This document shows, in pieces, positions 1 through 62,133 of a stretch of 62,133 nt of DNA (its first letter is position 1; every line of letters begins with the position of its first letter). A program made the translations under genes and the position numbers. The notes beneath the pieces were generated by a model. It searched no databases. It was not told where the DNA came from and saw nothing but the letters and a program-made list of their open reading frames with translations. Source of the stretch: Lachnospiraceae bacterium (GTDB lineage Bacteria > Bacillota > Clostridia > Lachnospirales > Lachnospiraceae); NCBI GenBank assembly GCA_017441265.1, contig JAFRYE010000019.1, forward strand, positions 1 through 62,133, given 5' to 3'.

Positions 1-218
1 ATCTCCTGTGTAGGCGTCACCTCCTGCGTAGGGGTCACCTCCGAAGTCGGGGTAACTTCCGGAGTGGGGGTTGCCGGACTCTCGGTCGGAGTCGGTGTCA
101 CTTTTGACGGATCACGCTTCTCGCGTTCCGTCAACGTGTCGTTCGCACAACCGGCAAGCATCATCACAGCCAGCATCACGCACAACAGCGAACGAATTCT
201 TTTTTTGAGTTGTCTCAT
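1..218 (-). CDS. Lipoprotein with Thr/Pro-rich linker (partial, 3' end outside window)
   Basis: The first 72 codons of a minus-strand gene run off the left edge of the window. The start ATG at 218 follows an AGAGGA ribosome site at about 6 bases. The protein begins with a basic stretch and a hydrophobic segment ending in the lipobox MLAGC (residues about 20-24), so it should be a lipid-anchored extracytoplasmic lipoprotein. After about 20 polar residues comes a linker of repeated V-T-P-T-x-E and T-P-T-P units. Such linkers normally carry an extracellular domain away from the membrane, and that domain lies beyond the window. It could be a binding protein, a glycosidase or a peptidase; the visible part does not decide. 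It has its own promoter at 326-354, divergent from the XRE-type regulator gene. Confidence 0.8.
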   Translation of the reverse strand, partial: MRQLKKRIRSLLCVMLAVMMLAGCANDTLTEREKRDPSKVTPTPTESPATPTPEVTPTSEVTPTQEVTPTQE

Positions 219-256
219 ACAGTTTCCTCTCTAAGTTAGTAATTTCTGTCCCACGA

Positions 257-281
257 TACCGCGGGACTCGGATCCGCGGTA
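257..281. other. Inverted repeat in lipoprotein leader
   Basis: TACCGCGG at 257-264 pairs with CCGCGGTA at 274-281 around a 9-base loop. It lies in the 5' untranslated region of the minus-strand lipoprotein gene, about 40 bases before its ATG. There is no U-run, so it is not a terminator. It may be an mRNA stability hairpin or an operator; nothing decides between these. Confidence 0.4.
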
Positions 282-325
282 CCTTATCGGCCCGTCGGAG
301 AAAAAATACGACGGTTCCGGCAATA

Positions 326-354
326 ATTATAAGAAAATCCGTCATTCATTTCAA
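326..354 (-). promoter_or_regulatory. Sigma-A promoter of the lipoprotein gene
   Basis: Reading the minus strand, TTGAAA (354-349) is followed after 17 bases by a consensus TATAAT (331-326). Transcription would start near 319 and give a leader of about 100 bases that contains the hairpin at 257-281. Confidence 0.7.
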
Positions 355-387
355 TCCCAAAGCAAAAAAAAGATTTTGAATTTCTCC

Positions 388-416
388 TTGCATTCTTTGT
401 AAATATCTGTTACAAT
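388..416 (+). promoter_or_regulatory. Sigma-A promoter of the XRE-type regulator
   Basis: TTGCAT (388-393) and TACAAT (411-416) are separated by 17 bases. Transcription would start near 423, about 50 bases before the regulator's ATG. The promoter diverges from the one at 326-354, so the regulator could control both. Confidence 0.65.
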
Positions 417-471
417 TCAGTTGGTTGTAAATAAAGTTTACGACTTAGAGTTCGACAGAGGAGGACAAACT

Positions 472-1005
472 ATGGATCGCAGCGAAATCGGCCACATCAT
501 TAAAGAGGCTCGTTTGGCCAAGAAGATGACGCAAAGTCAGGTCGTCGGAAATTTCATCACGCGTAATATGCTGTCGCAGATTGAAAGCGGTACCGCCGTT
601 CCTTCAATCAAAACACTGGAATACCTCTCCAAGAAGTTGGATATTTCTATTCACCTTTTGACCCCGGAGGATCGCAAGCTCTCCATCACGGATGACAACG
701 GCGATTCCAAGGCTATTCTGAAGGCGAAATCGCTGTACCGCTCCGGTGATTACCGCGGCGCTGCAGCTGCAGTAAAATCCCTTTTGGATCCGGAACATCT
801 CTTCTACGATGAAGCCTGTGCCGTATACACCATGAGCTGCCTTGCTCATGCCAAGGAGATCGGGGTAACCCCTTCCGAGGCCGGCTCCTACGCCAAAGAG
901 GCTATGTTCTACGCGGACAAGGGCTTCTATGCCTGCCGCGAGTGGAAAGTCGAAGCCTGCTGCCTCGTTGAATCCGCGCAGCAGACGCCGAGCGACAAAG
1001 ATTGA
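472..1005 (+). CDS. XRE-family helix-turn-helix transcriptional regulator
   Basis: A 177-residue protein with an N-terminal lambda-repressor-like helix-turn-helix (residues about 5-60), including the typical stretch TQSQVV and SQIESGTAVPS. The C-terminal two thirds (about 75-170) is alpha-helical and Ala/Tyr-rich and looks like tetratricopeptide-type helices, as in regulators that bind a peptide or partner protein. ATG 472 is chosen because GAGGAGG lies 7 bases upstream; an in-frame codon at 421 has no ribosome site. It has its own promoter (388-416) and an intrinsic terminator (1027-1061), so it is monocistronic. The adjacent divergent lipoprotein gene is a plausible target. The HTH assignment is firm; the ligand is unknown. 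Confidence 0.85.
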   Translation: MDRSEIGHIIKEARLAKKMTQSQVVGNFITRNMLSQIESGTAVPSIKTLEYLSKKLDISIHLLTPEDRKLSITDDNGDSKAILKAKSLYRSGDYRGAAAAVKSLLDPEHLFYDEACAVYTMSCLAHAKEIGVTPSEAGSYAKEAMFYADKGFYACREWKVEACCLVESAQQTPSDKD

Positions 1006-1026
1006 GAAATTGCGAACGATGTGACG

Positions 1027-1061
1027 AACAGCGCTCAGGATTACACCCGGGCGCTGTTTTT
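1027..1061 (+). terminator. Intrinsic terminator of the XRE regulator
   Basis: AACAGCGC (1027-1034) pairs with GCGCTGTT (1051-1058), and a short U-run follows. It lies 22 bases after the stop codon of the regulator gene. Confidence 0.75.
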
Positions 1062-1074
1062 CGTCGGAAGACCA

Positions 1075-1113
1075 AACGAACGAGGCTGCTCATCCCGGGC
1101 AGCCTCGTTCGTT
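1075..1113. terminator. Perfect 15-bp hairpin between convergent genes
   Basis: The arms at 1075-1089 and 1099-1113 are perfectly complementary over 15 bp with a 9-base loop. It lies between the plus-strand regulator and the minus-strand YhgE-like gene that ends at 1161. U-runs are weak on both strands, so it may act as a transcript-end stabiliser more than a classical terminator. Confidence 0.6.
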
Positions 1114-1160
1114 ATCGTTGTCTGATCATTTTCCTCGATATTATCACGCCGGGGCAGATT

Positions 1161-3323
1161 TCACTCCCCGATCTCCTCGGTGCGGATGATGAATTTCACA
1201 TTTCCGCTCATCCCCTCTGCAATTCCCGAGTAATTGTCGTACACGTCGGCAGCCGCGGCAATTGCTTTCAACCGTGCGGCAAATGTCTCAACATTTCCGT
1301 CGAACAGCGTGACGATCCTCCGGACCGCTTTTCCGTCAAACTCCTCAAGCCCGTCCGACAATGCCTTAGCACCGTCGCACAGCTGCCGGATTCCGTCCGT
1401 AAGCGCGGGAATTCCGTCGCGCAGATCGGCGATTCCCCTGTGAAGTTTCTCCGCTCCCGAAGCCAGATCGGCATTGCCTTTGGAAAGCGATTCTGCGCCG
1501 GTAGCAAGCGTATCCGCACCTTTCGCCGCCTGCGTCACGCCGTCGGTATAGGCAAGGATTCCGTCGTAAAAGCGCTTGTACTCGTTGAGCGATCTCTTCA
1601 GATCGGCTACCTTCACGGCTCCTGCCGAAGCAGCGGCCAACTTCGTTTTTACCTCCTCGCCGTTCATCGCATCGGCGCAGGCTTTCGCAACCTGTGCCTC
1701 CGTATTTGCCGCGATTGTCTTACTGATTTCCGCAGACGCCATCTTCTCCGCCGCGGTCTTTGCAATGATCGCCCTGACTTCGTCGCTCTCCATCTGCGCA
1801 GCGACCGCTGCTTCCACGTACGCCGCAACTTCTGCGGACTGCATCTGCGCTTCCGCTGCCGCTTTGACTTTCGCCGCCACCTGATCCCGAACAGCCTCGG
1901 TGACCGCCTTCTCGACTTCCGAGCGGACCGCTGCCGTCACCTGCTCTTTGATATACTCGCGCTTCGATTCAGCAGCCTTCTTCACTTCCGCTTCCGCCTG
2001 CCTGTATACGGCATCCTTATCCAGCGAAGCGATCACTTTATCCAATACCGCGGCGTAGTTGTCGACGGTAAGCGTCGGGATCGTGAGGCCTGCCGCAGTC
2101 AACTGCTGCTGTGCCTCGGAAAGCAGAGAGAGGAAAACCTGCTTCGCGCCTGCTCGAAGCGCCGCGGAGTTGGCATCCAGTTCGGAAAGTCCGGCATCGA
2201 GTTTTCCGGCACCGTCCGCAAGTTTCTTCGCTCCGTCCGCCGCCTTCTTCGCGCCGTTTGCAAGCTCTTCGGAACCTTCCGCAAGCTTGTCGACGCCGTC
2301 CGCAAGCGTTCCCGAGCTCTCCAGCAGTCTGCACAGTCCGTCGTACAGAGCGCCGGATCCGTTTTCCAGCTGCGTCATGGCGTCCGAAACCTGTGACAGG
2401 AGTTCATCGACTTCCGAGAGGGAATCCAGCTTCCCGACATTCAGCCCCCGGAATACTTCATTTGCGGCGATCGTCAGCGTCATTCCCAGCGAAAAATCCT
2501 TCACATTCGCGGTAATCTCCACGTATTCCGGCACGGAAGCCACCGCTCCGGCGATCCCGAGATCCTCCGCGATCCCCGGGAATGCCCAACCGACGACCGC
2601 AGTTCTCGACCCGTCGCTGATCAACCGGCCGTTGGTCACGGATACATCGGAAAATGTCTCTCCGTCCAGCAAAACCCCGGTGATCATCACAAACGGGACA
2701 TGTACGGTCATCTCCTTACCGTCAACCGTCACGGTCTCGCGTTTCCGGTTTTCGTAGTCAAAGCGGATCGTAACCCTTCCACTCTTGCCGGCAATCTCTT
2801 TCGCAGAGATTTCCTTTCCGTCCAGCAGATACGTTACATGCACCGCTACCGGCACTTCCGCATCGGCTTTGCCGCGGTAATACACGTCCCCGTCCGCCGC
2901 GTTCCAGACCTTCGTCGCACCGTCCGCAGTCATGGTACTGTTGCCTTTGACAACCTCGATTTCCGTGAGATCGGATACATCCGTAAGCGCTCCGTTCCCG
3001 GCGGAGCCGGAGAGCCGGTCGCTCACGATCACGGATTTTTGGGTTCCGTCCGCATCCGCAAGGATGTAGACGGTCTCTTCCTTTGCGACGGTCTTTCCGT
3101 CATGGTTTTCCTCTGAAAATGCCTTTTCCGCAACTTTTCCGGCATCGGGATTCCGGTCGGTCGACTGTTCGGAAGCCGGAATTTCTGCCTCATTTTCCGA
3201 AGCGCTTCCGCCGGCGGCGCCGGACGCACCCATCCCGCATCCGACCGTACTCAATACCAACGCTGCGCACAGAGCGATCGCCCCGATGCTATGTCTGATT
3301 CTTTTATCCCTCAAAGTTTTCAT
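1161..3323 (-). CDS. YhgE/Pip-like coiled lipoprotein partner of the MMPL exporter
   Basis: A 720-residue secreted lipoprotein with an N-terminal signal ending in the lipobox STVGC (about residue 20). The middle (roughly 320-400 and 620-680) carries many short repeats such as LADGVDKLAEGSEELANGA, the X-x-L-x-x-G-A pattern typical of the extracytoplasmic part of YhgE/Pip-type proteins. Between them lies a long, highly charged Ala/Glu/Lys-rich coiled coil (about 430-600). Start 3323 is used because GAGGAAAGGAG sits just upstream and it opens the signal peptide. It overlaps the end of the MMPL exporter gene by 20 bases, so translation is probably coupled. Inference: it works with that exporter at the membrane, perhaps in export of lipids or envelope material. 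Confidence 0.7.
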   Translation of the reverse strand: MKTLRDKRIRHSIGAIALCAALVLSTVGCGMGASGAAGGSASENEAEIPASEQSTDRNPDAGKVAEKAFSEENHDGKTVAKEETVYILADADGTQKSVIVSDRLSGSAGNGALTDVSDLTEIEVVKGNSTMTADGATKVWNAADGDVYYRGKADAEVPVAVHVTYLLDGKEISAKEIAGKSGRVTIRFDYENRKRETVTVDGKEMTVHVPFVMITGVLLDGETFSDVSVTNGRLISDGSRTAVVGWAFPGIAEDLGIAGAVASVPEYVEITANVKDFSLGMTLTIAANEVFRGLNVGKLDSLSEVDELLSQVSDAMTQLENGSGALYDGLCRLLESSGTLADGVDKLAEGSEELANGAKKAADGAKKLADGAGKLDAGLSELDANSAALRAGAKQVFLSLLSEAQQQLTAAGLTIPTLTVDNYAAVLDKVIASLDKDAVYRQAEAEVKKAAESKREYIKEQVTAAVRSEVEKAVTEAVRDQVAAKVKAAAEAQMQSAEVAAYVEAAVAAQMESDEVRAIIAKTAAEKMASAEISKTIAANTEAQVAKACADAMNGEEVKTKLAAASAGAVKVADLKRSLNEYKRFYDGILAYTDGVTQAAKGADTLATGAESLSKGNADLASGAEKLHRGIADLRDGIPALTDGIRQLCDGAKALSDGLEEFDGKAVRRIVTLFDGNVETFAARLKAIAAAADVYDNYSGIAEGMSGNVKFIIRTEEIGE

Positions 3324-5427
3324 GATGAACACTCCTTTCCTCCTCATCTCTGCTGTCATCCGCTATTTTTCGCATTCCCGCTGTGGTCCTGCCGATCAGG
3401 CCGTCGCACAAAAGCAACAACGCGGGCAGCGCACCGATCACCATCAGCATACTGACTACGGCGCCTCGCGCCATCAGGTAACACATGGCGCTGATGATAT
3501 CAATCTCCGAGTACACCGCAACACCGAAAGTTGCCGCAAACAGTCCTACACCGGAAGCCAGAATAGACGGGATTGATGTGGCGAGCGCCGTCTGAACGGA
3601 AACTTTTCTTCCGACTCCCAGTGCCCGCTCTTTCTTGTACCGCGTTGTCATCAGGATCGCATAGTCCACGGTCGCTCCGAGCTGGATCGTGCTGATGCAG
3701 ATCGGCGCGATGAACGGAAGACGCTGTCCGAGGTAATGTGGGATTCCCAAATTGATGAAGATGGCAACCTCAATCACCGCGATCAGGATCACCGGCAGGC
3801 TTAGGCTCTTCTCCACCAAAGCGATGATCACGAAAATTGCAGCAATGGAAACGATGTTGACGATCCGGAAATCCCGGTCCGTCGTTTCAATCATATCCTT
3901 CATGCACGGCGCTTCGCCGATCAGCATGCCGCCCGCATCGTACCGCTTCAGGATGGCATTGAGTTCCTCGACCTGCGCGTTGACCTCATCGCTCGCGCAG
4001 GAGTATTCGGAGTTGATCAGCAACAGCTCCCATCGATCGCTCTTGAGCAGGGATGTCACGGACTTCGGCAGGATTTCCTCCGGAACGGCAGAACCGATGA
4101 CGGATTCCAGCGAAAGAACGTAGCGCACACCCGCAACGGACTCCATTTCACGACTCATTTCACGCACCGTCTTGGGTGAGAGCGTCGCGTCCGCGAGAAC
4201 CATGTGCGTGGAAGCAATGTCGAACTCCTCATTCAGTTTAGTGTTCGCGATCACGCATTCCATATCCTTCGGAAGCGTCTCCAGCATGTCGTAGTAAACC
4301 TCATCGGAGGTCTTTTTGTACCCGTAAAATGCAGGGACAATCAGGATGACAAAGATGATCAAAAACACCGGGAATGCCTTGACGACCGCTGCCGCAGTCT
4401 TCCCCGTCTTCGGCAGCAACGAACGGTGTTTTGTCTTTTGGAGAACCTTATCAAAGGTCAGGATCAGGGCCGGAAGCACCGTCACGCATCCGATGACGCC
4501 GAACACAACACCCTTGGCCATGACAATCCCGAGGTCACGCCCCATCGTGTATGTCATAAAGCACAGCGCGATAAAGCCGGCGATCGTCGTGATCGAACTG
4601 CCGACCACACTGGCGAGCGTTTCGCGGATGGCCAAAGCCATCGCTTCCTTACGGTCATCCGTCGTCTCACACTGCTCGTTATAGCTGTTCCACAGGAAAA
4701 TGGAATAATCCATCGTGACGGCCAACTGCAGCACCGCCGAAAGCGCTTTCGTGATGTACGAGATCTCCCCGAAGAAATAGTTGGTACCGAGATTCAGCAC
4801 GATCATCATCGCGATGGATGACAGAAACACAAGCGGCGCCACCCAGTTGTCCAGCAGGAGCAGCATCGCGGCAAGCGCCAGAGCCACCGCGATACCGACG
4901 TAGATCGGTTCCTCTCTCTCGCACAGGTCCTTTAAGTCCGTAACCATCGCCGACATGCCGGTGACAAAGCACTGTTTTCCGGCGACGGAACGAATCTCAC
5001 GGATGGCATCCATCGTAACATCCGCCGAAGTCGATGAGTCGAAAAATACAGCCATCATCGTGCAATCATCGGAGTTGAACGCCCGGTAGACATTTTCCGG
5101 GAGCACTTCCATGGGGATTGAGAGATCCGCGAGGGAATCATACCAGACAACGCTCTCCACATGGTCGATCGCCGCGATCTTCTGCTTCATTGCCGCAACA
5201 TCCCGCTCCGGCATATTTTCGAACACCAGGAAGGAAAATGCCCCCTTGCCGAACTCTTTCATCAGCTCGTCCTGCCCCTGAACGGTTTCCATGTCGGAGG
5301 GCAGATAGGTCAGCATATCGTAGTTAACCCTCGTGTGGATATACCCGAAAGCTGCCGGGATCATCAGCAAAAGCGTTATGATCAGGATCGGGATCCGGTG
5401 TTTGACAACAGCACGCGCAAATTTCAT
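3304..5427 (-). CDS. MMPL/RND-family membrane exporter
   Basis: A 707-residue protein with the duplicated RND architecture: one N-terminal membrane helix, a large extracytoplasmic domain (about 35-170), five clustered helices (about 180-340), then a second copy with a helix near 355, a loop (about 380-530) and helices to about 700. Each repeat's central helices follow the MMPL/SSD pattern, for example VTMDYSIFLWN and ATVDYAILMTTRY with the D-Y pair of the proton relay. The length fits Gram-positive MMPL transporters. Three ATG codons are clustered (5436, 5433, 5427); 5427 gives the best spacing to AAAGGA. It follows the TetR gene but is separated from it by a strong terminator. A lipid, peptide or drug substrate is possible; the substrate is not visible from sequence. 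Confidence 0.85.
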   Translation of the reverse strand: MKFARAVVKHRIPILIITLLLMIPAAFGYIHTRVNYDMLTYLPSDMETVQGQDELMKEFGKGAFSFLVFENMPERDVAAMKQKIAAIDHVESVVWYDSLADLSIPMEVLPENVYRAFNSDDCTMMAVFFDSSTSADVTMDAIREIRSVAGKQCFVTGMSAMVTDLKDLCEREEPIYVGIAVALALAAMLLLLDNWVAPLVFLSSIAMMIVLNLGTNYFFGEISYITKALSAVLQLAVTMDYSIFLWNSYNEQCETTDDRKEAMALAIRETLASVVGSSITTIAGFIALCFMTYTMGRDLGIVMAKGVVFGVIGCVTVLPALILTFDKVLQKTKHRSLLPKTGKTAAAVVKAFPVFLIIFVILIVPAFYGYKKTSDEVYYDMLETLPKDMECVIANTKLNEEFDIASTHMVLADATLSPKTVREMSREMESVAGVRYVLSLESVIGSAVPEEILPKSVTSLLKSDRWELLLINSEYSCASDEVNAQVEELNAILKRYDAGGMLIGEAPCMKDMIETTDRDFRIVNIVSIAAIFVIIALVEKSLSLPVILIAVIEVAIFINLGIPHYLGQRLPFIAPICISTIQLGATVDYAILMTTRYKKERALGVGRKVSVQTALATSIPSILASGVGLFAATFGVAVYSEIDIISAMCYLMARGAVVSMLMVIGALPALLLLCDGLIGRTTAGMRKIADDSRDEEERSVHHENFEG

Positions 5428-5534
5428 TTTCATCATTCCTTTCTTACTTCCTATGCGTGAGCACAGACCGGTCTTATGCCTCACGCTTCATCTGCGGAGT
5501 ATTCTATTCCCCTCCCCCGGCATCCGCCACGGAC

Positions 5535-5577
5535 AAAAAAAGACTCGTGTCTGAAATTTAGGCACGAGTCTTTTTTT
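5535..5577. terminator. Bidirectional intrinsic terminator
   Basis: GACTCGTG (5542-5549) pairs with CACGAGTC (5563-5570). The stem is flanked by seven A residues on one side and seven T residues on the other, so it works on either strand. On the minus strand it ends the TetR transcript and separates it from the MMPL gene. Confidence 0.9.
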
Positions 5578-5612
5578 GTCTATGCAAGCCTCAAGTATAT
5601 GCAATTCGATAG

Positions 5613-6176
5613 TCAATGAACTTCCGTGCTACGGCGGATCATTTCCTCCGGCAGGCCGCGGTGAAGCTCACAAAACCGACGGATCTGCTCCGTCACGTCA
5701 GAAGTCATGTTTTCGCTCAGCCAGGCGATCACGAATCCGAAGCACTCACATCGATAGAACCGCTCAATAATCTCCCTGTCGGTGTCGCGGACATTCATCC
5801 CCTCGAAAACCCGGTTTCCGTAAGATGTCACCACATATTCACAGACGTTCCATAGATACCGCTCAAAAATATCCCTGCTTACGGAGTTATAGATGTGAAG
5901 TATCGCTCTGCGGTTTTCCTTACCGAATCCGATTGCGGCATGCAACGCAGTCTCAAGTGAATCAATGGTTGAATACTCAAAAATGATCCGGTCCGCCTCT
6001 TCCTTTGCAATCTCCTCGATCAGCGCCGGCAGATCCGGATAATGGTAATAGAAGGAGTTTCGGTTGATCCCGCATTTCTCAGCCAGCTGCTTCACTGTAA
6101 TCTGTGACAACGGCTTCTCGTTAAGCATCTCGAAAAATGTCCGTTTAATCTCCTTCTTCATCAAGTCTGCTCCCAT
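5613..6176 (-). CDS. TetR/AcrR-family transcriptional regulator
   Basis: A 187-residue protein with an N-terminal TetR-type DNA-binding domain. Helix-turn-helix residues lie at about 25-50, with the typical ITVKQLAEKCGINRNSFYYHY pattern, followed by a helical ligand-binding domain with several Cys residues (YRCECFGF). The start at 6176 lies 6 bases after AGGAGG. It is encoded just upstream of the MMPL exporter and YhgE-like lipoprotein, so it probably represses that pump and possibly itself. A palindrome fitting an autoregulatory operator lies at 6194-6210. The terminator at 5535-5577 makes it a separate transcript. The inducer is unknown. Confidence 0.88.
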   Translation of the reverse strand: MGADLMKKEIKRTFFEMLNEKPLSQITVKQLAEKCGINRNSFYYHYPDLPALIEEIAKEEADRIIFEYSTIDSLETALHAAIGFGKENRRAILHIYNSVSRDIFERYLWNVCEYVVTSYGNRVFEGMNVRDTDREIIERFYRCECFGFVIAWLSENMTSDVTEQIRRFCELHRGLPEEMIRRSTEVH

Positions 6177-6193
6177 TGCATTCCTCCTGTGCG

Positions 6194-6210
6194 AAGTCAA
6201 ATTTCGACTT
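6194..6210. promoter_or_regulatory. Candidate TetR operator palindrome
   Basis: AAGTC at 6194-6198 and GACTT at 6206-6210 flank an AT-rich centre, giving a nearly perfect 17-bp inverted repeat 18 bases upstream of the TetR-family start codon. Position and size suit an autoregulatory TetR site. No second copy was noticed in front of the MMPL gene. Confidence 0.45.
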
Positions 6211-6260
6211 TGGGTATACAACACGGCCGCGGAGTTTCCCCCGTGACCGTTATCGCCGTT

Positions 6261-8075
6261 TTACTGTGCGTTTTCCTCGATCGTCGTCTCGCGGATCGCG
6301 CGGCTGTCGATCTCCTCGCGTACCATGCGGATGAAATCCTCGACGGACTTCTGTCCTTCGTCGCCTGCGAAGCGGCTGCGTACGGACACGAGACCTTCCT
6401 CAGCTTCCTTCGGACCTACGACGAGCATGTACGGAACACGCTCCATTCTCGCCTCACGGATCTTGTAGCCGATCTTTTCGTTGCGGTCGTCAAGCTGTGT
6501 GCGGATGCCTGCGTCGTCAAGCATCTGATTAACCTTCGCCGCATACTCGTTCGTCTTCTCGGAGACCGGAAGCACCTTAACCTGCATCGGAGCCAGCCAC
6601 GTCGGGAACTTGCCCTTCGTCTCCTCGATGATGTACGCCATGAAACGATCCAGCGATCCGAGGATCGCACGGTGCAGAACGACCGGCGTCTTCTCTTCGC
6701 TGTTCTTGTCAATGTACTTCAAGTTGAACTTCATCGGCAGACAGAAGTCAAGCTGGCACGTTGAGAGCGTGTACTCCGCACCGACGGCGGGCTTCACGTT
6801 GACATCGAGCTTCGGCCCGTAAAATGCAGCCTCACCGATCTCCTCCGTGTACTCGATACCGATCTCGTTCAAAACTTCGCGGAGCGCATTTTCCGCATTG
6901 TTCCACATCTCATCGTCCGGATGATACTTTTCCGTGTCGGCCGGGTCGCGGAGCGACAATACACAGCGGTAATCCGTGATCCGGAAATCCTTGTAAACCT
7001 CGAAGATCAGGTCGACAACCTTGCTGACCTCGTCCTTGATCTGCTCAGGCGTCACGAAAAGGTGCGCGTCGTTCTGGCAGAAGTGACGGCCTCTCTCAAT
7101 ACCCTTGAGTGTACCGCTGGACTCAAAGCGGAAGTCGTGCGCGATCTCACCGATACGGATCGGCAGCTCGCGGTAGCTGTGCGGCTTGTTCGCGTAGATC
7201 ATCATGTGGTGCGGGCAGTTCATCGGGCGAAGCACGAAGCTCTCGCCTTCCACCTCCATCGGAGGGAACATATTTGCCTTGTAGTGCGCCCAGTGACCGG
7301 ACGTCTCATACAGAGCGACCGTGCCGACGCAGGGCGTCAAAACGTGCTGATAACCGAGCTTCAGCTCCTTGTCGCGGATGTAGTTCTCAAGCTCTCTCCA
7401 AACGGTGTAACCGCGGGGAAGGAACATCGGGAGTCCGCGGCCGATCAGGTCGTCCGTCATGAACAGTCCCATTTCCTTACCGATCTTACGATGGTCGCGG
7501 GACTTTGCCTCCTCCATCTGCTTCTCATACTCCGCGAGCTCTTCCGTCGTTGCGAAGGCAACGCCGTTGATACGCGTGAGCATCTTGTTCTTGGCGTCAT
7601 TTTTCCAGTAAGCACCGCTCTGCATCGTGATCTTGAATGCCTTCAGAGCCTTCGTGTACGTGATGTGCGGACCGACGCACATATCGACATAGTCACCCTG
7701 CTGATAGAACGTGATCCTCGCGTCCTCCGGAAGGTCTCCGATATGCTCTACCTTGTACTTCGCACCGCGCTTCTCAAGGTAATCGATCGCCTCCGCGCGA
7801 GGGAGTTCAAACGTCTTGAAGGGGAGATTCTCCTTCGTGATCTTCTTCATCTCATTCTCGATCGCGAGAAGGTCCTCGTCGCCGAGCTTGCGGTCGCCGA
7901 GATCGACATCGTAATAGAAGCCTCTCTCCGTTGCGGGACCGTACGCGAAATCAGCCTCCGGCCACAATCTCTGGATTGCCTGCGCCATGATGTGCGCCGC
8001 CGAATGACGGAGAACATGCGTTACTTCTTCTGCGGGGCATTCCGCCACCGTGCCGTCGTTGTAAATAATCTTCAT
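6261..8075 (-). CDS. thrS: Threonyl-tRNA synthetase lacking a TGS domain
   Basis: A 604-residue class II synthetase that charges tRNA-Thr in the cytoplasm. The editing domain carries the HxxxH metal motif (H24 and H28, HSAAHIM). The catalytic domain has the zinc-site motif MNCPHHMMIY and the class II motifs EIAHDFRFESSG (motif 2) and LGSLDRFMAYIIEE (motif 3). The anticodon-binding domain spans about residues 500-600. Most bacterial ThrS proteins have a complete ~60-residue TGS domain before the editing domain; here only about 20 residues precede HSAAH. The short start is supported by AAGGAGCAGGAAA directly before ATG 8075 and by the T-box leader upstream. Confidence 0.97.
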   Translation of the reverse strand: MKIIYNDGTVAECPAEEVTHVLRHSAAHIMAQAIQRLWPEADFAYGPATERGFYYDVDLGDRKLGDEDLLAIENEMKKITKENLPFKTFELPRAEAIDYLEKRGAKYKVEHIGDLPEDARITFYQQGDYVDMCVGPHITYTKALKAFKITMQSGAYWKNDAKNKMLTRINGVAFATTEELAEYEKQMEEAKSRDHRKIGKEMGLFMTDDLIGRGLPMFLPRGYTVWRELENYIRDKELKLGYQHVLTPCVGTVALYETSGHWAHYKANMFPPMEVEGESFVLRPMNCPHHMMIYANKPHSYRELPIRIGEIAHDFRFESSGTLKGIERGRHFCQNDAHLFVTPEQIKDEVSKVVDLIFEVYKDFRITDYRCVLSLRDPADTEKYHPDDEMWNNAENALREVLNEIGIEYTEEIGEAAFYGPKLDVNVKPAVGAEYTLSTCQLDFCLPMKFNLKYIDKNSEEKTPVVLHRAILGSLDRFMAYIIEETKGKFPTWLAPMQVKVLPVSEKTNEYAAKVNQMLDDAGIRTQLDDRNEKIGYKIREARMERVPYMLVVGPKEAEEGLVSVRSRFAGDEGQKSVEDFIRMVREEIDSRAIRETTIEENAQ

Positions 8076-8374
8076 TTTCCTGCTCCTTTCCTTGCGAGTA
8101 AAAGATCGTGTCGTGCGTCATCGGAAAAAAAAAATCCCCTGTTGACGCATCTTGCATCAACAGGGGCGATAGTATCGTGGTTCCACCCTGCTTGGCCTTT
8201 CGGCCCTCTTCATTGATGACGGTAACGGAGTCACCGGACCGGATTGGGGTCACTCGGGAGACGGTCTTCCGCACGGTTTCCGCCGGACGCTCTCAGCCTG
8301 CTTTCACATGCGTCCTTCTCTGTTCGTCAACCCACAGTGCGTACTGCTTTCTCCTTCAACGCTTTAAAACTGTT
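8076..8374 (-). ncRNA. T-box riboswitch (threonine) in the thrS leader
   Basis: The minus-strand leader of thrS contains the conserved T-box sequence GGGTGGAACCACG (8188-8176). It is followed by an intrinsic terminator made of TCAACAGGGG/CCCCTGTTGA arms (8157-8166 and 8136-8145) and ten U residues (8134-8125). The stem I region includes an AGTA element and an apical GTGAAAGC loop. An ACC codon at 8277-8275, in the context GGAA-ACC-G, is a plausible threonine specifier. Uncharged tRNA-Thr would stabilise the antiterminator and allow thrS transcription. The specifier is the least certain part. Confidence 0.93.
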
Positions 8375-8380
8375 GAGTCG

Positions 8381-8408
8381 ATTATACCACCGCACGTAAG
8401 AAAGTCAA
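8381..8408 (-). promoter_or_regulatory. Promoter of the T-box/thrS transcript
   Basis: TTGACT (8408-8403) and TATAAT (8386-8381) are 16 bases apart on the minus strand. The predicted start near 8374 matches the beginning of the T-box leader. Confidence 0.8.
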
Positions 8409-8462
8409 GCGGAAAATCAGAGGTATCCGCCCTTTGCCTCCTGAAGTAATGAATTTCCTCCA

Positions 8463-8490
8463 TTGTATTTTGATGCTTTTTTGCTACAAT
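8463..8490 (+). promoter_or_regulatory. Promoter of the GH2 gene
   Basis: TTGTAT (8463-8468) and TACAAT (8485-8490) are separated by 16 bases. The predicted start is about 40 bases before ATG 8539. No clear operator or catabolite-repression site was seen. Confidence 0.6.
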
Positions 8491-8538
8491 GAGGAAAATA
8501 CCTCCCGCATTCTTTTGCCGGAGATTCCGGAGTTTTCC

Positions 8539-11500
8539 ATGAAGACATTGCTGAACAACAACTTCCTTTTCCGCAAATTCCCCATCGACACGGCGGAATC
8601 CGACATTCTCTCCGCGGCCCATGACGGTACGGGGTTTTCGCCCGTCGACATCCCGCACGATTTTCTGATCGGTCAGGTCACCGACCTCTACGAAACATGC
8701 ATCGGCTGCTATGTGCGCACACTGTCCCGCGACAAGTCGGTGCCTCACGTCTTCCTGCAATTTGACGGCGTCTACATGGATTCCCGGTTTTACATCAACG
8801 ATACGTTGGTACACACCCATCCTTATGGGTATTCGCAAGTTTTTTTCGAGATCACTCCGTATCTGCAGCCCGGTGAAAACACTCTCGTCGTGACGAGCCG
8901 GTACGAATCGCCGAACACGCGCTGGTACTCGGGCGCCGGAATCTATCGAAACTGCTATCTCCGGGAAACCGGCGACGCCTACCTTCCGGAAAACGGCATC
9001 TATACCGTCGCGACGCCCGTCTGCGATGCGCGTAACGGATCCGGCATTTTCCCCGGAGAAAGCCTTCTCACCGTCGACACGGAGGTCGTTTTAGGTTCTT
9101 ATGATCACGCGCTTCTCCGCCACACGCTCCGGGATGCATCCGGCGCCGTTGCGGCATCTTCGGAAGCCGTCGTAACGCCTTCGGGATCCGGCATTTCCAC
9201 GCAGGTGCTCACCGTGCCGGACGCTGCTGCCTGGGACATCGACACCCCGTATCTCTACGAGCTCACGACGGAGCTTTTCGTCTCTTCGGAAAATGCCTCC
9301 TGCCCCGTCGATTCGCACACACAGCGCATCGGTTTCCGCTCCGTGCGGCTTGATCCCGACCGCGGCTTCTTCTTAAACGGCCGCCACAGAAAGCTCCACG
9401 GCGCCTGCATGCACCACGATCTCGGAGCGCTCGGCGCCGCGGTCAACAAGGCAGCGACGAAGCGGCAGCTTCTCTCGCTTCTTTCGATGGGTGTGAACGC
9501 TGTGCGCACCTCCCACAACATGCCTTCGCCGGAGTTCATGGATCTCTGCGACGAGCTGGGAATCCTCGTGGACTCCGAGGCGTTTGACATGTGGGAACTG
9601 CACAAGACCGAACACGACTATGCGACATTCTTTAAATACTGTTGGCAAGCGGATGTGGCCGCCTGGATCCGCCGGGACCGCAACCGTCCTTCGGTCTTCT
9701 TCTGGAGCATCGGCAACGAGATTTACGACACCCACACCGAGCGCGGACTGGTAGTCACCCGCGAACTACGCGACGAAGTCCGCCGCCATGATTACCGGCA
9801 TCACGCCTTCATCACCATCGGCTCCAACTACGTCGCCTGGGAAGGCGCGCAGCGCTGCTCCGACTTGCTGGAAGCCTCCGGATACAACTACCTGGAGCGC
9901 CTCTACGGCGAGCACCACGAGCGCTACCCGCACTGGTGCATCTACGGCAGCGAGACGTCGTCCACGGTGCAGAGCCGGGGAATCTATCATTTTCCGGCTG
10001 ATGTGAGGCTGCTGACCTTTGAGGACGGCCAGTGCTCATCGCTCTCCAACTGCTCCACCAACTGGGGTGCGAAAAATCCGACCGTCGTCATCACGGGGGA
10101 TCGCGACTGCCCTTTCTCTCTCGGGCAGTTCATCTGGACCGGCTGGGATTACATCGGCGAGCCCACACCCTATCACTCGAAAAATTCGTTCTTCGGGCAG
10201 TGCGACACCGCAGGCTTCCCGAAGGACTCCTATTACATTTACCAGGCCGGCTGGACCGACGCGGAGACGCACCCGATGGTGCACATCCTGCCCTACTGGG
10301 ACTTTAACGTCGGTCAGATGATCGACGTGCAGGTCTTCTCGAACTGTCCCCGCGTGGAACTGTTCCGGGACGGCAGGTCTCTCGGGACCCGCGACATCGA
10401 CGCCGCTGCCGGCCCGACGTTGCACGGCGAATGGCGCATTCCGTATGCGCCCGGGGAACTTACGGCCGTCGCTTACGATCCCGACGGGCGGATTGTTGCG
10501 ACCGACCGCCAATGCTCCTTCGGAGACCCGGCGTCCGTCGTGCTCTCGCCGGACCGTATGACCATGAACGCCGACGGCACGGACATGATTTTTATCGAAG
10601 TTTCCACGCTTGATGCACGCGGCACCTTCGTCGCGAATGCCCGCAACCGGATCAACGTCTCCGTGACCGGCGCGGCGCGCCTTGTCGGCATGGACAACGG
10701 CGACAGCACAGACTATGACGAATACAAGGGAACGTCCCGCAGGCTCTTCTCGGGGCGGCTTCTTCTGATGCTCGCGGCGCGCAAAGAACCGGGCATAATC
10801 GCCGTAAAAGTGTCCTCCCCGGGGCTTCCCGACGCCGAACTCTCGCTAACCGCGCTTCCCGCTGACAGCGATCCCGCCGTATGCGCCTCCGCGGAAAATG
10901 CCCCTTGCATCACGGACGAGTCCGTCCTCACCGAGGTGCCCGTCCGCAAGATTGCCCTCTCCGCCGACGGTGCCGATGAAGGATGTATTGAGCTTTCCCC
11001 CGCGCGCCCCTCTGTGCTCGTTCGGGCAACTCTTTACCCGGAAAATGCCACCCTGACGGACATCTTCTTCCGCGCGCTGACTGCGGACGGGATAGACTCT
11101 CCTGCCGTATCTCTTACCGTGCAGCCGGACAACAGCTCCGTGCTCGTGACCGCCCTCGGCGACGAGGCGCGGTACTTCCTGTACGCCTTTGCCGCCAATG
11201 GCAAGCCCCACGCCGACATCATCTCCTCTCTGGAGATGCGAAACGTCTCCTTAGGGCGCGCCACGACGGACCCGTACAGTTTCGTCAATGCGATCCGCTG
11301 CGACAACCGGGCTGACGTCTCCCTCAGTTTCGACGGTGGCGTATTCACCGCCGACGAGCCGACATGGATCCGGTTTGGCAACATCGACTTCGGTGATTAC
11401 GGCTCCGACGAGATCACCGTGCCGATCTTCTCATTTTCCGACAAAGTGCCTCTGGAGATCCGCGAAAACAGCCCGGAGGGCAAGCTGCTGTTCGCCGGAA

Positions 11501-12018
11501 ACTACGAGGCCGAAAGCCGATACAACACCTACCAATCCAACACGTTCCGGCTGTCCTCCCGCCTTCGCGGCGTGACCGGAATCTGCATTCGCGTGCCGTT
11601 CCGGCTGTCGCTGCACGGCTTTGTGTTCACAAAACTTCGCAAGGCCTTCGCTCCCATCGGCGCATGTGACCTCGCCTCGGCCAGCGGCGACGCCTATCGT
11701 CTCGCGGGGGACGGCATCTACGATATCACGAACAACGTAAGCCTCGACTTCGGCGAATTTGATTTCGGCGATGCAAAAGGCGGCGCACAGGCCGTCACCG
11801 TAACCGGACGATCCCATGTGCCGCAATGCACGATCCATATTCATTTTACGACGGACGATGACGATTCCGTGCAGATCGTCGACATTCCCGCAGGTGATTC
11901 GCCCCGCGACTTCACGTTCCTGTTACAGCCGGTGTCGGGACGCTGCCGCGTCAGCATGATCTTCCTGCCCGGGAGTCATTTTGACCTGCTCGGATTCCGA
12001 TTTCTGCCGGCCGATTGA
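8539..12018 (+). CDS. Glycoside hydrolase family 2 enzyme (beta-galactosidase-like)
   Basis: A 1159-residue intracellular glycosidase; no signal peptide is seen. Domain order: GH2 sugar-binding jelly roll (about 1-170), immunoglobulin-like domain (about 175-280), TIM barrel (about 285-600), a DUF4982-like domain (about 610-680), an invasin-like Ig domain (about 690-790), and about 360 C-terminal residues with two beta-rich carbohydrate-binding-like modules containing repeated F-G-x-x-D-F-G-D motifs. The acid/base should be E394 (IGNEIYD) and the nucleophile E472 (YGSETSS). ATG 8539 is chosen because GGAG lies 6 bases upstream. Family membership is clear. The substrate (galactoside, glucuronide or other) cannot be fixed, though nearby xylanolytic genes suggest a plant oligosaccharide. 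Confidence 0.9.
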   Translation: MKTLLNNNFLFRKFPIDTAESDILSAAHDGTGFSPVDIPHDFLIGQVTDLYETCIGCYVRTLSRDKSVPHVFLQFDGVYMDSRFYINDTLVHTHPYGYSQVFFEITPYLQPGENTLVVTSRYESPNTRWYSGAGIYRNCYLRETGDAYLPENGIYTVATPVCDARNGSGIFPGESLLTVDTEVVLGSYDHALLRHTLRDASGAVAASSEAVVTPSGSGISTQVLTVPDAAAWDIDTPYLYELTTELFVSSENASCPVDSHTQRIGFRSVRLDPDRGFFLNGRHRKLHGACMHHDLGALGAAVNKAATKRQLLSLLSMGVNAVRTSHNMPSPEFMDLCDELGILVDSEAFDMWELHKTEHDYATFFKYCWQADVAAWIRRDRNRPSVFFWSIGNEIYDTHTERGLVVTRELRDEVRRHDYRHHAFITIGSNYVAWEGAQRCSDLLEASGYNYLERLYGEHHERYPHWCIYGSETSSTVQSRGIYHFPADVRLLTFEDGQCSSLSNCSTNWGAKNPTVVITGDRDCPFSLGQFIWTGWDYIGEPTPYHSKNSFFGQCDTAGFPKDSYYIYQAGWTDAETHPMVHILPYWDFNVGQMIDVQVFSNCPRVELFRDGRSLGTRDIDAAAGPTLHGEWRIPYAPGELTAVAYDPDGRIVATDRQCSFGDPASVVLSPDRMTMNADGTDMIFIEVSTLDARGTFVANARNRINVSVTGAARLVGMDNGDSTDYDEYKGTSRRLFSGRLLLMLAARKEPGIIAVKVSSPGLPDAELSLTALPADSDPAVCASAENAPCITDESVLTEVPVRKIALSADGADEGCIELSPARPSVLVRATLYPENATLTDIFFRALTADGIDSPAVSLTVQPDNSSVLVTALGDEARYFLYAFAANGKPHADIISSLEMRNVSLGRATTDPYSFVNAIRCDNRADVSLSFDGGVFTADEPTWIRFGNIDFGDYGSDEITVPIFSFSDKVPLEIRENSPEGKLLFAGNYEAESRYNTYQSNTFRLSSRLRGVTGICIRVPFRLSLHGFVFTKLRKAFAPIGACDLASASGDAYRLAGDGIYDITNNVSLDFGEFDFGDAKGGAQAVTVTGRSHVPQCTIHIHFTTDDDDSVQIVDIPAGDSPRDFTFLLQPVSGRCRVSMIFLPGSHFDLLGFRFLPAD

Positions 12019-12032
12019 AGCTCCCGAGTGAA

Positions 12033-14873
12033 TCAGGTTTTGTCTTCGCGCCTCCTTCGCTCATAAAGAACAACATACACGGCTGAGCCGATCATCGCTA
12101 TGAGCGTGATCAGCTCGCCGGCCAGGCGAAGCGGTTCCCGGTATTCCAGGAACACGCGGTTGACTCCGGTCTCCAGCTCCACGCCCATATATCCGACGTT
12201 CGCATGGTACAGCGTCGTCTTTTTGCCGTTGACGTAGGCCGTGAACCCGTCGTGGTACGGGATCGCGATGCACAGCAGTTTCGGCTCCGACGTCGTCACC
12301 GTCGCGGAGATTGTCGTCCCGCCGAGAACGATGTCCGTCGCGGTATCCTCGCGGCGCTTTTCGATCTCTTTGACATAACCCTCCATCGGCCGGCACCACA
12401 CGCGAAGCGCGTCGAAGCTGTACGTTCCGGCTTCCGTGAACGTGATGCGGATCTTGTTCTGCGCCGCCTCGGAATACCCGAGATTCACGCAAAAGTCCTC
12501 CCTGCCGTTATAGTAGCGGTACTCGTTGTTATATAAGACCAGACTCTTTTCCGTGCCGGTTTCCGCAAGAAGCACCATCTCTGCGGTATCCGGCACTTTC
12601 CAATCGATCCGATCCGTTGCCAGGAAGCGGAAATCCGCCGGTTTTTCGAATGTGAACGGACCGACGGTGATCGGCTTTTTATACGGTTTCTGCCCCATCG
12701 GCTTCGGCTCCTGCCCGGTCGTCGGCGCGATCTTCGCTCCGCTCACCTCGACCATCGTCTCCGACTTCGGCAGTCCTTCGAACGTGATCCATGCGACAGC
12801 CCCCTGTTTTTCCACGGTGAACGTACCGCCGTAAAAAGTTACATACCCGTCGCAGGAAATCTCATACGGGCATTCTTTCGACAACCGGTACGCGTCCGCC
12901 GTGCCGGCCTCGATGCCGTCCGGCGTCTCCTCCAAAACCATTGCGTGCAACAAAATATCTTCCTTCTCCGCCGCCGACCGTTCGTCCCATGCAGACCTCG
13001 GCAGGAACGAATCGTAGGTGTACATCACCGGCAGCGAATACTCATTGCGAAAGAGTTTCGTCTTCCCGTCGGACATGGTCCCGACCTCCGTGAAACCGAA
13101 AGGCGCCTTTGCACTCACCGCCGGATTTTCCAGGTAATAGCGAACCGCCGCAAGGGACGTTAAGATCGCCCGCTCGTCGTAGTTGGAGTACTTGTAGATG
13201 CTATATTCCCGAATCGCAATTGCAGAGCGATACTCCGCAAGCGCCGGACTTGCGATAGTCCAGTAGAACTGGGTGGAGGACACGCCGCCCACTACGTTGG
13301 CATTCAGCTCAAGCCCCGTGCCGGAGTATCGGAACCATTTCGTATCGCCCAAGGACTGCACGGCTGCCTGAATCTCGGAAGCCTCATTTTCCGTATCCAC
13401 CGTCACCGCGTCCCACACAAAGGCCGATTTCGCGGCATAAGAATCCGAGATGTACGCATTGAGCCAGAAGCTGTTGACGCCAAGGGCAAGCGCGATCAAA
13501 CCGACGGCCGCCGCAGCCGGACTTCGCCGATTCTCTCCGTCTTCCGCAGGCCGCAAAACCCATATAGTCAGCGCGAGCAGCGCAACGCTTCCGAAGGCGC
13601 GGAGCGTTCGGGAATTCCAGGCGATGATGCAAAACGCGGCATAGACTCCGCAGCAGATGCACAGGAATTTCCACTCCTGCTTCGTAACCGACATCAAGTC
13701 ATCCCAGACGATCACCAGAGCCGTCGCGCACACGAGCGCAAGCGCAAAACTCCAACGGTTGGTGATGTAGGAAAATCCGTTCATCATCCGGCCGAACACG
13801 GGAAATACGGCCATCACGCCGCAGATTGCCATGCACAGTTTGCAAAAGCCGTTGCCCTTGCGCCGCCACATCAGGCAGATTGCAGGAAAGACCGGCGCCG
13901 CTATGCCGAGGCAGAACCAGTGATCGTTGCCCGAGGAGAGCGTCAGAACGGGAAGTTTCGCATAGTAGCTCAGCGGATACAACCAACGTCCGACATTTTC
14001 CGTTCCCATGCGAGCGTTGGTCAAAAACGCACGGCACATCGGCAGGAAAATGACCGCCGACAGCAGGACTCCGACCGTTGCCGCTGCACCGAGCCGCACC
14101 AGCGGGCGAAGGATCTCACCGCCGGCTTTTCTGCGAAGCCACAGGATTCGGGCAACGGCATACATCGCCGCCAGGATTGCCAGAAGATAAAAGAAATAGA
14201 AATTGCTGAGACCCGCGACTGCCACCGTCCCCGCAAAAAGGTACGGGCGCTCCTTTCGCAGGATCTTTTCGATGCCGACCACCAGGAGCGGCAGATAGAT
14301 GCACGGATTTAGAAAATACGGATGTCTGGCGGCGTTGAACAAGCCCCAGTAAGCGAAGACGTAGGCCATCGCTCCGGCGATCAGCGCGACATTTCCGGGT
14401 TTGCGGACAGCCTCCGCGGCGTCCTTCGCCGGGCGGCACAGCGTGCGGCACATCCACGTGAACGCAAGGCCTGCCAGATACATTCGAAGAAGGATCATCG
14501 CGACATAATAGACGATCATCAACCGCGACGGGATCAAAAACGAAAAAAACGCAAAGGGATCCCCGATGACATAGTAGTGGAACGTCTCCAGAATGTCATT
14601 GCCCTCGCCGATCGCGACGTCAAACGTCGGGATGACGAAGGTATTTTCCGTGAACGCGTTCCGCACGATGCCGCGCAGATACTTTGCGTAATACAGGATT
14701 GCTTTATAGTGCTGTGCCCAGCCGTCCCCTTTCCACAAAAGGGCACGGCCGGCACAATAATACCATGGAAATACGATCAGACAAACCGCGAAAAATGCGA
14801 TCGTATACGAGCGCAGGAAACTTTTGCTTCCGTCTTCCGCGCGATCTGTCCAACGACGGATCATTTTTCTCAT
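12033..14873 (-). CDS. YfhO-family multi-pass membrane protein
   Basis: A 946-residue membrane protein. About a dozen helices fill residues 20-480, followed by an extracytoplasmic beta-rich domain (about 490-905) and a final helix near 915-935 before an Arg-rich tail. This matches YfhO-type proteins, which resemble GT-C glycosyltransferases and are linked to glycosylation of lipoteichoic acid or other envelope polymers. The first loop contains WKGDGWAQHY, where GT-C proteins carry catalytic acidic residues. Its ATG overlaps the stop of the symporter gene (TAATG), so the two are translationally coupled. The donor and acceptor are not known from sequence. Confidence 0.85.
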   Translation of the reverse strand: MRKMIRRWTDRAEDGSKSFLRSYTIAFFAVCLIVFPWYYCAGRALLWKGDGWAQHYKAILYYAKYLRGIVRNAFTENTFVIPTFDVAIGEGNDILETFHYYVIGDPFAFFSFLIPSRLMIVYYVAMILLRMYLAGLAFTWMCRTLCRPAKDAAEAVRKPGNVALIAGAMAYVFAYWGLFNAARHPYFLNPCIYLPLLVVGIEKILRKERPYLFAGTVAVAGLSNFYFFYLLAILAAMYAVARILWLRRKAGGEILRPLVRLGAAATVGVLLSAVIFLPMCRAFLTNARMGTENVGRWLYPLSYYAKLPVLTLSSGNDHWFCLGIAAPVFPAICLMWRRKGNGFCKLCMAICGVMAVFPVFGRMMNGFSYITNRWSFALALVCATALVIVWDDLMSVTKQEWKFLCICCGVYAAFCIIAWNSRTLRAFGSVALLALTIWVLRPAEDGENRRSPAAAAVGLIALALGVNSFWLNAYISDSYAAKSAFVWDAVTVDTENEASEIQAAVQSLGDTKWFRYSGTGLELNANVVGGVSSTQFYWTIASPALAEYRSAIAIREYSIYKYSNYDERAILTSLAAVRYYLENPAVSAKAPFGFTEVGTMSDGKTKLFRNEYSLPVMYTYDSFLPRSAWDERSAAEKEDILLHAMVLEETPDGIEAGTADAYRLSKECPYEISCDGYVTFYGGTFTVEKQGAVAWITFEGLPKSETMVEVSGAKIAPTTGQEPKPMGQKPYKKPITVGPFTFEKPADFRFLATDRIDWKVPDTAEMVLLAETGTEKSLVLYNNEYRYYNGREDFCVNLGYSEAAQNKIRITFTEAGTYSFDALRVWCRPMEGYVKEIEKRREDTATDIVLGGTTISATVTTSEPKLLCIAIPYHDGFTAYVNGKKTTLYHANVGYMGVELETGVNRVFLEYREPLRLAGELITLIAMIGSAVYVVLYERRRREDKT

Positions 14874-16471
14874 TACTTCTCTTCCAGACGCTCGCGCATC
14901 TTAACTTCGGTCATAACCTTCTGGTCATAGCATGCAAACATTGCTTCCACCTTCTTTGCCTCCGGAGCCTTGGTGATCAGACTGATCAACGGAACCAGGA
15001 TCAGGCCGCCGACCATCGATACAACGCCGGAGTTGATGGAGGACTTGAAGATATATCCGATCACGGTCTCGGGATCGAACGTGAATACCTTGAACGAAAC
15101 CAGAAGCTGCATTACCGTCATTGCGGTTGCGAACGCAAAGCTTGCCGCAACGGCCTTGGCGGAAACCTTCTTCGAGTAGAGGCCGTACAGGAACGGAGCA
15201 AGGAATGCACCGGCCATAGCGCCCCACGAAACACCCATCATCTGCGCGATGAACGTGAGGTTCAGCGTATCCTTCAAAACGGCGAGCAGCGCCGAGATCG
15301 CCACGAAGAACAGGATGAACAGACGCATGATACCGACTTTCTGCTTCTCGCTCATCTCCTTCTTGCTCGCCGGAGCGATAACATCCAGCGTGAGCGTCGA
15401 GCTCGAGGTAAGAACCAGCGAGGACAGCGTCGACATCGAAGCCGCCAAAACCAAAACGATCACGATCGCGATGATCACATCGGGAAGCTCGGAGAGCATC
15501 GCCGGGATGATGCTGTCGAAGAGGATCTTGCCGTCCTTATACTTGATCGCGTCAGAGTCCGCAAAGAGCCGTCCGAAGCCGCCTAAGAAATAGCATCCGC
15601 CGGCGATAACAATCGCGAAAAATGTGGAAATGATGGTCCCCTTCTTGATGGAATCCTCATTCTTGATGGAGTAGAATTTGCCGACCATCTGAGGAAGCCC
15701 CCAGGTACCGAGGGACGTAAGCAAAACGACGAACAAAAGAGCCAACGGATCCGGACCGAAGAAGCTTGCGTAAGCGCCGTTGAGTTCCTCGCCGGAAGGC
15801 ATTTTCGCGACGCCCTCCGAGAGCTTTGCAACCGCTGCCTGCAGACCTCCGCGGCTTGCGATTGTCGCAAGGATGACCGCAACGATACCGATGAGCATGA
15901 TGATGCCCTGGATGAAGTCGTTGATCGCGGTCGCCATATATCCGCCGAAGATAACGTAGATTGCCGTGAGCACTGCCATGATCACGATAACAACCCAGTA
16001 CGGAATGCTGAACACGATGTTAAACAAACTCGACAAACCGTTGTACAGGGAAGCCGTGTACGGGATCATGAAGATGAATACGATGATCGAAGCCGCGATC
16101 TTGAGACCCTTCGAACCAAAGCGCTTCTCGAAGAAATCAGGCATCGTCTTGGTGTCTAAGTGACGCGTCATGATACGCGTGCGGCGGCCGAGGATCTCCC
16201 ATGCCAGCAACGAACCGATGAAGGCGTTGCCAAGGCCGACCCACGTGCTTGCGAGACCGAAGTTCCAGCCGAACTGTCCCGCATAACCGACAAAGATAAC
16301 AGCCGAGAAATAGGACGTACCGAAGGCAAATGCCGTAAGCCAGGGACCTACGTTGCGCCCGCCGAGCACAAAGCCGTTAACGTCGGTCGCATGCTTTTTG
16401 CAGCGCCATCCGACAATGATCATCAAGGAAAAAAAGCAAATCAAAAGAGCCGAAGTCAAACCGATCAACAT
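14873..16471 (-). CDS. Sodium:solute symporter (SSS family)
   Basis: A 532-residue permease with about 13 membrane helices in the LeuT-like SSS arrangement. Recognisable family stretches are FVLGGRNVGPWLTAFAFGTSYFSA near the N-terminus and ATAINDFIQGIIMLIG in the middle, where PutP and related carriers have their signature. It should import a solute with sodium. The substrate is not evident; proline, pantothenate, sugars and carboxylates all use this family. AGGAGAACC lies before ATG 16471. It sits between an acyl-CoA synthetase gene 68 bases upstream and an overlapping yfhO-like gene, so all three form a probable operon. An organic acid imported here and activated by the synthetase is one reading. 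Confidence 0.9.
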   Translation of the reverse strand: MLIGLTSALLICFFSLMIIVGWRCKKHATDVNGFVLGGRNVGPWLTAFAFGTSYFSAVIFVGYAGQFGWNFGLASTWVGLGNAFIGSLLAWEILGRRTRIMTRHLDTKTMPDFFEKRFGSKGLKIAASIIVFIFMIPYTASLYNGLSSLFNIVFSIPYWVVIVIMAVLTAIYVIFGGYMATAINDFIQGIIMLIGIVAVILATIASRGGLQAAVAKLSEGVAKMPSGEELNGAYASFFGPDPLALLFVVLLTSLGTWGLPQMVGKFYSIKNEDSIKKGTIISTFFAIVIAGGCYFLGGFGRLFADSDAIKYKDGKILFDSIIPAMLSELPDVIIAIVIVLVLAASMSTLSSLVLTSSSTLTLDVIAPASKKEMSEKQKVGIMRLFILFFVAISALLAVLKDTLNLTFIAQMMGVSWGAMAGAFLAPFLYGLYSKKVSAKAVAASFAFATAMTVMQLLVSFKVFTFDPETVIGYIFKSSINSGVVSMVGGLILVPLISLITKAPEAKKVEAMFACYDQKVMTEVKMRERLEEK

Positions 16472-16539
16472 AGAGGTTCTCCTGTCCGGGCACTGCCCGC
16501 TCCGGCCTGTCGTAAGCGCGCCGGAGTGCGCCGAATGTC

Positions 16540-18168
16540 TTACTTAATCTGTGCTTCCACCAAGCTTCCGCCGCAGTAGATCCGGCGAAGCTTCGGCTTC
16601 TCGATCTTACCGGTAGGATTTCTCGGAACGTCCGCGAACACGATCTTGCGAGGTCTCTTGTATCTCGGCAGGTCGAGGCAGAATTCGTTGATCTCCTCCT
16701 CCGTTGCCGTCATCCCCTCTTTGATCTGGATGATCGCAAGCGTAACCTCGCCGAGGCGCGCGTCCGGAACACCGATGACCGCAACGTCCGCGATCTTGTT
16801 GTTCGCACGCAGGAAATCCTCGATCTGCACGGGGTAGATGTTCTCGCCGCCCATGATGATGACGTCCTTCTTGCGGTCTACGAGGTAGATGAAGCCTTCC
16901 TCGTCCTGCTTTGCCATATCGCCGGTGTAGAGCCAGCCGTCCTCGGACAGCACGGCCTTCGTAGCCGCCTCGTCCTTGTAGTAGCACTTCATGACGCCGG
17001 GGCCCTTCACCGCAAGCTCGCCGACCTCACCCTGCTTCACGCTCTGTCGCTTCTCATCGACGATATCGCACTGCCAGCCGTACCCCGGAACACCGATGGC
17101 ACCGACTTTACGGATATTCTCGATCCCGAGGTGAACGCAGCCGGGTCCGATGGACTCGGAAAGTCCGTAGTTCGTATCGTAATCATGATTCGGAAAATGC
17201 TCTTTCCACCGTTTGATCAAGCTCGGCGGAACCGGCTGTGCTCCGACATGCATCAGTCTCCACTGAGACAACTCATACTTCGAAAGGTCGATCTCCCCGC
17301 GGTCGATCGTGTCGAGGATGTCCTGTGCCCACGGCACTAAAAGCCAAACGATCGTCGCCTTCTCGCGGGAAACCGTCTCGATGATCCACTCGGGCTTAAC
17401 ACCTCGCAGCAAAACGGCCTTGCCGCCGACTAAAAGGCTTCCGAACCAATGCATCTTCGCACCGGTGTGATACAGCGGCGGAATGCAGAGGAACACGTCG
17501 TCATGCGTCTGTCCGTGATGATTCTGCTCGGTCAGGCAGGACGAGACAAGCGCTCTGTGCGCATGCAGGATCGCCTTCGGGAATCCGGTGGTACCGGACG
17601 AAAAATAAATCGCAGCATCATCGTCGTCCGTGAGCGCGATGCCCGGATTTTTCGAGGTGCAGTAAGCGGCGTATTTCTCGTAGCTGTCCGCAAAGGACGG
17701 GCAGTCCTCGCCGACATAGAACATTTCCTTCACCTTCGGGATGCGCTCCGCAATATCCTCCACACGGCCGACAAACTCCGGTCCGAACACGAGAACACTG
17801 CAGTCCGCAAGGTCGAGGCAATATTTGATCTCGTCCGCGGTATAGCGGTAGTTCATGGGAACCGCAAGGGCGCCTGTCTTCAGTACGCCGAAATAGATCG
17901 GCAGCCACTCAAGGCAGTTCATGAGAAGGATAGCAACCTTGTCGCCCTTCTTCACTCCGCGGCTCAAAAGAAGGTTTGCGAACCGGTTGGACTTGCGGTC
18001 GAAATCCTCCCAGGTCATCTCGCGGCGGTATTTTTCGTCGCGATCACTCTCGATCAGTTCATACTCCCGCCATGTGCGGCTCTTCTGCTCTGCGGGGTTG
18101 ATCTCCACCAGGCAGACCTCATTTCCGTACAGCTGTGCATTGCGCACCAAAAATTCAGTGATCGGCAT
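16540..18168 (-). CDS. AMP-forming acyl-CoA synthetase / ligase
   Basis: A 542-residue member of the ANL superfamily. It shows the P-loop-like motif YFSSGTTGFPKAI (about 180-192), YGLSES (about 315), YTGD (about 420), the hinge region VDRKKDVIIMGGENIYP, and the catalytic lysine in NPTGKIEKPKL near the C-terminus. It would activate a carboxylic acid to an acyl-AMP and then an acyl-CoA. Start 18168 is chosen for GGAGGG 4 bases upstream. It is the first gene of a probable operon with the SSS symporter and the YfhO-like protein and is driven by the promoter at 18271-18299. The chain length or identity of the acid is not decided by sequence. Confidence 0.9.
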   Translation of the reverse strand: MPITEFLVRNAQLYGNEVCLVEINPAEQKSRTWREYELIESDRDEKYRREMTWEDFDRKSNRFANLLLSRGVKKGDKVAILLMNCLEWLPIYFGVLKTGALAVPMNYRYTADEIKYCLDLADCSVLVFGPEFVGRVEDIAERIPKVKEMFYVGEDCPSFADSYEKYAAYCTSKNPGIALTDDDDAAIYFSSGTTGFPKAILHAHRALVSSCLTEQNHHGQTHDDVFLCIPPLYHTGAKMHWFGSLLVGGKAVLLRGVKPEWIIETVSREKATIVWLLVPWAQDILDTIDRGEIDLSKYELSQWRLMHVGAQPVPPSLIKRWKEHFPNHDYDTNYGLSESIGPGCVHLGIENIRKVGAIGVPGYGWQCDIVDEKRQSVKQGEVGELAVKGPGVMKCYYKDEAATKAVLSEDGWLYTGDMAKQDEEGFIYLVDRKKDVIIMGGENIYPVQIEDFLRANNKIADVAVIGVPDARLGEVTLAIIQIKEGMTATEEEINEFCLDLPRYKRPRKIVFADVPRNPTGKIEKPKLRRIYCGGSLVEAQIK

Positions 18169-18247
18169 ATTGCCCTCCATGTTCCGGACAACCCGTCGGC
18201 CGTCCGATAATATATACTCGAGTATATGCAAAGCAAGACAAAACAAA

Positions 18248-18304
18248 AAGGCCTGACTTTGCCGATTGAAAGTGTAACGCTTTAACGCGACAAAGTCAAG
18301 CCTT
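18248..18304 (-). terminator. Terminator of the anchored protein gene, with embedded promoter
   Basis: The arms at 18248-18261 and 18291-18304 pair at 13 of 14 positions around a 29-base loop. On the minus strand a U-run follows (18249-18245 and beyond). It lies after the gene ending at 18389. The 5' arm contains the TTGACT box of the next promoter. Confidence 0.7.
18271..18299 (-). promoter_or_regulatory. Promoter of the acyl-CoA synthetase operon, inside a terminator stem
   Basis: TTGACT (18299-18294) and TACACT (18276-18271) are 17 bases apart. The -35 box is part of the terminator stem and the -10 box lies in its loop. The transcript would begin near 18264 and run through the 3' arm. Confidence 0.65.
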
Positions 18305-18388
18305 ATTTCATGTTTTTCGGGTTTTATTTTCCAAACGTAATGTGAATTTTTAAAAAGACGCTACGCAAGTTCCTGATCGAACGAACAC

Positions 18389-19630
18389 TCACGGTGCGGC
18401 AAGTTCGAACAGCTCGTCCTCCGTTTTCTCCAGCGAAAGCGTTTCCTCCTGCGTGCCGCCGATCGGTTTTCGCTTGACGACAAGTCTGCCGTTCTCCTCG
18501 ACGAATCGCAGATCGTAGCCTTTCTGATCGATCTTCTGTTCTCTTCTCCCATATACAAAAAGGGCAGTAGCACCGTTGCGTTCAAGGTTCATAGGATACT
18601 GGAATGTCATACAGATCTCACGGATACTGTCACCGTCCAGGTCAGTCACATAGGCGTTCAGGAATCTCCGGGCGCTGCATACACGAACAATCCCCGAATC
18701 CGTGTATCGCCGAAGCACCCAATCACTCGGAGTCGGAAAATAGTAATAAAACTGCCCTTTATCAACAACGAACACACATTCCTTTTCACCATGTACGTCC
18801 TTTCCCGGACGGATCAGCCGGCGCGTCTCCTCATCGCCCTTTGAACAGTCGAACCAGCACTCGACCGGTTTACGAACTGAGGGTATCACCTCAATGGAGT
18901 CCGTCGACGTCGGATTCGTGATCCCCTGAAACTCCAGCGATTCGCCGGCAATGACGAGCTTGCCCCGCTGTGTGAAATCATAGCTGCCATTGTTGCCCTT
19001 AATCCACGTTCTCCGAAGCACAACATCGTCGTCCGTTCCTTCAAACCATTCGTAGAACAGCGATTTCTCACTTGAAATGTCACTCAACAGGTTGCTTTGC
19101 TTTTGACTGGCGAAGTCATACACCATAATCGTTGCTTTCTGTACATCACAGAACTCCTGAAGCCCGTCCCCGTTCCAATCCGTAAAATGCGAATCTCTGT
19201 AGCCTGCCTCTGTGTCGAAAACTTTCGCTCCGTCGTGAAAGAAGGTAAACTCTCCCACGCTATCCCCATCAAACGAATGCATTTTCTCCTTCCATGTGAT
19301 TGTCCACTCGGGAAGGTTGGAGAACGTGATCTCCGCGCTCACCACATACAAACCCGGCTTCTCCGTCTCCGGAATATCCGAGACACTCCACGTCAGTCTA
19401 TCTTTCGGCTTCGATATCTCCGCCGTCCCCGTATACTCTGACTCGTCAAGCTCATATGTGTATTTGACGGTGTAGACCACCTCATTATCCGGCACTTCGC
19501 TCGCTTTCGGCGTCACCGGAGTCTCATCGGTATTCTTCTTGCCCGGCTTCAGTGCAATGACCAGCGCTATTGCCGCAATCAGCACCGCGGCCGCAATTCC
19601 GGTGATCAACAAGGTTTGTTTGGTGTTCAT
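18389..19630 (-). CDS. Membrane-anchored extracytoplasmic protein of unknown function
   Basis: A 413-residue protein with one N-terminal membrane helix (about 8-27) and the rest outside the cell. Two short acidic segments, DWNGDGLQE (about 150) and DLDGDSIRE (about 330), look like calcium-binding DxDGDxxxE loops of the kind found in FG-GAP/VCBS or dockerin-like proteins. The remainder is beta-rich with many aromatic residues. There is no recognised catalytic motif. Start 19630 has GGGAG about 6 bases upstream. Its terminator is the hairpin at 18248-18304. It lies 48 bases downstream of the GH43 gene on the same strand and may be co-transcribed with it. Confidence 0.75.
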   Translation of the reverse strand: MNTKQTLLITGIAAAVLIAAIALVIALKPGKKNTDETPVTPKASEVPDNEVVYTVKYTYELDESEYTGTAEISKPKDRLTWSVSDIPETEKPGLYVVSAEITFSNLPEWTITWKEKMHSFDGDSVGEFTFFHDGAKVFDTEAGYRDSHFTDWNGDGLQEFCDVQKATIMVYDFASQKQSNLLSDISSEKSLFYEWFEGTDDDVVLRRTWIKGNNGSYDFTQRGKLVIAGESLEFQGITNPTSTDSIEVIPSVRKPVECWFDCSKGDEETRRLIRPGKDVHGEKECVFVVDKGQFYYYFPTPSDWVLRRYTDSGIVRVCSARRFLNAYVTDLDGDSIREICMTFQYPMNLERNGATALFVYGRREQKIDQKGYDLRFVEENGRLVVKRKPIGGTQEETLSLEKTEDELFELAAP

Positions 19631-19678
19631 AATGCTCCCGCTGAAAAAGAATTCTGATTATTAGTTTTTCACTTGACC

Positions 19679-21313
19679 TTATTTTCCGAAGCTCCAGCTG
19701 CAGAAGTCATAACCGCTGCCTGCGAAGATGAGGAAAATGTCGTGAACGCCGGTCACATTGCTGAGAAGTTCCGCGGAAACGGTGCCGGCGCCGTTGACCT
19801 CAAGGTATCCGACATCCTCGCCTCCGAGGCTGTCAAGGCGGATGGCGATCGCACCGGAAACGCCCTCGGCGCAGCCGGTAAACGTCGCTGTGAAGGTCTT
19901 CGCACCGTCCGTGCCGAAGTCCGCGCCGGCCACATTGATCCAGTCGCCCTCGTCGATGCCCGTGACAACCATGTCGCCCGAGCCGTACTTCTTGGCGATC
20001 TCACCGTACTGCTTCGTCTCGATGCCGCCCATCGTACGCATCGTCGCAGCCGGAACAACCTCGTAAGGATCGAAGCTGTGAAGCTGTTTAACACCGTCCT
20101 TCGTGCCCTTGCCCATGGCAATCGTGCCGTCCTCCTGCAGGTTCAGCTCGTCGATGTGAGTGCAGCGGTAGCCGCCGCCCGTGCCGAGAGGCTTGTCAAG
20201 GATCTGCGAATGGTAGGTGATGTAGTATTTGCCCTCGAACTCGAAGATGCAATGGTGATTGTTGCCGCCGGGGCCGAAGTAGAATCCCGGATTTTTCAGG
20301 ATTGCGCCTGCATAGGTGTAAGGTCCGAGCGGATTTGCCGAAGTCATGTAGCAAATCTCGCCGTTGTGCATATCATAGTTCTTTCGGTTCGCATGGCCGT
20401 CCACGTTAAAGTTGCTGCAGTAGCTGTAATAATACGTGTCACCGATGCGGTTGATGCCGGAGTCCTCAAAGAGGAACGGCGGGTCAAGAGAGATCGGATC
20501 TCCGTCAAGCGAGATCATGTCGTCGCCGAGTTTCACCATGCGAGCCGTGTAAGGATGCTCAATCTGGTCCGCGGTAGGCTGGTTGCCGCCGGGAACGCCG
20601 CCGCCCACATAAAGGTATGCGGAGCCGTCGTTGTCCACCAGTACCGCCGGGTCAAAGAGCCATGTGACATTGCCGCAGTTCGGCGTGTTGCGATTGATCA
20701 ACGCTTTGCCGATCGGATCCTCAAACGGACCCACCGGACTGTCGGCGCGAAGCACGCCGATGCCGTTGCCGCTGTTCGCAAAATACAGGAAGAACTGCAT
20801 TTTCCCGTCGATCTCCTTGCAGGCAGCCGCAGGTGCCCAGGAGTTGCCGCCCCATTTTGCGGCGCCTGAGTAACCGGCCGCCTTGATGCAGCCGTGGTCC
20901 GTCCAGTTCACGAGATCGGCCGACGAGATCACATTGATCGTGTTGATCTTCTGGTAGCTGTTCGCCTTCGGCGAGCCGTCGTAGTTCTTCTCGATGACAT
21001 CGCCGGTCATGTAAATATAGACACGTCCGTCGTACACAAGGGCGTACGGGTCTGCGCCGAGGCGCTGCGTCATCAGCGGATTGTTGTAGATCGGGAGTTT
21101 CAGGGTGTCCGCCTTCTTGATGTCGGCAAAGATCTTGCTCCACTTCTCCGCGACACTCACCGTGGGCGTAGGCGTTGCCGAGGGCGTCGCAGTGACGGTT
21201 TCGACGGGCGTTGCGGTTACAGATTCGTTGTTCATAGTCTCATCCTCCTTACAGCCGCTCAAACACACGGCACATAACAAAAGTATTGTACACCATTTCC
21301 ATCCGTTTTTCAT
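19679..21313 (-). CDS. GH43-like glycosidase lipoprotein with C-terminal CBM6-like module
   Basis: A 544-residue lipid-anchored glycosidase. A signal peptide ends in LSGC (about residue 21), followed by a Thr/Pro linker (about 35-50). The five-bladed propeller of GH43 spans about 70-410. Candidate catalytic acids are the Asp in GADPYAL (base), the Asp in LFDPAVL (pKa modulator) and the Glu in FLFEDSG (acid). A beta-sandwich of CBM6 type fills about 415-544 and ends in DFCSWSF. Enzymes with this layout act on arabinoxylan or xylan side chains, which agrees with the GH11 xylanase elsewhere in the window. ATG 21313 or 21316 is possible; GAGG lies just before. It starts 18 bases after the ABC-F gene. 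Confidence 0.85.
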   Translation of the reverse strand: MKNGWKWCTILLLCAVCLSGCKEDETMNNESVTATPVETVTATPSATPTPTVSVAEKWSKIFADIKKADTLKLPIYNNPLMTQRLGADPYALVYDGRVYIYMTGDVIEKNYDGSPKANSYQKINTINVISSADLVNWTDHGCIKAAGYSGAAKWGGNSWAPAAACKEIDGKMQFFLYFANSGNGIGVLRADSPVGPFEDPIGKALINRNTPNCGNVTWLFDPAVLVDNDGSAYLYVGGGVPGGNQPTADQIEHPYTARMVKLGDDMISLDGDPISLDPPFLFEDSGINRIGDTYYYSYCSNFNVDGHANRKNYDMHNGEICYMTSANPLGPYTYAGAILKNPGFYFGPGGNNHHCIFEFEGKYYITYHSQILDKPLGTGGGYRCTHIDELNLQEDGTIAMGKGTKDGVKQLHSFDPYEVVPAATMRTMGGIETKQYGEIAKKYGSGDMVVTGIDEGDWINVAGADFGTDGAKTFTATFTGCAEGVSGAIAIRLDSLGGEDVGYLEVNGAGTVSAELLSNVTGVHDIFLIFAGSGYDFCSWSFGK

Positions 21314-21331
21314 CATTTTTCCTCGTTTGAT

Positions 21332-22885
21332 TTACGCTAACAGACTCCACTCGCCGCAGTCGACGACGCGAGTCGCGATACCTTCGTAAAATTCTGCCTC
21401 GTGGCACACCATGATGACGGTTCCCCGGTACTCGGACAGCGCCTTCGCCAAAGCCTCTTTCGCGTCGACGTCCAGATGGTTCGTCGGCTCGTCGAGGATC
21501 AGCAGATTGCTCTCCCGGTTCATCAGTTTGCACAGCCGCACCTTCGCCTGCTCGCCGCCGGAAAGCACGCGGACCTGGCTTTCGATATGCTTCGTCGTCA
21601 GGCCGCATTTGGCGAGCGCCGCGCGGACTTCGCTGTTCGTGTACGACGGGTACTCGTCCCAGAATTCGTCCATGCACGTCTTCGTCCCCTCGCCCGAGAG
21701 TTCCTGCTCGAAATACCCGATCGCCAGATAATCCCCCAGGATAACCTCGCCGGAAATCTCGGGGATCAAGCCGAGAATGCTCTTCAAAAGAGTCGTCTTT
21801 CCGATACCGTTCGCTCCCCGGAGTATGACTCGCTCCCCACGCTCGATGTGAATGTTCAGAGGCCGGGACAACGGTTTGTCATAGCCGATGACCAGCTCCT
21901 TCGTCTCCACGACGACGCGCGATGGTACGCGGGACTCCTTGAAATGAAACTCCGGCTTCGGGTTCTCCTGCATCAGTTCGATCACATCCATCTTGTCCAG
22001 CTTCTTCTGCCGGGACATCGCCATGTTTCGCGTCACCACGCGGGACTTGTTACGCGCCACGAAATCCTTCAGCTCCTTGATCTCCTGCTGCTGCCGGTTG
22101 TACGCCGCCTCGATTTGTCCCTTGCGCATCTCGTACACTTCCAGGAAATGATCGTAATCGCCGGGATACCGTTCCAGATGGGCATTTTCCACATGCCAGA
22201 TGATATTGACGACGCTGTTCAGAAACGGCATGTCGTGGGAGATCAGGATGAATGCGTTCTCATACTCCGAGAGATACCGTTTCAGCCACTCGATGTGCTG
22301 CTCGTCCAGGTAGTTAGTCGGCTCGTCAAGCAGCAGAATGTCGGGCTTTTCGAGCAAAAGCTTCGCGAGAAGCACCTTCGTGCGCTGCCCGCCGGACAGC
22401 TCACTCACATCCTTGTCAAACCCAAGGGCGTCCAGTTCAAACGCATGCCCAATCTCGTCGATCTTCGTGTCCAGTGTATAGAAGTCATGCTGCTCGAGCA
22501 TCTCCTGCAGCACGCCCATCTCCTCCAGCAGGGCGTTCATTGTCTCCTCGTCCGCCTCCCCCATTTTCTCGCAGATGAGGTTCACCTCCGCCTCCTTTTC
22601 GTAGAGCCAGGAAAAGGAGGAAGCCAATACGTCGCGGATCGTCATGCCGGGCTTCAGCACCGTGTGCTGATCGAGATACCCGACGCGGACATTTTTCGCC
22701 CACGAGATCGAGCCCTCGTCCGGCATGAGCGTTCCCGTGACAATGTTAAAAAACGTACTCTTGCCCTCGCCGTTCGCGCCGACCAGCCCGACGTGCTCCC
22801 CCGCCTGCAGACGGAATGTCACATCGCGGAAAATGGCGCGGTCACCGAACCCGTGGGACAGATTGTCAACTGTCAGAATACTCAT
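21332..22885 (-). CDS. ABC-F family ATPase
   Basis: A 517-residue soluble protein with two ABC domains and no membrane helices. Domain 1 has Walker A GANGEGKST, signature LSGGQ and Walker B ILLLDEPTNYLDE. The inter-domain linker (about 235-310) is charged. Domain 2 has GANGIGKTT, LSGGEQ and LLILDEPTNHLD. ABC-F proteins act on the ribosome, either as translation factors or as antibiotic-protection proteins; the subgroup cannot be fixed here. ATG 22885 opens the standard MSILTVDNL N-terminus, but no ribosome site lies directly before it because a terminator-like hairpin occupies that position. An in-frame ATG at 22921 with GGAG 11 bases upstream would add 12 residues. Confidence 0.92.
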   Translation of the reverse strand: MSILTVDNLSHGFGDRAIFRDVTFRLQAGEHVGLVGANGEGKSTFFNIVTGTLMPDEGSISWAKNVRVGYLDQHTVLKPGMTIRDVLASSFSWLYEKEAEVNLICEKMGEADEETMNALLEEMGVLQEMLEQHDFYTLDTKIDEIGHAFELDALGFDKDVSELSGGQRTKVLLAKLLLEKPDILLLDEPTNYLDEQHIEWLKRYLSEYENAFILISHDMPFLNSVVNIIWHVENAHLERYPGDYDHFLEVYEMRKGQIEAAYNRQQQEIKELKDFVARNKSRVVTRNMAMSRQKKLDKMDVIELMQENPKPEFHFKESRVPSRVVVETKELVIGYDKPLSRPLNIHIERGERVILRGANGIGKTTLLKSILGLIPEISGEVILGDYLAIGYFEQELSGEGTKTCMDEFWDEYPSYTNSEVRAALAKCGLTTKHIESQVRVLSGGEQAKVRLCKLMNRESNLLILDEPTNHLDVDAKEALAKALSEYRGTVIMVCHEAEFYEGIATRVVDCGEWSLLA

Positions 22886-22888
22886 GAT

Positions 22889-22927
22889 AAAAAAGCGGCG
22901 GATACCGGGTATTGCCCGCATCCGCCG
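22889..22927 (-). terminator. Terminator-like hairpin abutting the ABC-F start
   Basis: CGGCGGAT (22927-22920) pairs with ATCCGCCG (22903-22896), with extra CGGG/CCCG pairing inside, followed by six U residues (22894-22889). It sits 10 bases after the stop of the DUF1015 gene and 3 bases before ATG 22885. It may end the upstream transcript or act as an attenuator for the ABC-F gene. Confidence 0.8.
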
Positions 22928-22936
22928 GTACACTCC

Positions 22937-24178
22937 TTACGATAATTTGTGAATGAACAATCCGCTGCGCAGTTTCGGCTCGAACCAGGTGGACTTCGGC
23001 GGCATCAGACGGCCTGCGTCAGCCACTGCGAAAAGCTCCGTGATCTGCGTGGGATACATGGAAAATGCGACTTTCATATCGGAGTGGACGCGTCTCTCCA
23101 GCTCGCCCAGTCCGCGGATGCCGCCGATGAAATCGATGCGCTTGTCAACGCGCGGATCGCCGATGCCGAGCACCGGTCCGAGCAGGTAATCCTGCAACAG
23201 CGACACGTCGAGAGCCGCAACCGGATCCGTGATCGCTGCGAGATTCTCCCGCGCCGTCAACTCATACCATACATCGTCAAGGAACATTCCGAAGGTTCCC
23301 TTGGCGGCCGGTGCGTACGGCTCACTGCCGATCCTGCGAACCGAGAAGTTCTCCCCGACAGCCGCGAAAAATTCCTCCGTGCTGAGGCCGTTGAGGTCCT
23401 TCACAACACGGTTGTACGGAAGGATCATCAGACAATCCTCAGGGAACAAAACCGAGAGGAAATAATTGAACTCCTCTTTGCCGGTGTAAGAACCGGCTTC
23501 TGCGCGACGCTTCAGACCGACCTTGACGGCGGATGCCGCACGGTGATGTCCGTCTGCTATGTAGATCGCGTTCATTTTCGAAAAAGCATCCCGGATCGCC
23601 GCAACGTCCGCGGGCTTTGCGACACGCCATACGTTGTGCGCGATACCGTCATCGGCCGTGAACGCATACAGCGGTTCCGTCTTCTTGTATGCGGCCATCA
23701 CGTCCGCGATCACCGCATTGCTCGGATATGCAAGGAAGATCGGTCCGGTCTGGGCATTGCACGTATCGACGTGACGAATGCGGTCCTGCTCCTTCTCCTC
23801 GCGGGTATTCTCATGCTTTTTGATCACGCCGTTCACGTAGTCGTCAATGGACGCACACGCAACGATACCGGTCTGGGAACGACCGTCCATGATCAGCTCA
23901 TAGACATAGTAGCACTCCTCGTTATCCGTCACATACGTGCCCTCGGCAATACGGGCATCCAAAAGCTCTTTCGCCTTTGCATACACGATCGGATCGTAGG
24001 TGTCGACGCTGTCGGGCAGATTGCTCTCGGCGCGGTCGATATTCAAAAACGAGAGCAGATCCTTGAGCGCCGCCTCCTTTGCCTCCGCGCGGTTGTACAC
24101 ATCATACGGCAAAGCCGCAACGCGGGACGCCAACTCCTGCGTCGGACGGACGCAGAAAAACGGTTTTACATCAGCCAT
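22937..24178 (-). CDS. DUF1015 family protein
   Basis: A 413-residue cytosolic protein matching the DUF1015 family, common in Clostridia and other anaerobes. Recognisable conserved stretches are VAALPYDVYN near the N-terminus, HENTREEKEQDRIRH (about 125-140), IADGHHRAASA (about 230) and PPKSTWFEPKLRSGLF at the C-terminus. The family has no firmly established reaction; in genomes it often lies near serine or phosphoglycerate metabolism genes, which is not seen here. ATG 24178 follows AGGAGG at 9 bases. It precedes the ABC-F gene, with a terminator-like hairpin between them. Confidence 0.85.
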   Translation of the reverse strand: MADVKPFFCVRPTQELASRVAALPYDVYNRAEAKEAALKDLLSFLNIDRAESNLPDSVDTYDPIVYAKAKELLDARIAEGTYVTDNEECYYVYELIMDGRSQTGIVACASIDDYVNGVIKKHENTREEKEQDRIRHVDTCNAQTGPIFLAYPSNAVIADVMAAYKKTEPLYAFTADDGIAHNVWRVAKPADVAAIRDAFSKMNAIYIADGHHRAASAVKVGLKRRAEAGSYTGKEEFNYFLSVLFPEDCLMILPYNRVVKDLNGLSTEEFFAAVGENFSVRRIGSEPYAPAAKGTFGMFLDDVWYELTARENLAAITDPVAALDVSLLQDYLLGPVLGIGDPRVDKRIDFIGGIRGLGELERRVHSDMKVAFSMYPTQITELFAVADAGRLMPPKSTWFEPKLRSGLFIHKLS

Positions 24179-24225
24179 GGAAACTATCCTCCTGTTAGAA
24201 GCGCATGTGCGCTGTTTTTCGAATT

Positions 24226-24993
24226 TCAATATTGCTTCGGAGCCGTTAACGGCAGCGTTCGCTTCACTAAAAGCCAGATTGCGGCGATGCCCAGGACAAA
24301 CGCGGTTCCGAAATTGAGGGCGCTTGCCGCCAGATGCATTTCAATCCCGCTCAATCCCGCGAGGATTGTCTGACTCACTTTATAAAACATCATGAACAGC
24401 AGCAGGTAAGCCACAACGCACAGGATCGCACAGAGCTTCGAACGATAGCAGAATGCGTACGTGATCACGACCGCCAGATACACCAAAACGACAAGGAAAA
24501 AGCCTGCCGTCAGATACTCGAGGATCGTGGTGAGAACCGCCGGAACCAGCGGATCCCCGCTCTCGCCCTGGATCATTTTCCGAATACCGAACTGCTCGAT
24601 GCCTTCCTTCTCCTCGGGGAATCTCGAAGCCAACAGCTTCAGATCCACGAAAAATGCACCGGCATACGCCCCGGCGAACACCGCGATGGCGAACGTGTTG
24701 TACAGAATCTTGTACACGACCGTCTTCGTCACCGAAACGCCTTCCTTCTCCAGCTGCGTAAAATACATTCTCTCCCGAAGGTTGCGAAGGAACACTCCGC
24801 CAGCCGCATAAAGAATCCACGCGATCGTGACGACCATAGCGAACACAGCCATATACAAAGCGGTGTTGACCATGCCCTTGTTGTTCAGCGCAACGCCTAA
24901 CAAAAGCAGGATCTCGAGCACGACAAACGCCGATGCCATCATGGCAAACGCCGGCACCATGTCCTTCATATCTTTTCGGAATACTTTCTTCAT
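24226..24993 (-). CDS. Six-helix membrane protein of unknown function
   Basis: A 255-residue integral membrane protein with about six hydrophobic segments (around 15-37, 45-70, 95-120, 155-182, 185-207 and 225-245). The charged N-terminus (MKKVFRKDMKDM) suggests a cytoplasmic start. It resembles an ABC-2 type permease in general outline, but no ATPase gene is adjacent. GAGGAG lies 4 bases before ATG 24993. It is on the same strand as the upstream SH3-domain gene, separated by a hairpin. Function unknown. Confidence 0.7.
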   Translation of the reverse strand: MKKVFRKDMKDMVPAFAMMASAFVVLEILLLLGVALNNKGMVNTALYMAVFAMVVTIAWILYAAGGVFLRNLRERMYFTQLEKEGVSVTKTVVYKILYNTFAIAVFAGAYAGAFFVDLKLLASRFPEEKEGIEQFGIRKMIQGESGDPLVPAVLTTILEYLTAGFFLVVLVYLAVVITYAFCYRSKLCAILCVVAYLLLFMMFYKVSQTILAGLSGIEMHLAASALNFGTAFVLGIAAIWLLVKRTLPLTAPKQY

Positions 24994-25030
24994 GGAACTC
25001 CTCCACCGTCCGCCGGAAGGCCGACACAAC

Positions 25031-25062
25031 AGAAAGGAATGGCGGTCTCCCGTCATTCCTTC
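25031..25062 (-). terminator. Hairpin after the SH3-domain membrane protein gene
   Basis: AAGGAATG-A-CGG and CCG-C-CATTCCTT pair around a GAGA loop, followed on the minus strand by a short U-rich stretch. It lies 20 bases beyond the stop codon at 25082. Confidence 0.6.
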
Positions 25063-25081
25063 CCGGTAAATCCGGACGGAT

Positions 25082-26512
25082 TTATAATTCAATCAATTTC
25101 TTGCGGGCAAGCTTGTCCTTGCGAAGGTAGAACAAGTCGCGGCCGAAACGGATCTGAATGATATTCGGATCGCTGTTGTCGAAGACCTCGCCCTCGCCGC
25201 GCTTGCGGTGGATGACAGTCTCCTGCTCCTTCAGAGCGTCGAGTTTGCGGCGGATAACCGCTTCCTCAGGCGTAAACGGAACGCCCTGTGCATCGTACAG
25301 AACTTCCTCCTCCGGCTCGTCCGCCGAAGCGCTGTCCGCATCCGTATTGCTCTGAACATAGTTCGGAACGATCTGACGGAGGATCTCTCTCTCCTGCTCG
25401 TCGACATTGGCCTCCAGATTGCGGTAGAACTCCGCATCCGCCGGGCTGATGCTCTCATCCTTGGCGTTGGCTACGGCTTCCGAGATTGAAGCCTGCGCGG
25501 CGTCGTCCGCTGTCTGGCCGTCCTTGACTGCCTCTTCCACAACTGCCGAAACTGCCTCTGTCACGCCGGCGTCATCATCGAAGATTCCGTCGAGATTGAT
25601 CTTGAAATCATCGAAGTTCTCCGAGTTGTCAACGTCCGCATTTTCCGGGATACCGATCTCGGAATTGAGATTGCGTTCCTTCTGGTTATCGAACTCGCGC
25701 TCAACGACGCGCTTATGTGCTTTTCTCTTAGCCTCCTCAAAGTCCTCCTCGGACTCGCCCTCGAGGCGGTCGACCTCGTAGACTTTCTTCGAGGACGGGC
25801 GCTGCATCTCCTTGTCGATATTCTTCTCGGTGATGTAGTTTACGATCAGATAAATGATGACAAATGCCGCAATGCCCGCGAAGAGGATCAACACCAGTTT
25901 CAGGGTGCCGAAGGTATCTTCCGCTTCCTTTACCGTCTGCTGGCTCTCCTCGGTCTTCGTGGGAGTCGGATCCGGACGAAGCTCAGGCGGACGCTCATCG
26001 TCCGTCTTCTTCGGCGTAGGGGTATCCGTAGGGATCGGCGTGTTGGTGGGCGTAGGCGTGAACGTGATCTGCGTATCAATGCGCTGCACACGGGTGCTGT
26101 ACACATAACCGTCGAATCTCTCGCCCTCGAACTCACCGGTGACATGGTACCAAACGTCCATATCACTGTCGTGGCGCTCACCGTAGATGTTGACCGTATC
26201 GTTCTTCTTCAAAACGACCTGCTTGCCCTTGCTCGTCTTCAGGATATCGTCCTTCTTGTTTCCGTCCGCATCCTTGGTACCGGGCGATTGACGAACGCTG
26301 CTGCCGTCCTTTGTGATGGTTCCCTTATAGTAACCGTTCGTATATTGATCTTTTTTTACACCGTCTTTGCTCACGTCGACTGTCTCAGTGTCCGTAGTCT
26401 CTCCTTCGGCGCGTGCCGAGAGCCATCCCGGCAACTTGGCAAGTGCGATTGCCGCTATAAGAACCAGAGCTACAATCAAAGCTTCCTTCCAAGATACACT
26501 GCTTCGCTGCAT
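25082..26512 (-). CDS. Membrane protein with extracytoplasmic SH3-like domain and acidic cytosolic tail
   Basis: A 476-residue protein with two membrane helices (about 10-28 and 205-228). Between them lies an SH3-like domain (about 60-145, with YKGTITKDGSSVRQSP and VWYHVTGEFEGERFDGYVYS) and a Thr/Pro linker. The C-terminal 245 residues are very acidic and should be cytoplasmic, ending in a conserved-looking basic stretch (IIQIRFGRDLFYLRKDK). The topology suggests a sensor or scaffold that links a wall-side SH3 domain to a cytosolic partner. No enzyme motif is visible. The gene lies 30 bases downstream of argS on the same strand and is probably transcribed with it. Confidence 0.75.
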   Translation of the reverse strand: MQRSSVSWKEALIVALVLIAAIALAKLPGWLSARAEGETTDTETVDVSKDGVKKDQYTNGYYKGTITKDGSSVRQSPGTKDADGNKKDDILKTSKGKQVVLKKNDTVNIYGERHDSDMDVWYHVTGEFEGERFDGYVYSTRVQRIDTQITFTPTPTNTPIPTDTPTPKKTDDERPPELRPDPTPTKTEESQQTVKEAEDTFGTLKLVLILFAGIAAFVIIYLIVNYITEKNIDKEMQRPSSKKVYEVDRLEGESEEDFEEAKRKAHKRVVEREFDNQKERNLNSEIGIPENADVDNSENFDDFKINLDGIFDDDAGVTEAVSAVVEEAVKDGQTADDAAQASISEAVANAKDESISPADAEFYRNLEANVDEQEREILRQIVPNYVQSNTDADSASADEPEEEVLYDAQGVPFTPEEAVIRRKLDALKEQETVIHRKRGEGEVFDNSDPNIIQIRFGRDLFYLRKDKLARKKLIEL

Positions 26513-26542
26513 AACGTCATTCCCTCACTTTCTGTTACACTG

Positions 26543-28303
26543 TTACATACGATCGGGCGCTTCCATGCCGAGCATCCCGATGCAGTCCGAAAGAACCGCC
26601 AAGGTAATCCGCAGGATCGTGATCCACTCGCTGCGCTTCGCCTCGTCGGTCTCCCCGACAATCTTATTGGCATGGTAAAAACCGTTGAACTCGTCTGCCA
26701 ACTCGTAAATAAATTGACAGATCCGATGAGGCGCCAGTTCGGACGCCGCCTTCTCCACACAATCTGCGAACCTCGCAAGCGACAAAAGGAGATTGACCTC
26801 ATCGGCACCGCGCTCGCGCGCTGCGGCCTTCGTCGTCATCTCGGGAAGCTGTCCGAGCTTTGCGAGGATCGATTTGATCCGAACCATCGTATAAAGGATA
26901 TACGGTCCCGTGTTGCCCTCGAACGAGGTGAACCGCTCCATATCGAAAATGTAATCCTTCGTCGCCTGGTTGGAAAGATCGCCGTACTTGAGTGCCGCGA
27001 GTCCGACTTTGTATGCGATCTCGCGCTTCTCCTGCTCCGGAATGTCGCGGTCCGCCATCTTCCGCATGACCTCTTCCGCAACGTTCTCGATCAATACTTC
27101 AAGCCGCATCACTCCGCCCTCGCGGGTCTTAAACGGCTTGCCGTCCTTTCCGTTCATCGTACCGTTGCCGATGAAGGTGAGTTCGGTATCGGGCTTAACC
27201 AGTTTCGTCTTGCGGGCACAGCGGAAAATCTGCTCAAAATACAGATTCTGGCGCTTGTCCACGACATAAATGATCTGATCCGGGTCAAACAGCTTCATAC
27301 GCTCGACGATCGTTGCGAGATCGGTCGTGTTGTAGAGCGTTGCCCCGTCGGACTTTAAGATCATGCAGGGAGGAACTTCCTTCGTGTCCGTCTCCTCCTT
27401 GACATCGACAACAAGGGCACCGTCGCTGATATAGGCATAGCCGTTGTCCTTCATGTCCCTGATCATGCCGGGGATGTGTTTCTGCGCGTCGCTCTCCTTG
27501 CCCCAGATGTCAAACTGTGTACCGAGTTTGTCGTAACTCTTCTTGACGTCCTCCATCGACACACGCATGATGTGCTCCCAGAGGGCCATATAACCTCTGC
27601 GTCCCTGTTGCAGCTCGAGAATCGCCTTGCGGGACTCCGCGCGGTAATCCTCATGTTCCTTTGACCACTTGCTAGCGTACGGGTAGATCTCCTCCAGCTC
27701 GGAAACATCGAACGGCGGTTCCTTCGGATACTCTCCCGTATAGTCCGGATCGAAGTAGACAAGATCCGGCTGTCTCACCTTTAACTCGGTGATGATCAGA
27801 CCGATCGGCGTTCCCCAGTCACCCAGATGCGCATCACCGATCACCTTGTTTCCGGTGTACCGGAGTATGCGTTTCACCGACTCTCCGATGATTGCCGGAC
27901 GCATATGTCCGACATGCAGCGGTTTCGCGACATTCGCTCCGCCGTAGTCGATCACTACGGTTTTAGGCTTCGCGGGCTGCTCCACGCCGAAGCGCTCCGT
28001 GCGGCCCATCTCAAAAACGTAATCCGTCAGAAATTCCGGTTTCAGCGTGATGTTGATAAATCCCGGTGCAACCGCTTCCGCTGCGGCGAGCATCGGCTGC
28101 TCTCCGAGCGCTTTTACAACCTCCCCGGCGATCACGATGGGTGCCTTGCGATACGCCTTAGCGGCCGCCATCGCGCCGTTGCATTGATATTGACACAGAT
28201 CCGGACGGTTGGAAACGGTCACCATCCCGTATGAGCTGTCGTAGCCGCATGCGGCAAACGCTTCGCTCATCTTCTCTGCGATTAATGTTGCGATCTTCTT
28301 CAT
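26543..28303 (-). CDS. argS: Arginyl-tRNA synthetase
   Basis: A 586-residue class I synthetase that charges tRNA-Arg. The N-terminal additional domain (about 1-105) precedes the catalytic Rossmann fold with the HIGH-type motif HVGHMR (about 135-140), after GGANVAKPL. The C-terminal helical anticodon-binding domain (DALR type) covers about 470-586. Like many ArgRS proteins it lacks a clear KMSKS. Start 28303 has AGGGA upstream; the open frame extends further but without a ribosome site. It is transcribed from 28425-28453 and diverges from aspartokinase. Confidence 0.96.
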   Translation of the reverse strand: MKKIATLIAEKMSEAFAACGYDSSYGMVTVSNRPDLCQYQCNGAMAAAKAYRKAPIVIAGEVVKALGEQPMLAAAEAVAPGFINITLKPEFLTDYVFEMGRTERFGVEQPAKPKTVVIDYGGANVAKPLHVGHMRPAIIGESVKRILRYTGNKVIGDAHLGDWGTPIGLIITELKVRQPDLVYFDPDYTGEYPKEPPFDVSELEEIYPYASKWSKEHEDYRAESRKAILELQQGRRGYMALWEHIMRVSMEDVKKSYDKLGTQFDIWGKESDAQKHIPGMIRDMKDNGYAYISDGALVVDVKEETDTKEVPPCMILKSDGATLYNTTDLATIVERMKLFDPDQIIYVVDKRQNLYFEQIFRCARKTKLVKPDTELTFIGNGTMNGKDGKPFKTREGGVMRLEVLIENVAEEVMRKMADRDIPEQEKREIAYKVGLAALKYGDLSNQATKDYIFDMERFTSFEGNTGPYILYTMVRIKSILAKLGQLPEMTTKAAARERGADEVNLLLSLARFADCVEKAASELAPHRICQFIYELADEFNGFYHANKIVGETDEAKRSEWITILRITLAVLSDCIGMLGMEAPDRM

Positions 28304-28424
28304 AGCAGTCCCTGTCTTTCTTCCACTTGCATGCTGCCGCCGTCCCCCCGGAAAATGCCCTGCGTTTCGGCTTTCCCGTCCCTTCTTTCGGTCACACGGA
28401 CAGTCATTGTAGCATACATAAATT

Positions 28425-28453
28425 ATATTATCACAGGGCCACCTCAATGTAAA
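28425..28453 (-). promoter_or_regulatory. Candidate promoter of argS
   Basis: On the minus strand TTTACA (28453-28448) and TAATAT (28430-28425) are 17 bases apart. A TACAAT box about 20 bases further downstream is an alternative -10. Two copies of the GGAAAATG octamer flank this intergenic region (28350 and 28490). Confidence 0.5.
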
Positions 28454-28528
28454 CCCCTATTTTGAGCCAGGTCCGTCGGCGGCGACCGCGGAAAATGCCC
28501 GAAAACTCCGCTAAAATGCAACTTTTTC

Positions 28529-28557
28529 TTTCTTTTTCGGGGGTGGTGTGATATACT
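28529..28557 (+). promoter_or_regulatory. Extended -10 promoter of aspartokinase
   Basis: TATACT (28552-28557) is preceded by TG and one base (28549-28551), an extended -10 element. A weak TTTCTT lies 17 bases further upstream. A GCCGCA/TGCGGC hairpin follows at about 28568-28584 in the short leader. Confidence 0.6.
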
Positions 28558-28610
28558 GTTGAACGATGCCGCAGTGAGTGCGGCAAAGATATCTCCCCCG
28601 GAGGGTTTTT

Positions 28611-29921
28611 ATGATCAAAGTTGTGAAATTCGGCGGCAGTTCTCTCGCCAGTGCCGAACAGTTTCGTAAGGTAAAAGCTATCATCACGGCGGATCCCGAT
28701 CGCCGTTTCGTTGTTCCGTCCGCTCCCGGCAAGCGCAACAGCTCCGACACGAAGGTGACGGACATGCTCTATCACTGCTACGCTCTCGCCGAGGATGGCA
28801 AGGATTTCTCCGAAGATCTGGCGAACATCCGTGCTCGCTATCAGGAGATCATCGACGGTCTCGGCCTCACGGTTTCGCTCGACGCGCAGTTTGAGACGGT
28901 TCGCGAGCAGTTTGCGGCGCTCGCCGGTCGCGAGTACGCTGCATCCCGCGGCGAGTACCTCAACGGTGTGCTTCTCGCCGCTTACCTCGGATTCGAGTTT
29001 CTCGACCCCGCGGAATGCATCATTTTCCATGAGGACGGCACCTACGACGCCGCACTGACGCAGAAGAAGCTCTCCGCCGCACTGGCCGGCCGCAGCAACG
29101 CTGTCATTCCCGGCTTCTACGGTGCTCAGGAAGACGGCAAAGTCCGCACTTTCTCGCGCGGCGGCTCGGACATCACCGGTTCCATCGCAGCGCGCGCCGT
29201 TCAGGCCAACCTCTACGAAAACTGGACGGACGTCTCCGGCGTTTTGGTTGCGGATCCCCGCATTGTCAATAACCCCAAAGTCATCGAGACGATCACCTAC
29301 CGCGAGCTTCGCGAGTTGTCTTACATGGGATTCTCCGTGCTTCACGAGGACGCCATTTTCCCCGTGCGCACCGCAGGCATCCCGATCAATATCCGCAACA
29401 CCAACGCGCCTGAGGACGAGGGCACGTACATCGTTGAGAACACGTCGCGCCGTCCGGCTTACACCATCACCGGTATCGCCGGCAAGAAGGGCTTCACGGC
29501 GATCAACATTGAGAAAGACATGATGAACACCGAGATCGGCTTCGGCCGCAAGGCGCTTCAGGCTTTTGAAGACAACGGGATCAGCTTCGAGCATATGCCT
29601 TCCGGCATCGACACGCTCTCCGTGCTTGTGCACCAGTCGGAGTTTGAGGCTCGCGAGCAGGCGGTTCTCGCCGAGATTCACAAGCTCTGCAACCCCGATT
29701 CCATCGACCTTGCGACGGACCTCGCTCTGATCGCCGTCGTTGGACGCGGCATGAAGAGCAGCCACGGTACCGCTGCCCGCATCTTCGGAGCACTCTACTC
29801 CGCCGACGTCAACATCCGGATGATCGACCAGGGTTCGAGCGAGCTCAACATCATCATCGGCGTTGCCGGCGTCGATTTCGAGAAAGCGATCAACGCGATC
29901 TACAAAGCGTTCGTTCAATAG
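28611..29921 (+). CDS. lysC: Aspartate kinase
   Basis: A 436-residue aspartokinase that phosphorylates L-aspartate, the first step toward lysine, threonine and methionine. The amino-acid kinase domain (about 1-290) starts with [11 protein letters not shown] (KFGGSS at 6-11) and carries [11 protein letters not shown] in the catalytic centre. Two ACT domains (about 300-436) form the regulatory part, with [20 protein letters not shown] near the end. This fits the monofunctional, allosterically inhibited type. ATG 28611 follows GGAGGG at 5 bases. No lysine riboswitch is visible in the short leader. Cyclophilin and tmcAL genes follow on the same strand. Confidence 0.94.
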
Positions 29922-29989
29922 ATCCGTCACACCGAACCTTATTGATGCGCCGTACGGTTCGTCGGAATATAGAAATGGAGGAAAATGAT

Positions 29990-30508
29990 ATGCCTAACCC
30001 GATCGTCACATTCAACATGAAGAACGGTTCCGTGATGAAAGCCGAGCTCTATCCGGAAATCGCACCGAACACGGTCAACAACTTTATCTCGCTTGTTCGC
30101 AAGGGCTTTTACAACGGTCTGACCTTCCACCGTGTGATTCCCGGCTTTATGATCCAGGGCGGCTGCCCGAACGGAACCGGCATGGGAAATCCCGGCTACA
30201 GCATCCGCGGCGAGTTCACCGCCAACGGATTTTCCAACAACTTAAAGCACACCCCCGGCGTTCTCTCCATGGCACGCGCCATGAACCCGAACTCCGCCGG
30301 TTCCCAGTTCTTCATCATGCATCAGACTTCGCCGCATCTGGACGGTCAATATGCTGCATTCGGCAAGCTCATCGAAGGTCTGGATGTCGTTGACGCCATT
30401 GCCAACGTCCGCACGGACTACTCCGACAAGCCGCTTTCGCCGGTTATCATGGAGACCGTGACCGTTGAGACGTTCGGTCAGGATTACCCGGAGCCTGTTC
30501 GCGTTTGA
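29990..30508 (+). CDS. Cyclophilin-type peptidyl-prolyl cis-trans isomerase
   Basis: A 172-residue single-domain cyclophilin. The signature [13 protein letters not shown] (about 45-57) contains the catalytic Arg, and the active-site segments SAGSQFFI (about 102-109) and [12 protein letters not shown] follow. No signal peptide is present, so it should be cytosolic and assist protein folding at proline bonds. ATG 29990 lies 7 bases after GGAGG. One copy of the GGAAAATG octamer overlaps the ribosome site (29980-29987). It is 68 bases downstream of lysC and 19 bases upstream of tmcAL and is likely co-transcribed. Confidence 0.95.
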
Positions 30509-30527
30509 TTTTGTTTCGGAGTTTTGT

Positions 30528-31739
30528 ATGAACATCGTCGGCATTATCGCTGAATACAATCCGTTCCACAACGGACATTTGCATCATCTGAAAGAGACAC
30601 GGCGCCGCACCGGTTGCGACGCCGTTGTTGTCGTGATGAGCGGTGATTTCGTGCAGCGCGGCGTTCCGGGTGTCATGGACAAATACGCCCGGGCCGAATC
30701 GGCGTTGCGATGCGGAGCCGACCTCGTCCTGGAACTCCCGGTGTACGGAGCTACGGCAAGCGCGGAGGATTTCGCTCTCGCCGGTGTCAAAGCCTTAGCG
30801 TCCCTCGGATGCGTGTCTGCGCTCTCCTACGGAGCCGAGGATCCCGACGCGCCGTTTCGCGACATCGCGTCGTATCTTCTTTCGGACAATCCGGAGTCTC
30901 ACGAAGCGCTTCTTGCGCACGTTCGCGAAGGCAATTCCTTCGCCAAAGCGCGCGCGATGACGATCGCTTCGGAGCGCCCCGACTATGCCGGTTTCCTGCA
31001 AAAACCGAACAACATTCTGGCTGTCGAGTACGAGAGCGCGATCCTTCGCACTTCCTGCGGTTTTACGACCGTTGCGGTGCCCCGCTCGGACCGAGGCTAC
31101 CACGACACCGAGGTGACTACCGTGTGCTCCGCCTCCGCAATCCGCGAATGTGTCTGCGGCGGCAATGATTTTCCGTTTGATTCGGTCCCGGCGATAACTC
31201 GAGATCTCGTGGCCGGGCTCAACGATTCGACCGTAGTGAGCGCCGACGACTTCAGCGACATGTTATTTTCCGAATTGTCCGCTCACACGCCGGAGTCCCT
31301 GTCCGCACTCTACGACATTCCCGCAGACCTCGCAAAGAGAATACTGAACCGCGCCGTGCGCCCGTTCACTTGGACGTCGCTCGCCGAGGACGTCAAATGC
31401 AAAGCGTTCACCCGAAGCCGGATCGACCGCGCCCTGTGTCACTCGCTGCTGCGGATCTCTGCCGAGGACGCGGCGATGTTCAAGGCAGGAGACTCGATCC
31501 CGTATCTTCGCGTGCTCGGCATGCGTGAGGAAGCCCGGGCGCTTCTCTCCGAAATCGACCGCACCGGCCGCACAGTGCTGCTGCGGCGCCTTGCGGACGA
31601 CACCCGCTCGCTGTCTGCGGACGCTAAGCATCTCCTTGAGGGAGACCTTCGCGCATCGTCCCTGTACTCGCAGATTTTGTATAAAAAAACCGGCGTTGAG
31701 CGCTCCGACACACGCCGAAAGCTCACCGTCGTTTCGTAA
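30528..31739 (+). CDS. tmcAL: tRNA(Met) cytidine acetate ligase (TmcAL)
   Basis: A 403-residue protein of the YlbM/TmcAL family. It starts with IIAEYNPFHNGHLHHL, the nucleotidyltransferase HxGH motif at about 13-19, followed by VVVMSGDFVQRG and DKYARAESAL. TmcAL uses ATP and acetate to make N4-acetylcytidine in the anticodon of elongator tRNA-Met. The C-terminal half (about 240-403) is helical. ATG 30528 has GGAG 5 bases upstream. It lies 19 bases after the cyclophilin gene and ends in the terminator at 31764-31794. Family assignment is firm; function rests on characterised homologues. Confidence 0.92.
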   Translation: MNIVGIIAEYNPFHNGHLHHLKETRRRTGCDAVVVVMSGDFVQRGVPGVMDKYARAESALRCGADLVLELPVYGATASAEDFALAGVKALASLGCVSALSYGAEDPDAPFRDIASYLLSDNPESHEALLAHVREGNSFAKARAMTIASERPDYAGFLQKPNNILAVEYESAILRTSCGFTTVAVPRSDRGYHDTEVTTVCSASAIRECVCGGNDFPFDSVPAITRDLVAGLNDSTVVSADDFSDMLFSELSAHTPESLSALYDIPADLAKRILNRAVRPFTWTSLAEDVKCKAFTRSRIDRALCHSLLRISAEDAAMFKAGDSIPYLRVLGMREEARALLSEIDRTGRTVLLRRLADDTRSLSADAKHLLEGDLRASSLYSQILYKKTGVERSDTRRKLTVVS

Positions 31740-31763
31740 GGGCAACTATTCAAATTCATCAAC

Positions 31764-31794
31764 AAACCCCGGACAGTCACCTGCCCGGGGTTTT
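31764..31794. terminator. Shared intrinsic terminator
   Basis: AACCCCGG (31765-31772) pairs with CCGGGGTT (31785-31792), with T residues following on the plus strand. It lies between the convergent tmcAL and coiled-coil protein genes and can serve both. Confidence 0.75.
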
Positions 31795-31805
31795 CATCGC
31801 CTTGA

Positions 31806-32456
31806 TTACTCTTCGATTCCGTCGAGGAACGTGCCGTCGTAATCCTCGCCCTCGTCGTCACTGTCGCCGACCTCAGCGATCGGATCATCGTACAGCGCGT
31901 ACGCATCCGGCGGATTCATCTGTGCCGACAATTCCTTGCGGTTCGCGGAAACCACCGTATAGTGCTCATTGAGCGCCGTGATCAGGCCCTCGGCCTGACG
32001 CTTGGTGTCATTGAACGCATCCGCGAGGATACGCTCCATGTCGCTCATGATGTCGTTGGCATAATTCAATGCGCCCGAACGGATCGTCGCAGCGTCGCTC
32101 TCGGCGCTTCTGCGGATCTCCTCAGCCTCTTCGGTGGCCTGAGAGATCATCTCCTGCGACTTGCTGTAGGCCTGCTGAACGATGGCGTTCTCGCTGACCA
32201 GCTGCTCGGCCTTGATCTTCGCGTCGCGGATGATACCCTCGGCATTGTCCTCCGCCTGCGCGATGATACTGTCGCGGTTTGCAATGATCTTCTGATATCT
32301 CTTAATCTCATCAGGAGTGCGCTGACGCAGCTCATTCAGGAGTTCGTACAACTCATCCTTCGGAACCGAAACTTTCGCTCCGCCCCAGCCGGACGACTTG
32401 CAGCTGTCGATAAAATCAAAAATCTCATCAATGGTCTTCTCAATCGTAGCTCCCAT
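31806..32456 (-). CDS. Coiled-coil protein (DivIVA / F0-b-like)
   Basis: A 216-residue soluble protein that is almost wholly charged alpha-helix between about 45 and 185 (IIAQAEDNAEGIIRDAKIKAEQL and similar heptads), with an acidic tail. Clostridial homologues are often labelled ATP synthase subunit B-like or DivIVA-like, but no membrane helix or DivIVA N-terminal motif is visible. A scaffold role in division or envelope assembly is possible. It follows coaD by 4 bases and is the last gene of the rsmD-coaD operon. GGAGAG precedes ATG 32456. Confidence 0.75.
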   Translation of the reverse strand: MGATIEKTIDEIFDFIDSCKSSGWGGAKVSVPKDELYELLNELRQRTPDEIKRYQKIIANRDSIIAQAEDNAEGIIRDAKIKAEQLVSENAIVQQAYSKSQEMISQATEEAEEIRRSAESDAATIRSGALNYANDIMSDMERILADAFNDTKRQAEGLITALNEHYTVVSANRKELSAQMNPPDAYALYDDPIAEVGDSDDEGEDYDGTFLDGIEE

Positions 32457-32460
32457 ACTC

Positions 32461-32952
32461 TCAACTCTCCTTTGGCTTATACAATTTGTCATACACATCC
32501 TGAACAACTTCTTCGGGAACAAATTGCGAAATGTCGCCGCCGTAGCTTGCGATCTCTTTCACAATACTCGAGCTCAAATAGGAATACTCGACACTCGTCG
32601 TCAAGAACACGGTGTCGACATCCGGATTCAGTTTGTGGTTGCCCTGTGCAATCTGCAGTTCATACTCGAAATCCGTCACGGCGCGAAGCCCGCGCACCAG
32701 GACGTTGGCGTTCTGCTCTTTCGCAAAATCAACTGTCAGTCCCGAGTATGTCATCACTTCGACTCCCGGAATATCCTTTGTCACTTTACGGATCATCTCC
32801 ACCCGCTCTTCCACGGAAAATGCAGGCTTCTTCGCGCTGTTGTTCAGAACCGCGATGATCAGCCGCTTCGTGAGGCGGGCAGCGCGCTTGATGATGTCCA
32901 GATGTCCGAGGGTGATCGGGTCAAAACTCCCGGCGTAAATTCCTACCTTCAT
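32461..32952 (-). CDS. coaD: Phosphopantetheine adenylyltransferase
   Basis: A 163-residue enzyme of coenzyme A synthesis that joins ATP and 4'-phosphopantetheine to give dephospho-CoA. The N-terminal [20 protein letters not shown] holds the (T/H)xGH motif at about 15-18; [13 protein letters not shown] and the C-terminal [12 protein letters not shown] (the ISSTxVR equivalent) complete the active site. Length is normal. It overlaps the end of rsmD by 4 bases, the usual arrangement in Firmicutes. Confidence 0.97.
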
Positions 32953-33530
32953 ATCGCTCCTGCGCCAGCCGTTCCTCCGTCGTACGAGAGGAACATATGC
33001 TGATTCGTCTTATATTCTTTGATCCGGTCGACGTGGTATCCCATGCTCTCGAGGCCTTCAATCTGCTCGCCCAAAGCCGTCTCAACAATCACGATCGCGT
33101 CCTCCGCCAAAAGCCCGAACCGGGCAAGTGCCGAGAGCGCCGAAACCTCCAGTCCGCGGCCATACGGCGGATCCATAAAGACGATGTCAAACCGTCGTTT
33201 CTCCGTCTGCATCCGCGTCAGCGCGGCCGATACGTCCATGCCGTATACGGTCGCCCGATCGGCGAGTTTCGTATGATTGAGATTGGCTTTGATGCAGGTG
33301 AGCGCCTCTTTGGCGTTCTCCGCAAAACAAGCATGTTTTGCTCCTCTTGAGAGAGCTTCGATCCCGATTCCTCCGCTGCCCGCGAACAGATCTAAAAACA
33401 CGCTACCGCCCAGATGCATCTGAAGCATGTTGAAGAGTGTCTCCTTGATCCGATCCGTGGTCGGCCGGGTGTTCATCCCCGGCGGAGTCACGAGTTGAAG
33501 TCGTCTGGCCGAGCCGGCAATCACGCGCAT
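32949..33530 (-). CDS. rsmD: 16S rRNA (guanine966-N2)-methyltransferase
   Basis: A 193-residue SAM-dependent methyltransferase. It opens with [13 protein letters not shown], then [16 protein letters not shown], the SAM site [19 protein letters not shown] (about 46-64) and the catalytic FMDPPYG motif (about 119-125). It methylates G966 of 16S rRNA in characterised homologues. ATG 33530 has GAGGA 4 bases upstream. It is the first gene of the rsmD-coaD-coiled-coil operon, driven by a consensus promoter at 33602-33630. Confidence 0.95.
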
Positions 33531-33601
33531 AACCGTCCTCCGAATACCTTGTGTTCCGGGGCTACTCACAGGGCGCAAACGCCCATGAATAACCACTAAT
33601 C

Positions 33602-33630
33602 AGTATAGCCCATTGCTATCTGTCTGTCAA
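33602..33630 (-). promoter_or_regulatory. Consensus promoter of the rsmD-coaD operon
   Basis: TTGACA (33630-33625) and TATACT (33607-33602) are 17 bases apart on the minus strand. The predicted start is near 33595, about 65 bases before ATG 33530. Confidence 0.8.
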
Positions 33631-33686
33631 CGAAAAATATCATTTTACGGCAGGCAGGGAATATCCTTTTCCGACGGGTAAAACCG

Positions 33687-34559
33687 TCATTTTGCGACCG
33701 GAAGCGACGCCTCGATCCGCTCTACCGCGCCTTCGAGTTCGCGCACCGAAAGCTGCTCCGCGAGGCCCATGTCCACAATCTTGGCGGAGTCCGGATCGAT
33801 CGGCAGCTTTGCGAGAACCGGCAGCACGTGGCGGGCCGCAACTTCCTCGATCTTGCTCTCGCCGAACACGGCATGGATACCGCCGCAGTCCGGGCACCGG
33901 AAATAACTGTAATTCTCCACGATCCCGAGGATCGGAACGTTCATTGCCTTCGCCATGTTGACGGCCTTCGAAACGACCATCGAAACAAGGTCCTGCGGGC
34001 TCGTCACGATCACGATGCCGTCCACCGGCAGCGACTGGAACACCGTGAGCGGCACGTCGCCGGTTCCGGGCGGCATATCCACAAACATGTAATCCACATC
34101 GCCCCAGCATACGTCGGTCCAGAACTGCTTCACGGTTCCCGCGATCACGGGACCTCTCCAGATGACCGGCGACTCCTCCTCGTCAAGCAGCAGGTTGATG
34201 CTCATCACGCGGATGCCCGTGTTGCTCTCGATCGGCCAGATCCCGTCGTCGTTGCCCCGTGCGGGTCCCTTCATGCCGAGCGCCTTCGGGATCGACGGAC
34301 CGGTGATGTCCGCGTCGAGGATCGCGCATTGATATCCCTTCTTCTGCATCTGCACCGCCAGATTGACGGTCACGAACGATTTGCCGACGCCGCCTTTGCC
34401 GCTGACAACACCGATGACTTTCTTCACGCGGCTGTTCTTATTGGCCGGCGCGAGAAAACTCTCATTTTTCGCCGTACGGCTGCCGCAGTTGGCACTGCAC
34501 GTCGAGCAATCGTGGGTGCATTCCTCCGACGCGTTGGTTACATTGGTTTCCTGACTCAT
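33687..34559 (-). CDS. Mrp/NBP35-family iron-sulfur carrier P-loop ATPase
   Basis: A 290-residue ATPase that carries and transfers Fe-S clusters in characterised relatives. An N-terminal Cys cluster (THDCSTCSANCG, about 15-26) precedes the deviant Walker A GKGGVGKS (about 54-61), DADITGPSIP (switch) and VDMPPGTGD. A CPDC pair near residue 220 is the usual cluster-binding site at the dimer interface. The N-terminal cluster is typical of clostridial members. GGAGG lies before ATG 34559. It is probably monocistronic with its own promoter at 34647-34675. It could serve the Fe-S-rich hydrogenase or pyruvate formate-lyase activase encoded in this window. Confidence 0.93.
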   Translation of the reverse strand: MSQETNVTNASEECTHDCSTCSANCGSRTAKNESFLAPANKNSRVKKVIGVVSGKGGVGKSFVTVNLAVQMQKKGYQCAILDADITGPSIPKALGMKGPARGNDDGIWPIESNTGIRVMSINLLLDEEESPVIWRGPVIAGTVKQFWTDVCWGDVDYMFVDMPPGTGDVPLTVFQSLPVDGIVIVTSPQDLVSMVVSKAVNMAKAMNVPILGIVENYSYFRCPDCGGIHAVFGESKIEEVAARHVLPVLAKLPIDPDSAKIVDMGLAEQLSVRELEGAVERIEASLPVAK

Positions 34560-34646
34560 GGTATCCTCCTGTTATCGCGGCCTGCGCCGCGGATTCATCT
34601 CATCTTTCGTGTGCAAACCCTTCCTCGGAAAATGCACACGTCTCAT

Positions 34647-34675
34647 GTTATATCACAAACACCTCCGGGAAGCAA
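34647..34675 (-). promoter_or_regulatory. Promoter of the Mrp ATPase gene
   Basis: TTGCTT (34675-34670) and TATAAC (34652-34647) are separated by 17 bases. In the leader, a GTGTGCA/TGCACAC hairpin near 34610-34640 includes part of a GGAAAATG octamer. Confidence 0.55.
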
Positions 34676-34682
34676 TGCACAA

Positions 34683-35057
34683 TCACTGCAATTCTCCCGC
34701 CGCCTCCGTTTTCTTCTGCTCTTCGCTTCGCGCCAGCAGCTCGTCATACTGCTCGTACATCTTCTGCACACCGTTCTCCAGCAGGTAATAGTGCATGATA
34801 TACGGGATCAGCAGGACCAGCAGCGCGCCGAACAACAGAAAGATCGGAATTCCCGGTGACGCGACGGCAAACAGCGCCACGCCCACCGCCAAAAGCGCAA
34901 ACAAAACGGTCACGATCAGATGGATCAGCCGCTCATGCATGAAAAAGCCGATCTGTACGAGATGCTTCTTCACCTCGTCGTCATAGTTCACCGCGATCGG
35001 CGGATGCTTCAAGAGTTCGTCAATCTGCTGCAGATATGCCAGTAACCGTTTTTTCAT
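34683..35057 (-). CDS. Small membrane protein with two helices
   Basis: A 124-residue protein with two adjacent membrane helices (about 45-65 and 70-95) between soluble, charged ends. The N-terminal 35 residues (LAYLQQIDELLKHPPI) and the C-terminal 30 residues should lie in the cytoplasm. No recognised family motif. It lies 21 bases downstream of the DHH phosphoesterase gene and is likely co-transcribed. Function unknown. Confidence 0.7.
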   Translation of the reverse strand: MKKRLLAYLQQIDELLKHPPIAVNYDDEVKKHLVQIGFFMHERLIHLIVTVLFALLAVGVALFAVASPGIPIFLLFGALLVLLIPYIMHYYLLENGVQKMYEQYDELLARSEEQKKTEAAGELQ

Positions 35058-35078
35058 CTTCTGCCTCCCGAATTCGTA

Positions 35079-36068
35079 TTATGCTCTTCTCATCAACTTC
35101 GCTAAAGTGTCCGTAAAGCGCTTGCGGATCGCCGTGTCGGGATCGGGCTCCAGCAAATGCCTTCTCTCACCGTACACAAGGCCGCCCGCCATCGTCGAGT
35201 GCCCGCCGCCGTTGCCGACGTCGCGGAGCGCCAGGTTGATCAGCTGCCCCGCATTGATATGCGACAATTCCGACCGCACGGAAAATTTGAAGCCTTTGCC
35301 GCGGTCGGCGTAGACCACAGCGATCTCCACAGCATCCAGCGACAATATAAAGTTCGACACGCTCGCGATCAGTCCGTCCGGGCAGTCGAAAGGAATGTGC
35401 ACATACCCGATCCGCCCGAACACCGCGATATTCTGAATTGCCGCACCGTACGCCCGAAGGTCGGACAGCTGCAGCGTATTGTTGTCTAACCGCATGATCA
35501 GATCGGCGTCCGCATACTTGTGAAGCAGCGAAAACATCTCCAGATCATCGTCCGTGACGCCGGCGCACATGTTGCGCGTGTCCATCTTGATCCCGTACAA
35601 CAACGCCGTCGCGATCTTCGAGGTAAATGACTGACCGAGCTCCATATACAGCTGCGCGATGATGGTCGCGCACGCGCCGACAATCTTGTGGAACACGATG
35701 TTGTACTTGACGTCCGTCACCCACGGATGATGGTCGAAGCACACCATCTCGTCGCCGTTTAAGTCCGTCAGATTGGAATTGTTCTTCTGCACGTCGACGT
35801 TGATGACCAGAGAGTCCATGCCGACCCGCTGAATCTCCAGCTCATTGAGTGACTCCAGTTCGAAGACATCCATCATCATGCGGATGTTGACTTTCTCGAT
35901 CGTCCCGAAATAACAGATCTTGGCATCCACGCCATACCGCAGTAAAAGCTGCTGCAGGCCGTAGGCGGACCCCAGAGCATCCGGATCCGGATAATCGTGA
36001 GTCTGGATATAAACCTTCCGCCCTTTCGTAAGTTCCAACAACTGTTCAAACTTTTCTTTCATATTCAT
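35079..36068 (-). CDS. DHH-family phosphoesterase (NrnA-like)
   Basis: A 329-residue cytosolic protein of the DHH/DHHA1 family. Metal ligands appear in QTHDYPDPDALGS (H24, D28, D30), in the DHH motif CFDHHPWV (about 113-120), and in the DHHA1 glycine motif GGGHSTMAGG near 285. Relatives hydrolyse oligoribonucleotides, cyclic dinucleotide breakdown products or 3'-phosphoadenosine phosphate. Start 36068 is preferred because GGAG lies 6 bases upstream; an earlier ATG at 36104 is poorly spaced. The exact substrate is not decided. Confidence 0.88.
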   Translation of the reverse strand: MNMKEKFEQLLELTKGRKVYIQTHDYPDPDALGSAYGLQQLLLRYGVDAKICYFGTIEKVNIRMMMDVFELESLNELEIQRVGMDSLVINVDVQKNNSNLTDLNGDEMVCFDHHPWVTDVKYNIVFHKIVGACATIIAQLYMELGQSFTSKIATALLYGIKMDTRNMCAGVTDDDLEMFSLLHKYADADLIMRLDNNTLQLSDLRAYGAAIQNIAVFGRIGYVHIPFDCPDGLIASVSNFILSLDAVEIAVVYADRGKGFKFSVRSELSHINAGQLINLALRDVGNGGGHSTMAGGLVYGERRHLLEPDPDTAIRKRFTDTLAKLMRRA

Positions 36069-36225
36069 TTTGTTCTCCATATTACGCTGTGTATCCGCTG
36101 TCATTATCCTCTTGTATGCGCCATCCGGGCCGGCGCCGCGATCACTCCTTGATTATAGCATCCCGCAATGCATTTTTTCAATCCCCGACGCCCGAAAGTG
36201 CTATATTTTCGTGCAAAATGACATC

Positions 36226-36254
36226 TTGACTATCCCCATATCTTGTGGTATGCT
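36226..36254 (+). promoter_or_regulatory. Promoter of the pfl riboswitch transcript
   Basis: TTGACT (36226-36231) and TATGCT (36249-36254) are 17 bases apart. The predicted start near 36261 lies just before the riboswitch. Confidence 0.7.
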
Positions 36255-36261
36255 GACCGCA

Positions 36262-36391
36262 AGTGAAGAACATTTAGCCTCTGACGGTTCATGTGGAATC
36301 AACCACAGTGAGGTTAAATGCGTGAGACAGCCATGCGGCTGTCGTTTAGCCGACCGTCTGGGCAACAGGTATTCAAACGCTGTTGTCCTTT
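36262..36391 (+). ncRNA. ZTP (pfl motif) riboswitch with terminator
   Basis: The leader of pflB folds as expected for the pfl motif. CATTTAGCCTC (36271-36281) pairs with GAGGTTAAATG (36310-36320). Inside it a GTGG/CCAC stem (36293-36306) carries the conserved GGAA. A variable GACAGCC/GGCTGTC hairpin (about 36325-36342) follows, then the hallmark CCGACCGTCTGGGC (about 36350-36363). The last element overlaps a 9-bp terminator stem (GGGCAACAG with CTGTTGTCC) and a U-run ending near 36391. Binding of ZTP or ZMP, which signals lack of 10-formyl-THF, should prevent termination and raise formate production. Assigned by pattern, not by covariance search. Confidence 0.85.
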
Positions 36392-36457
36392 TTTATTTTC
36401 CGTGATGACACACTGACGCATTGAAGTGAACGGTTCACAGTACGAGGAGGTATTGCC

Positions 36458-38689
36458 ATGGATGCTTGGAAAGGTTTTGTCGGAGGCGCTTGGGAAAATG
36501 AGATCAACGTCCGCGACTTCATTCAGAAGAACTACACGCCCTACACCGGGGACGGCAGCTTTCTTGCCGGGCCGACGGACCGCACGAAGGAATTGATGGG
36601 CAAGCTTACCCACCTCTTCGATCTCGAGCAGCAGTTCGGCGGTGTCCTCGACATCGACACGCAGCATGTCACCTCGCTTCTCAACTATAAGCCGGGTTAC
36701 CTGGATAAGGACAGGGAGCTGATCGTGGGTCTGCAGACCGACCGGCCCCTGCGTCGCGGCGTCAACCCCTTCGGCGGCCTCAACATGACCAGAAAGGCCT
36801 GCCAGGCTTACGGCTACGAACTCTCCGAGAAGGTTGAGGAGGAGTTTTTATACCGCACCACCCACAATGACGGCGTCTTCCGCGTCTACAGCGACGAGAT
36901 CCGCAAGGCCCGCCACGTTGGCATCATCACCGGCCTTCCGGACGCCTACGGCAGAGGCCGCATCATCGGCGACTACCGCCGCGTGGCTCTCTACGGCGTC
37001 GACCGCCTGATCGAGGAAAAGACGAAGGACAAGGCGGAGCTCGCCGCTTCGCAGCCCATGGATGCCGAGACAATCCGCCGCCTCGAGGAGCTCTATCAGC
37101 AGATCAACTTCCTCGGGAAGCTCAAGGACATGGCGCTTCTCTACGGCATCGATATCAGCAAGCCCGCCACGAACTCCCGGGAGGCGATCCAGTGGCTGTA
37201 CTTCGGCTACCTCGGAGCCATCAAGGAGCAGAACGGCGCGGCGATGAGCCTGGGACGCACGTCCACCTTCCTGGATATTTATTTTGAGCGCGACCTCGCG
37301 AACGGCGTCTACACCGAGAGCGAGCTGCAGGAACTTCTCGACGACTTCGTGATGAAGCTCCGCATGGCGCGTCACCTCCGCACCCCCGAGTACAACGAAC
37401 TCTTCGCAGGCGATCCGATGTGGATCACCGAGTCCGTCGGCGGTATGGGCGAGGACGGCCGCACGCTTGTCACGAAAAACTCCTTCCGCATCCTCAACAC
37501 GCTCTACACCTTAGGTCCGTCCGCCGAGCCGAACCTCACCGTGCTGTGGTCGAAGGATCTCCCTCAGAATTTCAAGAATTTTGCGACGAAGGTATCCTGC
37601 GATACCGACGCCATCCAATATGAAAATGACGACCTGATGCGCCCGATCTACGGCGACGACTACGGCATCGCCTGCTGCGTCTCCGCGATGCGCCTCGGCA
37701 AGGACATGCAGTTCTTCGGCGCAAGAGCGAACCTTGCGAAGCTTCTTTTGATGAGCTTAAACGGCGGCCGCGACGAGCGCTACAACATGCAGGTCGGTCC
37801 GGAGATGCCCGTCTACGAGGGTGAGTATCTCGAGTACGACAAGGTTTGCGAGCGCATGGCCTTCTACCGCGACTGGCTCGCGAAGACCTACGTCACCGCG
37901 ATGAACATGATCCACTACATGCACGACAAATACGCTTACGAGAAGACGCAGATGGCCCTTCACGACACGAACGTTCACCGCTACATGGCGTTCGGCGTCG
38001 CCGGCCTGTCGGTTCTCGCCGACTCTCTGTCCGCGATCAAATACGCCAAAGTGAAGGCAATCCGCGCCCCGGAGACCGGTCTCATCAAAGACTTCGAGAC
38101 CACGGGCGAGTTCCCCTGCTATGGCAACGACGATGACCGTGTCGACCTTCTCGCGAAGGAGCAGACCGAGCTCTTCCTTGCGGCACTTAAGAAGACTCCT
38201 ACCTACCGGAACGCCGAGCATACGCTCTCGATTCTCACGATCACCTCGAACGTCATGTACGGCAAGAAAACCGGCAATACGCCCGACGGCCGCCGTGCCG
38301 GAGAGCCCTTCGCTCCCGGTGCCAACCCGATGCACGGGCGCGACCGAAGCGGTGCTCTCGCATCCCTCAACTCGGTGGCTAAACTTTCCTACAAGACCTG
38401 CAAGGACGGCATCAGCAACACGTTCTCGATCATTCCGCAGGCACTCGGCCACAATGAGTCTGAGCGTTGCGCTAACCTGATCCACATTTTGGACGGATAT
38501 TTTGCGCAGATGGCGCACCACTTAAATGTCAATGTCCTGAACCGCGAAACCCTGATTGACGCTATGAATCATCCGGAGAAATATCCGACACTCACGATCC
38601 GCGTCTCAGGCTACGCCGTAACCTTCAACAAACTTACTCTCGAACAGAAAAAGGAAGTTATCTCGCGGACATTCCACGAGGCAGTATAA
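36458..38689 (+). CDS. pflB: Formate C-acetyltransferase (pyruvate formate-lyase)
   Basis: A 743-residue glycyl-radical enzyme that splits pyruvate with CoA into formate and acetyl-CoA. The catalytic cysteine pair is C406-C407 (GIACCVSAM), and the radical glycine is G718 in RVSGYAVTF near the C-terminus. Length and these motifs fit true pyruvate formate-lyase, not a diol dehydratase or choline lyase. GAGGAGG precedes ATG 36458. The gene sits behind the ZTP riboswitch and ahead of its activase gene pflA, with two hairpins between. It is oxygen-sensitive once activated, in agreement with an anaerobic host. Confidence 0.97.
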
Positions 38690-38705
38690 TCAGAATCACG
38701 CTCCG

Positions 38706-38747
38706 CGCACCTACCGGATACCGGATTTTCGCCGGTTGGTAGGTGCG
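38706..38747 (+). repeat. Hairpin repeat copy 1 between pflB and pflA
   Basis: CGCACCTACC (38706-38715) pairs perfectly with GGTAGGTGCG (38738-38747), and ACCGG/CCGGT extends the stem inside. It lies 17 bases after the pflB stop without a U-run. A near-copy of the left arm and following bases occurs at 38794. Confidence 0.75.
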
Positions 38748-38793
38748 CTTTGGCCTATAACCGCCCTGCGGCGGCAGGCTTCCGGCTTCCGCA

Positions 38794-38830
38794 CACCTAC
38801 CGGATACCGATTTTCCCTGTGCCGGTAGGT
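38794..38830 (+). repeat. Hairpin repeat copy 2 before pflA
   Basis: CACCTACCGGATACCG is repeated from copy 1. ACCTACCGG (38795-38803) pairs with CCGGTAGGT (38822-38830). It ends about 20 bases before ATG 38850 and could affect mRNA processing or access to the pflA ribosome site. Confidence 0.75.
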
Positions 38831-38849
38831 ACAATTCAAAGGAATCAAC

Positions 38850-39596
38850 ATGAAAGACTTGTCTGCAGAAGTAAAAGGTCGCATCCACTCGTTCCAATCC
38901 CTCGGCGCCGTCGACGGTCCGGGGCTTCGTTTCGTTGTCTTTCTTCAGGGATGTCCTCTTCGCTGCATGTACTGCCACAATCCGGACACCTGGGATCCCG
39001 CTGCCGGCACGGAGTATACCGTGGACGAGGTCGTCGCTAAGATTCTTCGCTACCGCCCTTACTTCGGCGAGGACGGCGGCGTAACCGTCTCCGGCGGCGA
39101 AGCGCTGCTGCAGATGCGCTTTGTGACCGCCCTGTTCACGCGCCTTCACGGGGAAGGCATCAACACCTGCCTCGACACCTCCGGCGCGGCTTTCACGGAT
39201 GCCCAGATTCCGCTACTTGAGCAACTTCTCTCCGTCACGGACCTTGTGATCTGCGATATCAAGTTCACAAACGAAGAAGACTACCTCTCGCATACGAAAG
39301 GCAGTCTCCATCGCGTTCTTTCTTTTCTGTCCCTCACACAAGCTTCCTGCGTACCTCTGTGGGTACGTCAGGTTATCGTTCCCGGCTTCACCGACTCCGA
39401 GTCCGATGTTCGCGCCATGATCGCGCTGGCGCAGCGCTATGACAATCTTCGTAAAATCGAACTGTTGCCGTTCCGCAAGCTCTGCATCACCAAGTATGAA
39501 GCTCTCGGAATTCCGTTTCCGTGCGCCGGTGTCGAGGAGTGCGATGAGGCGACAATTGCTTCACTGACCCCCCTCATCCCTGAAGCCCTTCGCTGA
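38850..39596 (+). CDS. pflA: Pyruvate formate-lyase activating enzyme (radical SAM)
   Basis: A 248-residue radical SAM enzyme that makes the glycyl radical on PflB. The [4Fe-4S] ligands are C35, C39 and C42 in GCPLRCMYCHNPDTW. The SAM-binding GGE motif appears in VTVSGGEALLQ (about 77-87), and the C-terminal LLPFRKLCITKYEALG is typical of the activase. No extra ferredoxin domain is present, which fits PFL activases and not the activases of other glycyl-radical enzymes. AAAGGA precedes ATG 38850. It lies 160 bases after pflB on the same strand and ends 8 bases before a convergent gene. Confidence 0.96.
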   Translation: MKDLSAEVKGRIHSFQSLGAVDGPGLRFVVFLQGCPLRCMYCHNPDTWDPAAGTEYTVDEVVAKILRYRPYFGEDGGVTVSGGEALLQMRFVTALFTRLHGEGINTCLDTSGAAFTDAQIPLLEQLLSVTDLVICDIKFTNEEDYLSHTKGSLHRVLSFLSLTQASCVPLWVRQVIVPGFTDSESDVRAMIALAQRYDNLRKIELLPFRKLCITKYEALGIPFPCAGVEECDEATIASLTPLIPEALR

Positions 39597-39604
39597 GCGC
39601 AGCA

Positions 39605-41179
39605 TCACTCCCACCGACACTGAACATCCCACGTCTTAGCACCCATTCCGGGAACATACTCGACCACTTTGGTAAATGAAGTCTCCAAACTTCCTTTGTA
39701 CATCAATCCGTCTTTGTTGTAGACACGCACAACAGCGTAATCAATTCCGGAAAAGTGAACGACAGCAAGCCGCTCTCCGTCGAAAGCCATGGTTTCCCCA
39801 AAACCAACCTCTACGTTTGATTCCAACATCTTAGCATACGTACCATCCGATTTTTTCCCGATCACGAAAAACTTCGAATGCTCCCGCAGAAACTTCTCGT
39901 TTTCGTTGAAATTGAATTCACTGTCATCCGAGTACTTCAACCCCTTTGCAACGCTGACGAGAACAAAATCTTCTCCGCATACGCTGTAAGCGGCGAGATA
40001 CGTTCCCGGTTCCGCATCGTCTGCAAGCATCTCATCATACAGGCAGTTGCAGGATTTCATGTCGATAATTCTCTCTCCGACCTGACCGTCAAGAGTATAG
40101 TTTATCGCCATCACTCCCATTTCTTCGGAGATTGAGATCTCACAGTTTCGCATCGCAGGATTCAACGGTACAAACAACCGCAATTCATCTGTCAGAGCCG
40201 TTGTTATACCGGTCTCGTGATTCAATTTGAAAGGCAGAATGTAAATTCCGTAACCACCGGGGATCAACGATGTATCAACGACATTCCCCTGCTCAGTGTG
40301 CGGGTCAAATGTGAAATACACTGCATCATTGTAGATTACACTGCTGAAAACCGGATTGAATTGATCAGTTCCGACCCTCTCAACACTCAGCCAGAAATCA
40401 TCAAATTCATCTCCTTCATGATCATACGAAAACTCAAAAGCATCCTCACGGATAACGGGGATTCTGAAAAACTCCTCGAGTTTCTTAGCCGCTTTGGCCG
40501 TTTCCGTATAGTCCACCGAAACATTGTTGTTATTATCTGTATCCTTATTTTCATAGAAAGAGCTATGGCGGATTTCCGAACCGCTGGCCACAAAGTGATT
40601 ATCGTCGGACGGAACGTCAATATAGCTCGATTGAGTATCTCCGCTGTATGGCAATGAAACCCGATAGATCATCGGATAATATGTAAGAATATCCGAAAGG
40701 GAAACTTTCACGGGTTGTCCGTCAGTCACAAGCGTATTTTTGATGTCTTGCGATATAAACTTACTCAGATACTTTCTATCGCCGTTCAAAGAATATCCGT
40801 CAATATAATCTCCGAGTCCAAAATTCTGCGATTCCCAATGACGGTTACTCTTCTCCTCGGATTCCTTCTCCCGGTTTTTCAGATCATCGGTATCGCTCAT
40901 CGTCCGGGAAGTAACCGAAACGCCGTCCGTAGTGTATCGGATCGTTTGCTCCCACTGTTTATCGCTGATATTGGAATAATCCGCGGTCTTCTCGTTGTAT
41001 ATCCCCGGATATTCCATAAACGATATCGTCAATCCCGCTGCGGCAGAAGTACTTCCCTCTTGTGTCGTCTCGGTCAAAACAATCGTATTCTCACGGTGTT
41101 TCAACACACCGATGATCACTGCAGAGCCCACCGTCGTCACCAATAATGCGACTGCCATAATGATCAGATGCTTTCTCAT
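39605..41179 (-). CDS. Anchored extracytoplasmic protein of the YtrA-type ABC operon
   Basis: A 524-residue protein with one N-terminal helix (about 5-25) and a large extracytoplasmic part without a lipobox. The region is beta-rich with many Asp, Tyr and Ser residues; an NNNN run lies near 215. The C-terminal half (about 270-500) has short repeated blocks such as GYGIYILPF, AMRNCEIS and GERLAVVHFSG, suggesting a beta-propeller. No catalytic motif seen. It is the last gene of the six-gene operon starting with a GntR-type regulator and may act as a sensing or binding partner of the transporter. The stop lies 8 bases from the convergent pflA. Confidence 0.72.
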   Translation of the reverse strand: MRKHLIIMAVALLVTTVGSAVIIGVLKHRENTIVLTETTQEGSTSAAAGLTISFMEYPGIYNEKTADYSNISDKQWEQTIRYTTDGVSVTSRTMSDTDDLKNREKESEEKSNRHWESQNFGLGDYIDGYSLNGDRKYLSKFISQDIKNTLVTDGQPVKVSLSDILTYYPMIYRVSLPYSGDTQSSYIDVPSDDNHFVASGSEIRHSSFYENKDTDNNNNVSVDYTETAKAAKKLEEFFRIPVIREDAFEFSYDHEGDEFDDFWLSVERVGTDQFNPVFSSVIYNDAVYFTFDPHTEQGNVVDTSLIPGGYGIYILPFKLNHETGITTALTDELRLFVPLNPAMRNCEISISEEMGVMAINYTLDGQVGERIIDMKSCNCLYDEMLADDAEPGTYLAAYSVCGEDFVLVSVAKGLKYSDDSEFNFNENEKFLREHSKFFVIGKKSDGTYAKMLESNVEVGFGETMAFDGERLAVVHFSGIDYAVVRVYNKDGLMYKGSLETSFTKVVEYVPGMGAKTWDVQCRWE

Positions 41180-41189
41180 AACGTTCTCC

Positions 41190-41876
41190 TCACTTTTCCG
41201 TCTTCCGACTGCTGATGAATTCCGTGAAACAACAACCGGCTGCCAAACTGGTCAACCCGATATAGATTCCGCGATAGATCTCGAAAATCCTGTCGTCGAC
41301 CTCGGCGTAATCTGTTTTTCTCCAACGAAGAACCGCTTCCCGGAGCGGCTTTAAAAGACTGCCCTCATCTTTGATTCCCATGACACTGATAATACAGAAC
41401 ACCCACAACAGCAGTGTAACGATTCCGAGCACTACGGAAAATGCTTTATACCGCTTGTTGAAAAGCACTCGGATCGCCGCGATCGCCACGATTCCGGTGT
41501 ACAGCATCGCGGCTACCAAAAACACCGGACCACCACCTATATGCTCATGTTCCGCAATCCACTCGAGGCCGGTATTGACAACCCCCATCACCGCTCCTTT
41601 GGCATCTTCGAACTTCTCAAGAAAAGACCATACGGAGCACAGCAATGCCAATACCGCACAGACGATACCGGACTTCTTCCGAGTCGCGATTCCTACGATC
41701 AGATACCCCGCAGGAATCAGGAATACCCAGCAATTCAGGATTGGAAATATTCCGTCAGCCCGTTTCGCTGTCTCTGCTAAAGGAACCCATTTGTCGAAGA
41801 TTGCCTCCAACATCAAAAATGCAAATCCCATCAGCAGGACAATCCTTCCGATCCACAGATATTCTGTCCGTTTCAT
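41190..41876 (-). CDS. Membrane protein of the YtrA-type operon
   Basis: A 228-residue membrane protein with about six hydrophobic segments (10-27, 45-65, 68-85, 115-135, 145-168, 203-220). A soluble stretch between the last two (KTDYAEVDDRIFEIY) is charged. No family motif was recognised. Spacing of 10 bases to the next gene and 15 bases to the ATPase gene indicates an operon member. It may be an accessory subunit of the ABC system. Function unknown. Confidence 0.7.
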   Translation of the reverse strand: MKRTEYLWIGRIVLLMGFAFLMLEAIFDKWVPLAETAKRADGIFPILNCWVFLIPAGYLIVGIATRKKSGIVCAVLALLCSVWSFLEKFEDAKGAVMGVVNTGLEWIAEHEHIGGGPVFLVAAMLYTGIVAIAAIRVLFNKRYKAFSVVLGIVTLLLWVFCIISVMGIKDEGSLLKPLREAVLRWRKTDYAEVDDRIFEIYRGIYIGLTSLAAGCCFTEFISSRKTEK

Positions 41877-41891
41877 TATCCCCCTCCAGTC

Positions 41892-42632
41892 TCACTCACG
41901 TTTCGCCCCGGTGATAAGCTCCAGTGACCGGCTGACGCGGTCCGCCTGATAGCCGTAGAGTTTCTTCACGTAATCCACCAGTTTCTCACCGTTTTCCTCA
42001 AGATCTGCGATCTGCACGTCACCGATGACCGTTCCTTTCCGAAGCATTACCGCACGGTCAATGAAGCCCTCGACCTCTTCGATCAGGTGTGTCGACAAAA
42101 CGATCGTCTCCGTCGGTTCCAGAATCCCCAGAAGGACTTTGTAAAAATCCTCGCGATTGAAAATGTCATGCCCTACGAAAGGCTCATCGAGGAAAATGTA
42201 TTCCGCGCCCTGACAAAGCGCCAGGATCACTTCCACCTGGCTTTTCTGCCCGGCAGAGAGCGTCTTGACCGGCCGGTCCAACGGAAGCTCGAAGAACTCC
42301 GTCAAACCGCGGAATCGCTCTTTTCGAAACTTCGGAAAATGATGCTCATAAAACTCCGCATGCTCCGCTGCCGTCATCTCCGGTAAGAAGCTGAACTCGC
42401 AGGTTCCGAACGCCAGTCTTGCGATGTTTTTCCGGGTGATGGGCTCGCCGTCCAGAAGGATCTGTCCGCTGTGTCCTACAAAGCCGAAAACACATTTCAT
42501 CAACGTGGTCTTGCCGGCGCCGTTCTCACCGAACAGACCGATGATCTCACCCTGCCCGATGGAAAGATTCACATCTTTCAGAGCTTCCACAGAGCCGGAG
42601 TAGCGTTTTCCGACATTCTTCAACTCCACCAT
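41892..42632 (-). CDS. ABC transporter ATP-binding protein
   Basis: A 246-residue ATPase with Walker A GENGAGKTT (about 35-43), signature LSAGQKSQVE (about 123-132, with Ala in the usual Gly position), Walker B YIFLDEPFVG and the switch His in LSTHLIEE. Size and neighbours fit an ABC-2 exporter of the YtrB/CcmA type. The gene overlaps the upstream membrane-protein gene by 13 bases. It is the only ATPase in the six-gene operon and should power the membrane subunits encoded at 42620-44012. The transported compound is unknown; in Bacillus, ytr genes respond to cell-wall antibiotics. Confidence 0.9.
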   Translation of the reverse strand: MVELKNVGKRYSGSVEALKDVNLSIGQGEIIGLFGENGAGKTTLMKCVFGFVGHSGQILLDGEPITRKNIARLAFGTCEFSFLPEMTAAEHAEFYEHHFPKFRKERFRGLTEFFELPLDRPVKTLSAGQKSQVEVILALCQGAEYIFLDEPFVGHDIFNREDFYKVLLGILEPTETIVLSTHLIEEVEGFIDRAVMLRKGTVIGDVQIADLEENGEKLVDYVKKLYGYQADRVSRSLELITGAKRE

Positions 42633-43306
42633 AACAACATCCTCCCGATATTGACCGTAATACGATCCGGCAGTCTTTCCGGAATCGTATAGTTACAATA
42701 AACCCAATAATACAAAGCGCCGAGTCCTACGCATACCAGAACCGAAACAAGTATCATGATGATCGGCATCGTCAGGCATCTCCGGTTCAATTCCGCACCG
42801 CTCCTGAACCGTTTCATCAGATAAATGCTTTTCGTCGGCCGATAGAAACTGCAATAATTCATAATAATCTCAACGATCGCGAACACGATGACTACGGGGA
42901 GCAGCCAGAACACACCACCCATCATTTCATCGAAATTCGACACCTTGACAATCTCGGTTTCTACCTGATAGTACTTCGGCCACTCCGGTTCGGTAACGGG
43001 CTGACCGTCGACGAATTCCTCGATTTTGTAATGAATCCCGTTCACGAAAACGTAATCCGGGTAATAATACACCGGGTAATTCTCCAGAACTCGTTTGCCG
43101 TCCGCTGTCACACGGTATACCGCCATCAATGTCCACGGATCCTTATTCTTCTCTTTCAGGTATCTCCCGAAAAACATGAAGAAGCTGCAGATCACGATTG
43201 CGGCAACCGCCAGATAGATCACAAGACGGTATCTGCGGCGTGCACTCAAGCCCCCCTGCCCCATAGCATTGGCCGGAAACCACCGGTCAACAATCCGTCG
43301 TTTCAT
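42620..43306 (-). CDS. Membrane subunit A of the YtrA-type ABC operon
   Basis: A 228-residue protein with a basic N-terminus and four likely helices (about 28-48, 130-152, 180-203 and one weaker). An extracytoplasmic domain lies at about 55-125 with many Tyr and Pro residues (ENYPVYYYPDYVFVNG). It overlaps the preceding gene by 20 bases and the ATPase gene by 13 bases, strongly suggesting coupled translation. No named family was recognised. It is probably a permease or an accessory subunit. Confidence 0.7.
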   Translation of the reverse strand: MKRRIVDRWFPANAMGQGGLSARRRYRLVIYLAVAAIVICSFFMFFGRYLKEKNKDPWTLMAVYRVTADGKRVLENYPVYYYPDYVFVNGIHYKIEEFVDGQPVTEPEWPKYYQVETEIVKVSNFDEMMGGVFWLLPVVIVFAIVEIIMNYCSFYRPTKSIYLMKRFRSGAELNRRCLTMPIIMILVSVLVCVGLGALYYWVYCNYTIPERLPDRITVNIGRMLLWWS

Positions 43307-44012
43307 CTTCGGTTCGTTCCTTTCCGTTTTGCAGGTGCTTTACCGTCAGCACGATCGTTGTCACCATCGCCAGAACAAGGAAAAATACCACTTCCGTTCT
43401 CATCCCTATCAAAAATGCCACTGCCATCAAAATCAACGTTATGATACCGACTCCACGCGATGCGCTTTTACCGCCGAACATGGATATGCACCCGCAGGCT
43501 ACTCCGGCGGCGATAGTACGGAGAATTCCCATCAGCCAACCTCCCGCGTTGAACGTGGGAATCACGTTTCTGTACGGGTTTATGTAATACAATGAGGCAA
43601 CCACATCCTGCGGTCCGCCCTGATTCCACCGCGTAGAATTGTGAATCAAGCCTGCGGCCCCCAGTGTAATGATCTCCACCTGCCAGAGCATCAGCATAAA
43701 CAGCGTGCAAACCGCAATGTTCCATACAAGCACCATTCGCTCGGAGATCTGCAGTCGGGAAAACATGTATCGCTGCTGATCCTTTGCGAAAAGCATCCCG
43801 GAGCATTCCATGGCAACCATCGCCGATCCGACCGCAAATATCACAAGAAACAGAATGTGTCCGGCGCCGACGGAAAAACTCGGGACCGATTCTCCCGTGA
43901 AGAACAACCAGTATACCGGCAACGTAATGAGCGGAATACACGCTAACGTGATCAGCACCCACTTCATCTTAAGCCGGATCAAAAGAGTTGCAACCGATAA
44001 ATGTTCTTTCAT
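43287..44012 (-). CDS. Membrane subunit B of the YtrA-type ABC operon
   Basis: A 241-residue membrane protein with about six helices (17-37, 50-70, 92-118, 155-180, 183-205, 208-225), in line with an ABC-2 type permease. It starts 15 bases after the GntR-type regulator stop and overlaps the next gene by 20 bases. It pairs naturally with the ATPase encoded at 41892-42632. The substrate is not known. Confidence 0.72.
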   Translation of the reverse strand: MKEHLSVATLLIRLKMKWVLITLACIPLITLPVYWLFFTGESVPSFSVGAGHILFLVIFAVGSAMVAMECSGMLFAKDQQRYMFSRLQISERMVLVWNIAVCTLFMLMLWQVEIITLGAAGLIHNSTRWNQGGPQDVVASLYYINPYRNVIPTFNAGGWLMGILRTIAAGVACGCISMFGGKSASRGVGIITLILMAVAFLIGMRTEVVFFLVLAMVTTIVLTVKHLQNGKERTEDETTDC

Positions 44013-44027
44013 TTTTCCATCCTCCCG

Positions 44028-44405
44028 TTATATCTCTTCCCAGAAGCGCTCGATCAGGCGAAGTGCTTCGTCCTTGGTGATTCCCATTTGCCGCAATGCT
44101 TCCGTCATGCTTTTGATGTCATCCTTCAGCAAATCCTCCCGAAGCTTGCGGATCATCGCATCATTCAATGTCATGGAACTCTTTGTTCCGGTCTGTGATT
44201 CAATCAATTTTTCATCCTCCAACATCTTGAACGCTTTCTGCACTGTGTTCGGATTGATCCCCAGCAGGGCTGACAACTCGCGCCTCGATGGCAGCTCATC
44301 TCCGTCCCGGATCGTCCCGGCAACCGCCCCTCGCTTGATGTAGAGGAGAATCTGCTGGTAAATCGGCGTTCCGTCCGTCGGTTTAAACTCCATAAATGAA
44401 ATCAT
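44028..44405 (-). CDS. GntR-family regulator, YtrA subfamily
   Basis: A 125-residue repressor with the GntR winged helix at about 10-75 (PIYQQILLYIKRGAVAG, LPSRRELSALLGINPNTVQKAF) and only a short helical C-terminal dimerisation tail, as in the YtrA subfamily. Such proteins usually repress the ABC-transporter operon they head. ATG 44405 is chosen because GGGGA lies 4 bases upstream; an ATG at 44459 lies inside the operator. Two palindromes at 44449-44466 and 44475-44492 cover the promoter, so self-regulation is very likely. The inducer is unknown. Confidence 0.9.
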   Translation of the reverse strand: MISFMEFKPTDGTPIYQQILLYIKRGAVAGTIRDGDELPSRRELSALLGINPNTVQKAFKMLEDEKLIESQTGTKSSMTLNDAMIRKLREDLLKDDIKSMTEALRQMGITKDEALRLIERFWEEI

Positions 44406-44448
44406 TCTGTCCCCACTCTCCTGTCCGTGATTCTCCTTCGTCCAAAGT

Positions 44449-44466
44449 GTATTAGTCATGTAATAC
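44449..44466. promoter_or_regulatory. YtrA-type operator 1
   Basis: GTATTA, six bases, TAATAC: a perfect 18-bp palindrome immediately downstream of the promoter, in the leader of the regulator gene. It is flanked by AAAGTGT. Confidence 0.75.
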
Positions 44467-44474
44467 GGTTGACT

Positions 44475-44492
44475 GTATTATACGACTAGTAC
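44475..44492. promoter_or_regulatory. YtrA-type operator 2
   Basis: GTATTA, six bases, TAGTAC: a second 18-bp palindrome with one mismatch that covers the -10 box (44477-44482) and part of the spacer. Centres of the two operators are 26 bp apart. With the flanking AAAGTGT/ACACTTT the whole region is a 23-bp-arm inverted repeat. Confidence 0.75.
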
Positions 44493-44505
44493 ACTTTGCT
44501 GTCAA
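44477..44505 (-). promoter_or_regulatory. Consensus promoter of the YtrA-type operon
   Basis: TTGACA (44505-44500) and TATAAT (44482-44477) are exactly 17 bases apart, a perfect sigma-A consensus. Such a strong promoter suggests tight repression by the regulator it drives. Confidence 0.9.
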
Positions 44506-44535
44506 TAGCCTTTTGCAAAAAAAATTCAAAACATG

Positions 44536-44577
44536 AAAAAAGACGCTTCCCGCACGGTCTTTCCGCCGGAAAGCGCC
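44536..44577 (-). terminator. Terminator of the methyltransferase gene
   Basis: GGCGCTTTCC (44577-44568) pairs with GGGAAGCGTC (44551-44542) with two G-U pairs, followed by six U residues (44541-44536). Confidence 0.85.
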
Positions 44578-44587
44578 TCCCTTGATT

Positions 44588-45388
44588 CTATTGTTTGCGG
44601 CAGATGTACAGAAGCTGGCTCGACGCTCCTAAAAGCTCCCGCTTCTCGCAGGTAGCCAGATGGTATCGAAAGAACTCCCGGAAGTCCTCGTCGCTCATCG
44701 AAAAATCGCTCCGCGCCTCCGCCAGTTCCAGCACCGTGTTCGCGGCCACCGTCGTCACATGATCGACGGGCTCGCTTCGGAACAGTTCCTCGAACTCAAC
44801 GATATCGTAGCCCGTGAAGAGTTGCTCCGCAAAATGCCTCGTCCGGTATTCCGCATCAAAGTTCTCAACGATACCGTCGTGCAGTGTCTCCTTCAGGTAA
44901 TTGTCGAACATGATGGCGTACACCGACAGAAACGCCACCAGGATGACGCCGCCTTTCTTCGTCACGCGGACGGCCTCGCGGATCGCCCGGCGGACGTCCT
45001 CCGATTCATACAGATGGTACATCGGTCCGAAGGACAGTGTCACGTCAAAGGATTCATCGGAAAATGCGGCAAGGTTCGTGGCATCCCCCGAAACCGCCTG
45101 CAGGCGGACGCTGCCTTCCGGGAGCGATGTCATTTTCCGACGAAGCACCTCGAGGTTAGAATCCACCAGTTCCACCGCGGTCACATCGTAGCCCTCCTTC
45201 GCCAACGCCAGCGAATAGCGGCCGGTTCCGGCTCCCAGCTCGATCAGCTTCGCGCCGGGCTTCGCGAAGCGGTGTATGTACTCCATCGTCGTCGCGTACT
45301 CCAGCTGGCCGTGGCGGCTTCTCTCGAGCCTCCCGTCCTCCTCAAACTCTCCGTAAAATTCGCTCACGATCTTCAATCGATCATCCAT
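44588..45388 (-). CDS. Class I SAM-dependent methyltransferase
   Basis: A 266-residue methyltransferase of the UbiE/small-molecule type. The SAM site is LIELGAGTGRYSLALAKEGYD (about 45-64, motif I), followed by the acidic AVELVDSN (motif II) and SFDVTLSFGPMYHLY (motif IV). The C-terminal part (about 150-266) is helical. The substrate is not clear; it is not an Erm-type rRNA methylase by its motifs. ATG 45388 has AAAGGAG 7 bases upstream. Directly before it lies a terminator-like hairpin (45447-45479) and an unannotated 28-codon ORF (45515-45601), so expression may depend on readthrough or attenuation. Confidence 0.9.
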   Translation of the reverse strand: MDDRLKIVSEFYGEFEEDGRLERSRHGQLEYATTMEYIHRFAKPGAKLIELGAGTGRYSLALAKEGYDVTAVELVDSNLEVLRRKMTSLPEGSVRLQAVSGDATNLAAFSDESFDVTLSFGPMYHLYESEDVRRAIREAVRVTKKGGVILVAFLSVYAIMFDNYLKETLHDGIVENFDAEYRTRHFAEQLFTGYDIVEFEELFRSEPVDHVTTVAANTVLELAEARSDFSMSDEDFREFFRYHLATCEKRELLGASSQLLYICRKQ

Positions 45389-45446
45389 GATGCCATCTCC
45401 TTTCATTCGGAAAATGCTTCCTTTCGTGAATCTCTCCCGGAAATAC

Positions 45447-45479
45447 AAAAAGCCGCCGATCCGGATCGGATCAGCGGCC
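45447..45479 (-). terminator. Terminator or attenuator between the 28-codon ORF and the methyltransferase
   Basis: The arms GCCGC-T-GATCCG and CGGATC-G-GCGGC pair with one mismatch and are followed by five U residues on the minus strand. It lies 36 bases beyond the stop of the small ORF and 59 bases before ATG 45388. Confidence 0.75.
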
Positions 45480-45514
45480 AACTTGCAATTCGGATTGAAA
45501 TTCGCTGCATCCCC

Positions 45515-45601
45515 TCATCCGCACACGGAAGAAAGACCGTAAACTGAATTGTTCACCGTCTCGGAACCCGGGTTGGAATTGGAGGATACAAATGCAAACA
45601 T
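45515..45601 (-). CDS. Small ORF of 28 codons, possible leader or signalling peptide
   Basis: A minus-strand ORF of 28 sense codons starts with MFAFVSSNSNPG and ends with GLSSVCG, the only cysteine being next to last. It is hydroxylated (Ser/Asn-rich) and nearly neutral, without a signal peptide. It has the full set of expression signals: promoter TTGACA-17-TACAGT (45660-45632), AAGGGAG 8 bases before the ATG, and a terminator-like hairpin 36 bases downstream. The next gene is a SAM methyltransferase. It could be a leader peptide controlling that gene, a substrate peptide for modification, or a stand-alone small protein. No relative is recalled. Confidence 0.55.
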   Translation of the reverse strand: MFAFVSSNSNPGSETVNNSVYGLSSVCG

Positions 45602-45631
45602 CGGAAGTTCTCCCTTAAAAATATTGTGCTA

Positions 45632-45660
45632 ACTGTACTACAGGATTCCGCATATGTCAA
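45632..45660 (-). promoter_or_regulatory. Promoter of the 28-codon ORF
   Basis: TTGACA (45660-45655) and TACAGT (45637-45632) are 17 bases apart on the minus strand. The -35 hexamer lies 18 bases beyond the stop of the upstream anchored-protein gene. Confidence 0.7.
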
Positions 45661-45677
45661 CCGTTTTTTTCGGCGAA

Positions 45678-46838
45678 TCATTCCGCTGCCCCTTCCGGCA
45701 CATTGATATAGATCCACTCGAAGTAATATCCGGTAGCACCCGAATCATCGATAAATATATCTTCGATCAGATTTCCGTGTTCGTCCAAAGAAAACTTATA
45801 CTTCGCATCCTTGGCCGTTTTGGCGGTGACGCAGCCGTTGTCGTCATAGTTGAACGTCCAAACTGTTGTTCCGTCCCGCGGATTGATCTCTTTCTCCGGT
45901 TGACCGTCCGATCGCAGAACCACTTCGCGACTCTTTTCGCGGGTACCTTCCTTGTCAATACTTTCATCCGACATCGCACGAATATCCGCCATAACAAGAT
46001 AGTCATCGGGGATATTCACTTTAGGATAATAGTACACACTTTCTTCAGCACCGTATGGATACTCTAACACATACTTCGTTTCGCGTTCGTTCTTATCCGT
46101 CACTACGGTCAACGACATTTCTGATACGCTATCGGTCTTCGTCGTTTCCGTCTCACTGTATTGATATTCCGTTTTCCAGGTGGAATCCTCATCTTCCGCA
46201 CGTAGCAGTCTGCCCTCATCATCCATTTTGTAAATGATCACACTGTGCGTCGTTCTTGCTCCGTCTTCATTCCATTCACTGGTTTCTTTCGTGATTGACT
46301 TTCCTCCGTCTTCGTAGAGAAACGTCACCTGTTTCATCAACTGTCTTTCACTCTCCGAAGCCGAACCTTTTCGATAGGCGCTGATCGCGGTATAATAGCC
46401 TTCCCCATCCACCTTGGTTTCATAAACTCCGTCAACGTCAGTATAGTATCCTGTAACATCCCAGATATACGCCGACAGGAATTCCCCGGTTTCATCGGGG
46501 GCCCATTTCTCCTTGATCTTTCCGTTCAAGGTATATTTGGTGTACTCGGTATATTGTACGGTTGCTCCGTTCTTATCGTAATATGCCTTTGCAACCAATC
46601 GTCCGTGATCATCATACTCGCAGGAGTATTTAAGCGTCTTCTCAGTCTCCCAAACGTCATAGCACCTTTGTACTTTCCATCCTCCGTCATCGCTGACAGA
46701 CGATTCCGAATACTTCCGCTTTTTTCCGTCAGAAGGTTTTTTCGTGAACGTGCGGATCAGCAAAATGACCTCCGCCGTCAGCGCGATGCCGCAAACGACG
46801 ATCAACAACAGTTTGAAATGCTTCCGTACGAACTCCAT
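45678..46838 (-). CDS. Anchored extracytoplasmic protein with YD-like motifs
   Basis: A 386-residue protein with one N-terminal helix (about 10-30) and a hydrophilic exterior part. Several blocks, such as YDDHGRLVAKAYYDKNG, MDDEGRLLRAEDED and YDDNGCVTAKTAKD, resemble the YD repeats of Rhs-type proteins or antitoxin-like repeats, though they are too few for a true Rhs barrel. The C-terminus includes LDEHGNLIEDIFIDDSG. ATG 46838 has GGGAGG 6 bases upstream. It lies downstream of the ECF sigma and anti-sigma genes on the same strand, with a hairpin in between, and might be a target or a signal partner of that system. Function unknown. Confidence 0.72.
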   Translation of the reverse strand: MEFVRKHFKLLLIVVCGIALTAEVILLIRTFTKKPSDGKKRKYSESSVSDDGGWKVQRCYDVWETEKTLKYSCEYDDHGRLVAKAYYDKNGATVQYTEYTKYTLNGKIKEKWAPDETGEFLSAYIWDVTGYYTDVDGVYETKVDGEGYYTAISAYRKGSASESERQLMKQVTFLYEDGGKSITKETSEWNEDGARTTHSVIIYKMDDEGRLLRAEDEDSTWKTEYQYSETETTKTDSVSEMSLTVVTDKNERETKYVLEYPYGAEESVYYYPKVNIPDDYLVMADIRAMSDESIDKEGTREKSREVVLRSDGQPEKEINPRDGTTVWTFNYDDNGCVTAKTAKDAKYKFSLDEHGNLIEDIFIDDSGATGYYFEWIYINVPEGAAE

Positions 46839-46861
46839 AAACAACCTCCCGGCAACACCAT

Positions 46862-46891
46862 CGGGGAAGCGTCATTTTCCACGCCTCCCCG
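46862..46891. other. Hairpin whose loop is the GGAAAATG octamer
   Basis: CGGGGAAGCGT (46862-46872) pairs with ACGCCTCCCCG (46881-46891) over 11 bp, one pair being a mismatch or G-U depending on the strand. The 8-base loop is exactly CATTTTCC, the reverse complement of GGAAAATG. It lies between the anti-sigma gene and the anchored-protein gene, without a U-run. Confidence 0.7.
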
Positions 46892-46950
46892 AGTATTACG
46901 TTCTTTCTTTTTTCGATTTCCCTCACCAAGCCGCTTTTGCGTGCGTTACC

Positions 46951-48099
46951 TTATTTCGAAGGAACAAACAGTGACGCGGTTGCGTCCGCCGCCGTTCCGT
47001 GGAAAAGGTATAAAAATACTTCTTCTCCCATGTCGATCCCGAACCACATTTGATCGTACTCTTCGCCGTCCTCGCTGTGATGAACGATCCGACGCTTCAG
47101 CACCTCGTCCGTGAATTCTTCCGGCCGGAAGATCGGTGAATTCGCAGATGAATTGAATTCCTCTGCATCAACGATCCACAGCGGATCCTCACGATCTCTC
47201 ACATCGTACAAATCAGCGTCCGCCGCGCTGATCAAACGCTCTTCATAATTAACAACATCCTCTTTTTTCCGTACGACGACGCCCAGGAAATCGTAATCAT
47301 TTCCGTTATCCTTGTAAAACCAGATCGCGTTATACCGGTCATACTCGGCGTCTCTTTGCGTCGCACAGTGATACGCATACAGGGAACGCAGTTCCTTTGA
47401 CAACTTCGGATAATACTCCGATGCCATCGCTTCCTCTTTCGACAGAACACGTTCATTTTCGTTGAGATAATTCCAGACTGTGAACGGATTCGTCAACCCG
47501 GATTCACCGATCGGCGTCGGTGTCGGCTGCGGCACGCCCATCGTCGGTGTCGGTGTTGCATCCGGAATACCCGGCGTCGGCGTTGCCGTTATCTTCGGAA
47601 TGTCCGGCGTCGGCGTTGCCGTTATCTTCGGAATACCCGGTGTCGGCGTTGCCTTCGGAATGTCCGGAGTCGGCGTTGCCGTCATCTTCGGAATGTCCGG
47701 TGTCGGCGTTGCCGTTATCTTCGGAATGCCCGGTGTCGGCGTTGCCGTTATCTTCGGAATGTCCGGTGTCGGCGTTGCCTTCGGAAGTTCCGGTGTCGGT
47801 GTCGACGTTGTCTGCGGCATCTCCGGAGTCGGTGTAGTCTGTGCCGGCGGAGTCGGCGTCGTTACAACCGTTTGGCCGGGGCCTGCCGGAGGCGACTTCA
47901 AGACGCCGCTCTTTACAAGCCAGACGCCGACGATCAGAACAACTGCTGCCGCCGCGACCCCCGCGATCATGCGCAGGCGATACATCGACAGTTTAGTTTT
48001 TCCGGTTTTCGGCGTTTTCTCGCGGTACGGATCGGCCTCCTCGATCAGGCGGTCGTCAATACCCGCGACGATATGCAGAAAATCATTTTCCTTCTTCAT
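46951..48099 (-). CDS. Membrane-anchored anti-sigma-like protein with Thr/Pro repeat
   Basis: A 382-residue protein. Residues 1-40 are cytoplasmic and charged (FLHIVAGIDDRLIEEADPY), the size expected for a sigma-binding segment. A membrane helix follows (about 45-63), then a Thr/Pro-rich stalk (about 75-195) of repeated TPTPDIPKITA units, and a globular extracytoplasmic domain (about 200-382). Its start overlaps the end of the ECF sigma gene by 4 bases (ATGA), the classic arrangement for a cognate anti-sigma factor. No zinc-binding HxxxCxxC motif is present, so the anti-sigma role rests on context and topology. The outer domain may sense an envelope signal. Confidence 0.8.
   Translation of the reverse strand: MKKENDFLHIVAGIDDRLIEEADPYREKTPKTGKTKLSMYRLRMIAGVAAAAVVLIVGVWLVKSGVLKSPPAGPGQTVVTTPTPPAQTTPTPEMPQTTSTPTPELPKATPTPDIPKITATPTPGIPKITATPTPDIPKMTATPTPDIPKATPTPGIPKITATPTPDIPKITATPTPGIPDATPTPTMGVPQPTPTPIGESGLTNPFTVWNYLNENERVLSKEEAMASEYYPKLSKELRSLYAYHCATQRDAEYDRYNAIWFYKDNGNDYDFLGVVVRKKEDVVNYEERLISAADADLYDVRDREDPLWIVDAEEFNSSANSPIFRPEEFTDEVLKRRIVHHSEDGEEYDQMWFGIDMGEEVFLYLFHGTAADATASLFVPSK
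47520..47870 (-). repeat. Tandem repeat encoding Thr/Pro stalk
   Basis: About ten units of 33 or 24 bases encode TPTP-x-IPKITA or shorter forms. Units differ mainly at single codons (Asp or Gly, Ile or Met), so the array has probably changed copy number by slippage or recombination. Nearby 33-base periodicity is clear on both strands. Confidence 0.85.
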
Positions 48100-48656
48100 A
48101 GCGTGTATCCTTCCTTTCTCAGCTGTGCTTCCAGTTTCTTACGCATGCGATAAAGGATGGACAACGTTTTACTCTCGCTGATTCCCTGAAGTTCCGCGAT
48201 CTTGCGCACCGGCAGAAGATACCATACGCGCTGCACGAACACGATGCGGTACAGCTGCTTTTGCGAAGTCAGGAACCCGTTGATGTTCCGAAGAAGCTCT
48301 TCGGTGTTCAGATCATCGTCCGAGTCGTCCGTCGTCATCAGGATGTTTTCGAACTCGGAAAATGAAACCGGCTCCGCTCCGTCTCCCCTCTTCCTGCTCG
48401 ACGCACTGCGGCATCGATCGATGGAGAGATTGCGAACGATACGTCCGAGGTAAACGCGGAAATTGTTCGGTTTTGTCGGCGGGATCGAATTCCACGCCCG
48501 AAGATAAGTGTCGTTGACACACTCATCGGCATCCTCGTGATTCCCCACAATACCGTACGAGATGGACCGACAATAGCCCGAATATTTCTTCTCCGTCTCC
48601 CGGATGGCCATCTCTGACCGGTCGAAATACAATTTGATGATTTCGGCGTCATCCAT
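48096..48656 (-). CDS. ECF-type RNA polymerase sigma factor
   Basis: A 186-residue sigma factor with region 2 at about 15-85 (GNHEDADECVNDTYLRAWNSIPP) and region 4 at about 120-180 (VWYLLPVRKIAELQGISESKTLSILYRMRKKL, a helix-turn-helix for the -35 box). Region 3 is absent, as in all ECF factors. It is followed by an overlapping gene for a membrane-bound partner. AAGGTGG precedes ATG 48656. Upstream at 48701-48728 lies TGCAAT-16-CGTCTC, which looks like an ECF promoter, so it probably transcribes its own operon. Confidence 0.93.
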   Translation of the reverse strand: MDDAEIIKLYFDRSEMAIRETEKKYSGYCRSISYGIVGNHEDADECVNDTYLRAWNSIPPTKPNNFRVYLGRIVRNLSIDRCRSASSRKRGDGAEPVSFSEFENILMTTDDSDDDLNTEELLRNINGFLTSQKQLYRIVFVQRVWYLLPVRKIAELQGISESKTLSILYRMRKKLEAQLRKEGYTL

Positions 48657-48700
48657 GAAAGCACACCACCTTTGCTACAGTTTTTGAAGCTTCAACTATA

Positions 48701-48728
48701 GAGACGGAAAAGAAAGCGATACATTGCA
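48701..48728 (-). promoter_or_regulatory. Candidate ECF-type autoregulatory promoter
   Basis: TGCAAT (48728-48723) and CGTCTC (48706-48701) are 16 bases apart. ECF factors of Firmicutes such as SigM, SigV and SigW often recognise TGAAAC/TGCAAC and CGTCTA, so the match is close but not perfect. The predicted leader is about 45 bases. Confidence 0.5.
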
Positions 48729-48747
48729 TTTTTCGAAAAAAATTTTT

Positions 48748-48788
48748 TAAAACAGAGCGACACGACTGTTCGCTTCGTGCCGCCCTGT
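48748..48788 (-). terminator. Terminator of the oxoamine synthase gene
   Basis: ACAGGGCGGCACGA (48788-48775) pairs with TCGTGTCGCTCTGT (48765-48752) with G-U pairs, followed by a U-rich run (about 48751 to 48741). Confidence 0.85.
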
Positions 48789-48807
48789 GCTTAGTTGCTC
48801 TGTGAGA

Positions 48808-49995
48808 TTACTGCAAAACCGCGGGCTTGCTGAGCACGTCCGCGATGATACCGACGGCCTCGTCGACAAGGGCTTCGGTGTGCGAAGCCATGTAGCTCGT
48901 GCGCAGCAGGCACTCGGTGGGTGCCGTTGCGGGCGGCAGCACCGGATTGACGTACACGCCGGCTTCGTAGAGCTGTTTCGCGCGCAGAAGCGTCGTCTCT
49001 GTGTCGTAAGTGTAGATCGGAATGATCGGCGTGTCGCTCATGCGAATGCGGATTCCGCGGTCAAGCAACCCATTGCGGGCACGTGCCGAGATCGCCTGCA
49101 GTTTCAGCGGCAGCGAAGGATCGCGCTCGAGGATCCGAAGCGCCGTCAAAGCGACCGCGCAGCTGGCCGGCGTGATGGACGCAGAGAAGATGAACGGACG
49201 CGAATTGTGTCTGACGAAGTTCGCCACTCTCTCGCTGGTTGCCATGTAGCCGCCCAGGGACGCGAGTGATTTGGAAAATGTTCCCATGTAAATGTCAACA
49301 TCGTTCTCCAAGCCGAAATAGCTCGCCGTACCGCGGCCGCCCTCGCCGATAACGCCGAGGCCGTGCGCATCGTCAACCATGACGCGCGCACCGTACTTCT
49401 TAGCCAGTGCGACGATCTCCGGGAGTTTTGCGATGTCGCCGCCCATACTGAACACACCGTCCGTCACGATCAGGCAGCCGGCCGTCTCCGGAACTTTCTT
49501 AAGCTGTGCCTCAAGGTCCTCCATGTCGGCATGGCGGAACCGAAGCATCGTTCCGTAGCTCAGTTTGCAGCCGTCATAGATGCTTGCATGGTTCTCCCGG
49601 TCGCAAATGACATAGTCATGTCTTCCGACCAATGTGCTGATAATTCCGAGGTTGGACTGGAATCCCGTGGAAAATGTCACCACACTCTCCTTGCGAAGGA
49701 ATTTCGCGAGTTCAGCCTCCAATTCAAGATGAAGTTCGAGCGTACCGTTCAGGAAACGAGATCCCGAGCAGCCGGAACCGTATTGTTCAAAAGCCTTGAT
49801 GCCTGCCTCCACAACCTCCGGATGCGTCGTCAGTCCGAGGTAGTTGTTGGAACCGAGCATGATGCGCCGCTTACCCTCCATAATGACTTCCACATCCTGA
49901 CGGCTCTCAAGCGCATGAAAATAAGGATATATCCCCAATTCTTTTATTTCATCAGCCCTTGTAAATCTGAGACATTTGTCAAACAAATCGTCCAT
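48808..49995 (-). CDS. Alpha-oxoamine synthase, serine palmitoyltransferase-like
   Basis: A 395-residue PLP enzyme that condenses an amino acid with an acyl-CoA. The PLP lysine is K242 in GTFSKSLASLGGY, the Asp/His pair lies in VDDAHGLGVIGEGGRG, and NNYLGL and GSGCSGSRFLNGTLELH form the substrate pocket. In wording and spacing it recalls bacterial serine palmitoyltransferases of Bacteroidetes (YPYF near the start, CDRENHASIYDG, GVFSMGGDIA) more than BioF or Kbl, although those remain possible. No biotin genes or threonine dehydrogenase gene is adjacent. ATG 49995 follows GGAGGGG at 5 bases. It is monocistronic with a good terminator. If a serine palmitoyltransferase, the cell might make sphingoid bases. 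Confidence 0.85.
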   Translation of the reverse strand: MDDLFDKCLRFTRADEIKELGIYPYFHALESRQDVEVIMEGKRRIMLGSNNYLGLTTHPEVVEAGIKAFEQYGSGCSGSRFLNGTLELHLELEAELAKFLRKESVVTFSTGFQSNLGIISTLVGRHDYVICDRENHASIYDGCKLSYGTMLRFRHADMEDLEAQLKKVPETAGCLIVTDGVFSMGGDIAKLPEIVALAKKYGARVMVDDAHGLGVIGEGGRGTASYFGLENDVDIYMGTFSKSLASLGGYMATSERVANFVRHNSRPFIFSASITPASCAVALTALRILERDPSLPLKLQAISARARNGLLDRGIRIRMSDTPIIPIYTYDTETTLLRAKQLYEAGVYVNPVLPPATAPTECLLRTSYMASHTEALVDEAVGIIADVLSKPAVLQ

Positions 49996-50056
49996 ATTCA
50001 CCCCTCCGTACTTCCACTAATTAACGCGTGCCGCCATATGGTGAGCACACTGAATT

Positions 50057-50085
50057 ATTATATCGAAAAAGCCGCAAAAAAACAA
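50057..50085 (-). promoter_or_regulatory. Promoter of the oxoamine synthase gene
   Basis: TTGTTT (50085-50080) and TATAAT (50062-50057) are 17 bases apart on the minus strand. The predicted start is near 50050, 55 bases before ATG 49995. Confidence 0.55.
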
Positions 50086-50120
50086 GGGGATCATTGCTCT
50101 GTGCGCATGAAATTATAACG

Positions 50121-50165
50121 TAAAAGGGTACCGCTGCGGCTGACCCCACAGCCGCGGCAGTACCC
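50121..50165 (-). terminator. Strong terminator of the xylanase gene
   Basis: Arms of 17 bases (GGGTACTGCCGCGGCTG and CAGCCGCAGCGGTACCC) pair around a 6-base loop, followed by four U residues on the minus strand. It lies 39 bases beyond the stop at 50205. Confidence 0.85.
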
Positions 50166-50204
50166 GTCCCCATACATATTAAAATGCTACAAAATGAACA
50201 TCCG

Positions 50205-51821
50205 TTACTGGATCTTCAGATAGTCGAGGTAAGCATCCCATGTTCCGTTATCCGCTGTGACTACCAGCTTGACGGTCTGGTTTCCGGTTCCGTGGCTTAC
50301 ATTGCGTATGGTGTATTCCGCCGGATACTGGTCGCCGAAATAGAATGTTCCCTTCGTCTCGTTGCCGATGACGAGATCCACTCTCGCCATATTGGAGCCG
50401 TTCGAAGCTCCGCGCAGCACGAAGTCATGAGTGCCGGAAGCAAAATACTGAGTATACGAAACGGTATCATTGTTCGCATAGAGAGCAACTCCGTTGAACG
50501 GAGAATTAATGCCTCCCGTATACTGACCGCTCTTTGTCATATCCTCACACTGCTTCACCGTACCGTTCGAAGAGCCGCCGGAATTGCCGCCCGAGTTTCC
50601 ACCCGAGTTGCCGCCGGAATTGCCGCCGCCGGAATTGCCGCCCGAATTACCGCCCGAATTGCCTCCGCCGGCAGATACACCTCCGCCGCCGATGATCAGA
50701 CAATCCGCATAAAGATCCCAGGTTCCGTCATCTCCGGTAACTACTACTTTTACCGTTTGATTGCCCGTTCCGTGGCTTACATTGCGGATTGTATACTCCG
50801 CCGTATTCGCGTCACCGAAATAGAACGTCCCCTTGGTCTGATTGCCGATGACAAGATCGGCTTTCGCCATATTTGAACCGTTCGATGCTCCGCGCAGGGT
50901 GAAGTCGTGAGTGCCGGAGCTGAAATTCACATTGGCGGAGACAGCGTCGTTGTTCGCATAGAGGGCAACTCCGTTGAACGGGGAATTGATATTTCCCGTA
51001 TACTGCCCGCTCTTGCTCATCGATTCACACTCGATCACGGTTCCCTGGTTCGTACCCGGAGCGCTGCTGTTATTGTTGCCGTTGTTGCCGCCGTTGTTGC
51101 CGCCGTTATAGCCGCCGTTGTTGCCGCTGCCGCCGACTGTTACGGTGTTGGTATATACGTTGGCCCAACCGCTACTCTGATAACCTTCGATATTCAGCGA
51201 AGCTTCATACAGGTTACCCATGCGCATGCCCATCCGCTCCCATGCCTTAAAATGCTCGGTTACGGAAATCGTTCCACTCGTGCGCTTTGAAGTGCGGACA
51301 CTCCAATACTGCTGGAACGTCGTATTGCCGTCGATGGAAGGCTGATTCACACGAGTCGTCTCGTAAACCTCATAAGTGCCTCCGTCAACCGTAATCGTTC
51401 CCTTGGAAGAAGCTCCCGGCGGACGCCAGCTTCCCCAGCTCTCTACGATGTAATACTCTACCAACGGATTCCGTGTCCACCCGTATACACACAGGTAGGA
51501 ATTACCGTTAGGCTGGTAATCAACACCGTAATTGATGGAAATGTTTCCAATCTGTTGGTACGTCCTGGTACAATCAAATTTGACGCCCTCTCGGAATAAC
51601 GCATTTCCGATGTTCTGCCACCAGCACTCGAACTTGCCGTTGCCGTTTAAGGTCATGCTTGTATCGCCGTAATCCTTCCACAGCACGTAAGTGTAAGCCC
51701 CGTCGTTGCCTTCGGCATTGTTGTACAGTACTGTCGCAGCTTCAGCGGTCTCGGTCGTGCAGAATGCCGTAACCACACACATAATCACCGAAAGAGCAAC
51801 AGCCAAAAACTTTTTGCCCAT
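50205..51821 (-). CDS. Secreted GH11 endo-1,4-beta-xylanase with two CBM36-like modules
   Basis: A 538-residue secreted xylanase. A signal peptide (about 1-29, ending AEA) precedes the GH11 jelly roll (about 30-205), with the nucleophile Glu in [13 protein letters not shown] and the acid/base Glu in [12 protein letters not shown]. Two nearly identical CBM36-like xylan-binding modules follow (about 235-350 and 418-538), each starting with CE-x-M-x-KSGQYTG and containing [12 protein letters not shown] and [16 protein letters not shown]. They are separated by Gly/Asn and Gly/Asn/Ser linkers. CBM36 binds xylan with calcium in known cases. ATG 51821 lies 9 bases after AAAGGAGG. The enzyme should attack the xylan backbone outside the cell, with the GH43 and GH2 enzymes acting on side chains and oligomers. 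Confidence 0.95.
50208..51035 (-). repeat. Duplicated CBM36-like coding segments
   Basis: The segments at about 50208-50555 and 50693-51035 encode two copies of the same binding module. They differ at scattered codons, and the linker between them is a run of GNSGG units. Both copies keep the likely calcium-site Asp residues (DGTWD or NGTWD). This points to an internal tandem duplication within the gene. Confidence 0.8.
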
Positions 51822-51953
51822 AAGCAAAAACACCTCCTTTCGATTTGAATGCTATCATGCAATTGTTAATGGAAAATAGATATTCATTTATCTTTTTGTA
51901 AATATTTTGTCAGACAATTTATCAAAAATTTTACATATTAAGCGCACAATTAA

Positions 51954-51977
51954 GGGCTGCCACTACTGTGACAGCCC
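51954..51977 (-). terminator. Hairpin after hydA
   Basis: GGGCTGTCAC (51977-51968) pairs with GTGGCAGCCC (51963-51954) over 10 bp with one G-U pair and the tetraloop AGTA. The U-run after it is weak. It lies 90 bases past the hydA stop. A smaller GCCCTG/CAGGGC hairpin is at 52018-52033. The rest of the gap to the xylanase start is AT-rich without a clear promoter. Confidence 0.6.
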
Positions 51978-52067
51978 CGTCTTGTAAAGCAATTTGTTTC
52001 ATTTTTACATGTCGATCGCCCTGTATTCAGGGCTTCTTCCGACTGTCTGTCGAACGAAGTAACGACA

Positions 52068-53834
52068 TCAGCCGTTGATGCTTCTCTTCACATACTTCGT
52101 GTGGAGGATCTCATGAGCCTTGTGGCTGCCGAACTCACCGAAGAACTCCTCATAAACCTTCTTGATGGAAGGATTCTCGTGAGACTTGCGAAGCGTCTTA
52201 GCAGCGTCATTGTCATAGAGAGCCTTAGCGCGGAGACCGCGTACGTCTACGAAGTTGCGAACCTCGGAGTCAACCAAAGGCTGACCGCCGCCGTTGATGC
52301 AGCCGCCCGGGCATGCCATGATCTCGATGAAGGTGTACGGCGAAGTGCCGGCCTTGATCTGATCCATGATGATACGTGCGTTCGAAAGCGAGGATGCAAC
52401 AGCAACCTTAACCTCAAGGCCGCCTACCTTGTAGGTAGCTTCCTTGATACCCTGCATACCACGGACTTCCGTGAAGTCAACTGCCTTGAGCTCCTCACCG
52501 GTGATAACCTCAACTGCAGTACGGAGAGCTGCCTCCATAACGCCGCCCGTTGCGCCGAAGATTACGGCTGCACCGGTGGACTCGCCGAGCGGATCGTCGA
52601 ACTCGCCGTCCGGAAGGGCTGCGAAATCGATGTCGTTGCGCTTGATCATGCGGGCAAGCTCACGGGTCGTGATGGAGATGTCAACATCCGGGATTCCCGG
52701 AACAGCGCTCTGGTCTCTCGTAACCTCGAACTTCTTCGCGGTACAAGGCATAACGCCGACACAAACGATCTTCGAAGGATCGATGCCCATCTTCTGTGCG
52801 TAGTAGGTCTTCACGGTAGCACCGAACATCTGCTGAGGAGACTTGCAGCTCGAGAGATGATCGATCTGATCCGGATAGTAGGTCTCGCAGAACTTCACCC
52901 AGCCGGGCGAGCAGGAGGTGATCATCGGCAGAACGCCGCCGTTCTTCACACGCTCAACCAACTCGGTAGCTTCCTCAACGATCGTGAGGTCTGCTGCAAA
53001 ATCGGTATCGAATACCTTGTCAAAGCCGAGTGCACGGAGAGCCGTAGCAAGCTTGCCTTCAACATCCGTTCCGATCGGCATACCGAACTCCTCACCGAGC
53101 GTAGCACGCACAGACGGAGCGGGCTGTACAACAACGATCTTCTCCGGATCAGCCAGAGCTTCCTCAACCTTGTAGGTGTCATCCTTCTCATACAGGGCGC
53201 CGGTAGGACAAGCAACGATACACTGTCCGCAGTGTACGCAGCTGGTGTCTGCAAGGCCCATGTCAAATGCGCTGCCGATGCAGGACGCGAAACCACGGTT
53301 GTTCGGTCCGATCACGGCGATTCCCTGAACCTTCTCGCATGCACCTACGCAGCGACGGCAAAGAACGCACTTGTTGTTGTCGCGTACCATATGTACGGCC
53401 GACGTGTCCTTCTCATACTCGGGACGGAATCCCTCGTAAAGCTTCTCATCCTCAACGCCGAGCTCGTTGCAGAGCTTCTGGAGTTCGCATTTGCCGCTGC
53501 GTACGCAGGACAGACACTTGCGATCATGCGTGGAGAGAATGAGCTGCAACGTCTTTCTTCTGGAATCCAGAACCTTCGCGCTGTTCGTCTTGATCTCTGC
53601 GCCCTCATCGGAAGCAGCAAGAGGATACATGCAGGCAGCTACCAGTCCGCGGGCCTTGGTGGACTCGACAAGACAGATACGGCAGTCGCCGACTTCATTG
53701 GTGTCACGAAGGAAGCACAGGGTCGGAATCTTCACGCCTGCCTTATGGGCAGCGTCCAGGATCGTCGTTCCTTCCGGAACCGATACGGGGATTCCGTTAA
53801 CTTTCACATTAACCATCTTAATTTCATCTGCCAT
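52068..53834 (-). CDS. hydA: [FeFe]-hydrogenase catalytic subunit HydA
   Basis: A 588-residue hydrogenase large subunit. It has an N-terminal [2Fe-2S] domain (about 1-85), a His/Cys-ligated [4Fe-4S] segment (about 85-130), a 2[4Fe-4S] ferredoxin domain (about 140-215) and the H-cluster domain with TSCSPGW (about 304), MPCTAKKFE (about 362) and the L3 motif with CPGGCINGG (about 507). The TSCSPGW form of the first motif is usual in NADH-linked and bifurcating enzymes. With HydB and HydC it should release hydrogen from NADH and reduced ferredoxin. AGGAAACG precedes ATG 53834. It is the last gene of the hydCBA operon. The H-cluster maturases HydEFG are not in this window. Confidence 0.96.
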   Translation of the reverse strand: MADEIKMVNVKVNGIPVSVPEGTTILDAAHKAGVKIPTLCFLRDTNEVGDCRICLVESTKARGLVAACMYPLAASDEGAEIKTNSAKVLDSRRKTLQLILSTHDRKCLSCVRSGKCELQKLCNELGVEDEKLYEGFRPEYEKDTSAVHMVRDNNKCVLCRRCVGACEKVQGIAVIGPNNRGFASCIGSAFDMGLADTSCVHCGQCIVACPTGALYEKDDTYKVEEALADPEKIVVVQPAPSVRATLGEEFGMPIGTDVEGKLATALRALGFDKVFDTDFAADLTIVEEATELVERVKNGGVLPMITSCSPGWVKFCETYYPDQIDHLSSCKSPQQMFGATVKTYYAQKMGIDPSKIVCVGVMPCTAKKFEVTRDQSAVPGIPDVDISITTRELARMIKRNDIDFAALPDGEFDDPLGESTGAAVIFGATGGVMEAALRTAVEVITGEELKAVDFTEVRGMQGIKEATYKVGGLEVKVAVASSLSNARIIMDQIKAGTSPYTFIEIMACPGGCINGGGQPLVDSEVRNFVDVRGLRAKALYDNDAAKTLRKSHENPSIKKVYEEFFGEFGSHKAHEILHTKYVKRSING

Positions 53835-53848
53835 AATCGTTTCCTTCC

Positions 53849-55765
53849 TTACTGTTTACTAATCGCTTTGAACTTGCAGTTCGCCATGCAGGCGCCGCAC
53901 TTCACGCACTTCGAAGCATCGATCGACATCGAAGCCAGCTTGTGGCCGGGAGCAATGTAATCGGTTCTGCTGATTGCGTCAGCCGGGCAGTTCTTAGCAC
54001 ACAGGCCGCAGCCGATACACTTGTCCTGATCGATGGAGAACTGAAGAAGATCCTTGCAGACGCCTGCCGGGCACTTCTTGTCAACGATGTGGGCAATGTA
54101 CTCGTCGCGGAAGTAACGAAGCGTGGAGATAATCGGGTTCGGAGCGGTCTGGCCGAGAGCACACAGGGAGCTCTTCTGCAGGTGCGCTGCGAGCTTCTCA
54201 AGACGATCAAGGTCGTCCATCGTAGCCTGACCCTTGGTAATCTTCTCGAGGATTTCGAGCATACGGCGTGTACCGATACGGCAAGGTGCACATTTACCGC
54301 AGGACTCGTCCACGGTGAACTCGAGGAAGAACTTGGCGATATCAACCATACAGTTGTCTTCGTCCATAACGATCAATCCGCCGGAACCCATCATGGAACC
54401 GATGGCGATCAGGTTGTCGTAATCCATCGGAACATCCATCTGCGAAGCAGGGATGCAACCGCCGGACGGACCACCGGTCTGAGCAGCCTTGAACTTCTTG
54501 CCGTTCGGAACGCCGCCGCCGATCTCCTCGACAACTTCACGGAGCGTGGTACCCATCGGGATCTCCACAAGACCGGTATTCTGGATCTTGCCGCCGAGTG
54601 CGAATACCTTCGTACCCTTGGACTTCTCGGTTCCCATTGCTGCGAACCACTCCGGTCCTCTCATGATGATCTGCGGAATGTTAGCCCAGGTCTCAACGTT
54701 GTTGAGGATGGTAGGACGCTCGAACAGACCCTTGACAGCCGGGAACGGCGGCCTCGGTCTGGGCTCGCCTCTGTGACCCTCGATAGAGGTCATAAGAGCC
54801 GTCTCCTCACCGCAGACGAACGCGCCTGCACCGAGGCGAAGGCCGATATCGAACTTGAAGCCGGTACCGAGGATGTTGTCACCCAGGAGACCGTACTCTC
54901 TTGCCTGCTTGATAGCAATCTCAAGACGCTGAACAGCGATCGGGTACTCGGCACGTACATAGATGTAACCCTGCGAGGAACCGATGGTGTAGCCGGCAAT
55001 CGCCATAGCCTCAAGAACTACGTGCGGGTCGCCCTCCAAAACGGAACGATCCATGAATGCACCCGGGTCGCCCTCGTCGGCGTTACAGCAAACATACTTC
55101 TGATCAGCCTTGTTAGCCTTTGCGAACATCCACTTGCGGCCGGTCGGGAAACCTGCACCGCCACGTCCGCGGAGGCCGGAATCAAGGAGGATCTGGATCA
55201 CGTCGTCAGGCGTCTTCTCGGTAAGAACCTTAGCGAGAGCCTGATATCCGCCGGTACCGATGTACTCGTCGATATTCTCGGGATCGATGACACCGCAGTT
55301 GCGGAGAGCCACACGATTCTGCTTCTTGTAGAAATCCGTCTCGTGCATCGAGATGATGCCGTTCGGGGTAACCGTCTTCTCATAGAGATACTTGGTTACG
55401 ATGTTACCGTTTACAAGGTGCTCGGTAACGATCTCCGGAACATGCTCGATCGCCATGTTAGCGTAGAAAGCGGCTTCCGGATAAATGATAACGATCGGGC
55501 CGAGAGCGCAGAGGCCGTGGCAGCCGGTGCGTACGACGCAAACGTCGTTCTCGAGACCGTTCTTCTTGATTTCGTCGTTAAATGCAACGATGATGTCTTC
55601 ACTGTGGGAGGAAGTACAGCCGGTACCGCCGCACACAAGGACATGATGCTTGTAGTTCTTGCCCTGTGCATTCATCTCGGCGATCTTGGCTTCGCCCTCG
55701 CGGCGCATCGCAACGATGCCTTCCTGCTCCGCCTTAATCTTGTTAAGTTCCGTAATGGATATCAT
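53849..55765 (-). CDS. hydB: Hydrogenase subunit HydB (NuoF-like, NADH-binding)
   Basis: A 638-residue iron-sulfur flavoprotein. The N-terminal thioredoxin-like [2Fe-2S] domain (about 25-115) has VCGGTGCTSSH and RTGCHGLCALG. The central NuoF-like part has the FMN/NADH motifs GRGGAGFPTGRKW (about 200) and CNADEGDPGAFMDR. A [4Fe-4S] site lies in ESCGKCAPCRIGTRR (about 500), and two C-terminal ferredoxin clusters in CIGCGLCAKNCP and CVKCGACMANC. This is the diaphorase subunit that passes electrons from NADH to HydA. AGGAGG precedes ATG 55765. hydC lies 13 bases upstream and hydA 14 bases downstream. Confidence 0.96.
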   Translation of the reverse strand: MISITELNKIKAEQEGIVAMRREGEAKIAEMNAQGKNYKHHVLVCGGTGCTSSHSEDIIVAFNDEIKKNGLENDVCVVRTGCHGLCALGPIVIIYPEAAFYANMAIEHVPEIVTEHLVNGNIVTKYLYEKTVTPNGIISMHETDFYKKQNRVALRNCGVIDPENIDEYIGTGGYQALAKVLTEKTPDDVIQILLDSGLRGRGGAGFPTGRKWMFAKANKADQKYVCCNADEGDPGAFMDRSVLEGDPHVVLEAMAIAGYTIGSSQGYIYVRAEYPIAVQRLEIAIKQAREYGLLGDNILGTGFKFDIGLRLGAGAFVCGEETALMTSIEGHRGEPRPRPPFPAVKGLFERPTILNNVETWANIPQIIMRGPEWFAAMGTEKSKGTKVFALGGKIQNTGLVEIPMGTTLREVVEEIGGGVPNGKKFKAAQTGGPSGGCIPASQMDVPMDYDNLIAIGSMMGSGGLIVMDEDNCMVDIAKFFLEFTVDESCGKCAPCRIGTRRMLEILEKITKGQATMDDLDRLEKLAAHLQKSSLCALGQTAPNPIISTLRYFRDEYIAHIVDKKCPAGVCKDLLQFSIDQDKCIGCGLCAKNCPADAISRTDYIAPGHKLASMSIDASKCVKCGACMANCKFKAISKQ

Positions 55766-55778
55766 TTGCTTCCTCCTG

Positions 55779-56273
55779 TTACTCGTATTTTGCAAGGATC
55801 TCATCAAGCTTATCGACAGTCAACTTGCCGTAAACCTCGCCGTTGATGGTCATAACCGGCGCAAGACCGCAGGCACCGATGCAGCGGCATGCGTCGAGCG
55901 AGAACTTACCATCGGGAGTGCACTCTCCACCCTCGATGCCGAGCTTCTCGCACAGCTTGTTGTAGATATCGCCCGAACCCTTAACATAGCAAGCGGTTCC
56001 CAAGCATACGGAGATCGCGTATTTTCCCTTCGGATACAGGGAGAACTGCGCGTAGAATGTAACAACGCCGTAGATCTTCTCCAGCGGAATGCCGGTTTCA
56101 TCCGAGATCATGGTCTGGACTTCGATCGGCAGATAGCCGTAAATGTCCTGAGCCTTCTGCAAGATCGGCATCAAAGCGCCGCGCTCATCCTTCAGCTCAC
56201 GAATCACCTGCAGAAGCTTCTGCTTTTGCTCTTCCGTCCCGTTAAACGGCACGGTACTCTTTTTTGTGGCCAT
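55779..56273 (-). CDS. hydC: Hydrogenase subunit HydC (NuoE-like)
   Basis: A 164-residue [2Fe-2S] protein of the NuoE/24-kDa family. Cluster ligands appear in VCLGTACYVKGSG and ACRCIGACGLAP, the usual C-x4-C and C-x3-C pair. The N-terminal helical part includes LPIEVQTMISDETGIPLEKIYGVVTFYAQF. It supports electron transfer with HydB. AGGAGG lies 7 bases before ATG 56273. It is the first gene of the hydCBA operon; the leader between 56274 and about 56460 has no clear sigma-A promoter, only weak boxes. Confidence 0.95.
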   Translation of the reverse strand: MATKKSTVPFNGTEEQKQKLLQVIRELKDERGALMPILQKAQDIYGYLPIEVQTMISDETGIPLEKIYGVVTFYAQFSLYPKGKYAISVCLGTACYVKGSGDIYNKLCEKLGIEGGECTPDGKFSLDACRCIGACGLAPVMTINGEVYGKLTVDKLDEILAKYE

Positions 56274-56414
56274 TAAAAATCCTCCTTTTAGGGTGATAAC
56301 CGATTGGGCAAAGATTCCCCAATCCCCAATGGTATATCTTACCACTTTTCCGCATTATTTTCCAGTGTTTTTATCACGGAAAATGACTCTTTTCGGCATT
56401 TCGTCGTTTTAATG

Positions 56415-56426
56415 CGTGTATACACG
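56415..56426. promoter_or_regulatory. Palindrome upstream of the hyd operon
   Basis: CGTGTATACACG is a perfect 12-bp palindrome extended to about 18 bp with one mismatched pair. It lies about 140 bases before hydC in the gap to the CarD-like gene. It does not match the Rex consensus. It might be an operator of unknown type; it may also be coincidental. Confidence 0.3.
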
Positions 56427-56460
56427 TATTTTGATGTTTCATATGGTGAAAAATAACAAT

Positions 56461-56496
56461 AAAAAAGCAGTGCCGAAGCACCTCTCCGACACTGCA
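56461..56496 (-). terminator. Terminator of the CarD-like gene
   Basis: GCAGTGTCG (56495-56487) pairs with CGGCACTGC (56475-56467) with one G-U pair, followed by six U residues (56466-56461). Confidence 0.88.
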
Positions 56497-56508
56497 TTCA
56501 CAACATTT

Positions 56509-57027
56509 TCATATTTTCTCATCACACGGCGGCAGATCAAACAGCGGCGAGTACTTCTCCCGCGCCTCATCCCGGGTGATCCCGAAGGAGATCGCCAACT
56601 CCCCGAAGAGGCAGTCCTCCGCCATGTGCAGGTACCTCTCGTCGCTGGCCGTCGGCCGCTTACCCTGCGCCATGCGCTCCGTGTTGCGCCTGCGGATGGT
56701 CTTGATTATCCGCACCAGGTTCTCACTCAATCCCGAGTAGAAGGATTGCTTGTAGACCTCTTCGCGCTTTTTCTCGTCTATGATCAGCAGTTCCCCGATC
56801 GAGTCCACACGCTCCAAAAGCGCCTGTGCTTCGTCGATCGTCATCAACGCGCGTATCGCGACACGTGCGTTGTCCACGGGGCTGAATACTTTTCCGCCAT
56901 TCGAATACACCGGTATCAACGTGTAATACACTTTGTCGCCGGCACCCATCCCGCTCAACGGCCCGACGCTCTCAACATGACATACGCCGTTACTGCCGTG
57001 AACCACAAACGCTCCTTTCTCAAACAT
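56509..57027 (-). CDS. CarD/CdnL-family transcription regulator
   Basis: A 172-residue protein of the CarD_CdnL_TRCF family. The N-terminal Tudor-like RNA-polymerase-interacting domain spans about 1-65 (FEKGAFVVHGSNGVCHVESV, KVYYTLIPVYSNGGKVFSPVDN), followed by a helical DNA-binding domain (about 75-165). Such proteins bind the beta subunit of RNA polymerase and stabilise open complexes at promoters. AGGAG lies before ATG 57027. It is monocistronic, with a TATAAT promoter (57074-57103) and its own terminator. A direct link to the adjacent hyd operon is possible but not shown. Confidence 0.9.
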   Translation of the reverse strand: MFEKGAFVVHGSNGVCHVESVGPLSGMGAGDKVYYTLIPVYSNGGKVFSPVDNARVAIRALMTIDEAQALLERVDSIGELLIIDEKKREEVYKQSFYSGLSENLVRIIKTIRRRNTERMAQGKRPTASDERYLHMAEDCLFGELAISFGITRDEAREKYSPLFDLPPCDEKI

Positions 57028-57073
57028 GCTATCACTCCTGTTCTGTGCAACAAGACCGTCAGACTACACTGTT

Positions 57074-57103
57074 ATTATAGCACATCGGAAAATGCAATTG
57101 CAA
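57074..57103 (-). promoter_or_regulatory. Promoter of the CarD-like gene
   Basis: TTGCAA (57103-57098) and TATAAT (57079-57074) are 18 bases apart. A GGAAAATG octamer occupies the spacer (57087-57094). Confidence 0.7.
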
Positions 57104-57197
57104 ACACAAAATTGCACAAAAAAGCGCTGTCTGCGTGAGCTTTTTGTCGAAAAATCAAGGGTTTCGGATAATCCCTTCGCCTATGTTCGTGACTTCA

Positions 57198-58022
57198 TCA
57201 CATCCGTAAAAGACGCTCCGTAAGGACCGCAACGCCGTCGTGCATGTTGTCCTCCGTAACGAAATCTGCGACGGCTTTGACCGACTCGGAAGCGTTTCCC
57301 ATCGCGACGCCGCAGGCCGCTGCCTGAAGCATCAGAATGTCATTTGGCGCATCTCCCACCGCCACGGTCTCCTCCATGGAAACCCCAAGGATCTGCGCGA
57401 CGCTGCGAAGCGCCTCCGCCTTAGAAACATCGCTGTGGAAAAACTCAAGAAAGGTCGGCTGCGACATCCATGCCGCCGTGTCCTTCGGAAGGCCGCCCGG
57501 CATCACATCGCCGCCGTCCGCGTGAACCTGCTCATTGAACGACGCGATCCGCTTCGGATCGTCGTACCACAGGATCTTCGAGATCCCGGCGTCGTACAGA
57601 GTTTCGACGGGCGGCATCGGCTGCGGGGTCATTTTCCCATAGGTCCGTCCGTAATCCTCAAGGCGCCAATCCACGGGCAGCCCGTAGAGCCGGTTCGAGC
57701 TCCAGATGATCTGGCTCACACCGTTCTTCCGTCCTGCCTCGAGCACGTTCTTCGCCGCCTCCGGCTCCAGGTCTCTTTTGTAGATGATCTCCTCCGTCAC
57801 GGCATCCACGATCATCGCCCCGTTGCTGGTGATGACCGGCACGGAGAGCCCGAGTTCCGCGGCAAATGCCTTCGCTCCCGGCCAGGCGCGCCCCGTCGAG
57901 ATCACGACGTGCATCCCGCACTGCTGTGCCTTTGCCAAAGCCTCTCTGTTGCGCTCACTGATCCTCTTATCGTCCGTCAGCAGCGTCCCGTCCAGATCGA
58001 TCGCAAGCAGTCTGTATTTCAT
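57198..58022 (-). CDS. Cof-type HAD-IIB family hydrolase
   Basis: A 274-residue phosphatase of the haloacid dehalogenase superfamily. Motif I is AIDLDGTLL (nucleophile D9, acid D11), motif II is VVISTGRAW, the lysine of motif III is in DVSKAEAL, and motif IV is AVGDAPNDILML. A type IIB alpha/beta cap lies between about 85 and 195. Such enzymes dephosphorylate sugar phosphates, flavin or pyridoxal phosphates; the substrate cannot be told. It lies 21 bases downstream of the serine hydrolase gene and is likely in one transcript with it. Confidence 0.92.
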   Translation of the reverse strand: MKYRLLAIDLDGTLLTDDKRISERNREALAKAQQCGMHVVISTGRAWPGAKAFAAELGLSVPVITSNGAMIVDAVTEEIIYKRDLEPEAAKNVLEAGRKNGVSQIIWSSNRLYGLPVDWRLEDYGRTYGKMTPQPMPPVETLYDAGISKILWYDDPKRIASFNEQVHADGGDVMPGGLPKDTAAWMSQPTFLEFFHSDVSKAEALRSVAQILGVSMEETVAVGDAPNDILMLQAAACGVAMGNASESVKAVADFVTEDNMHDGVAVLTERLLRM

Positions 58023-58043
58023 CGCACTTCCTCCACTGAGCGA

Positions 58044-59189
58044 CTATTCCGTATACATCAGATCGCGCAGCGACGGATGAATGACGCCGTACGCGTATCC
58101 GCAGTTTCTCACATGCATCGTGAACACCAGAGACATGCGGTTGATCGGATCCATGACGGCGAGGCTTCCCGCCGCGCCGTCCCAGCCGAAGATCCCCGCC
58201 GGCGCCTTCGCGCCGATCATCTCCGGATGCATCAGCACCTGCATACCGATGCCGTAGCCGTAGCCGCGGCGTCCCATGTTGCGCTCGATCTCGCCGAGGG
58301 ACACCTCCCCCAGCAGATTGACCGAAAACTGCGCCACCGTCTCAGGCTTGAGGATCCTCGCACCGTTGGCACCGATCCCGCCGCAAGCCAGCGCGTCGGC
58401 GAGCTTGGCGTAGTCCTCGGTGCAGCTCCAAAGGCCCGCTCCGCCGCTCTCGTAACTCTCCGAGAGCTGATAATCGCAGGAGGGCTCCATGGGATGCATA
58501 TCATGAATGTCGCCGGTGTCACAGCGGAACTGCTGTGCAAGGTTCGGCAGATCCTCATTCATGGGCTTGGCAAATCCCGTAGCCGTCATCCCCAAAGGCT
58601 TCCAGATGTGCTCCGCAAGATACTCCCCGAAGCGCTGTCCGGACACGACCTCAACGACGGCCGCCGCAACGTCGTGGCTTAAGCTGTAGCAGAAATGCTC
58701 CCCGGGGTGGAACGAAAGCGGCGACTCCGCCATTGCGCCCACCAGTTCCCGTGTCGTGGCCGCCTGCCCGCGAAGCGCGAACACACGGTCAATGCCCGGG
58801 CGGTGCAGATCATAGTCAAGGCCGGACTGCATCGACACCAGGTGGCGCAACGTCATCGGACTCTTCGGCGGCACCAGCCGCGCGACCCCGTCCCGCTCCT
58901 CCCTGACAAGCACGTCGCGGAACTCCGGAATGTAGCGTCCGACCTCGTCATCCAGCGAGAGTCTGCCCTGCTCGACTTGCTGCATCACCGCAGTCATGGT
59001 CTGGATCTTCGTCATGGAAAACATCAGATACGTCTGATCCGGCCGCACCGGCTGCGACTTCCCCGCGTCGACGTAACCGCCCATGTGGCGAAAAATGATC
59101 TCATGGTCCTTCTGCACGATGCAGTCAAAGGACGGAAGTCCCTCCGCAAGTAGCGAATCCAAATACGATTTCATGGTTTCGGTGTTCAT
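58044..59189 (-). CDS. Serine hydrolase of the beta-lactamase / class C esterase family
   Basis: A 381-residue cytosolic protein without a signal peptide. The catalytic SxxK is S58-M-T-K61 (FSMTKIQ), the tyrosine motif is Y168-S-L (FCYSLSHD), and GWDGAAG near 320 takes the place of the third K/H-x-G motif. Relatives include esterases, D-amino-acid peptidases and penicillin-binding-like proteins. Absence of a signal peptide makes a beta-lactamase role unlikely. GAGG lies before ATG 59189. The gene lies between the SDR and HAD genes on the same strand. Confidence 0.87.
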   Translation of the reverse strand: MNTETMKSYLDSLLAEGLPSFDCIVQKDHEIIFRHMGGYVDAGKSQPVRPDQTYLMFSMTKIQTMTAVMQQVEQGRLSLDDEVGRYIPEFRDVLVREERDGVARLVPPKSPMTLRHLVSMQSGLDYDLHRPGIDRVFALRGQAATTRELVGAMAESPLSFHPGEHFCYSLSHDVAAAVVEVVSGQRFGEYLAEHIWKPLGMTATGFAKPMNEDLPNLAQQFRCDTGDIHDMHPMEPSCDYQLSESYESGGAGLWSCTEDYAKLADALACGGIGANGARILKPETVAQFSVNLLGEVSLGEIERNMGRRGYGYGIGMQVLMHPEMIGAKAPAGIFGWDGAAGSLAVMDPINRMSLVFTMHVRNCGYAYGVIHPSLRDLMYTE

Positions 59190-59246
59190 AACACTACCTC
59201 CTCGAAAAAAGTGTAACCCCTCCGGCGAAATCCGCCGATTACAAAG

Positions 59247-59273
59247 ATCGGGCAGGAAGAACTCCTGCCCGAT
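59247..59273 (-). terminator. Terminator of the SDR gene
   Basis: ATCGGGCAGGA (59273-59263) pairs with TCCTGCCCGAT (59257-59247) around a short loop. The U-run after it is short (CUUUG), so termination may be partial and the serine hydrolase gene may be reached by readthrough. Confidence 0.65.
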
Positions 59274-59298
59274 GGTTTCCTATCTGATTGACCTCTGC

Positions 59299-60069
59299 TT
59301 AGATGCAGGTGTATCCACCGTCTACGGCGATGTTCTGGCCGTTGACGTAAGCCGATGCCGGCGAAGCCAGGAACAGTGTGCAAGTGTCAAGCTCGCCCTC
59401 GTTGCCGTAACGACCGACCGGAATCGCGCCCTTCGCGTAATCCTTGAACCAATCGGTCTCCAGCGTGGACTGGGTCAGAGGCGTCCAGAAGTATCCCGGG
59501 CAGATCGAATTGACCGTGATGCCTTCCTTGCCCCACTCTGCCGCAAGTGCGCGAGTCAGATTGACAACGCCGCCCTTTGCCGCATGATACGGTGCGCAAG
59601 TCGCTGCCATGTTGCCGACCAAACCGTACATCGAAGCGATGTTGATGATGCGGCCGTAGTGCGCCTTGAGCATTTCCTTGCCGAACTCTCTCGCACAGAC
59701 AAAACTGCCGAAGAGGTCGATCTGCAACTCGTTGTTGAACTGCTCATCCGTGATCTCCGCTGCCGGTGCAACCGCTCCGGTACCTGCGTTGTTGATGAGA
59801 ATGTCGACACGGCCGAACTCCGCCATCGTCGCTGCGACAGCGCCCTTCACCCTCTCGGTGTCGGTGATGTCACAAGCGTACGCAAGGACTTTCACACCGA
59901 ACTCCTTCTCGATCTCGGCCTTGTTCTCATCGAGAAGATTCTGACGACGTGCCATAAGCACGAGATTTGCTCCCTGGCTGGCGAGTGCCTTGGCCATCTG
60001 GACTCCGAGTCCTGTGGAAGCTCCGGTGACAACAGCTACCTGTCCGGTAAGATCAAACAAGTTTTTCAT
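59299..60069 (-). CDS. Short-chain dehydrogenase/reductase (KduD/FabG-like)
   Basis: A 256-residue classical SDR. The cofactor motif TGxxxGxG is T15-G16-A-S-T-G20-L-G22, the NNAG motif is at 93-96, and the catalytic residues are S146, Y161 and K165 (YHAAKGG). The C-terminus ends in GQNIAVDGGYTC. Without an Asp after the second strand and with an Arg pair (MARRQN), it may favour NADP. Sequence resembles sugar-acid dehydrogenases such as 2-deoxy-D-gluconate or gluconate 5-dehydrogenase. A sugar-epimerase gene lies just upstream, so a role in sugar or uronate use is plausible. The promoter is at 60120-60147. Confidence 0.88.
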   Translation of the reverse strand: MKNLFDLTGQVAVVTGASTGLGVQMAKALASQGANLVLMARRQNLLDENKAEIEKEFGVKVLAYACDITDTERVKGAVAATMAEFGRVDILINNAGTGAVAPAAEITDEQFNNELQIDLFGSFVCAREFGKEMLKAHYGRIINIASMYGLVGNMAATCAPYHAAKGGVVNLTRALAAEWGKEGITVNSICPGYFWTPLTQSTLETDWFKDYAKGAIPVGRYGNEGELDTCTLFLASPASAYVNGQNIAVDGGYTCI

Positions 60070-60119
60070 GATTTTTGACCCTTTCTGTGACTGTTTTCCC
60101 CGTTACACATACCAACAGT

Positions 60120-60147
60120 ATTATACTGGATTAGAAAACAAAGTCAA
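60120..60147 (-). promoter_or_regulatory. Promoter of the SDR gene
   Basis: TTGACT (60147-60142) and TATAAT (60125-60120) are 16 bases apart on the minus strand. The leader of about 45 bases has AAAGGG near the ATG. Confidence 0.75.
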
Positions 60148-60206
60148 TGGTCAAACTATACGAAAAATGACTGCTCTCACGGCATTTCCTCTACGTTTCG
60201 CGCGAA

Positions 60207-61019
60207 TCAGCGGTTCCACTGCTCCCGAAGGTACGCAACCTGCCGGTTGAGCATGTCCGTGTCCACCGCGCCGGTCTTGTCGAAGGCCGTCGATTCCAGC
60301 GTGAACGTATCGTCATAGCCCGTGCTCTTCACAAACGAAAGGAATGCCTCGAAGTCGACCTTGCCCGCACCGATGGGCAGCGTCTTAAGGGCTGTCCAGT
60401 CCTTGTAACCGCCTGCGTAGTCGTTGATGTGGTAGTGGCGCACCAAGCCTTCCTTCCACGCCCACGCGTACTCACCCTCGCAAAATGCCTCGATCTGGCC
60501 GTGGAACGCCGCCATCTTCGTGTCGAAGATGAAGTGCGGATCCTCGTAGCGGTCCGCGATCTGACGCCAGTGCAAAAGCGGGTCCTCCACGTTGCAGACG
60601 ACATTTTCCACCAAGAGGTCGACGCCGTGGTCCGCCGCGATCGCGCGCAGATCGCCGTACGCCTTTAAGTTGTTCTCAAAGCAGCAGTCCGAGATCTCGC
60701 CGTTCCAGAGGTGGAACACCATGCGGTCGGCTCCGATGTCGTGGGCCTGTTTGGCGTTGACGGACATCTTCCGATAGGCCTCCGCGAAATCCCCTCTCGT
60801 CACGTCCTCGCCGACGGTCTTCTGGCAGTGGTATACCGGGATGGTGAGCCCAAGGGTGTTCACGTAGTCCGTGATCTCCTCCACGGTGTCGTACCACGTG
60901 CTGTACATCATGAACTCCACGCCGTCGCCTTGCAGTTTCTTCGTTAATTCCCCGAGGAGTCTCGGGTTGCGGCCGTTGGGGCGCCCGATGAGCGCGCCTG
61001 TGGAACACAATACTCTCAT
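60207..61019 (-). CDS. Sugar phosphate isomerase/epimerase (TIM barrel)
   Basis: A 270-residue TIM-barrel protein of the AP-endonuclease-2-like sugar isomerase family. Metal-binding residues appear at the ends of strands: the Glu in LLVENVV, the His in VRHYHINDY (with D), the Asp in FIFDTKMAA and the Glu in FTLESTAF. Characterised relatives include xylose isomerase-like, hydroxypyruvate isomerase and tagatose 3-epimerase enzymes. ATG 61019 has AGGAG 7 bases upstream. It lies between pfp and the SDR gene on the same strand. The exact sugar is not known. Confidence 0.85.
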   Translation of the reverse strand: MRVLCSTGALIGRPNGRNPRLLGELTKKLQGDGVEFMMYSTWYDTVEEITDYVNTLGLTIPVYHCQKTVGEDVTRGDFAEAYRKMSVNAKQAHDIGADRMVFHLWNGEISDCCFENNLKAYGDLRAIAADHGVDLLVENVVCNVEDPLLHWRQIADRYEDPHFIFDTKMAAFHGQIEAFCEGEYAWAWKEGLVRHYHINDYAGGYKDWTALKTLPIGAGKVDFEAFLSFVKSTGYDDTFTLESTAFDKTGAVDTDMLNRQVAYLREQWNR

Positions 61020-61041
61020 AGTCGTTCTCCTGATTTTTTGG

Positions 61042-61069
61042 AAAAGCCCGGGGCAAAAGTGCCCCGGGC
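61042..61069 (-). terminator. Terminator of pfp
   Basis: GCCCGGGGCA (61069-61060) pairs perfectly with TGCCCCGGGC (61055-61046) with a 4-base loop and four U residues after it. It lies 27 bases beyond the pfp stop. Confidence 0.88.
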
Positions 61070-61096
61070 CGGATTTCCTGTGATTGTCAGAGCTTA

Positions 61097-62133
61097 TCAG
61101 CCCTTCTCCAAAGCGAGCGTTCTGGTGGTCAGATCGCACACTTCAGCAGGTCCGTAGTACTGAATAGCGCCCGGATAGGTGAAGCAGGTCTTGATCGCCC
61201 ACTCGTCGCGATGCTCTTCGAAGTACTTGAACGGCTTGCCGTCAAGCTCAACTAAAGCCTTGCGGATAACGGGCTTGTCCTCGCCGTTGCGGCGCTCGAT
61301 GTTCATCATCTTCGTGATCGGCATACCGCCCGCATTCCACTCCTCAGCCGGCTTGGAAAGGTTGGAAACCTTCGAAAGGTATCCGGTGTAGCCGTACTGG
61401 ATGAGCATGAACGCATTGTAGCCGAGGGAATAGCAGTAGTCTGCGTCGAAGTTCGACGGGAATGCGCAACGTCCTTCGTAACCGAAGAAATGATGCTGCT
61501 GACCGAACTTGCCCATGTAGGTGCCGGCCTTTGCTCTCTTGGTGAGCTCGTTCTTCACCATCTCGGAGAAGAGCTTCTCGGACTCGATCAGGGAAACCTG
61601 AACGTTGCCGTGAGGATCTCTTTCGAGGAAGAGCTGCTGCTGAATGCCCTGGGGCAGGATGTCGAATACTTTGAAGGACTCGGCGGTGAGGCCGGCCTTG
61701 ATAAATGCATACTTCGCATTCCAATCCGGAAGCGCGTTGAACTCGTCCGTCTTGGAACCTGCAAGAAGCTCGTTGATCTCCTTGATCAGTGCGGAGAACT
61801 CGGGAACGAACTCAACGATACCCTCGGGAATGATGGCAACGCCGAAGTTCTCGCCGTTGTTGCCGCGGGTCTCGACGGAATCGGCGATGTAGTTCGTGAT
61901 CGCCGCCAGGGACATCTTTTTCGCAGCCACTTCCTCACCGATCAGGCAGATGTTGGGCTGGGTTTCCAGCGCGCACTCCAGGGCAACGTGGGAAGCGGAA
62001 CGGCCCATAACCTTGATGAAGTGCCAGTACTTCTTCGCGGAGTTCGCGTCACGCTCGATGTTGCCGATGAGCTCGCTGTAGGTCTTCGTAGCGGTATCGA
62101 AACCGAAGGAAGCCTCGATGTCCTCGTTCTTCA
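61097..62133 (-). CDS. pfp: Pyrophosphate-dependent phosphofructokinase (partial, 5' end outside window)
   Basis: The C-terminal 344 residues or so of a phosphofructokinase reach the right edge; the frame stays open to base 62133. The stretch KKYWHFIKVMGRSASHVALE and the following LETQPNICLIGEE match the long PPi-dependent enzyme, which is about 550 residues and resembles the plant beta subunit. The catalytic GGDGS-type motifs lie outside the window. The enzyme interconverts fructose 6-phosphate and fructose 1,6-bisphosphate with pyrophosphate, saving ATP in fermenting cells. ATG codons inside this region are internal methionines. The terminator follows at 61042-61069. Confidence 0.92.
   Translation of the reverse strand, partial: KNEDIEASFGFDTATKTYSELIGNIERDANSAKKYWHFIKVMGRSASHVALECALETQPNICLIGEEVAAKKMSLAAITNYIADSVETRGNNGENFGVAIIPEGIVEFVPEFSALIKEINELLAGSKTDEFNALPDWNAKYAFIKAGLTAESFKVFDILPQGIQQQLFLERDPHGNVQVSLIESEKLFSEMVKNELTKRAKAGTYMGKFGQQHHFFGYEGRCAFPSNFDADYCYSLGYNAFMLIQYGYTGYLSKVSNLSKPAEEWNAGGMPITKMMNIERRNGEDKPVIRKALVELDGKPFKYFEEHRDEWAIKTCFTYPGAIQYYGPAEVCDLTTRTLALEKG

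Follow-up and report, generated by a model that had tools for sequence, protein, structure and literature searches.

The octamer GGAAAATG was strongly over-represented throughout the genome of a Lachnospiraceae bacterium (GCA_017441265.1), where, in one of several forms, it marks a single genus. We lean towards reading it as the core motif of an uptake sequence that is specific to this genus, is similar to DUS and USS, and has spread by biased transformation. This reading is favored because of the density of the word, the decay of its enrichment with mismatches, its excess in all six coding frames and in intergenic DNA, its lack of polarity, its dialects, and the presence of genes for a type IV pilus and for ComEC, ComEA and DprA. 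It would apparently be the first such sequence outside the Proteobacteria since, to our knowledge, uptake tags for own DNA are so far known from just two families of that group.

The window, i.e., the whole stretch of DNA analyzed, was 62,133 nt long (contig JAFRYE010000019.1, positions 1 to 62,133, forward strand) and contained 48 exact matches over both strands (27 on +, 21 on -; Table 1). An earlier note on this DNA had counted at least 44 copies between 2649 and 60609, which is correct, as 47 lie inside that range. Expected numbers were 2.74 based on 100 dinucleotide shuffles (maximum 7) and 4.3 under an order-3 Markov model; they climbed to 20.4 at order 5 and 43.8 at order 6, because the word itself makes its constituent 6- and 7-mers common. 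By our own gene calls, 38 copies were coding, compared with 3.06 expected from 500 synonymous-codon shuffles (maximum 8), nine were intergenic and one was at a gene edge. All seven copies previously placed in intergenic DNA were indeed intergenic, as were those at 1127 and 29980. The flanks had been described as favoring a pyrimidine before the word and any base except G after it; G was rare after the word (3 of 48), but the preceding base was C (27 of 48) rather than either pyrimidine. Likewise, the stretch encoding xylanase and hydrogenase, reported as word-free, contained no copy (49677-56377), although a gap of 6.7 kb is unexceptional given a mean spacing of 1.55 kb.

Table 1. Exact matches to GGAAAATG on both strands of the window, with gene context from our own gene calls.
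Position	Strand	Context
1127..1134	-	intergenic
2649..2656	+	in gene
3191..3198	-	in gene
4695..4702	+	in gene
5091..5098	-	in gene
5233..5240	+	in gene
6887..6894	-	in gene (ThrRS)
8073..8080	-	overlaps ThrRS gene start; ATG of the word is the called start codon
9045..9052	-	in gene
9288..9295	+	in gene
9988..9995	-	in gene
10893..10900	+	in gene
11040..11047	+	in gene
11432..11439	-	in gene
13385..13392	-	in gene
13994..14001	-	in gene
14045..14052	+	in gene
17192..17199	+	in gene
19732..19739	+	in gene
20798..20805	-	in gene
22183..22190	-	in gene
22828..22835	+	in gene
23060..23067	+	in gene
24574..24581	-	in gene
25639..25646	-	in gene
28350..28357	+	intergenic
28490..28497	+	intergenic
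29021..29028	-	in gene (aspartate kinase)
29354..29361	-	in gene (aspartate kinase)
29980..29987	+	intergenic
32815..32822	+	in gene
34627..34634	+	intergenic
36493..36500	+	in gene (pyruvate formate lyase-like)
41436..41443	+	in gene
42191..42198	+	in gene
42334..42341	+	in gene
45059..45066	+	in gene
45131..45138	-	in gene
45409..45416	+	intergenic
46873..46880	-	intergenic
48084..48091	-	in gene
48357..48364	+	in gene
49273..49280	+	in gene (aminotransferase)
49669..49676	+	in gene (aminotransferase)
56378..56385	+	intergenic
57087..57094	+	intergenic
57630..57637	-	in gene
60602..60609	-	in gene

The whole genome (2.585 Mb) held 1,684 copies, about one per 1.5 kb, against 37 of the reversed word, and enrichment over the order-2 expectation was 12.9-fold; the over-representation first noticed in the window is thus confirmed, did not dissolve in a genome-wide count, and is genome-wide in extent. 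Codon use and amino-acid pairs were rejected as its cause, because 202 coding copies in 432 kb compared with 18.2 under synonymous-codon shuffling, all six coding frames were enriched, and intergenic copies numbered 63 against 5.1 expected. The earlier claim that the word is read in several frames independently of codon use therefore stands, and the shuffled-codon control proposed with it left the observed count far above the shuffled one in both the window and the 432 kb. Density was about three-fold higher in intergenic DNA (1.50/kb) than in coding DNA (0.52/kb), and orientation relative to genes was balanced (103:99).

Over-representation fell with mismatch load, from 16.7 for exact copies to 2.38, 1.05 and 0.97 for one, two and three mismatches (reversed-word control, 0.7-1.16). 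The fuller motif was (C)GNAAAATR, comprising a mild C, a G, a position preferring G>T>A>C, AAAAT, and G>A. Flanks were diverse, and outside the adjoining bases their information never exceeded 0.13 bit, which rules out the footprint of a dispersed repeat or transposon. Spacing was Poisson-like (CV 0.99), i.e., random, ruling out a regular chromosome-packing signal. There was no excess of close pairs (15 pairs <100 bp apart, all orientations counted, compared with 16.4 expected), ruling out a role as hairpin terminator; nine of the 15 were inverted. Inverted word pairs at terminators are a common trait of uptake sequences and no functional requirement. Genes with atypical codon usage carried 0.59 words/kb compared with 0.42-0.55 in other genes.

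Among 390 other genomes of the class, the highest count of CGGAAAATG was 153, compared with 1,042 in the genome under study. Within the genus, two species lacked the word (G006 and G018), and sister species used dialects with A or C as the third base or with an additional A at position 11. The cognate form of the word is CGGAAAATGC, and the sister-dialect forms are CGGCAAATGC and GGAAAATGTGA. The share of third-base C, computed as the count of GGMAAATG minus that of GGAAAATG, was 11-25% of GGMAAATG in one set of ten genus genomes, including G000 (14%), and 33-56% in a second set of ten, including G007 (48%) and G013 (56%). GGMAAATG was followed by NNA in 79, 75, 74, 51, 47, and 43% of cases in G013, G001, G021, G008, G017, and G019, respectively, and in 15-30% in the remaining 16 genus genomes. 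Dialect labels clustered on a tree of the PilT locus, with 6 changes compared with a shuffled mean of 9.4 (0 of 200 shuffles as low). The GGMAAATGC label by itself did not form a single clade on this tree, and the NNA group had weak support (48/7).

Conservation in sister genomes, suggested earlier as a check, followed the dialects. At a small number of orthologous positions, word sites of G000 were kept in species sharing its dialect (31.6% against 10.8% of neighboring 8-mers; sign-flip p 0.003 over 34 sites), whereas the remaining genus species did not conserve them (6.8% against 5.5% in the control; p 0.34 over 26 sites). In G007, the word was retained at two of nine sites, a rate not above that of the control.

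Four other genera of the family, sampled at 100 kb each (G024, G025, G026, and G034), had no word as prominent as that of the genus; the top words of G025 (up to 11.1) were in coding DNA only, and look like a protein repeat. Two family genomes were enriched genome-wide, with 401 CGGAAAATG against 15 reversed in G118 and 337 against 20 in G134; within the samples taken from them (28 and 21 kb), the word did not rank first. A word screen of pilus loci covered the 44 that were ≥18 kb out of 80 fetched. One locus alone was clearly prominent, from a cyanobacterium (L143, 15.0, fragments of HIP1), and three were marginal, L109 (9.6, coding only), L084 (9.2, a GC repeat), and L113 (8.9). The screen was low-powered, because it missed the word in the pilus locus of a genus member (L065) and words are scarce in the pilus operons of this genus. 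Among the literature matches listed, which comprised titles and abstract openings and few subscription papers or preprints, no uptake sequence in Clostridia was found. The nearest case among them was Veillonella parvula, for which an inconclusive genome word screen is reported (PMC5397411).

ComEC and DprA were each present in 20 of the 22 genus genomes, a ComEA-type domain in all 22 (21 above cut-off), and PilT of the pilus operon in 18, with 92-100% identity. Gene presence did not predict word presence, because both word-less species retain PilT, ComEC, ComEA-type and DprA genes; in G017, ComEC was interrupted by stop codons, yet words were many. Windows over the pilus operon were the word-poorest of 633 overlapping windows (one GGAAAATG against a mean of 9.3). 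The operon includes a GspH/ComGD-like minor pilin gene (G000:C30:49546-50043), whose product is, from weak profile matches, a candidate receptor for the word. Its Pfam match was to the N-methylation motif only, and its 14 PDB matches were pilin-type, all within residues 1-66. Profiles of GspH, PRK10506 (which we take to be PpdA) and ComGD matched all six members of this minor pilin with E up to 0.1, the G000 member being below cut-offs.

Under the uptake reading, competent cells would bind free DNA on their surface via a retractile type IV pilus, and a pilus-associated DNA-binding protein, possibly the GspH/ComGD-like minor pilin, would prefer DNA bearing the word. Retraction by PilT would pass the DNA on to ComEA/ComEC, and DprA/RecA would recombine it into the chromosome. 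Alleles gaining the word through point mutation would spread by molecular drive, because word-bearing fragments would enter more often, and words would build up wherever they are tolerated. Dialects may arise when receptor preference shifts between species, and loss of that preference would let the word decay. We infer that these genes confer competence, that uptake is biased by the word and that a protein such as this pilin reads it; no report of transformability in these bacteria was found. A broader reading, for which we see about an even chance, is that a self-DNA code evolved independently in Clostridia, presumably monoderm, Gram-positive hosts, with the pilus picking kin DNA by a 9-bp watermark, at least three dialects acting as an exchange barrier between sister species, and one lineage having lost the code. 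Since the pilus operon is almost devoid of the word, the genes that may define the dialect would then be exchanged least of all in the genome.

The earlier note had listed five readings without choosing between them, and these can now be weighed: an uptake word is supported, Chi and a replication or segregation signal are disfavored by the lack of leading-strand bias, and HIP1-like or methylation-linked readings are weakened because the word is non-palindromic and has dialects. A Chi-like word would be a hotspot octamer that turns an AddAB/RecBCD-type nuclease from degradation to repair, enriched as protection of self-DNA. Chi is oriented with replication in E. coli and Lactococcus, whereas the strand check that had been suggested, based on local GC skew in an unclosed genome, gave 143 leading and 125 lagging copies (3 ambiguous, p 0.30), in DNA whose most polar 8-mers reach a split of 59:3. 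Both the enrichment over order-2 and the intergenic excess are also larger than those known to us for any Chi. The word resembles Chi sites as a strongly enriched, non-palindromic, genus-specific octamer with some change between species, and Chi is described as varying among species (PMC3630211); given its missing strand bias, intergenic excess and single-base dialects, we consider this reading unlikely. A segregation or organization word, i.e., a KOPS/SRS-type loader of FtsK/SpoIIIE, a parS-like site or that of another binding protein, would fit genome-wide occurrence and Poisson-like spacing. Loader words are strongly polar and point to the terminus, whereas the present word has no polarity by strand or gene orientation and is spaced randomly rather than regularly, making such a role very improbable.

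In a HIP1-like or methylation-linked reading, a nucleoid protein or a methyltransferase, either orphan or of Type I/III/IIG, would favor the site, and mutational or repair bias would enrich it. HIP1 (GCGATCGC) of cyanobacteria shows that genome-wide words can exist without known uptake function and is reported to be linked to orphan methyltransferases (PMC4390886). GGAAAATG and HIP1 are both over-represented octamers, and they look statistically alike, because our screen also recovered HIP1 fragments in L143. However, HIP1 is a palindrome and GGAAAATG is not, and variants of GGAAAATG differ at single positions among sister species. Genomes usually avoid restriction-linked sites rather than enrich them, and we hold the HIP1-like or methylation-linked reading to be quite unlikely. 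Some frames of GGAAAATG read common dipeptides (E-N, F-S), as would suit an artifact of codon usage, favored amino-acid pairs, repeats or assembly contamination. Such an origin has next to no probability given the synonymous-codon shuffles, the intergenic copies, the diverse flanks and the sharing of the word in differing dialects among genus genomes.

If the uptake reading is true, the presence of such a word, with its dialects, in one genus of Clostridia would mean that codes of this kind evolved at least three times, including once in a remote phylum. It would point to sequence-guided transformation as a route of DNA exchange in these little-studied bacteria. It would also offer a practical rule for bacteria without genetic tools, namely to put the word on donor DNA, and fresh material on the open question of whether uptake words arise via molecular drive or for mate recognition.

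The DUS of Neisseriaceae is read by the minor pilin ComP. The present word resembles it as a short, non-palindromic word without strand bias, with intergenic enrichment, enriched mismatch variants, small-change dialects among sister species, and a genome with genes for a type IV pilus and ComEC/ComEA/DprA. Its density, about 0.65 copy/kb, compares with about 0.85 in N. meningitidis, and DUS are reported at ~1,900 per 2.2-2.3 Mb (PMC3630211). Uptake sequences are described as lacking orientation bias and losing over-representation with mismatch load (PMC1939737), and as depleted in newly acquired segments (PMC7811141). Unlike DUS, the word here has close pairs at expectation, which are in excess in Neisseria, and it may also differ in not being depleted in codon-atypical genes; its sequence is unrelated, and its host belongs to the Clostridia rather than the beta-proteobacteria. 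With the USS of Pasteurellaceae, it shares a short core with one tolerant and one intolerant part, mismatch-dependent enrichment, and dialects. The GspH/ComGD-like minor pilin of the pilus operon is a further likeness, the predicted USS receptor being described as the GspH/FimT-type minor pilin PpdA/ComN (PMC12616744). It differs from the USS in lacking AT-rich flanking tracts (flank ≤0.13 bit), and in being another word in another phylum.

Counting both strands, the window contained 48 copies of the octamer GGAAAATG, compared with 2.74 in dinucleotide shuffles and 4.3 expected from an order-3 Markov model. Expectations from order 5 (20.4) and order 6 (43.8) were higher because such models absorb the word itself. 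The source assembly G000 (2,585,061 bases, 79 contigs) held 1,684 copies, 881 and 803 on the two strands, compared with 37 of the reversed-letter control. These counts bear out the strong over-representation claimed in an earlier note and show that it is a property of the whole genome, not local to the window. A 432,294 bp sample of G000 (the window and 20 further stretches) contained 271 copies. No other of the 280 permutations of its letters exceeded 54, and the median was 8. Spacing was Poisson-like (mean 1,548 bp, CV 0.99), without an excess of close pairs (15 versus 16.4 expected). The word's absence from the xylanase-like and hydrogenase (NuoF-like) genes, also noted earlier, held, as the window's longest word-free stretch crosses them, but the length of this gap was not exceptional. 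The called start codon (ATG) of the threonyl-tRNA synthetase gene is part of one copy.

For the fuller 9-mer CGGAAAATG, O/E depended on the third base (16.7 for G, 14.6 for T, 8.7 for A and 5.4 for C). The first C was only mildly preferred (other bases 7.5–10.3) and the last G was replaceable by A (6.8), while substitutions at the final two A of AAAA, or at T, gave 0.5–1.2. Enrichment at 0–3 mismatches was 16.7, 2.38, 1.05, and 0.97, compared with 0.7, 1.14, 1.16, and 1.06 for the reversed 9-mer. The word was preceded by C in 62% of cases and followed by A or C in 78%; flanks beyond these adjoining bases carried ≤0.13 bit of information.

Genes predicted with a simple caller of our own contained 202 of the sampled copies; a further 63 fell between genes and 6 lay on gene boundaries. 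Synonymous-codon shuffling (100 replicates) gave 18.2 coding copies on average (sd 4.4, maximum 29), and all six frame/strand classes were enriched (observed/shuffled 10/1.2, 11/2.3, 17/2.7, 51/1.1, 37/3.4, and 76/8.4), with orientation relative to the gene of 103:99. Density was 1.50 per kb in intergenic and 0.52 per kb in coding DNA, the intergenic copies comparing with 5.1 expected from trinucleotide content. The enrichment is not a coding effect, and the earlier view that protein sequence and codon use do not explain it was upheld.

The word was largely restricted to one genus. The 22 genomes of this genus, among 61 relatives, carried 221–1,763 GGAAAATG each, whereas relatives outside it stood far less above the reversed control. 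The PilT proteins of G000 and Lachnoclostridium sp. UBA1781 (NCBI: Lachnospiraceae) shared 95% identity; this and the size of the family (199 genera drawn) suggest that the family is Lachnospiraceae. In 200 family genomes, CGGAAAATG numbered 1,042 in G000 and 763 in its single congener there; of the other 198, G118 (401) and G134 (337) stood out and the rest had ≤277, the four largest of these counts being in genomes of over 5 Mb. Among 391 class genomes, all 390 besides G000 had ≤153. Against the reversed control, G118 and G134, from other genera, gave 401:15 (27 times) and 337:20 (17 times); the word may thus reach beyond the genus, the DNA samples of both being small. In a sample of G025 (L190–L194), GTAGGTGTTGC-type words were enriched solely in coding DNA and are probably a repeated protein motif. 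The screen also picked up HIP1 fragments in Aliterella atlantica (L143; AGCGATCG 23 versus 1.2), a useful positive control.

Sister species differed in dialect. In a screen requiring a word to exceed both the Markov model and codon shuffles, GGAAAATG or CGGAAAAT ranked top in G000, G002, G005, G009, G010, G011, G014, G015, and G017, and second in G003. CGGCAAAT was top in G007 and, weakly, in G004, AAAATGTG(A) in G001, and CAAATGTG and GGCAAATG led in G008. No such word was found in 200 kb each of G006 and G018; samples of G012, G013, G016, and G019 (7–32 kb) were too small or had no word, and G020 and G021 were left out. Whole-genome counts agreed. Of GGMAAATG, which pools GGAAAATG with its C variant, GGCAAATG (the GGMAAATG count minus that of GGAAAATG) made up 273/1,957 in G000, 11–25% in ten genomes (G000, G002, G003, G005, G009, G010, G011, G014, G015, and G020), and 33–56% in G001, G004, G007 (622/1,294), G008, G012, G013 (614/1,105), G016, G017, G019, and G021. 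NNA followed GGMAAATG in 79% of cases in G013, 75% in G001, 74% in G021, 51% in G008, 47% in G017, and 43% in G019, and in 15–30% in the remaining 16 of 22. In word-less G006 and G018, GGMAAATG was merely 1.5 times the reversed control.

On a 19-row PilT-locus tree, five dialect labels, assigned after the counts were known, needed 6 changes versus 9.4 when shuffled (0/200 as low). The word-less pair needed one change (support 97/97), as did the NNA group (weak support, 48/7), while the GGMAAATGC group was not a single clade, its 3 changes being no improvement on shuffled labels. G012, labelled with the GGAAAATG group, fitted poorly (35% C share); its row and that of UBA1781 lay on a long branch, probably because the cut-out took in a second PilT-like gene. 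For the most part, dialects follow lineage.

Alignment of G000 to dialect-sharing species covered 34 sites, at which the word was kept in 31.6% on average versus 10.8% for in-phase neighbouring 8-mers, gapped sites set aside (sign-flip p 0.003), whereas at 26 sites aligned to other species of the genus these values were 6.8% and 5.5% (p 0.34). G007, counted separately, kept it at 2/9 sites (control 22%). Conservation of individual sites, raised earlier as a check, therefore appeared in the first group and not in the second: the word persists in position only in species with a common dialect.

ComEC was matched in 58 of 61 relatives and 20 of 22 genus genomes; it was split in two in G016 and G017, with stop codons in G017, which may reflect recent competence loss or assembly error. 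DprA was found in 20/22 and a ComEA-type domain in 22/22 (21 above cut-off), in G000 4 kb from ComEC. Of six T2SSE-family matches in G000, five were above cut-off; two were neighbours on contig 30, where a pilus operon contains PilB and PilT and, as read from the sequences, putatively PilC, PilD, PilM, PilN/O-like proteins, two pilins and several minor pilins. The operon PilT was present at 92–100% identity in 18/22 genomes, word-less G006 and G018 included (that of G014 a fragment); the four genomes without it are 79–85% complete. A second PilT-like gene lies between PilB and PilT in UBA1781 and G012; from PilB onwards, the operons of G000 and G007 have none. Relatives of one minor pilin were 58% identical in G011 and 34–38% in four other lineages, and all weakly matched GspH, PRK10506, and ComGD profiles. 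The Neisseria DUS receptor is described as the minor pilin ComP (PMC3868556), and the predicted USS receptor of Pasteurellaceae as a GspH/FimT-type minor pilin (PMC12616744).

Coordinates of features discussed in the text
Feature	Location	Remark
Type IV pilus operon	G000:C30:37952-52249 (L046/L047)	nearly word-free; outside window
Minor pilin	G000:C30:49546-50043	
Split ComEC	G016:C63:24535-25331	
Split ComEC	G017:C57:53707-54488	stop codons
Second PilT-like gene	L065:8795-9910	UBA1781
Second PilT-like gene	G012:C126:28839-29744	
Longest word-free stretch of window	window 49677-56377	
Word copy at start codon	window 8073-8080	

The longest word-free stretch of the G000 sample (13.6 kb) covered most of this 14.3 kb operon, which held 1 GGMAAATG versus 10.5 expected; of 633 overlapping windows, those across the operon had the fewest GGAAAATG (1 versus a mean of 9.3). 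Observed/expected values were 2/8.8 in G011, 1/4.4 in G007, 3/7.2 in G001 and, in the pieces examined, 1/2.2 each in G006 and G018, the desert having been spotted post hoc and orthologous operons not being independent. Sequence conservation was rejected as its sole cause, with word density at 0.38–0.66 per kb across alignment bands.

The word probably works like an uptake sequence, a reading held with moderate confidence and suggested by its density, mismatch decay, lack of polarity, intergenic excess, dialects that mostly follow lineage and the joint presence of pilus and competence genes. Against it stand the lack of an inverted-pair excess, the lack of word depletion in codon-atypical genes, and G006 and G018, where the word is missing though PilT, ComEC, ComEA-type, and DprA genes are present. 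A Chi site and a HIP1-like methylation word are each an unlikely alternative, with about the same low probability. Leading-strand bias, assigned by local GC skew in the G000 sample, was not found (143 leading, 125 lagging, 3 ambiguous; p 0.30). In this sample the strongest polarity of any 8-mer, as in GGAGAAGG, was 59:3; the contrast argues against Chi-like and FtsK-loader readings. GGAGAAGG and other purine-rich 8-mers had some 90% or more of their copies on the leading strand, resembling polar words of the FtsK/SpoIIIE type; codon use may contribute.

The traits on which the uptake-like reading rests are the same set as described for uptake sequences (PMC3630211, PMC1939737, and PMC7811141). 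We would nevertheless not class the word as a DUS or USS proper, both of which are functionally defined by preferred uptake. The word of this genus is unrelated in sequence to the DUS of Neisseriaceae and the USS of Pasteurellaceae, and its host lineage is distant from theirs.
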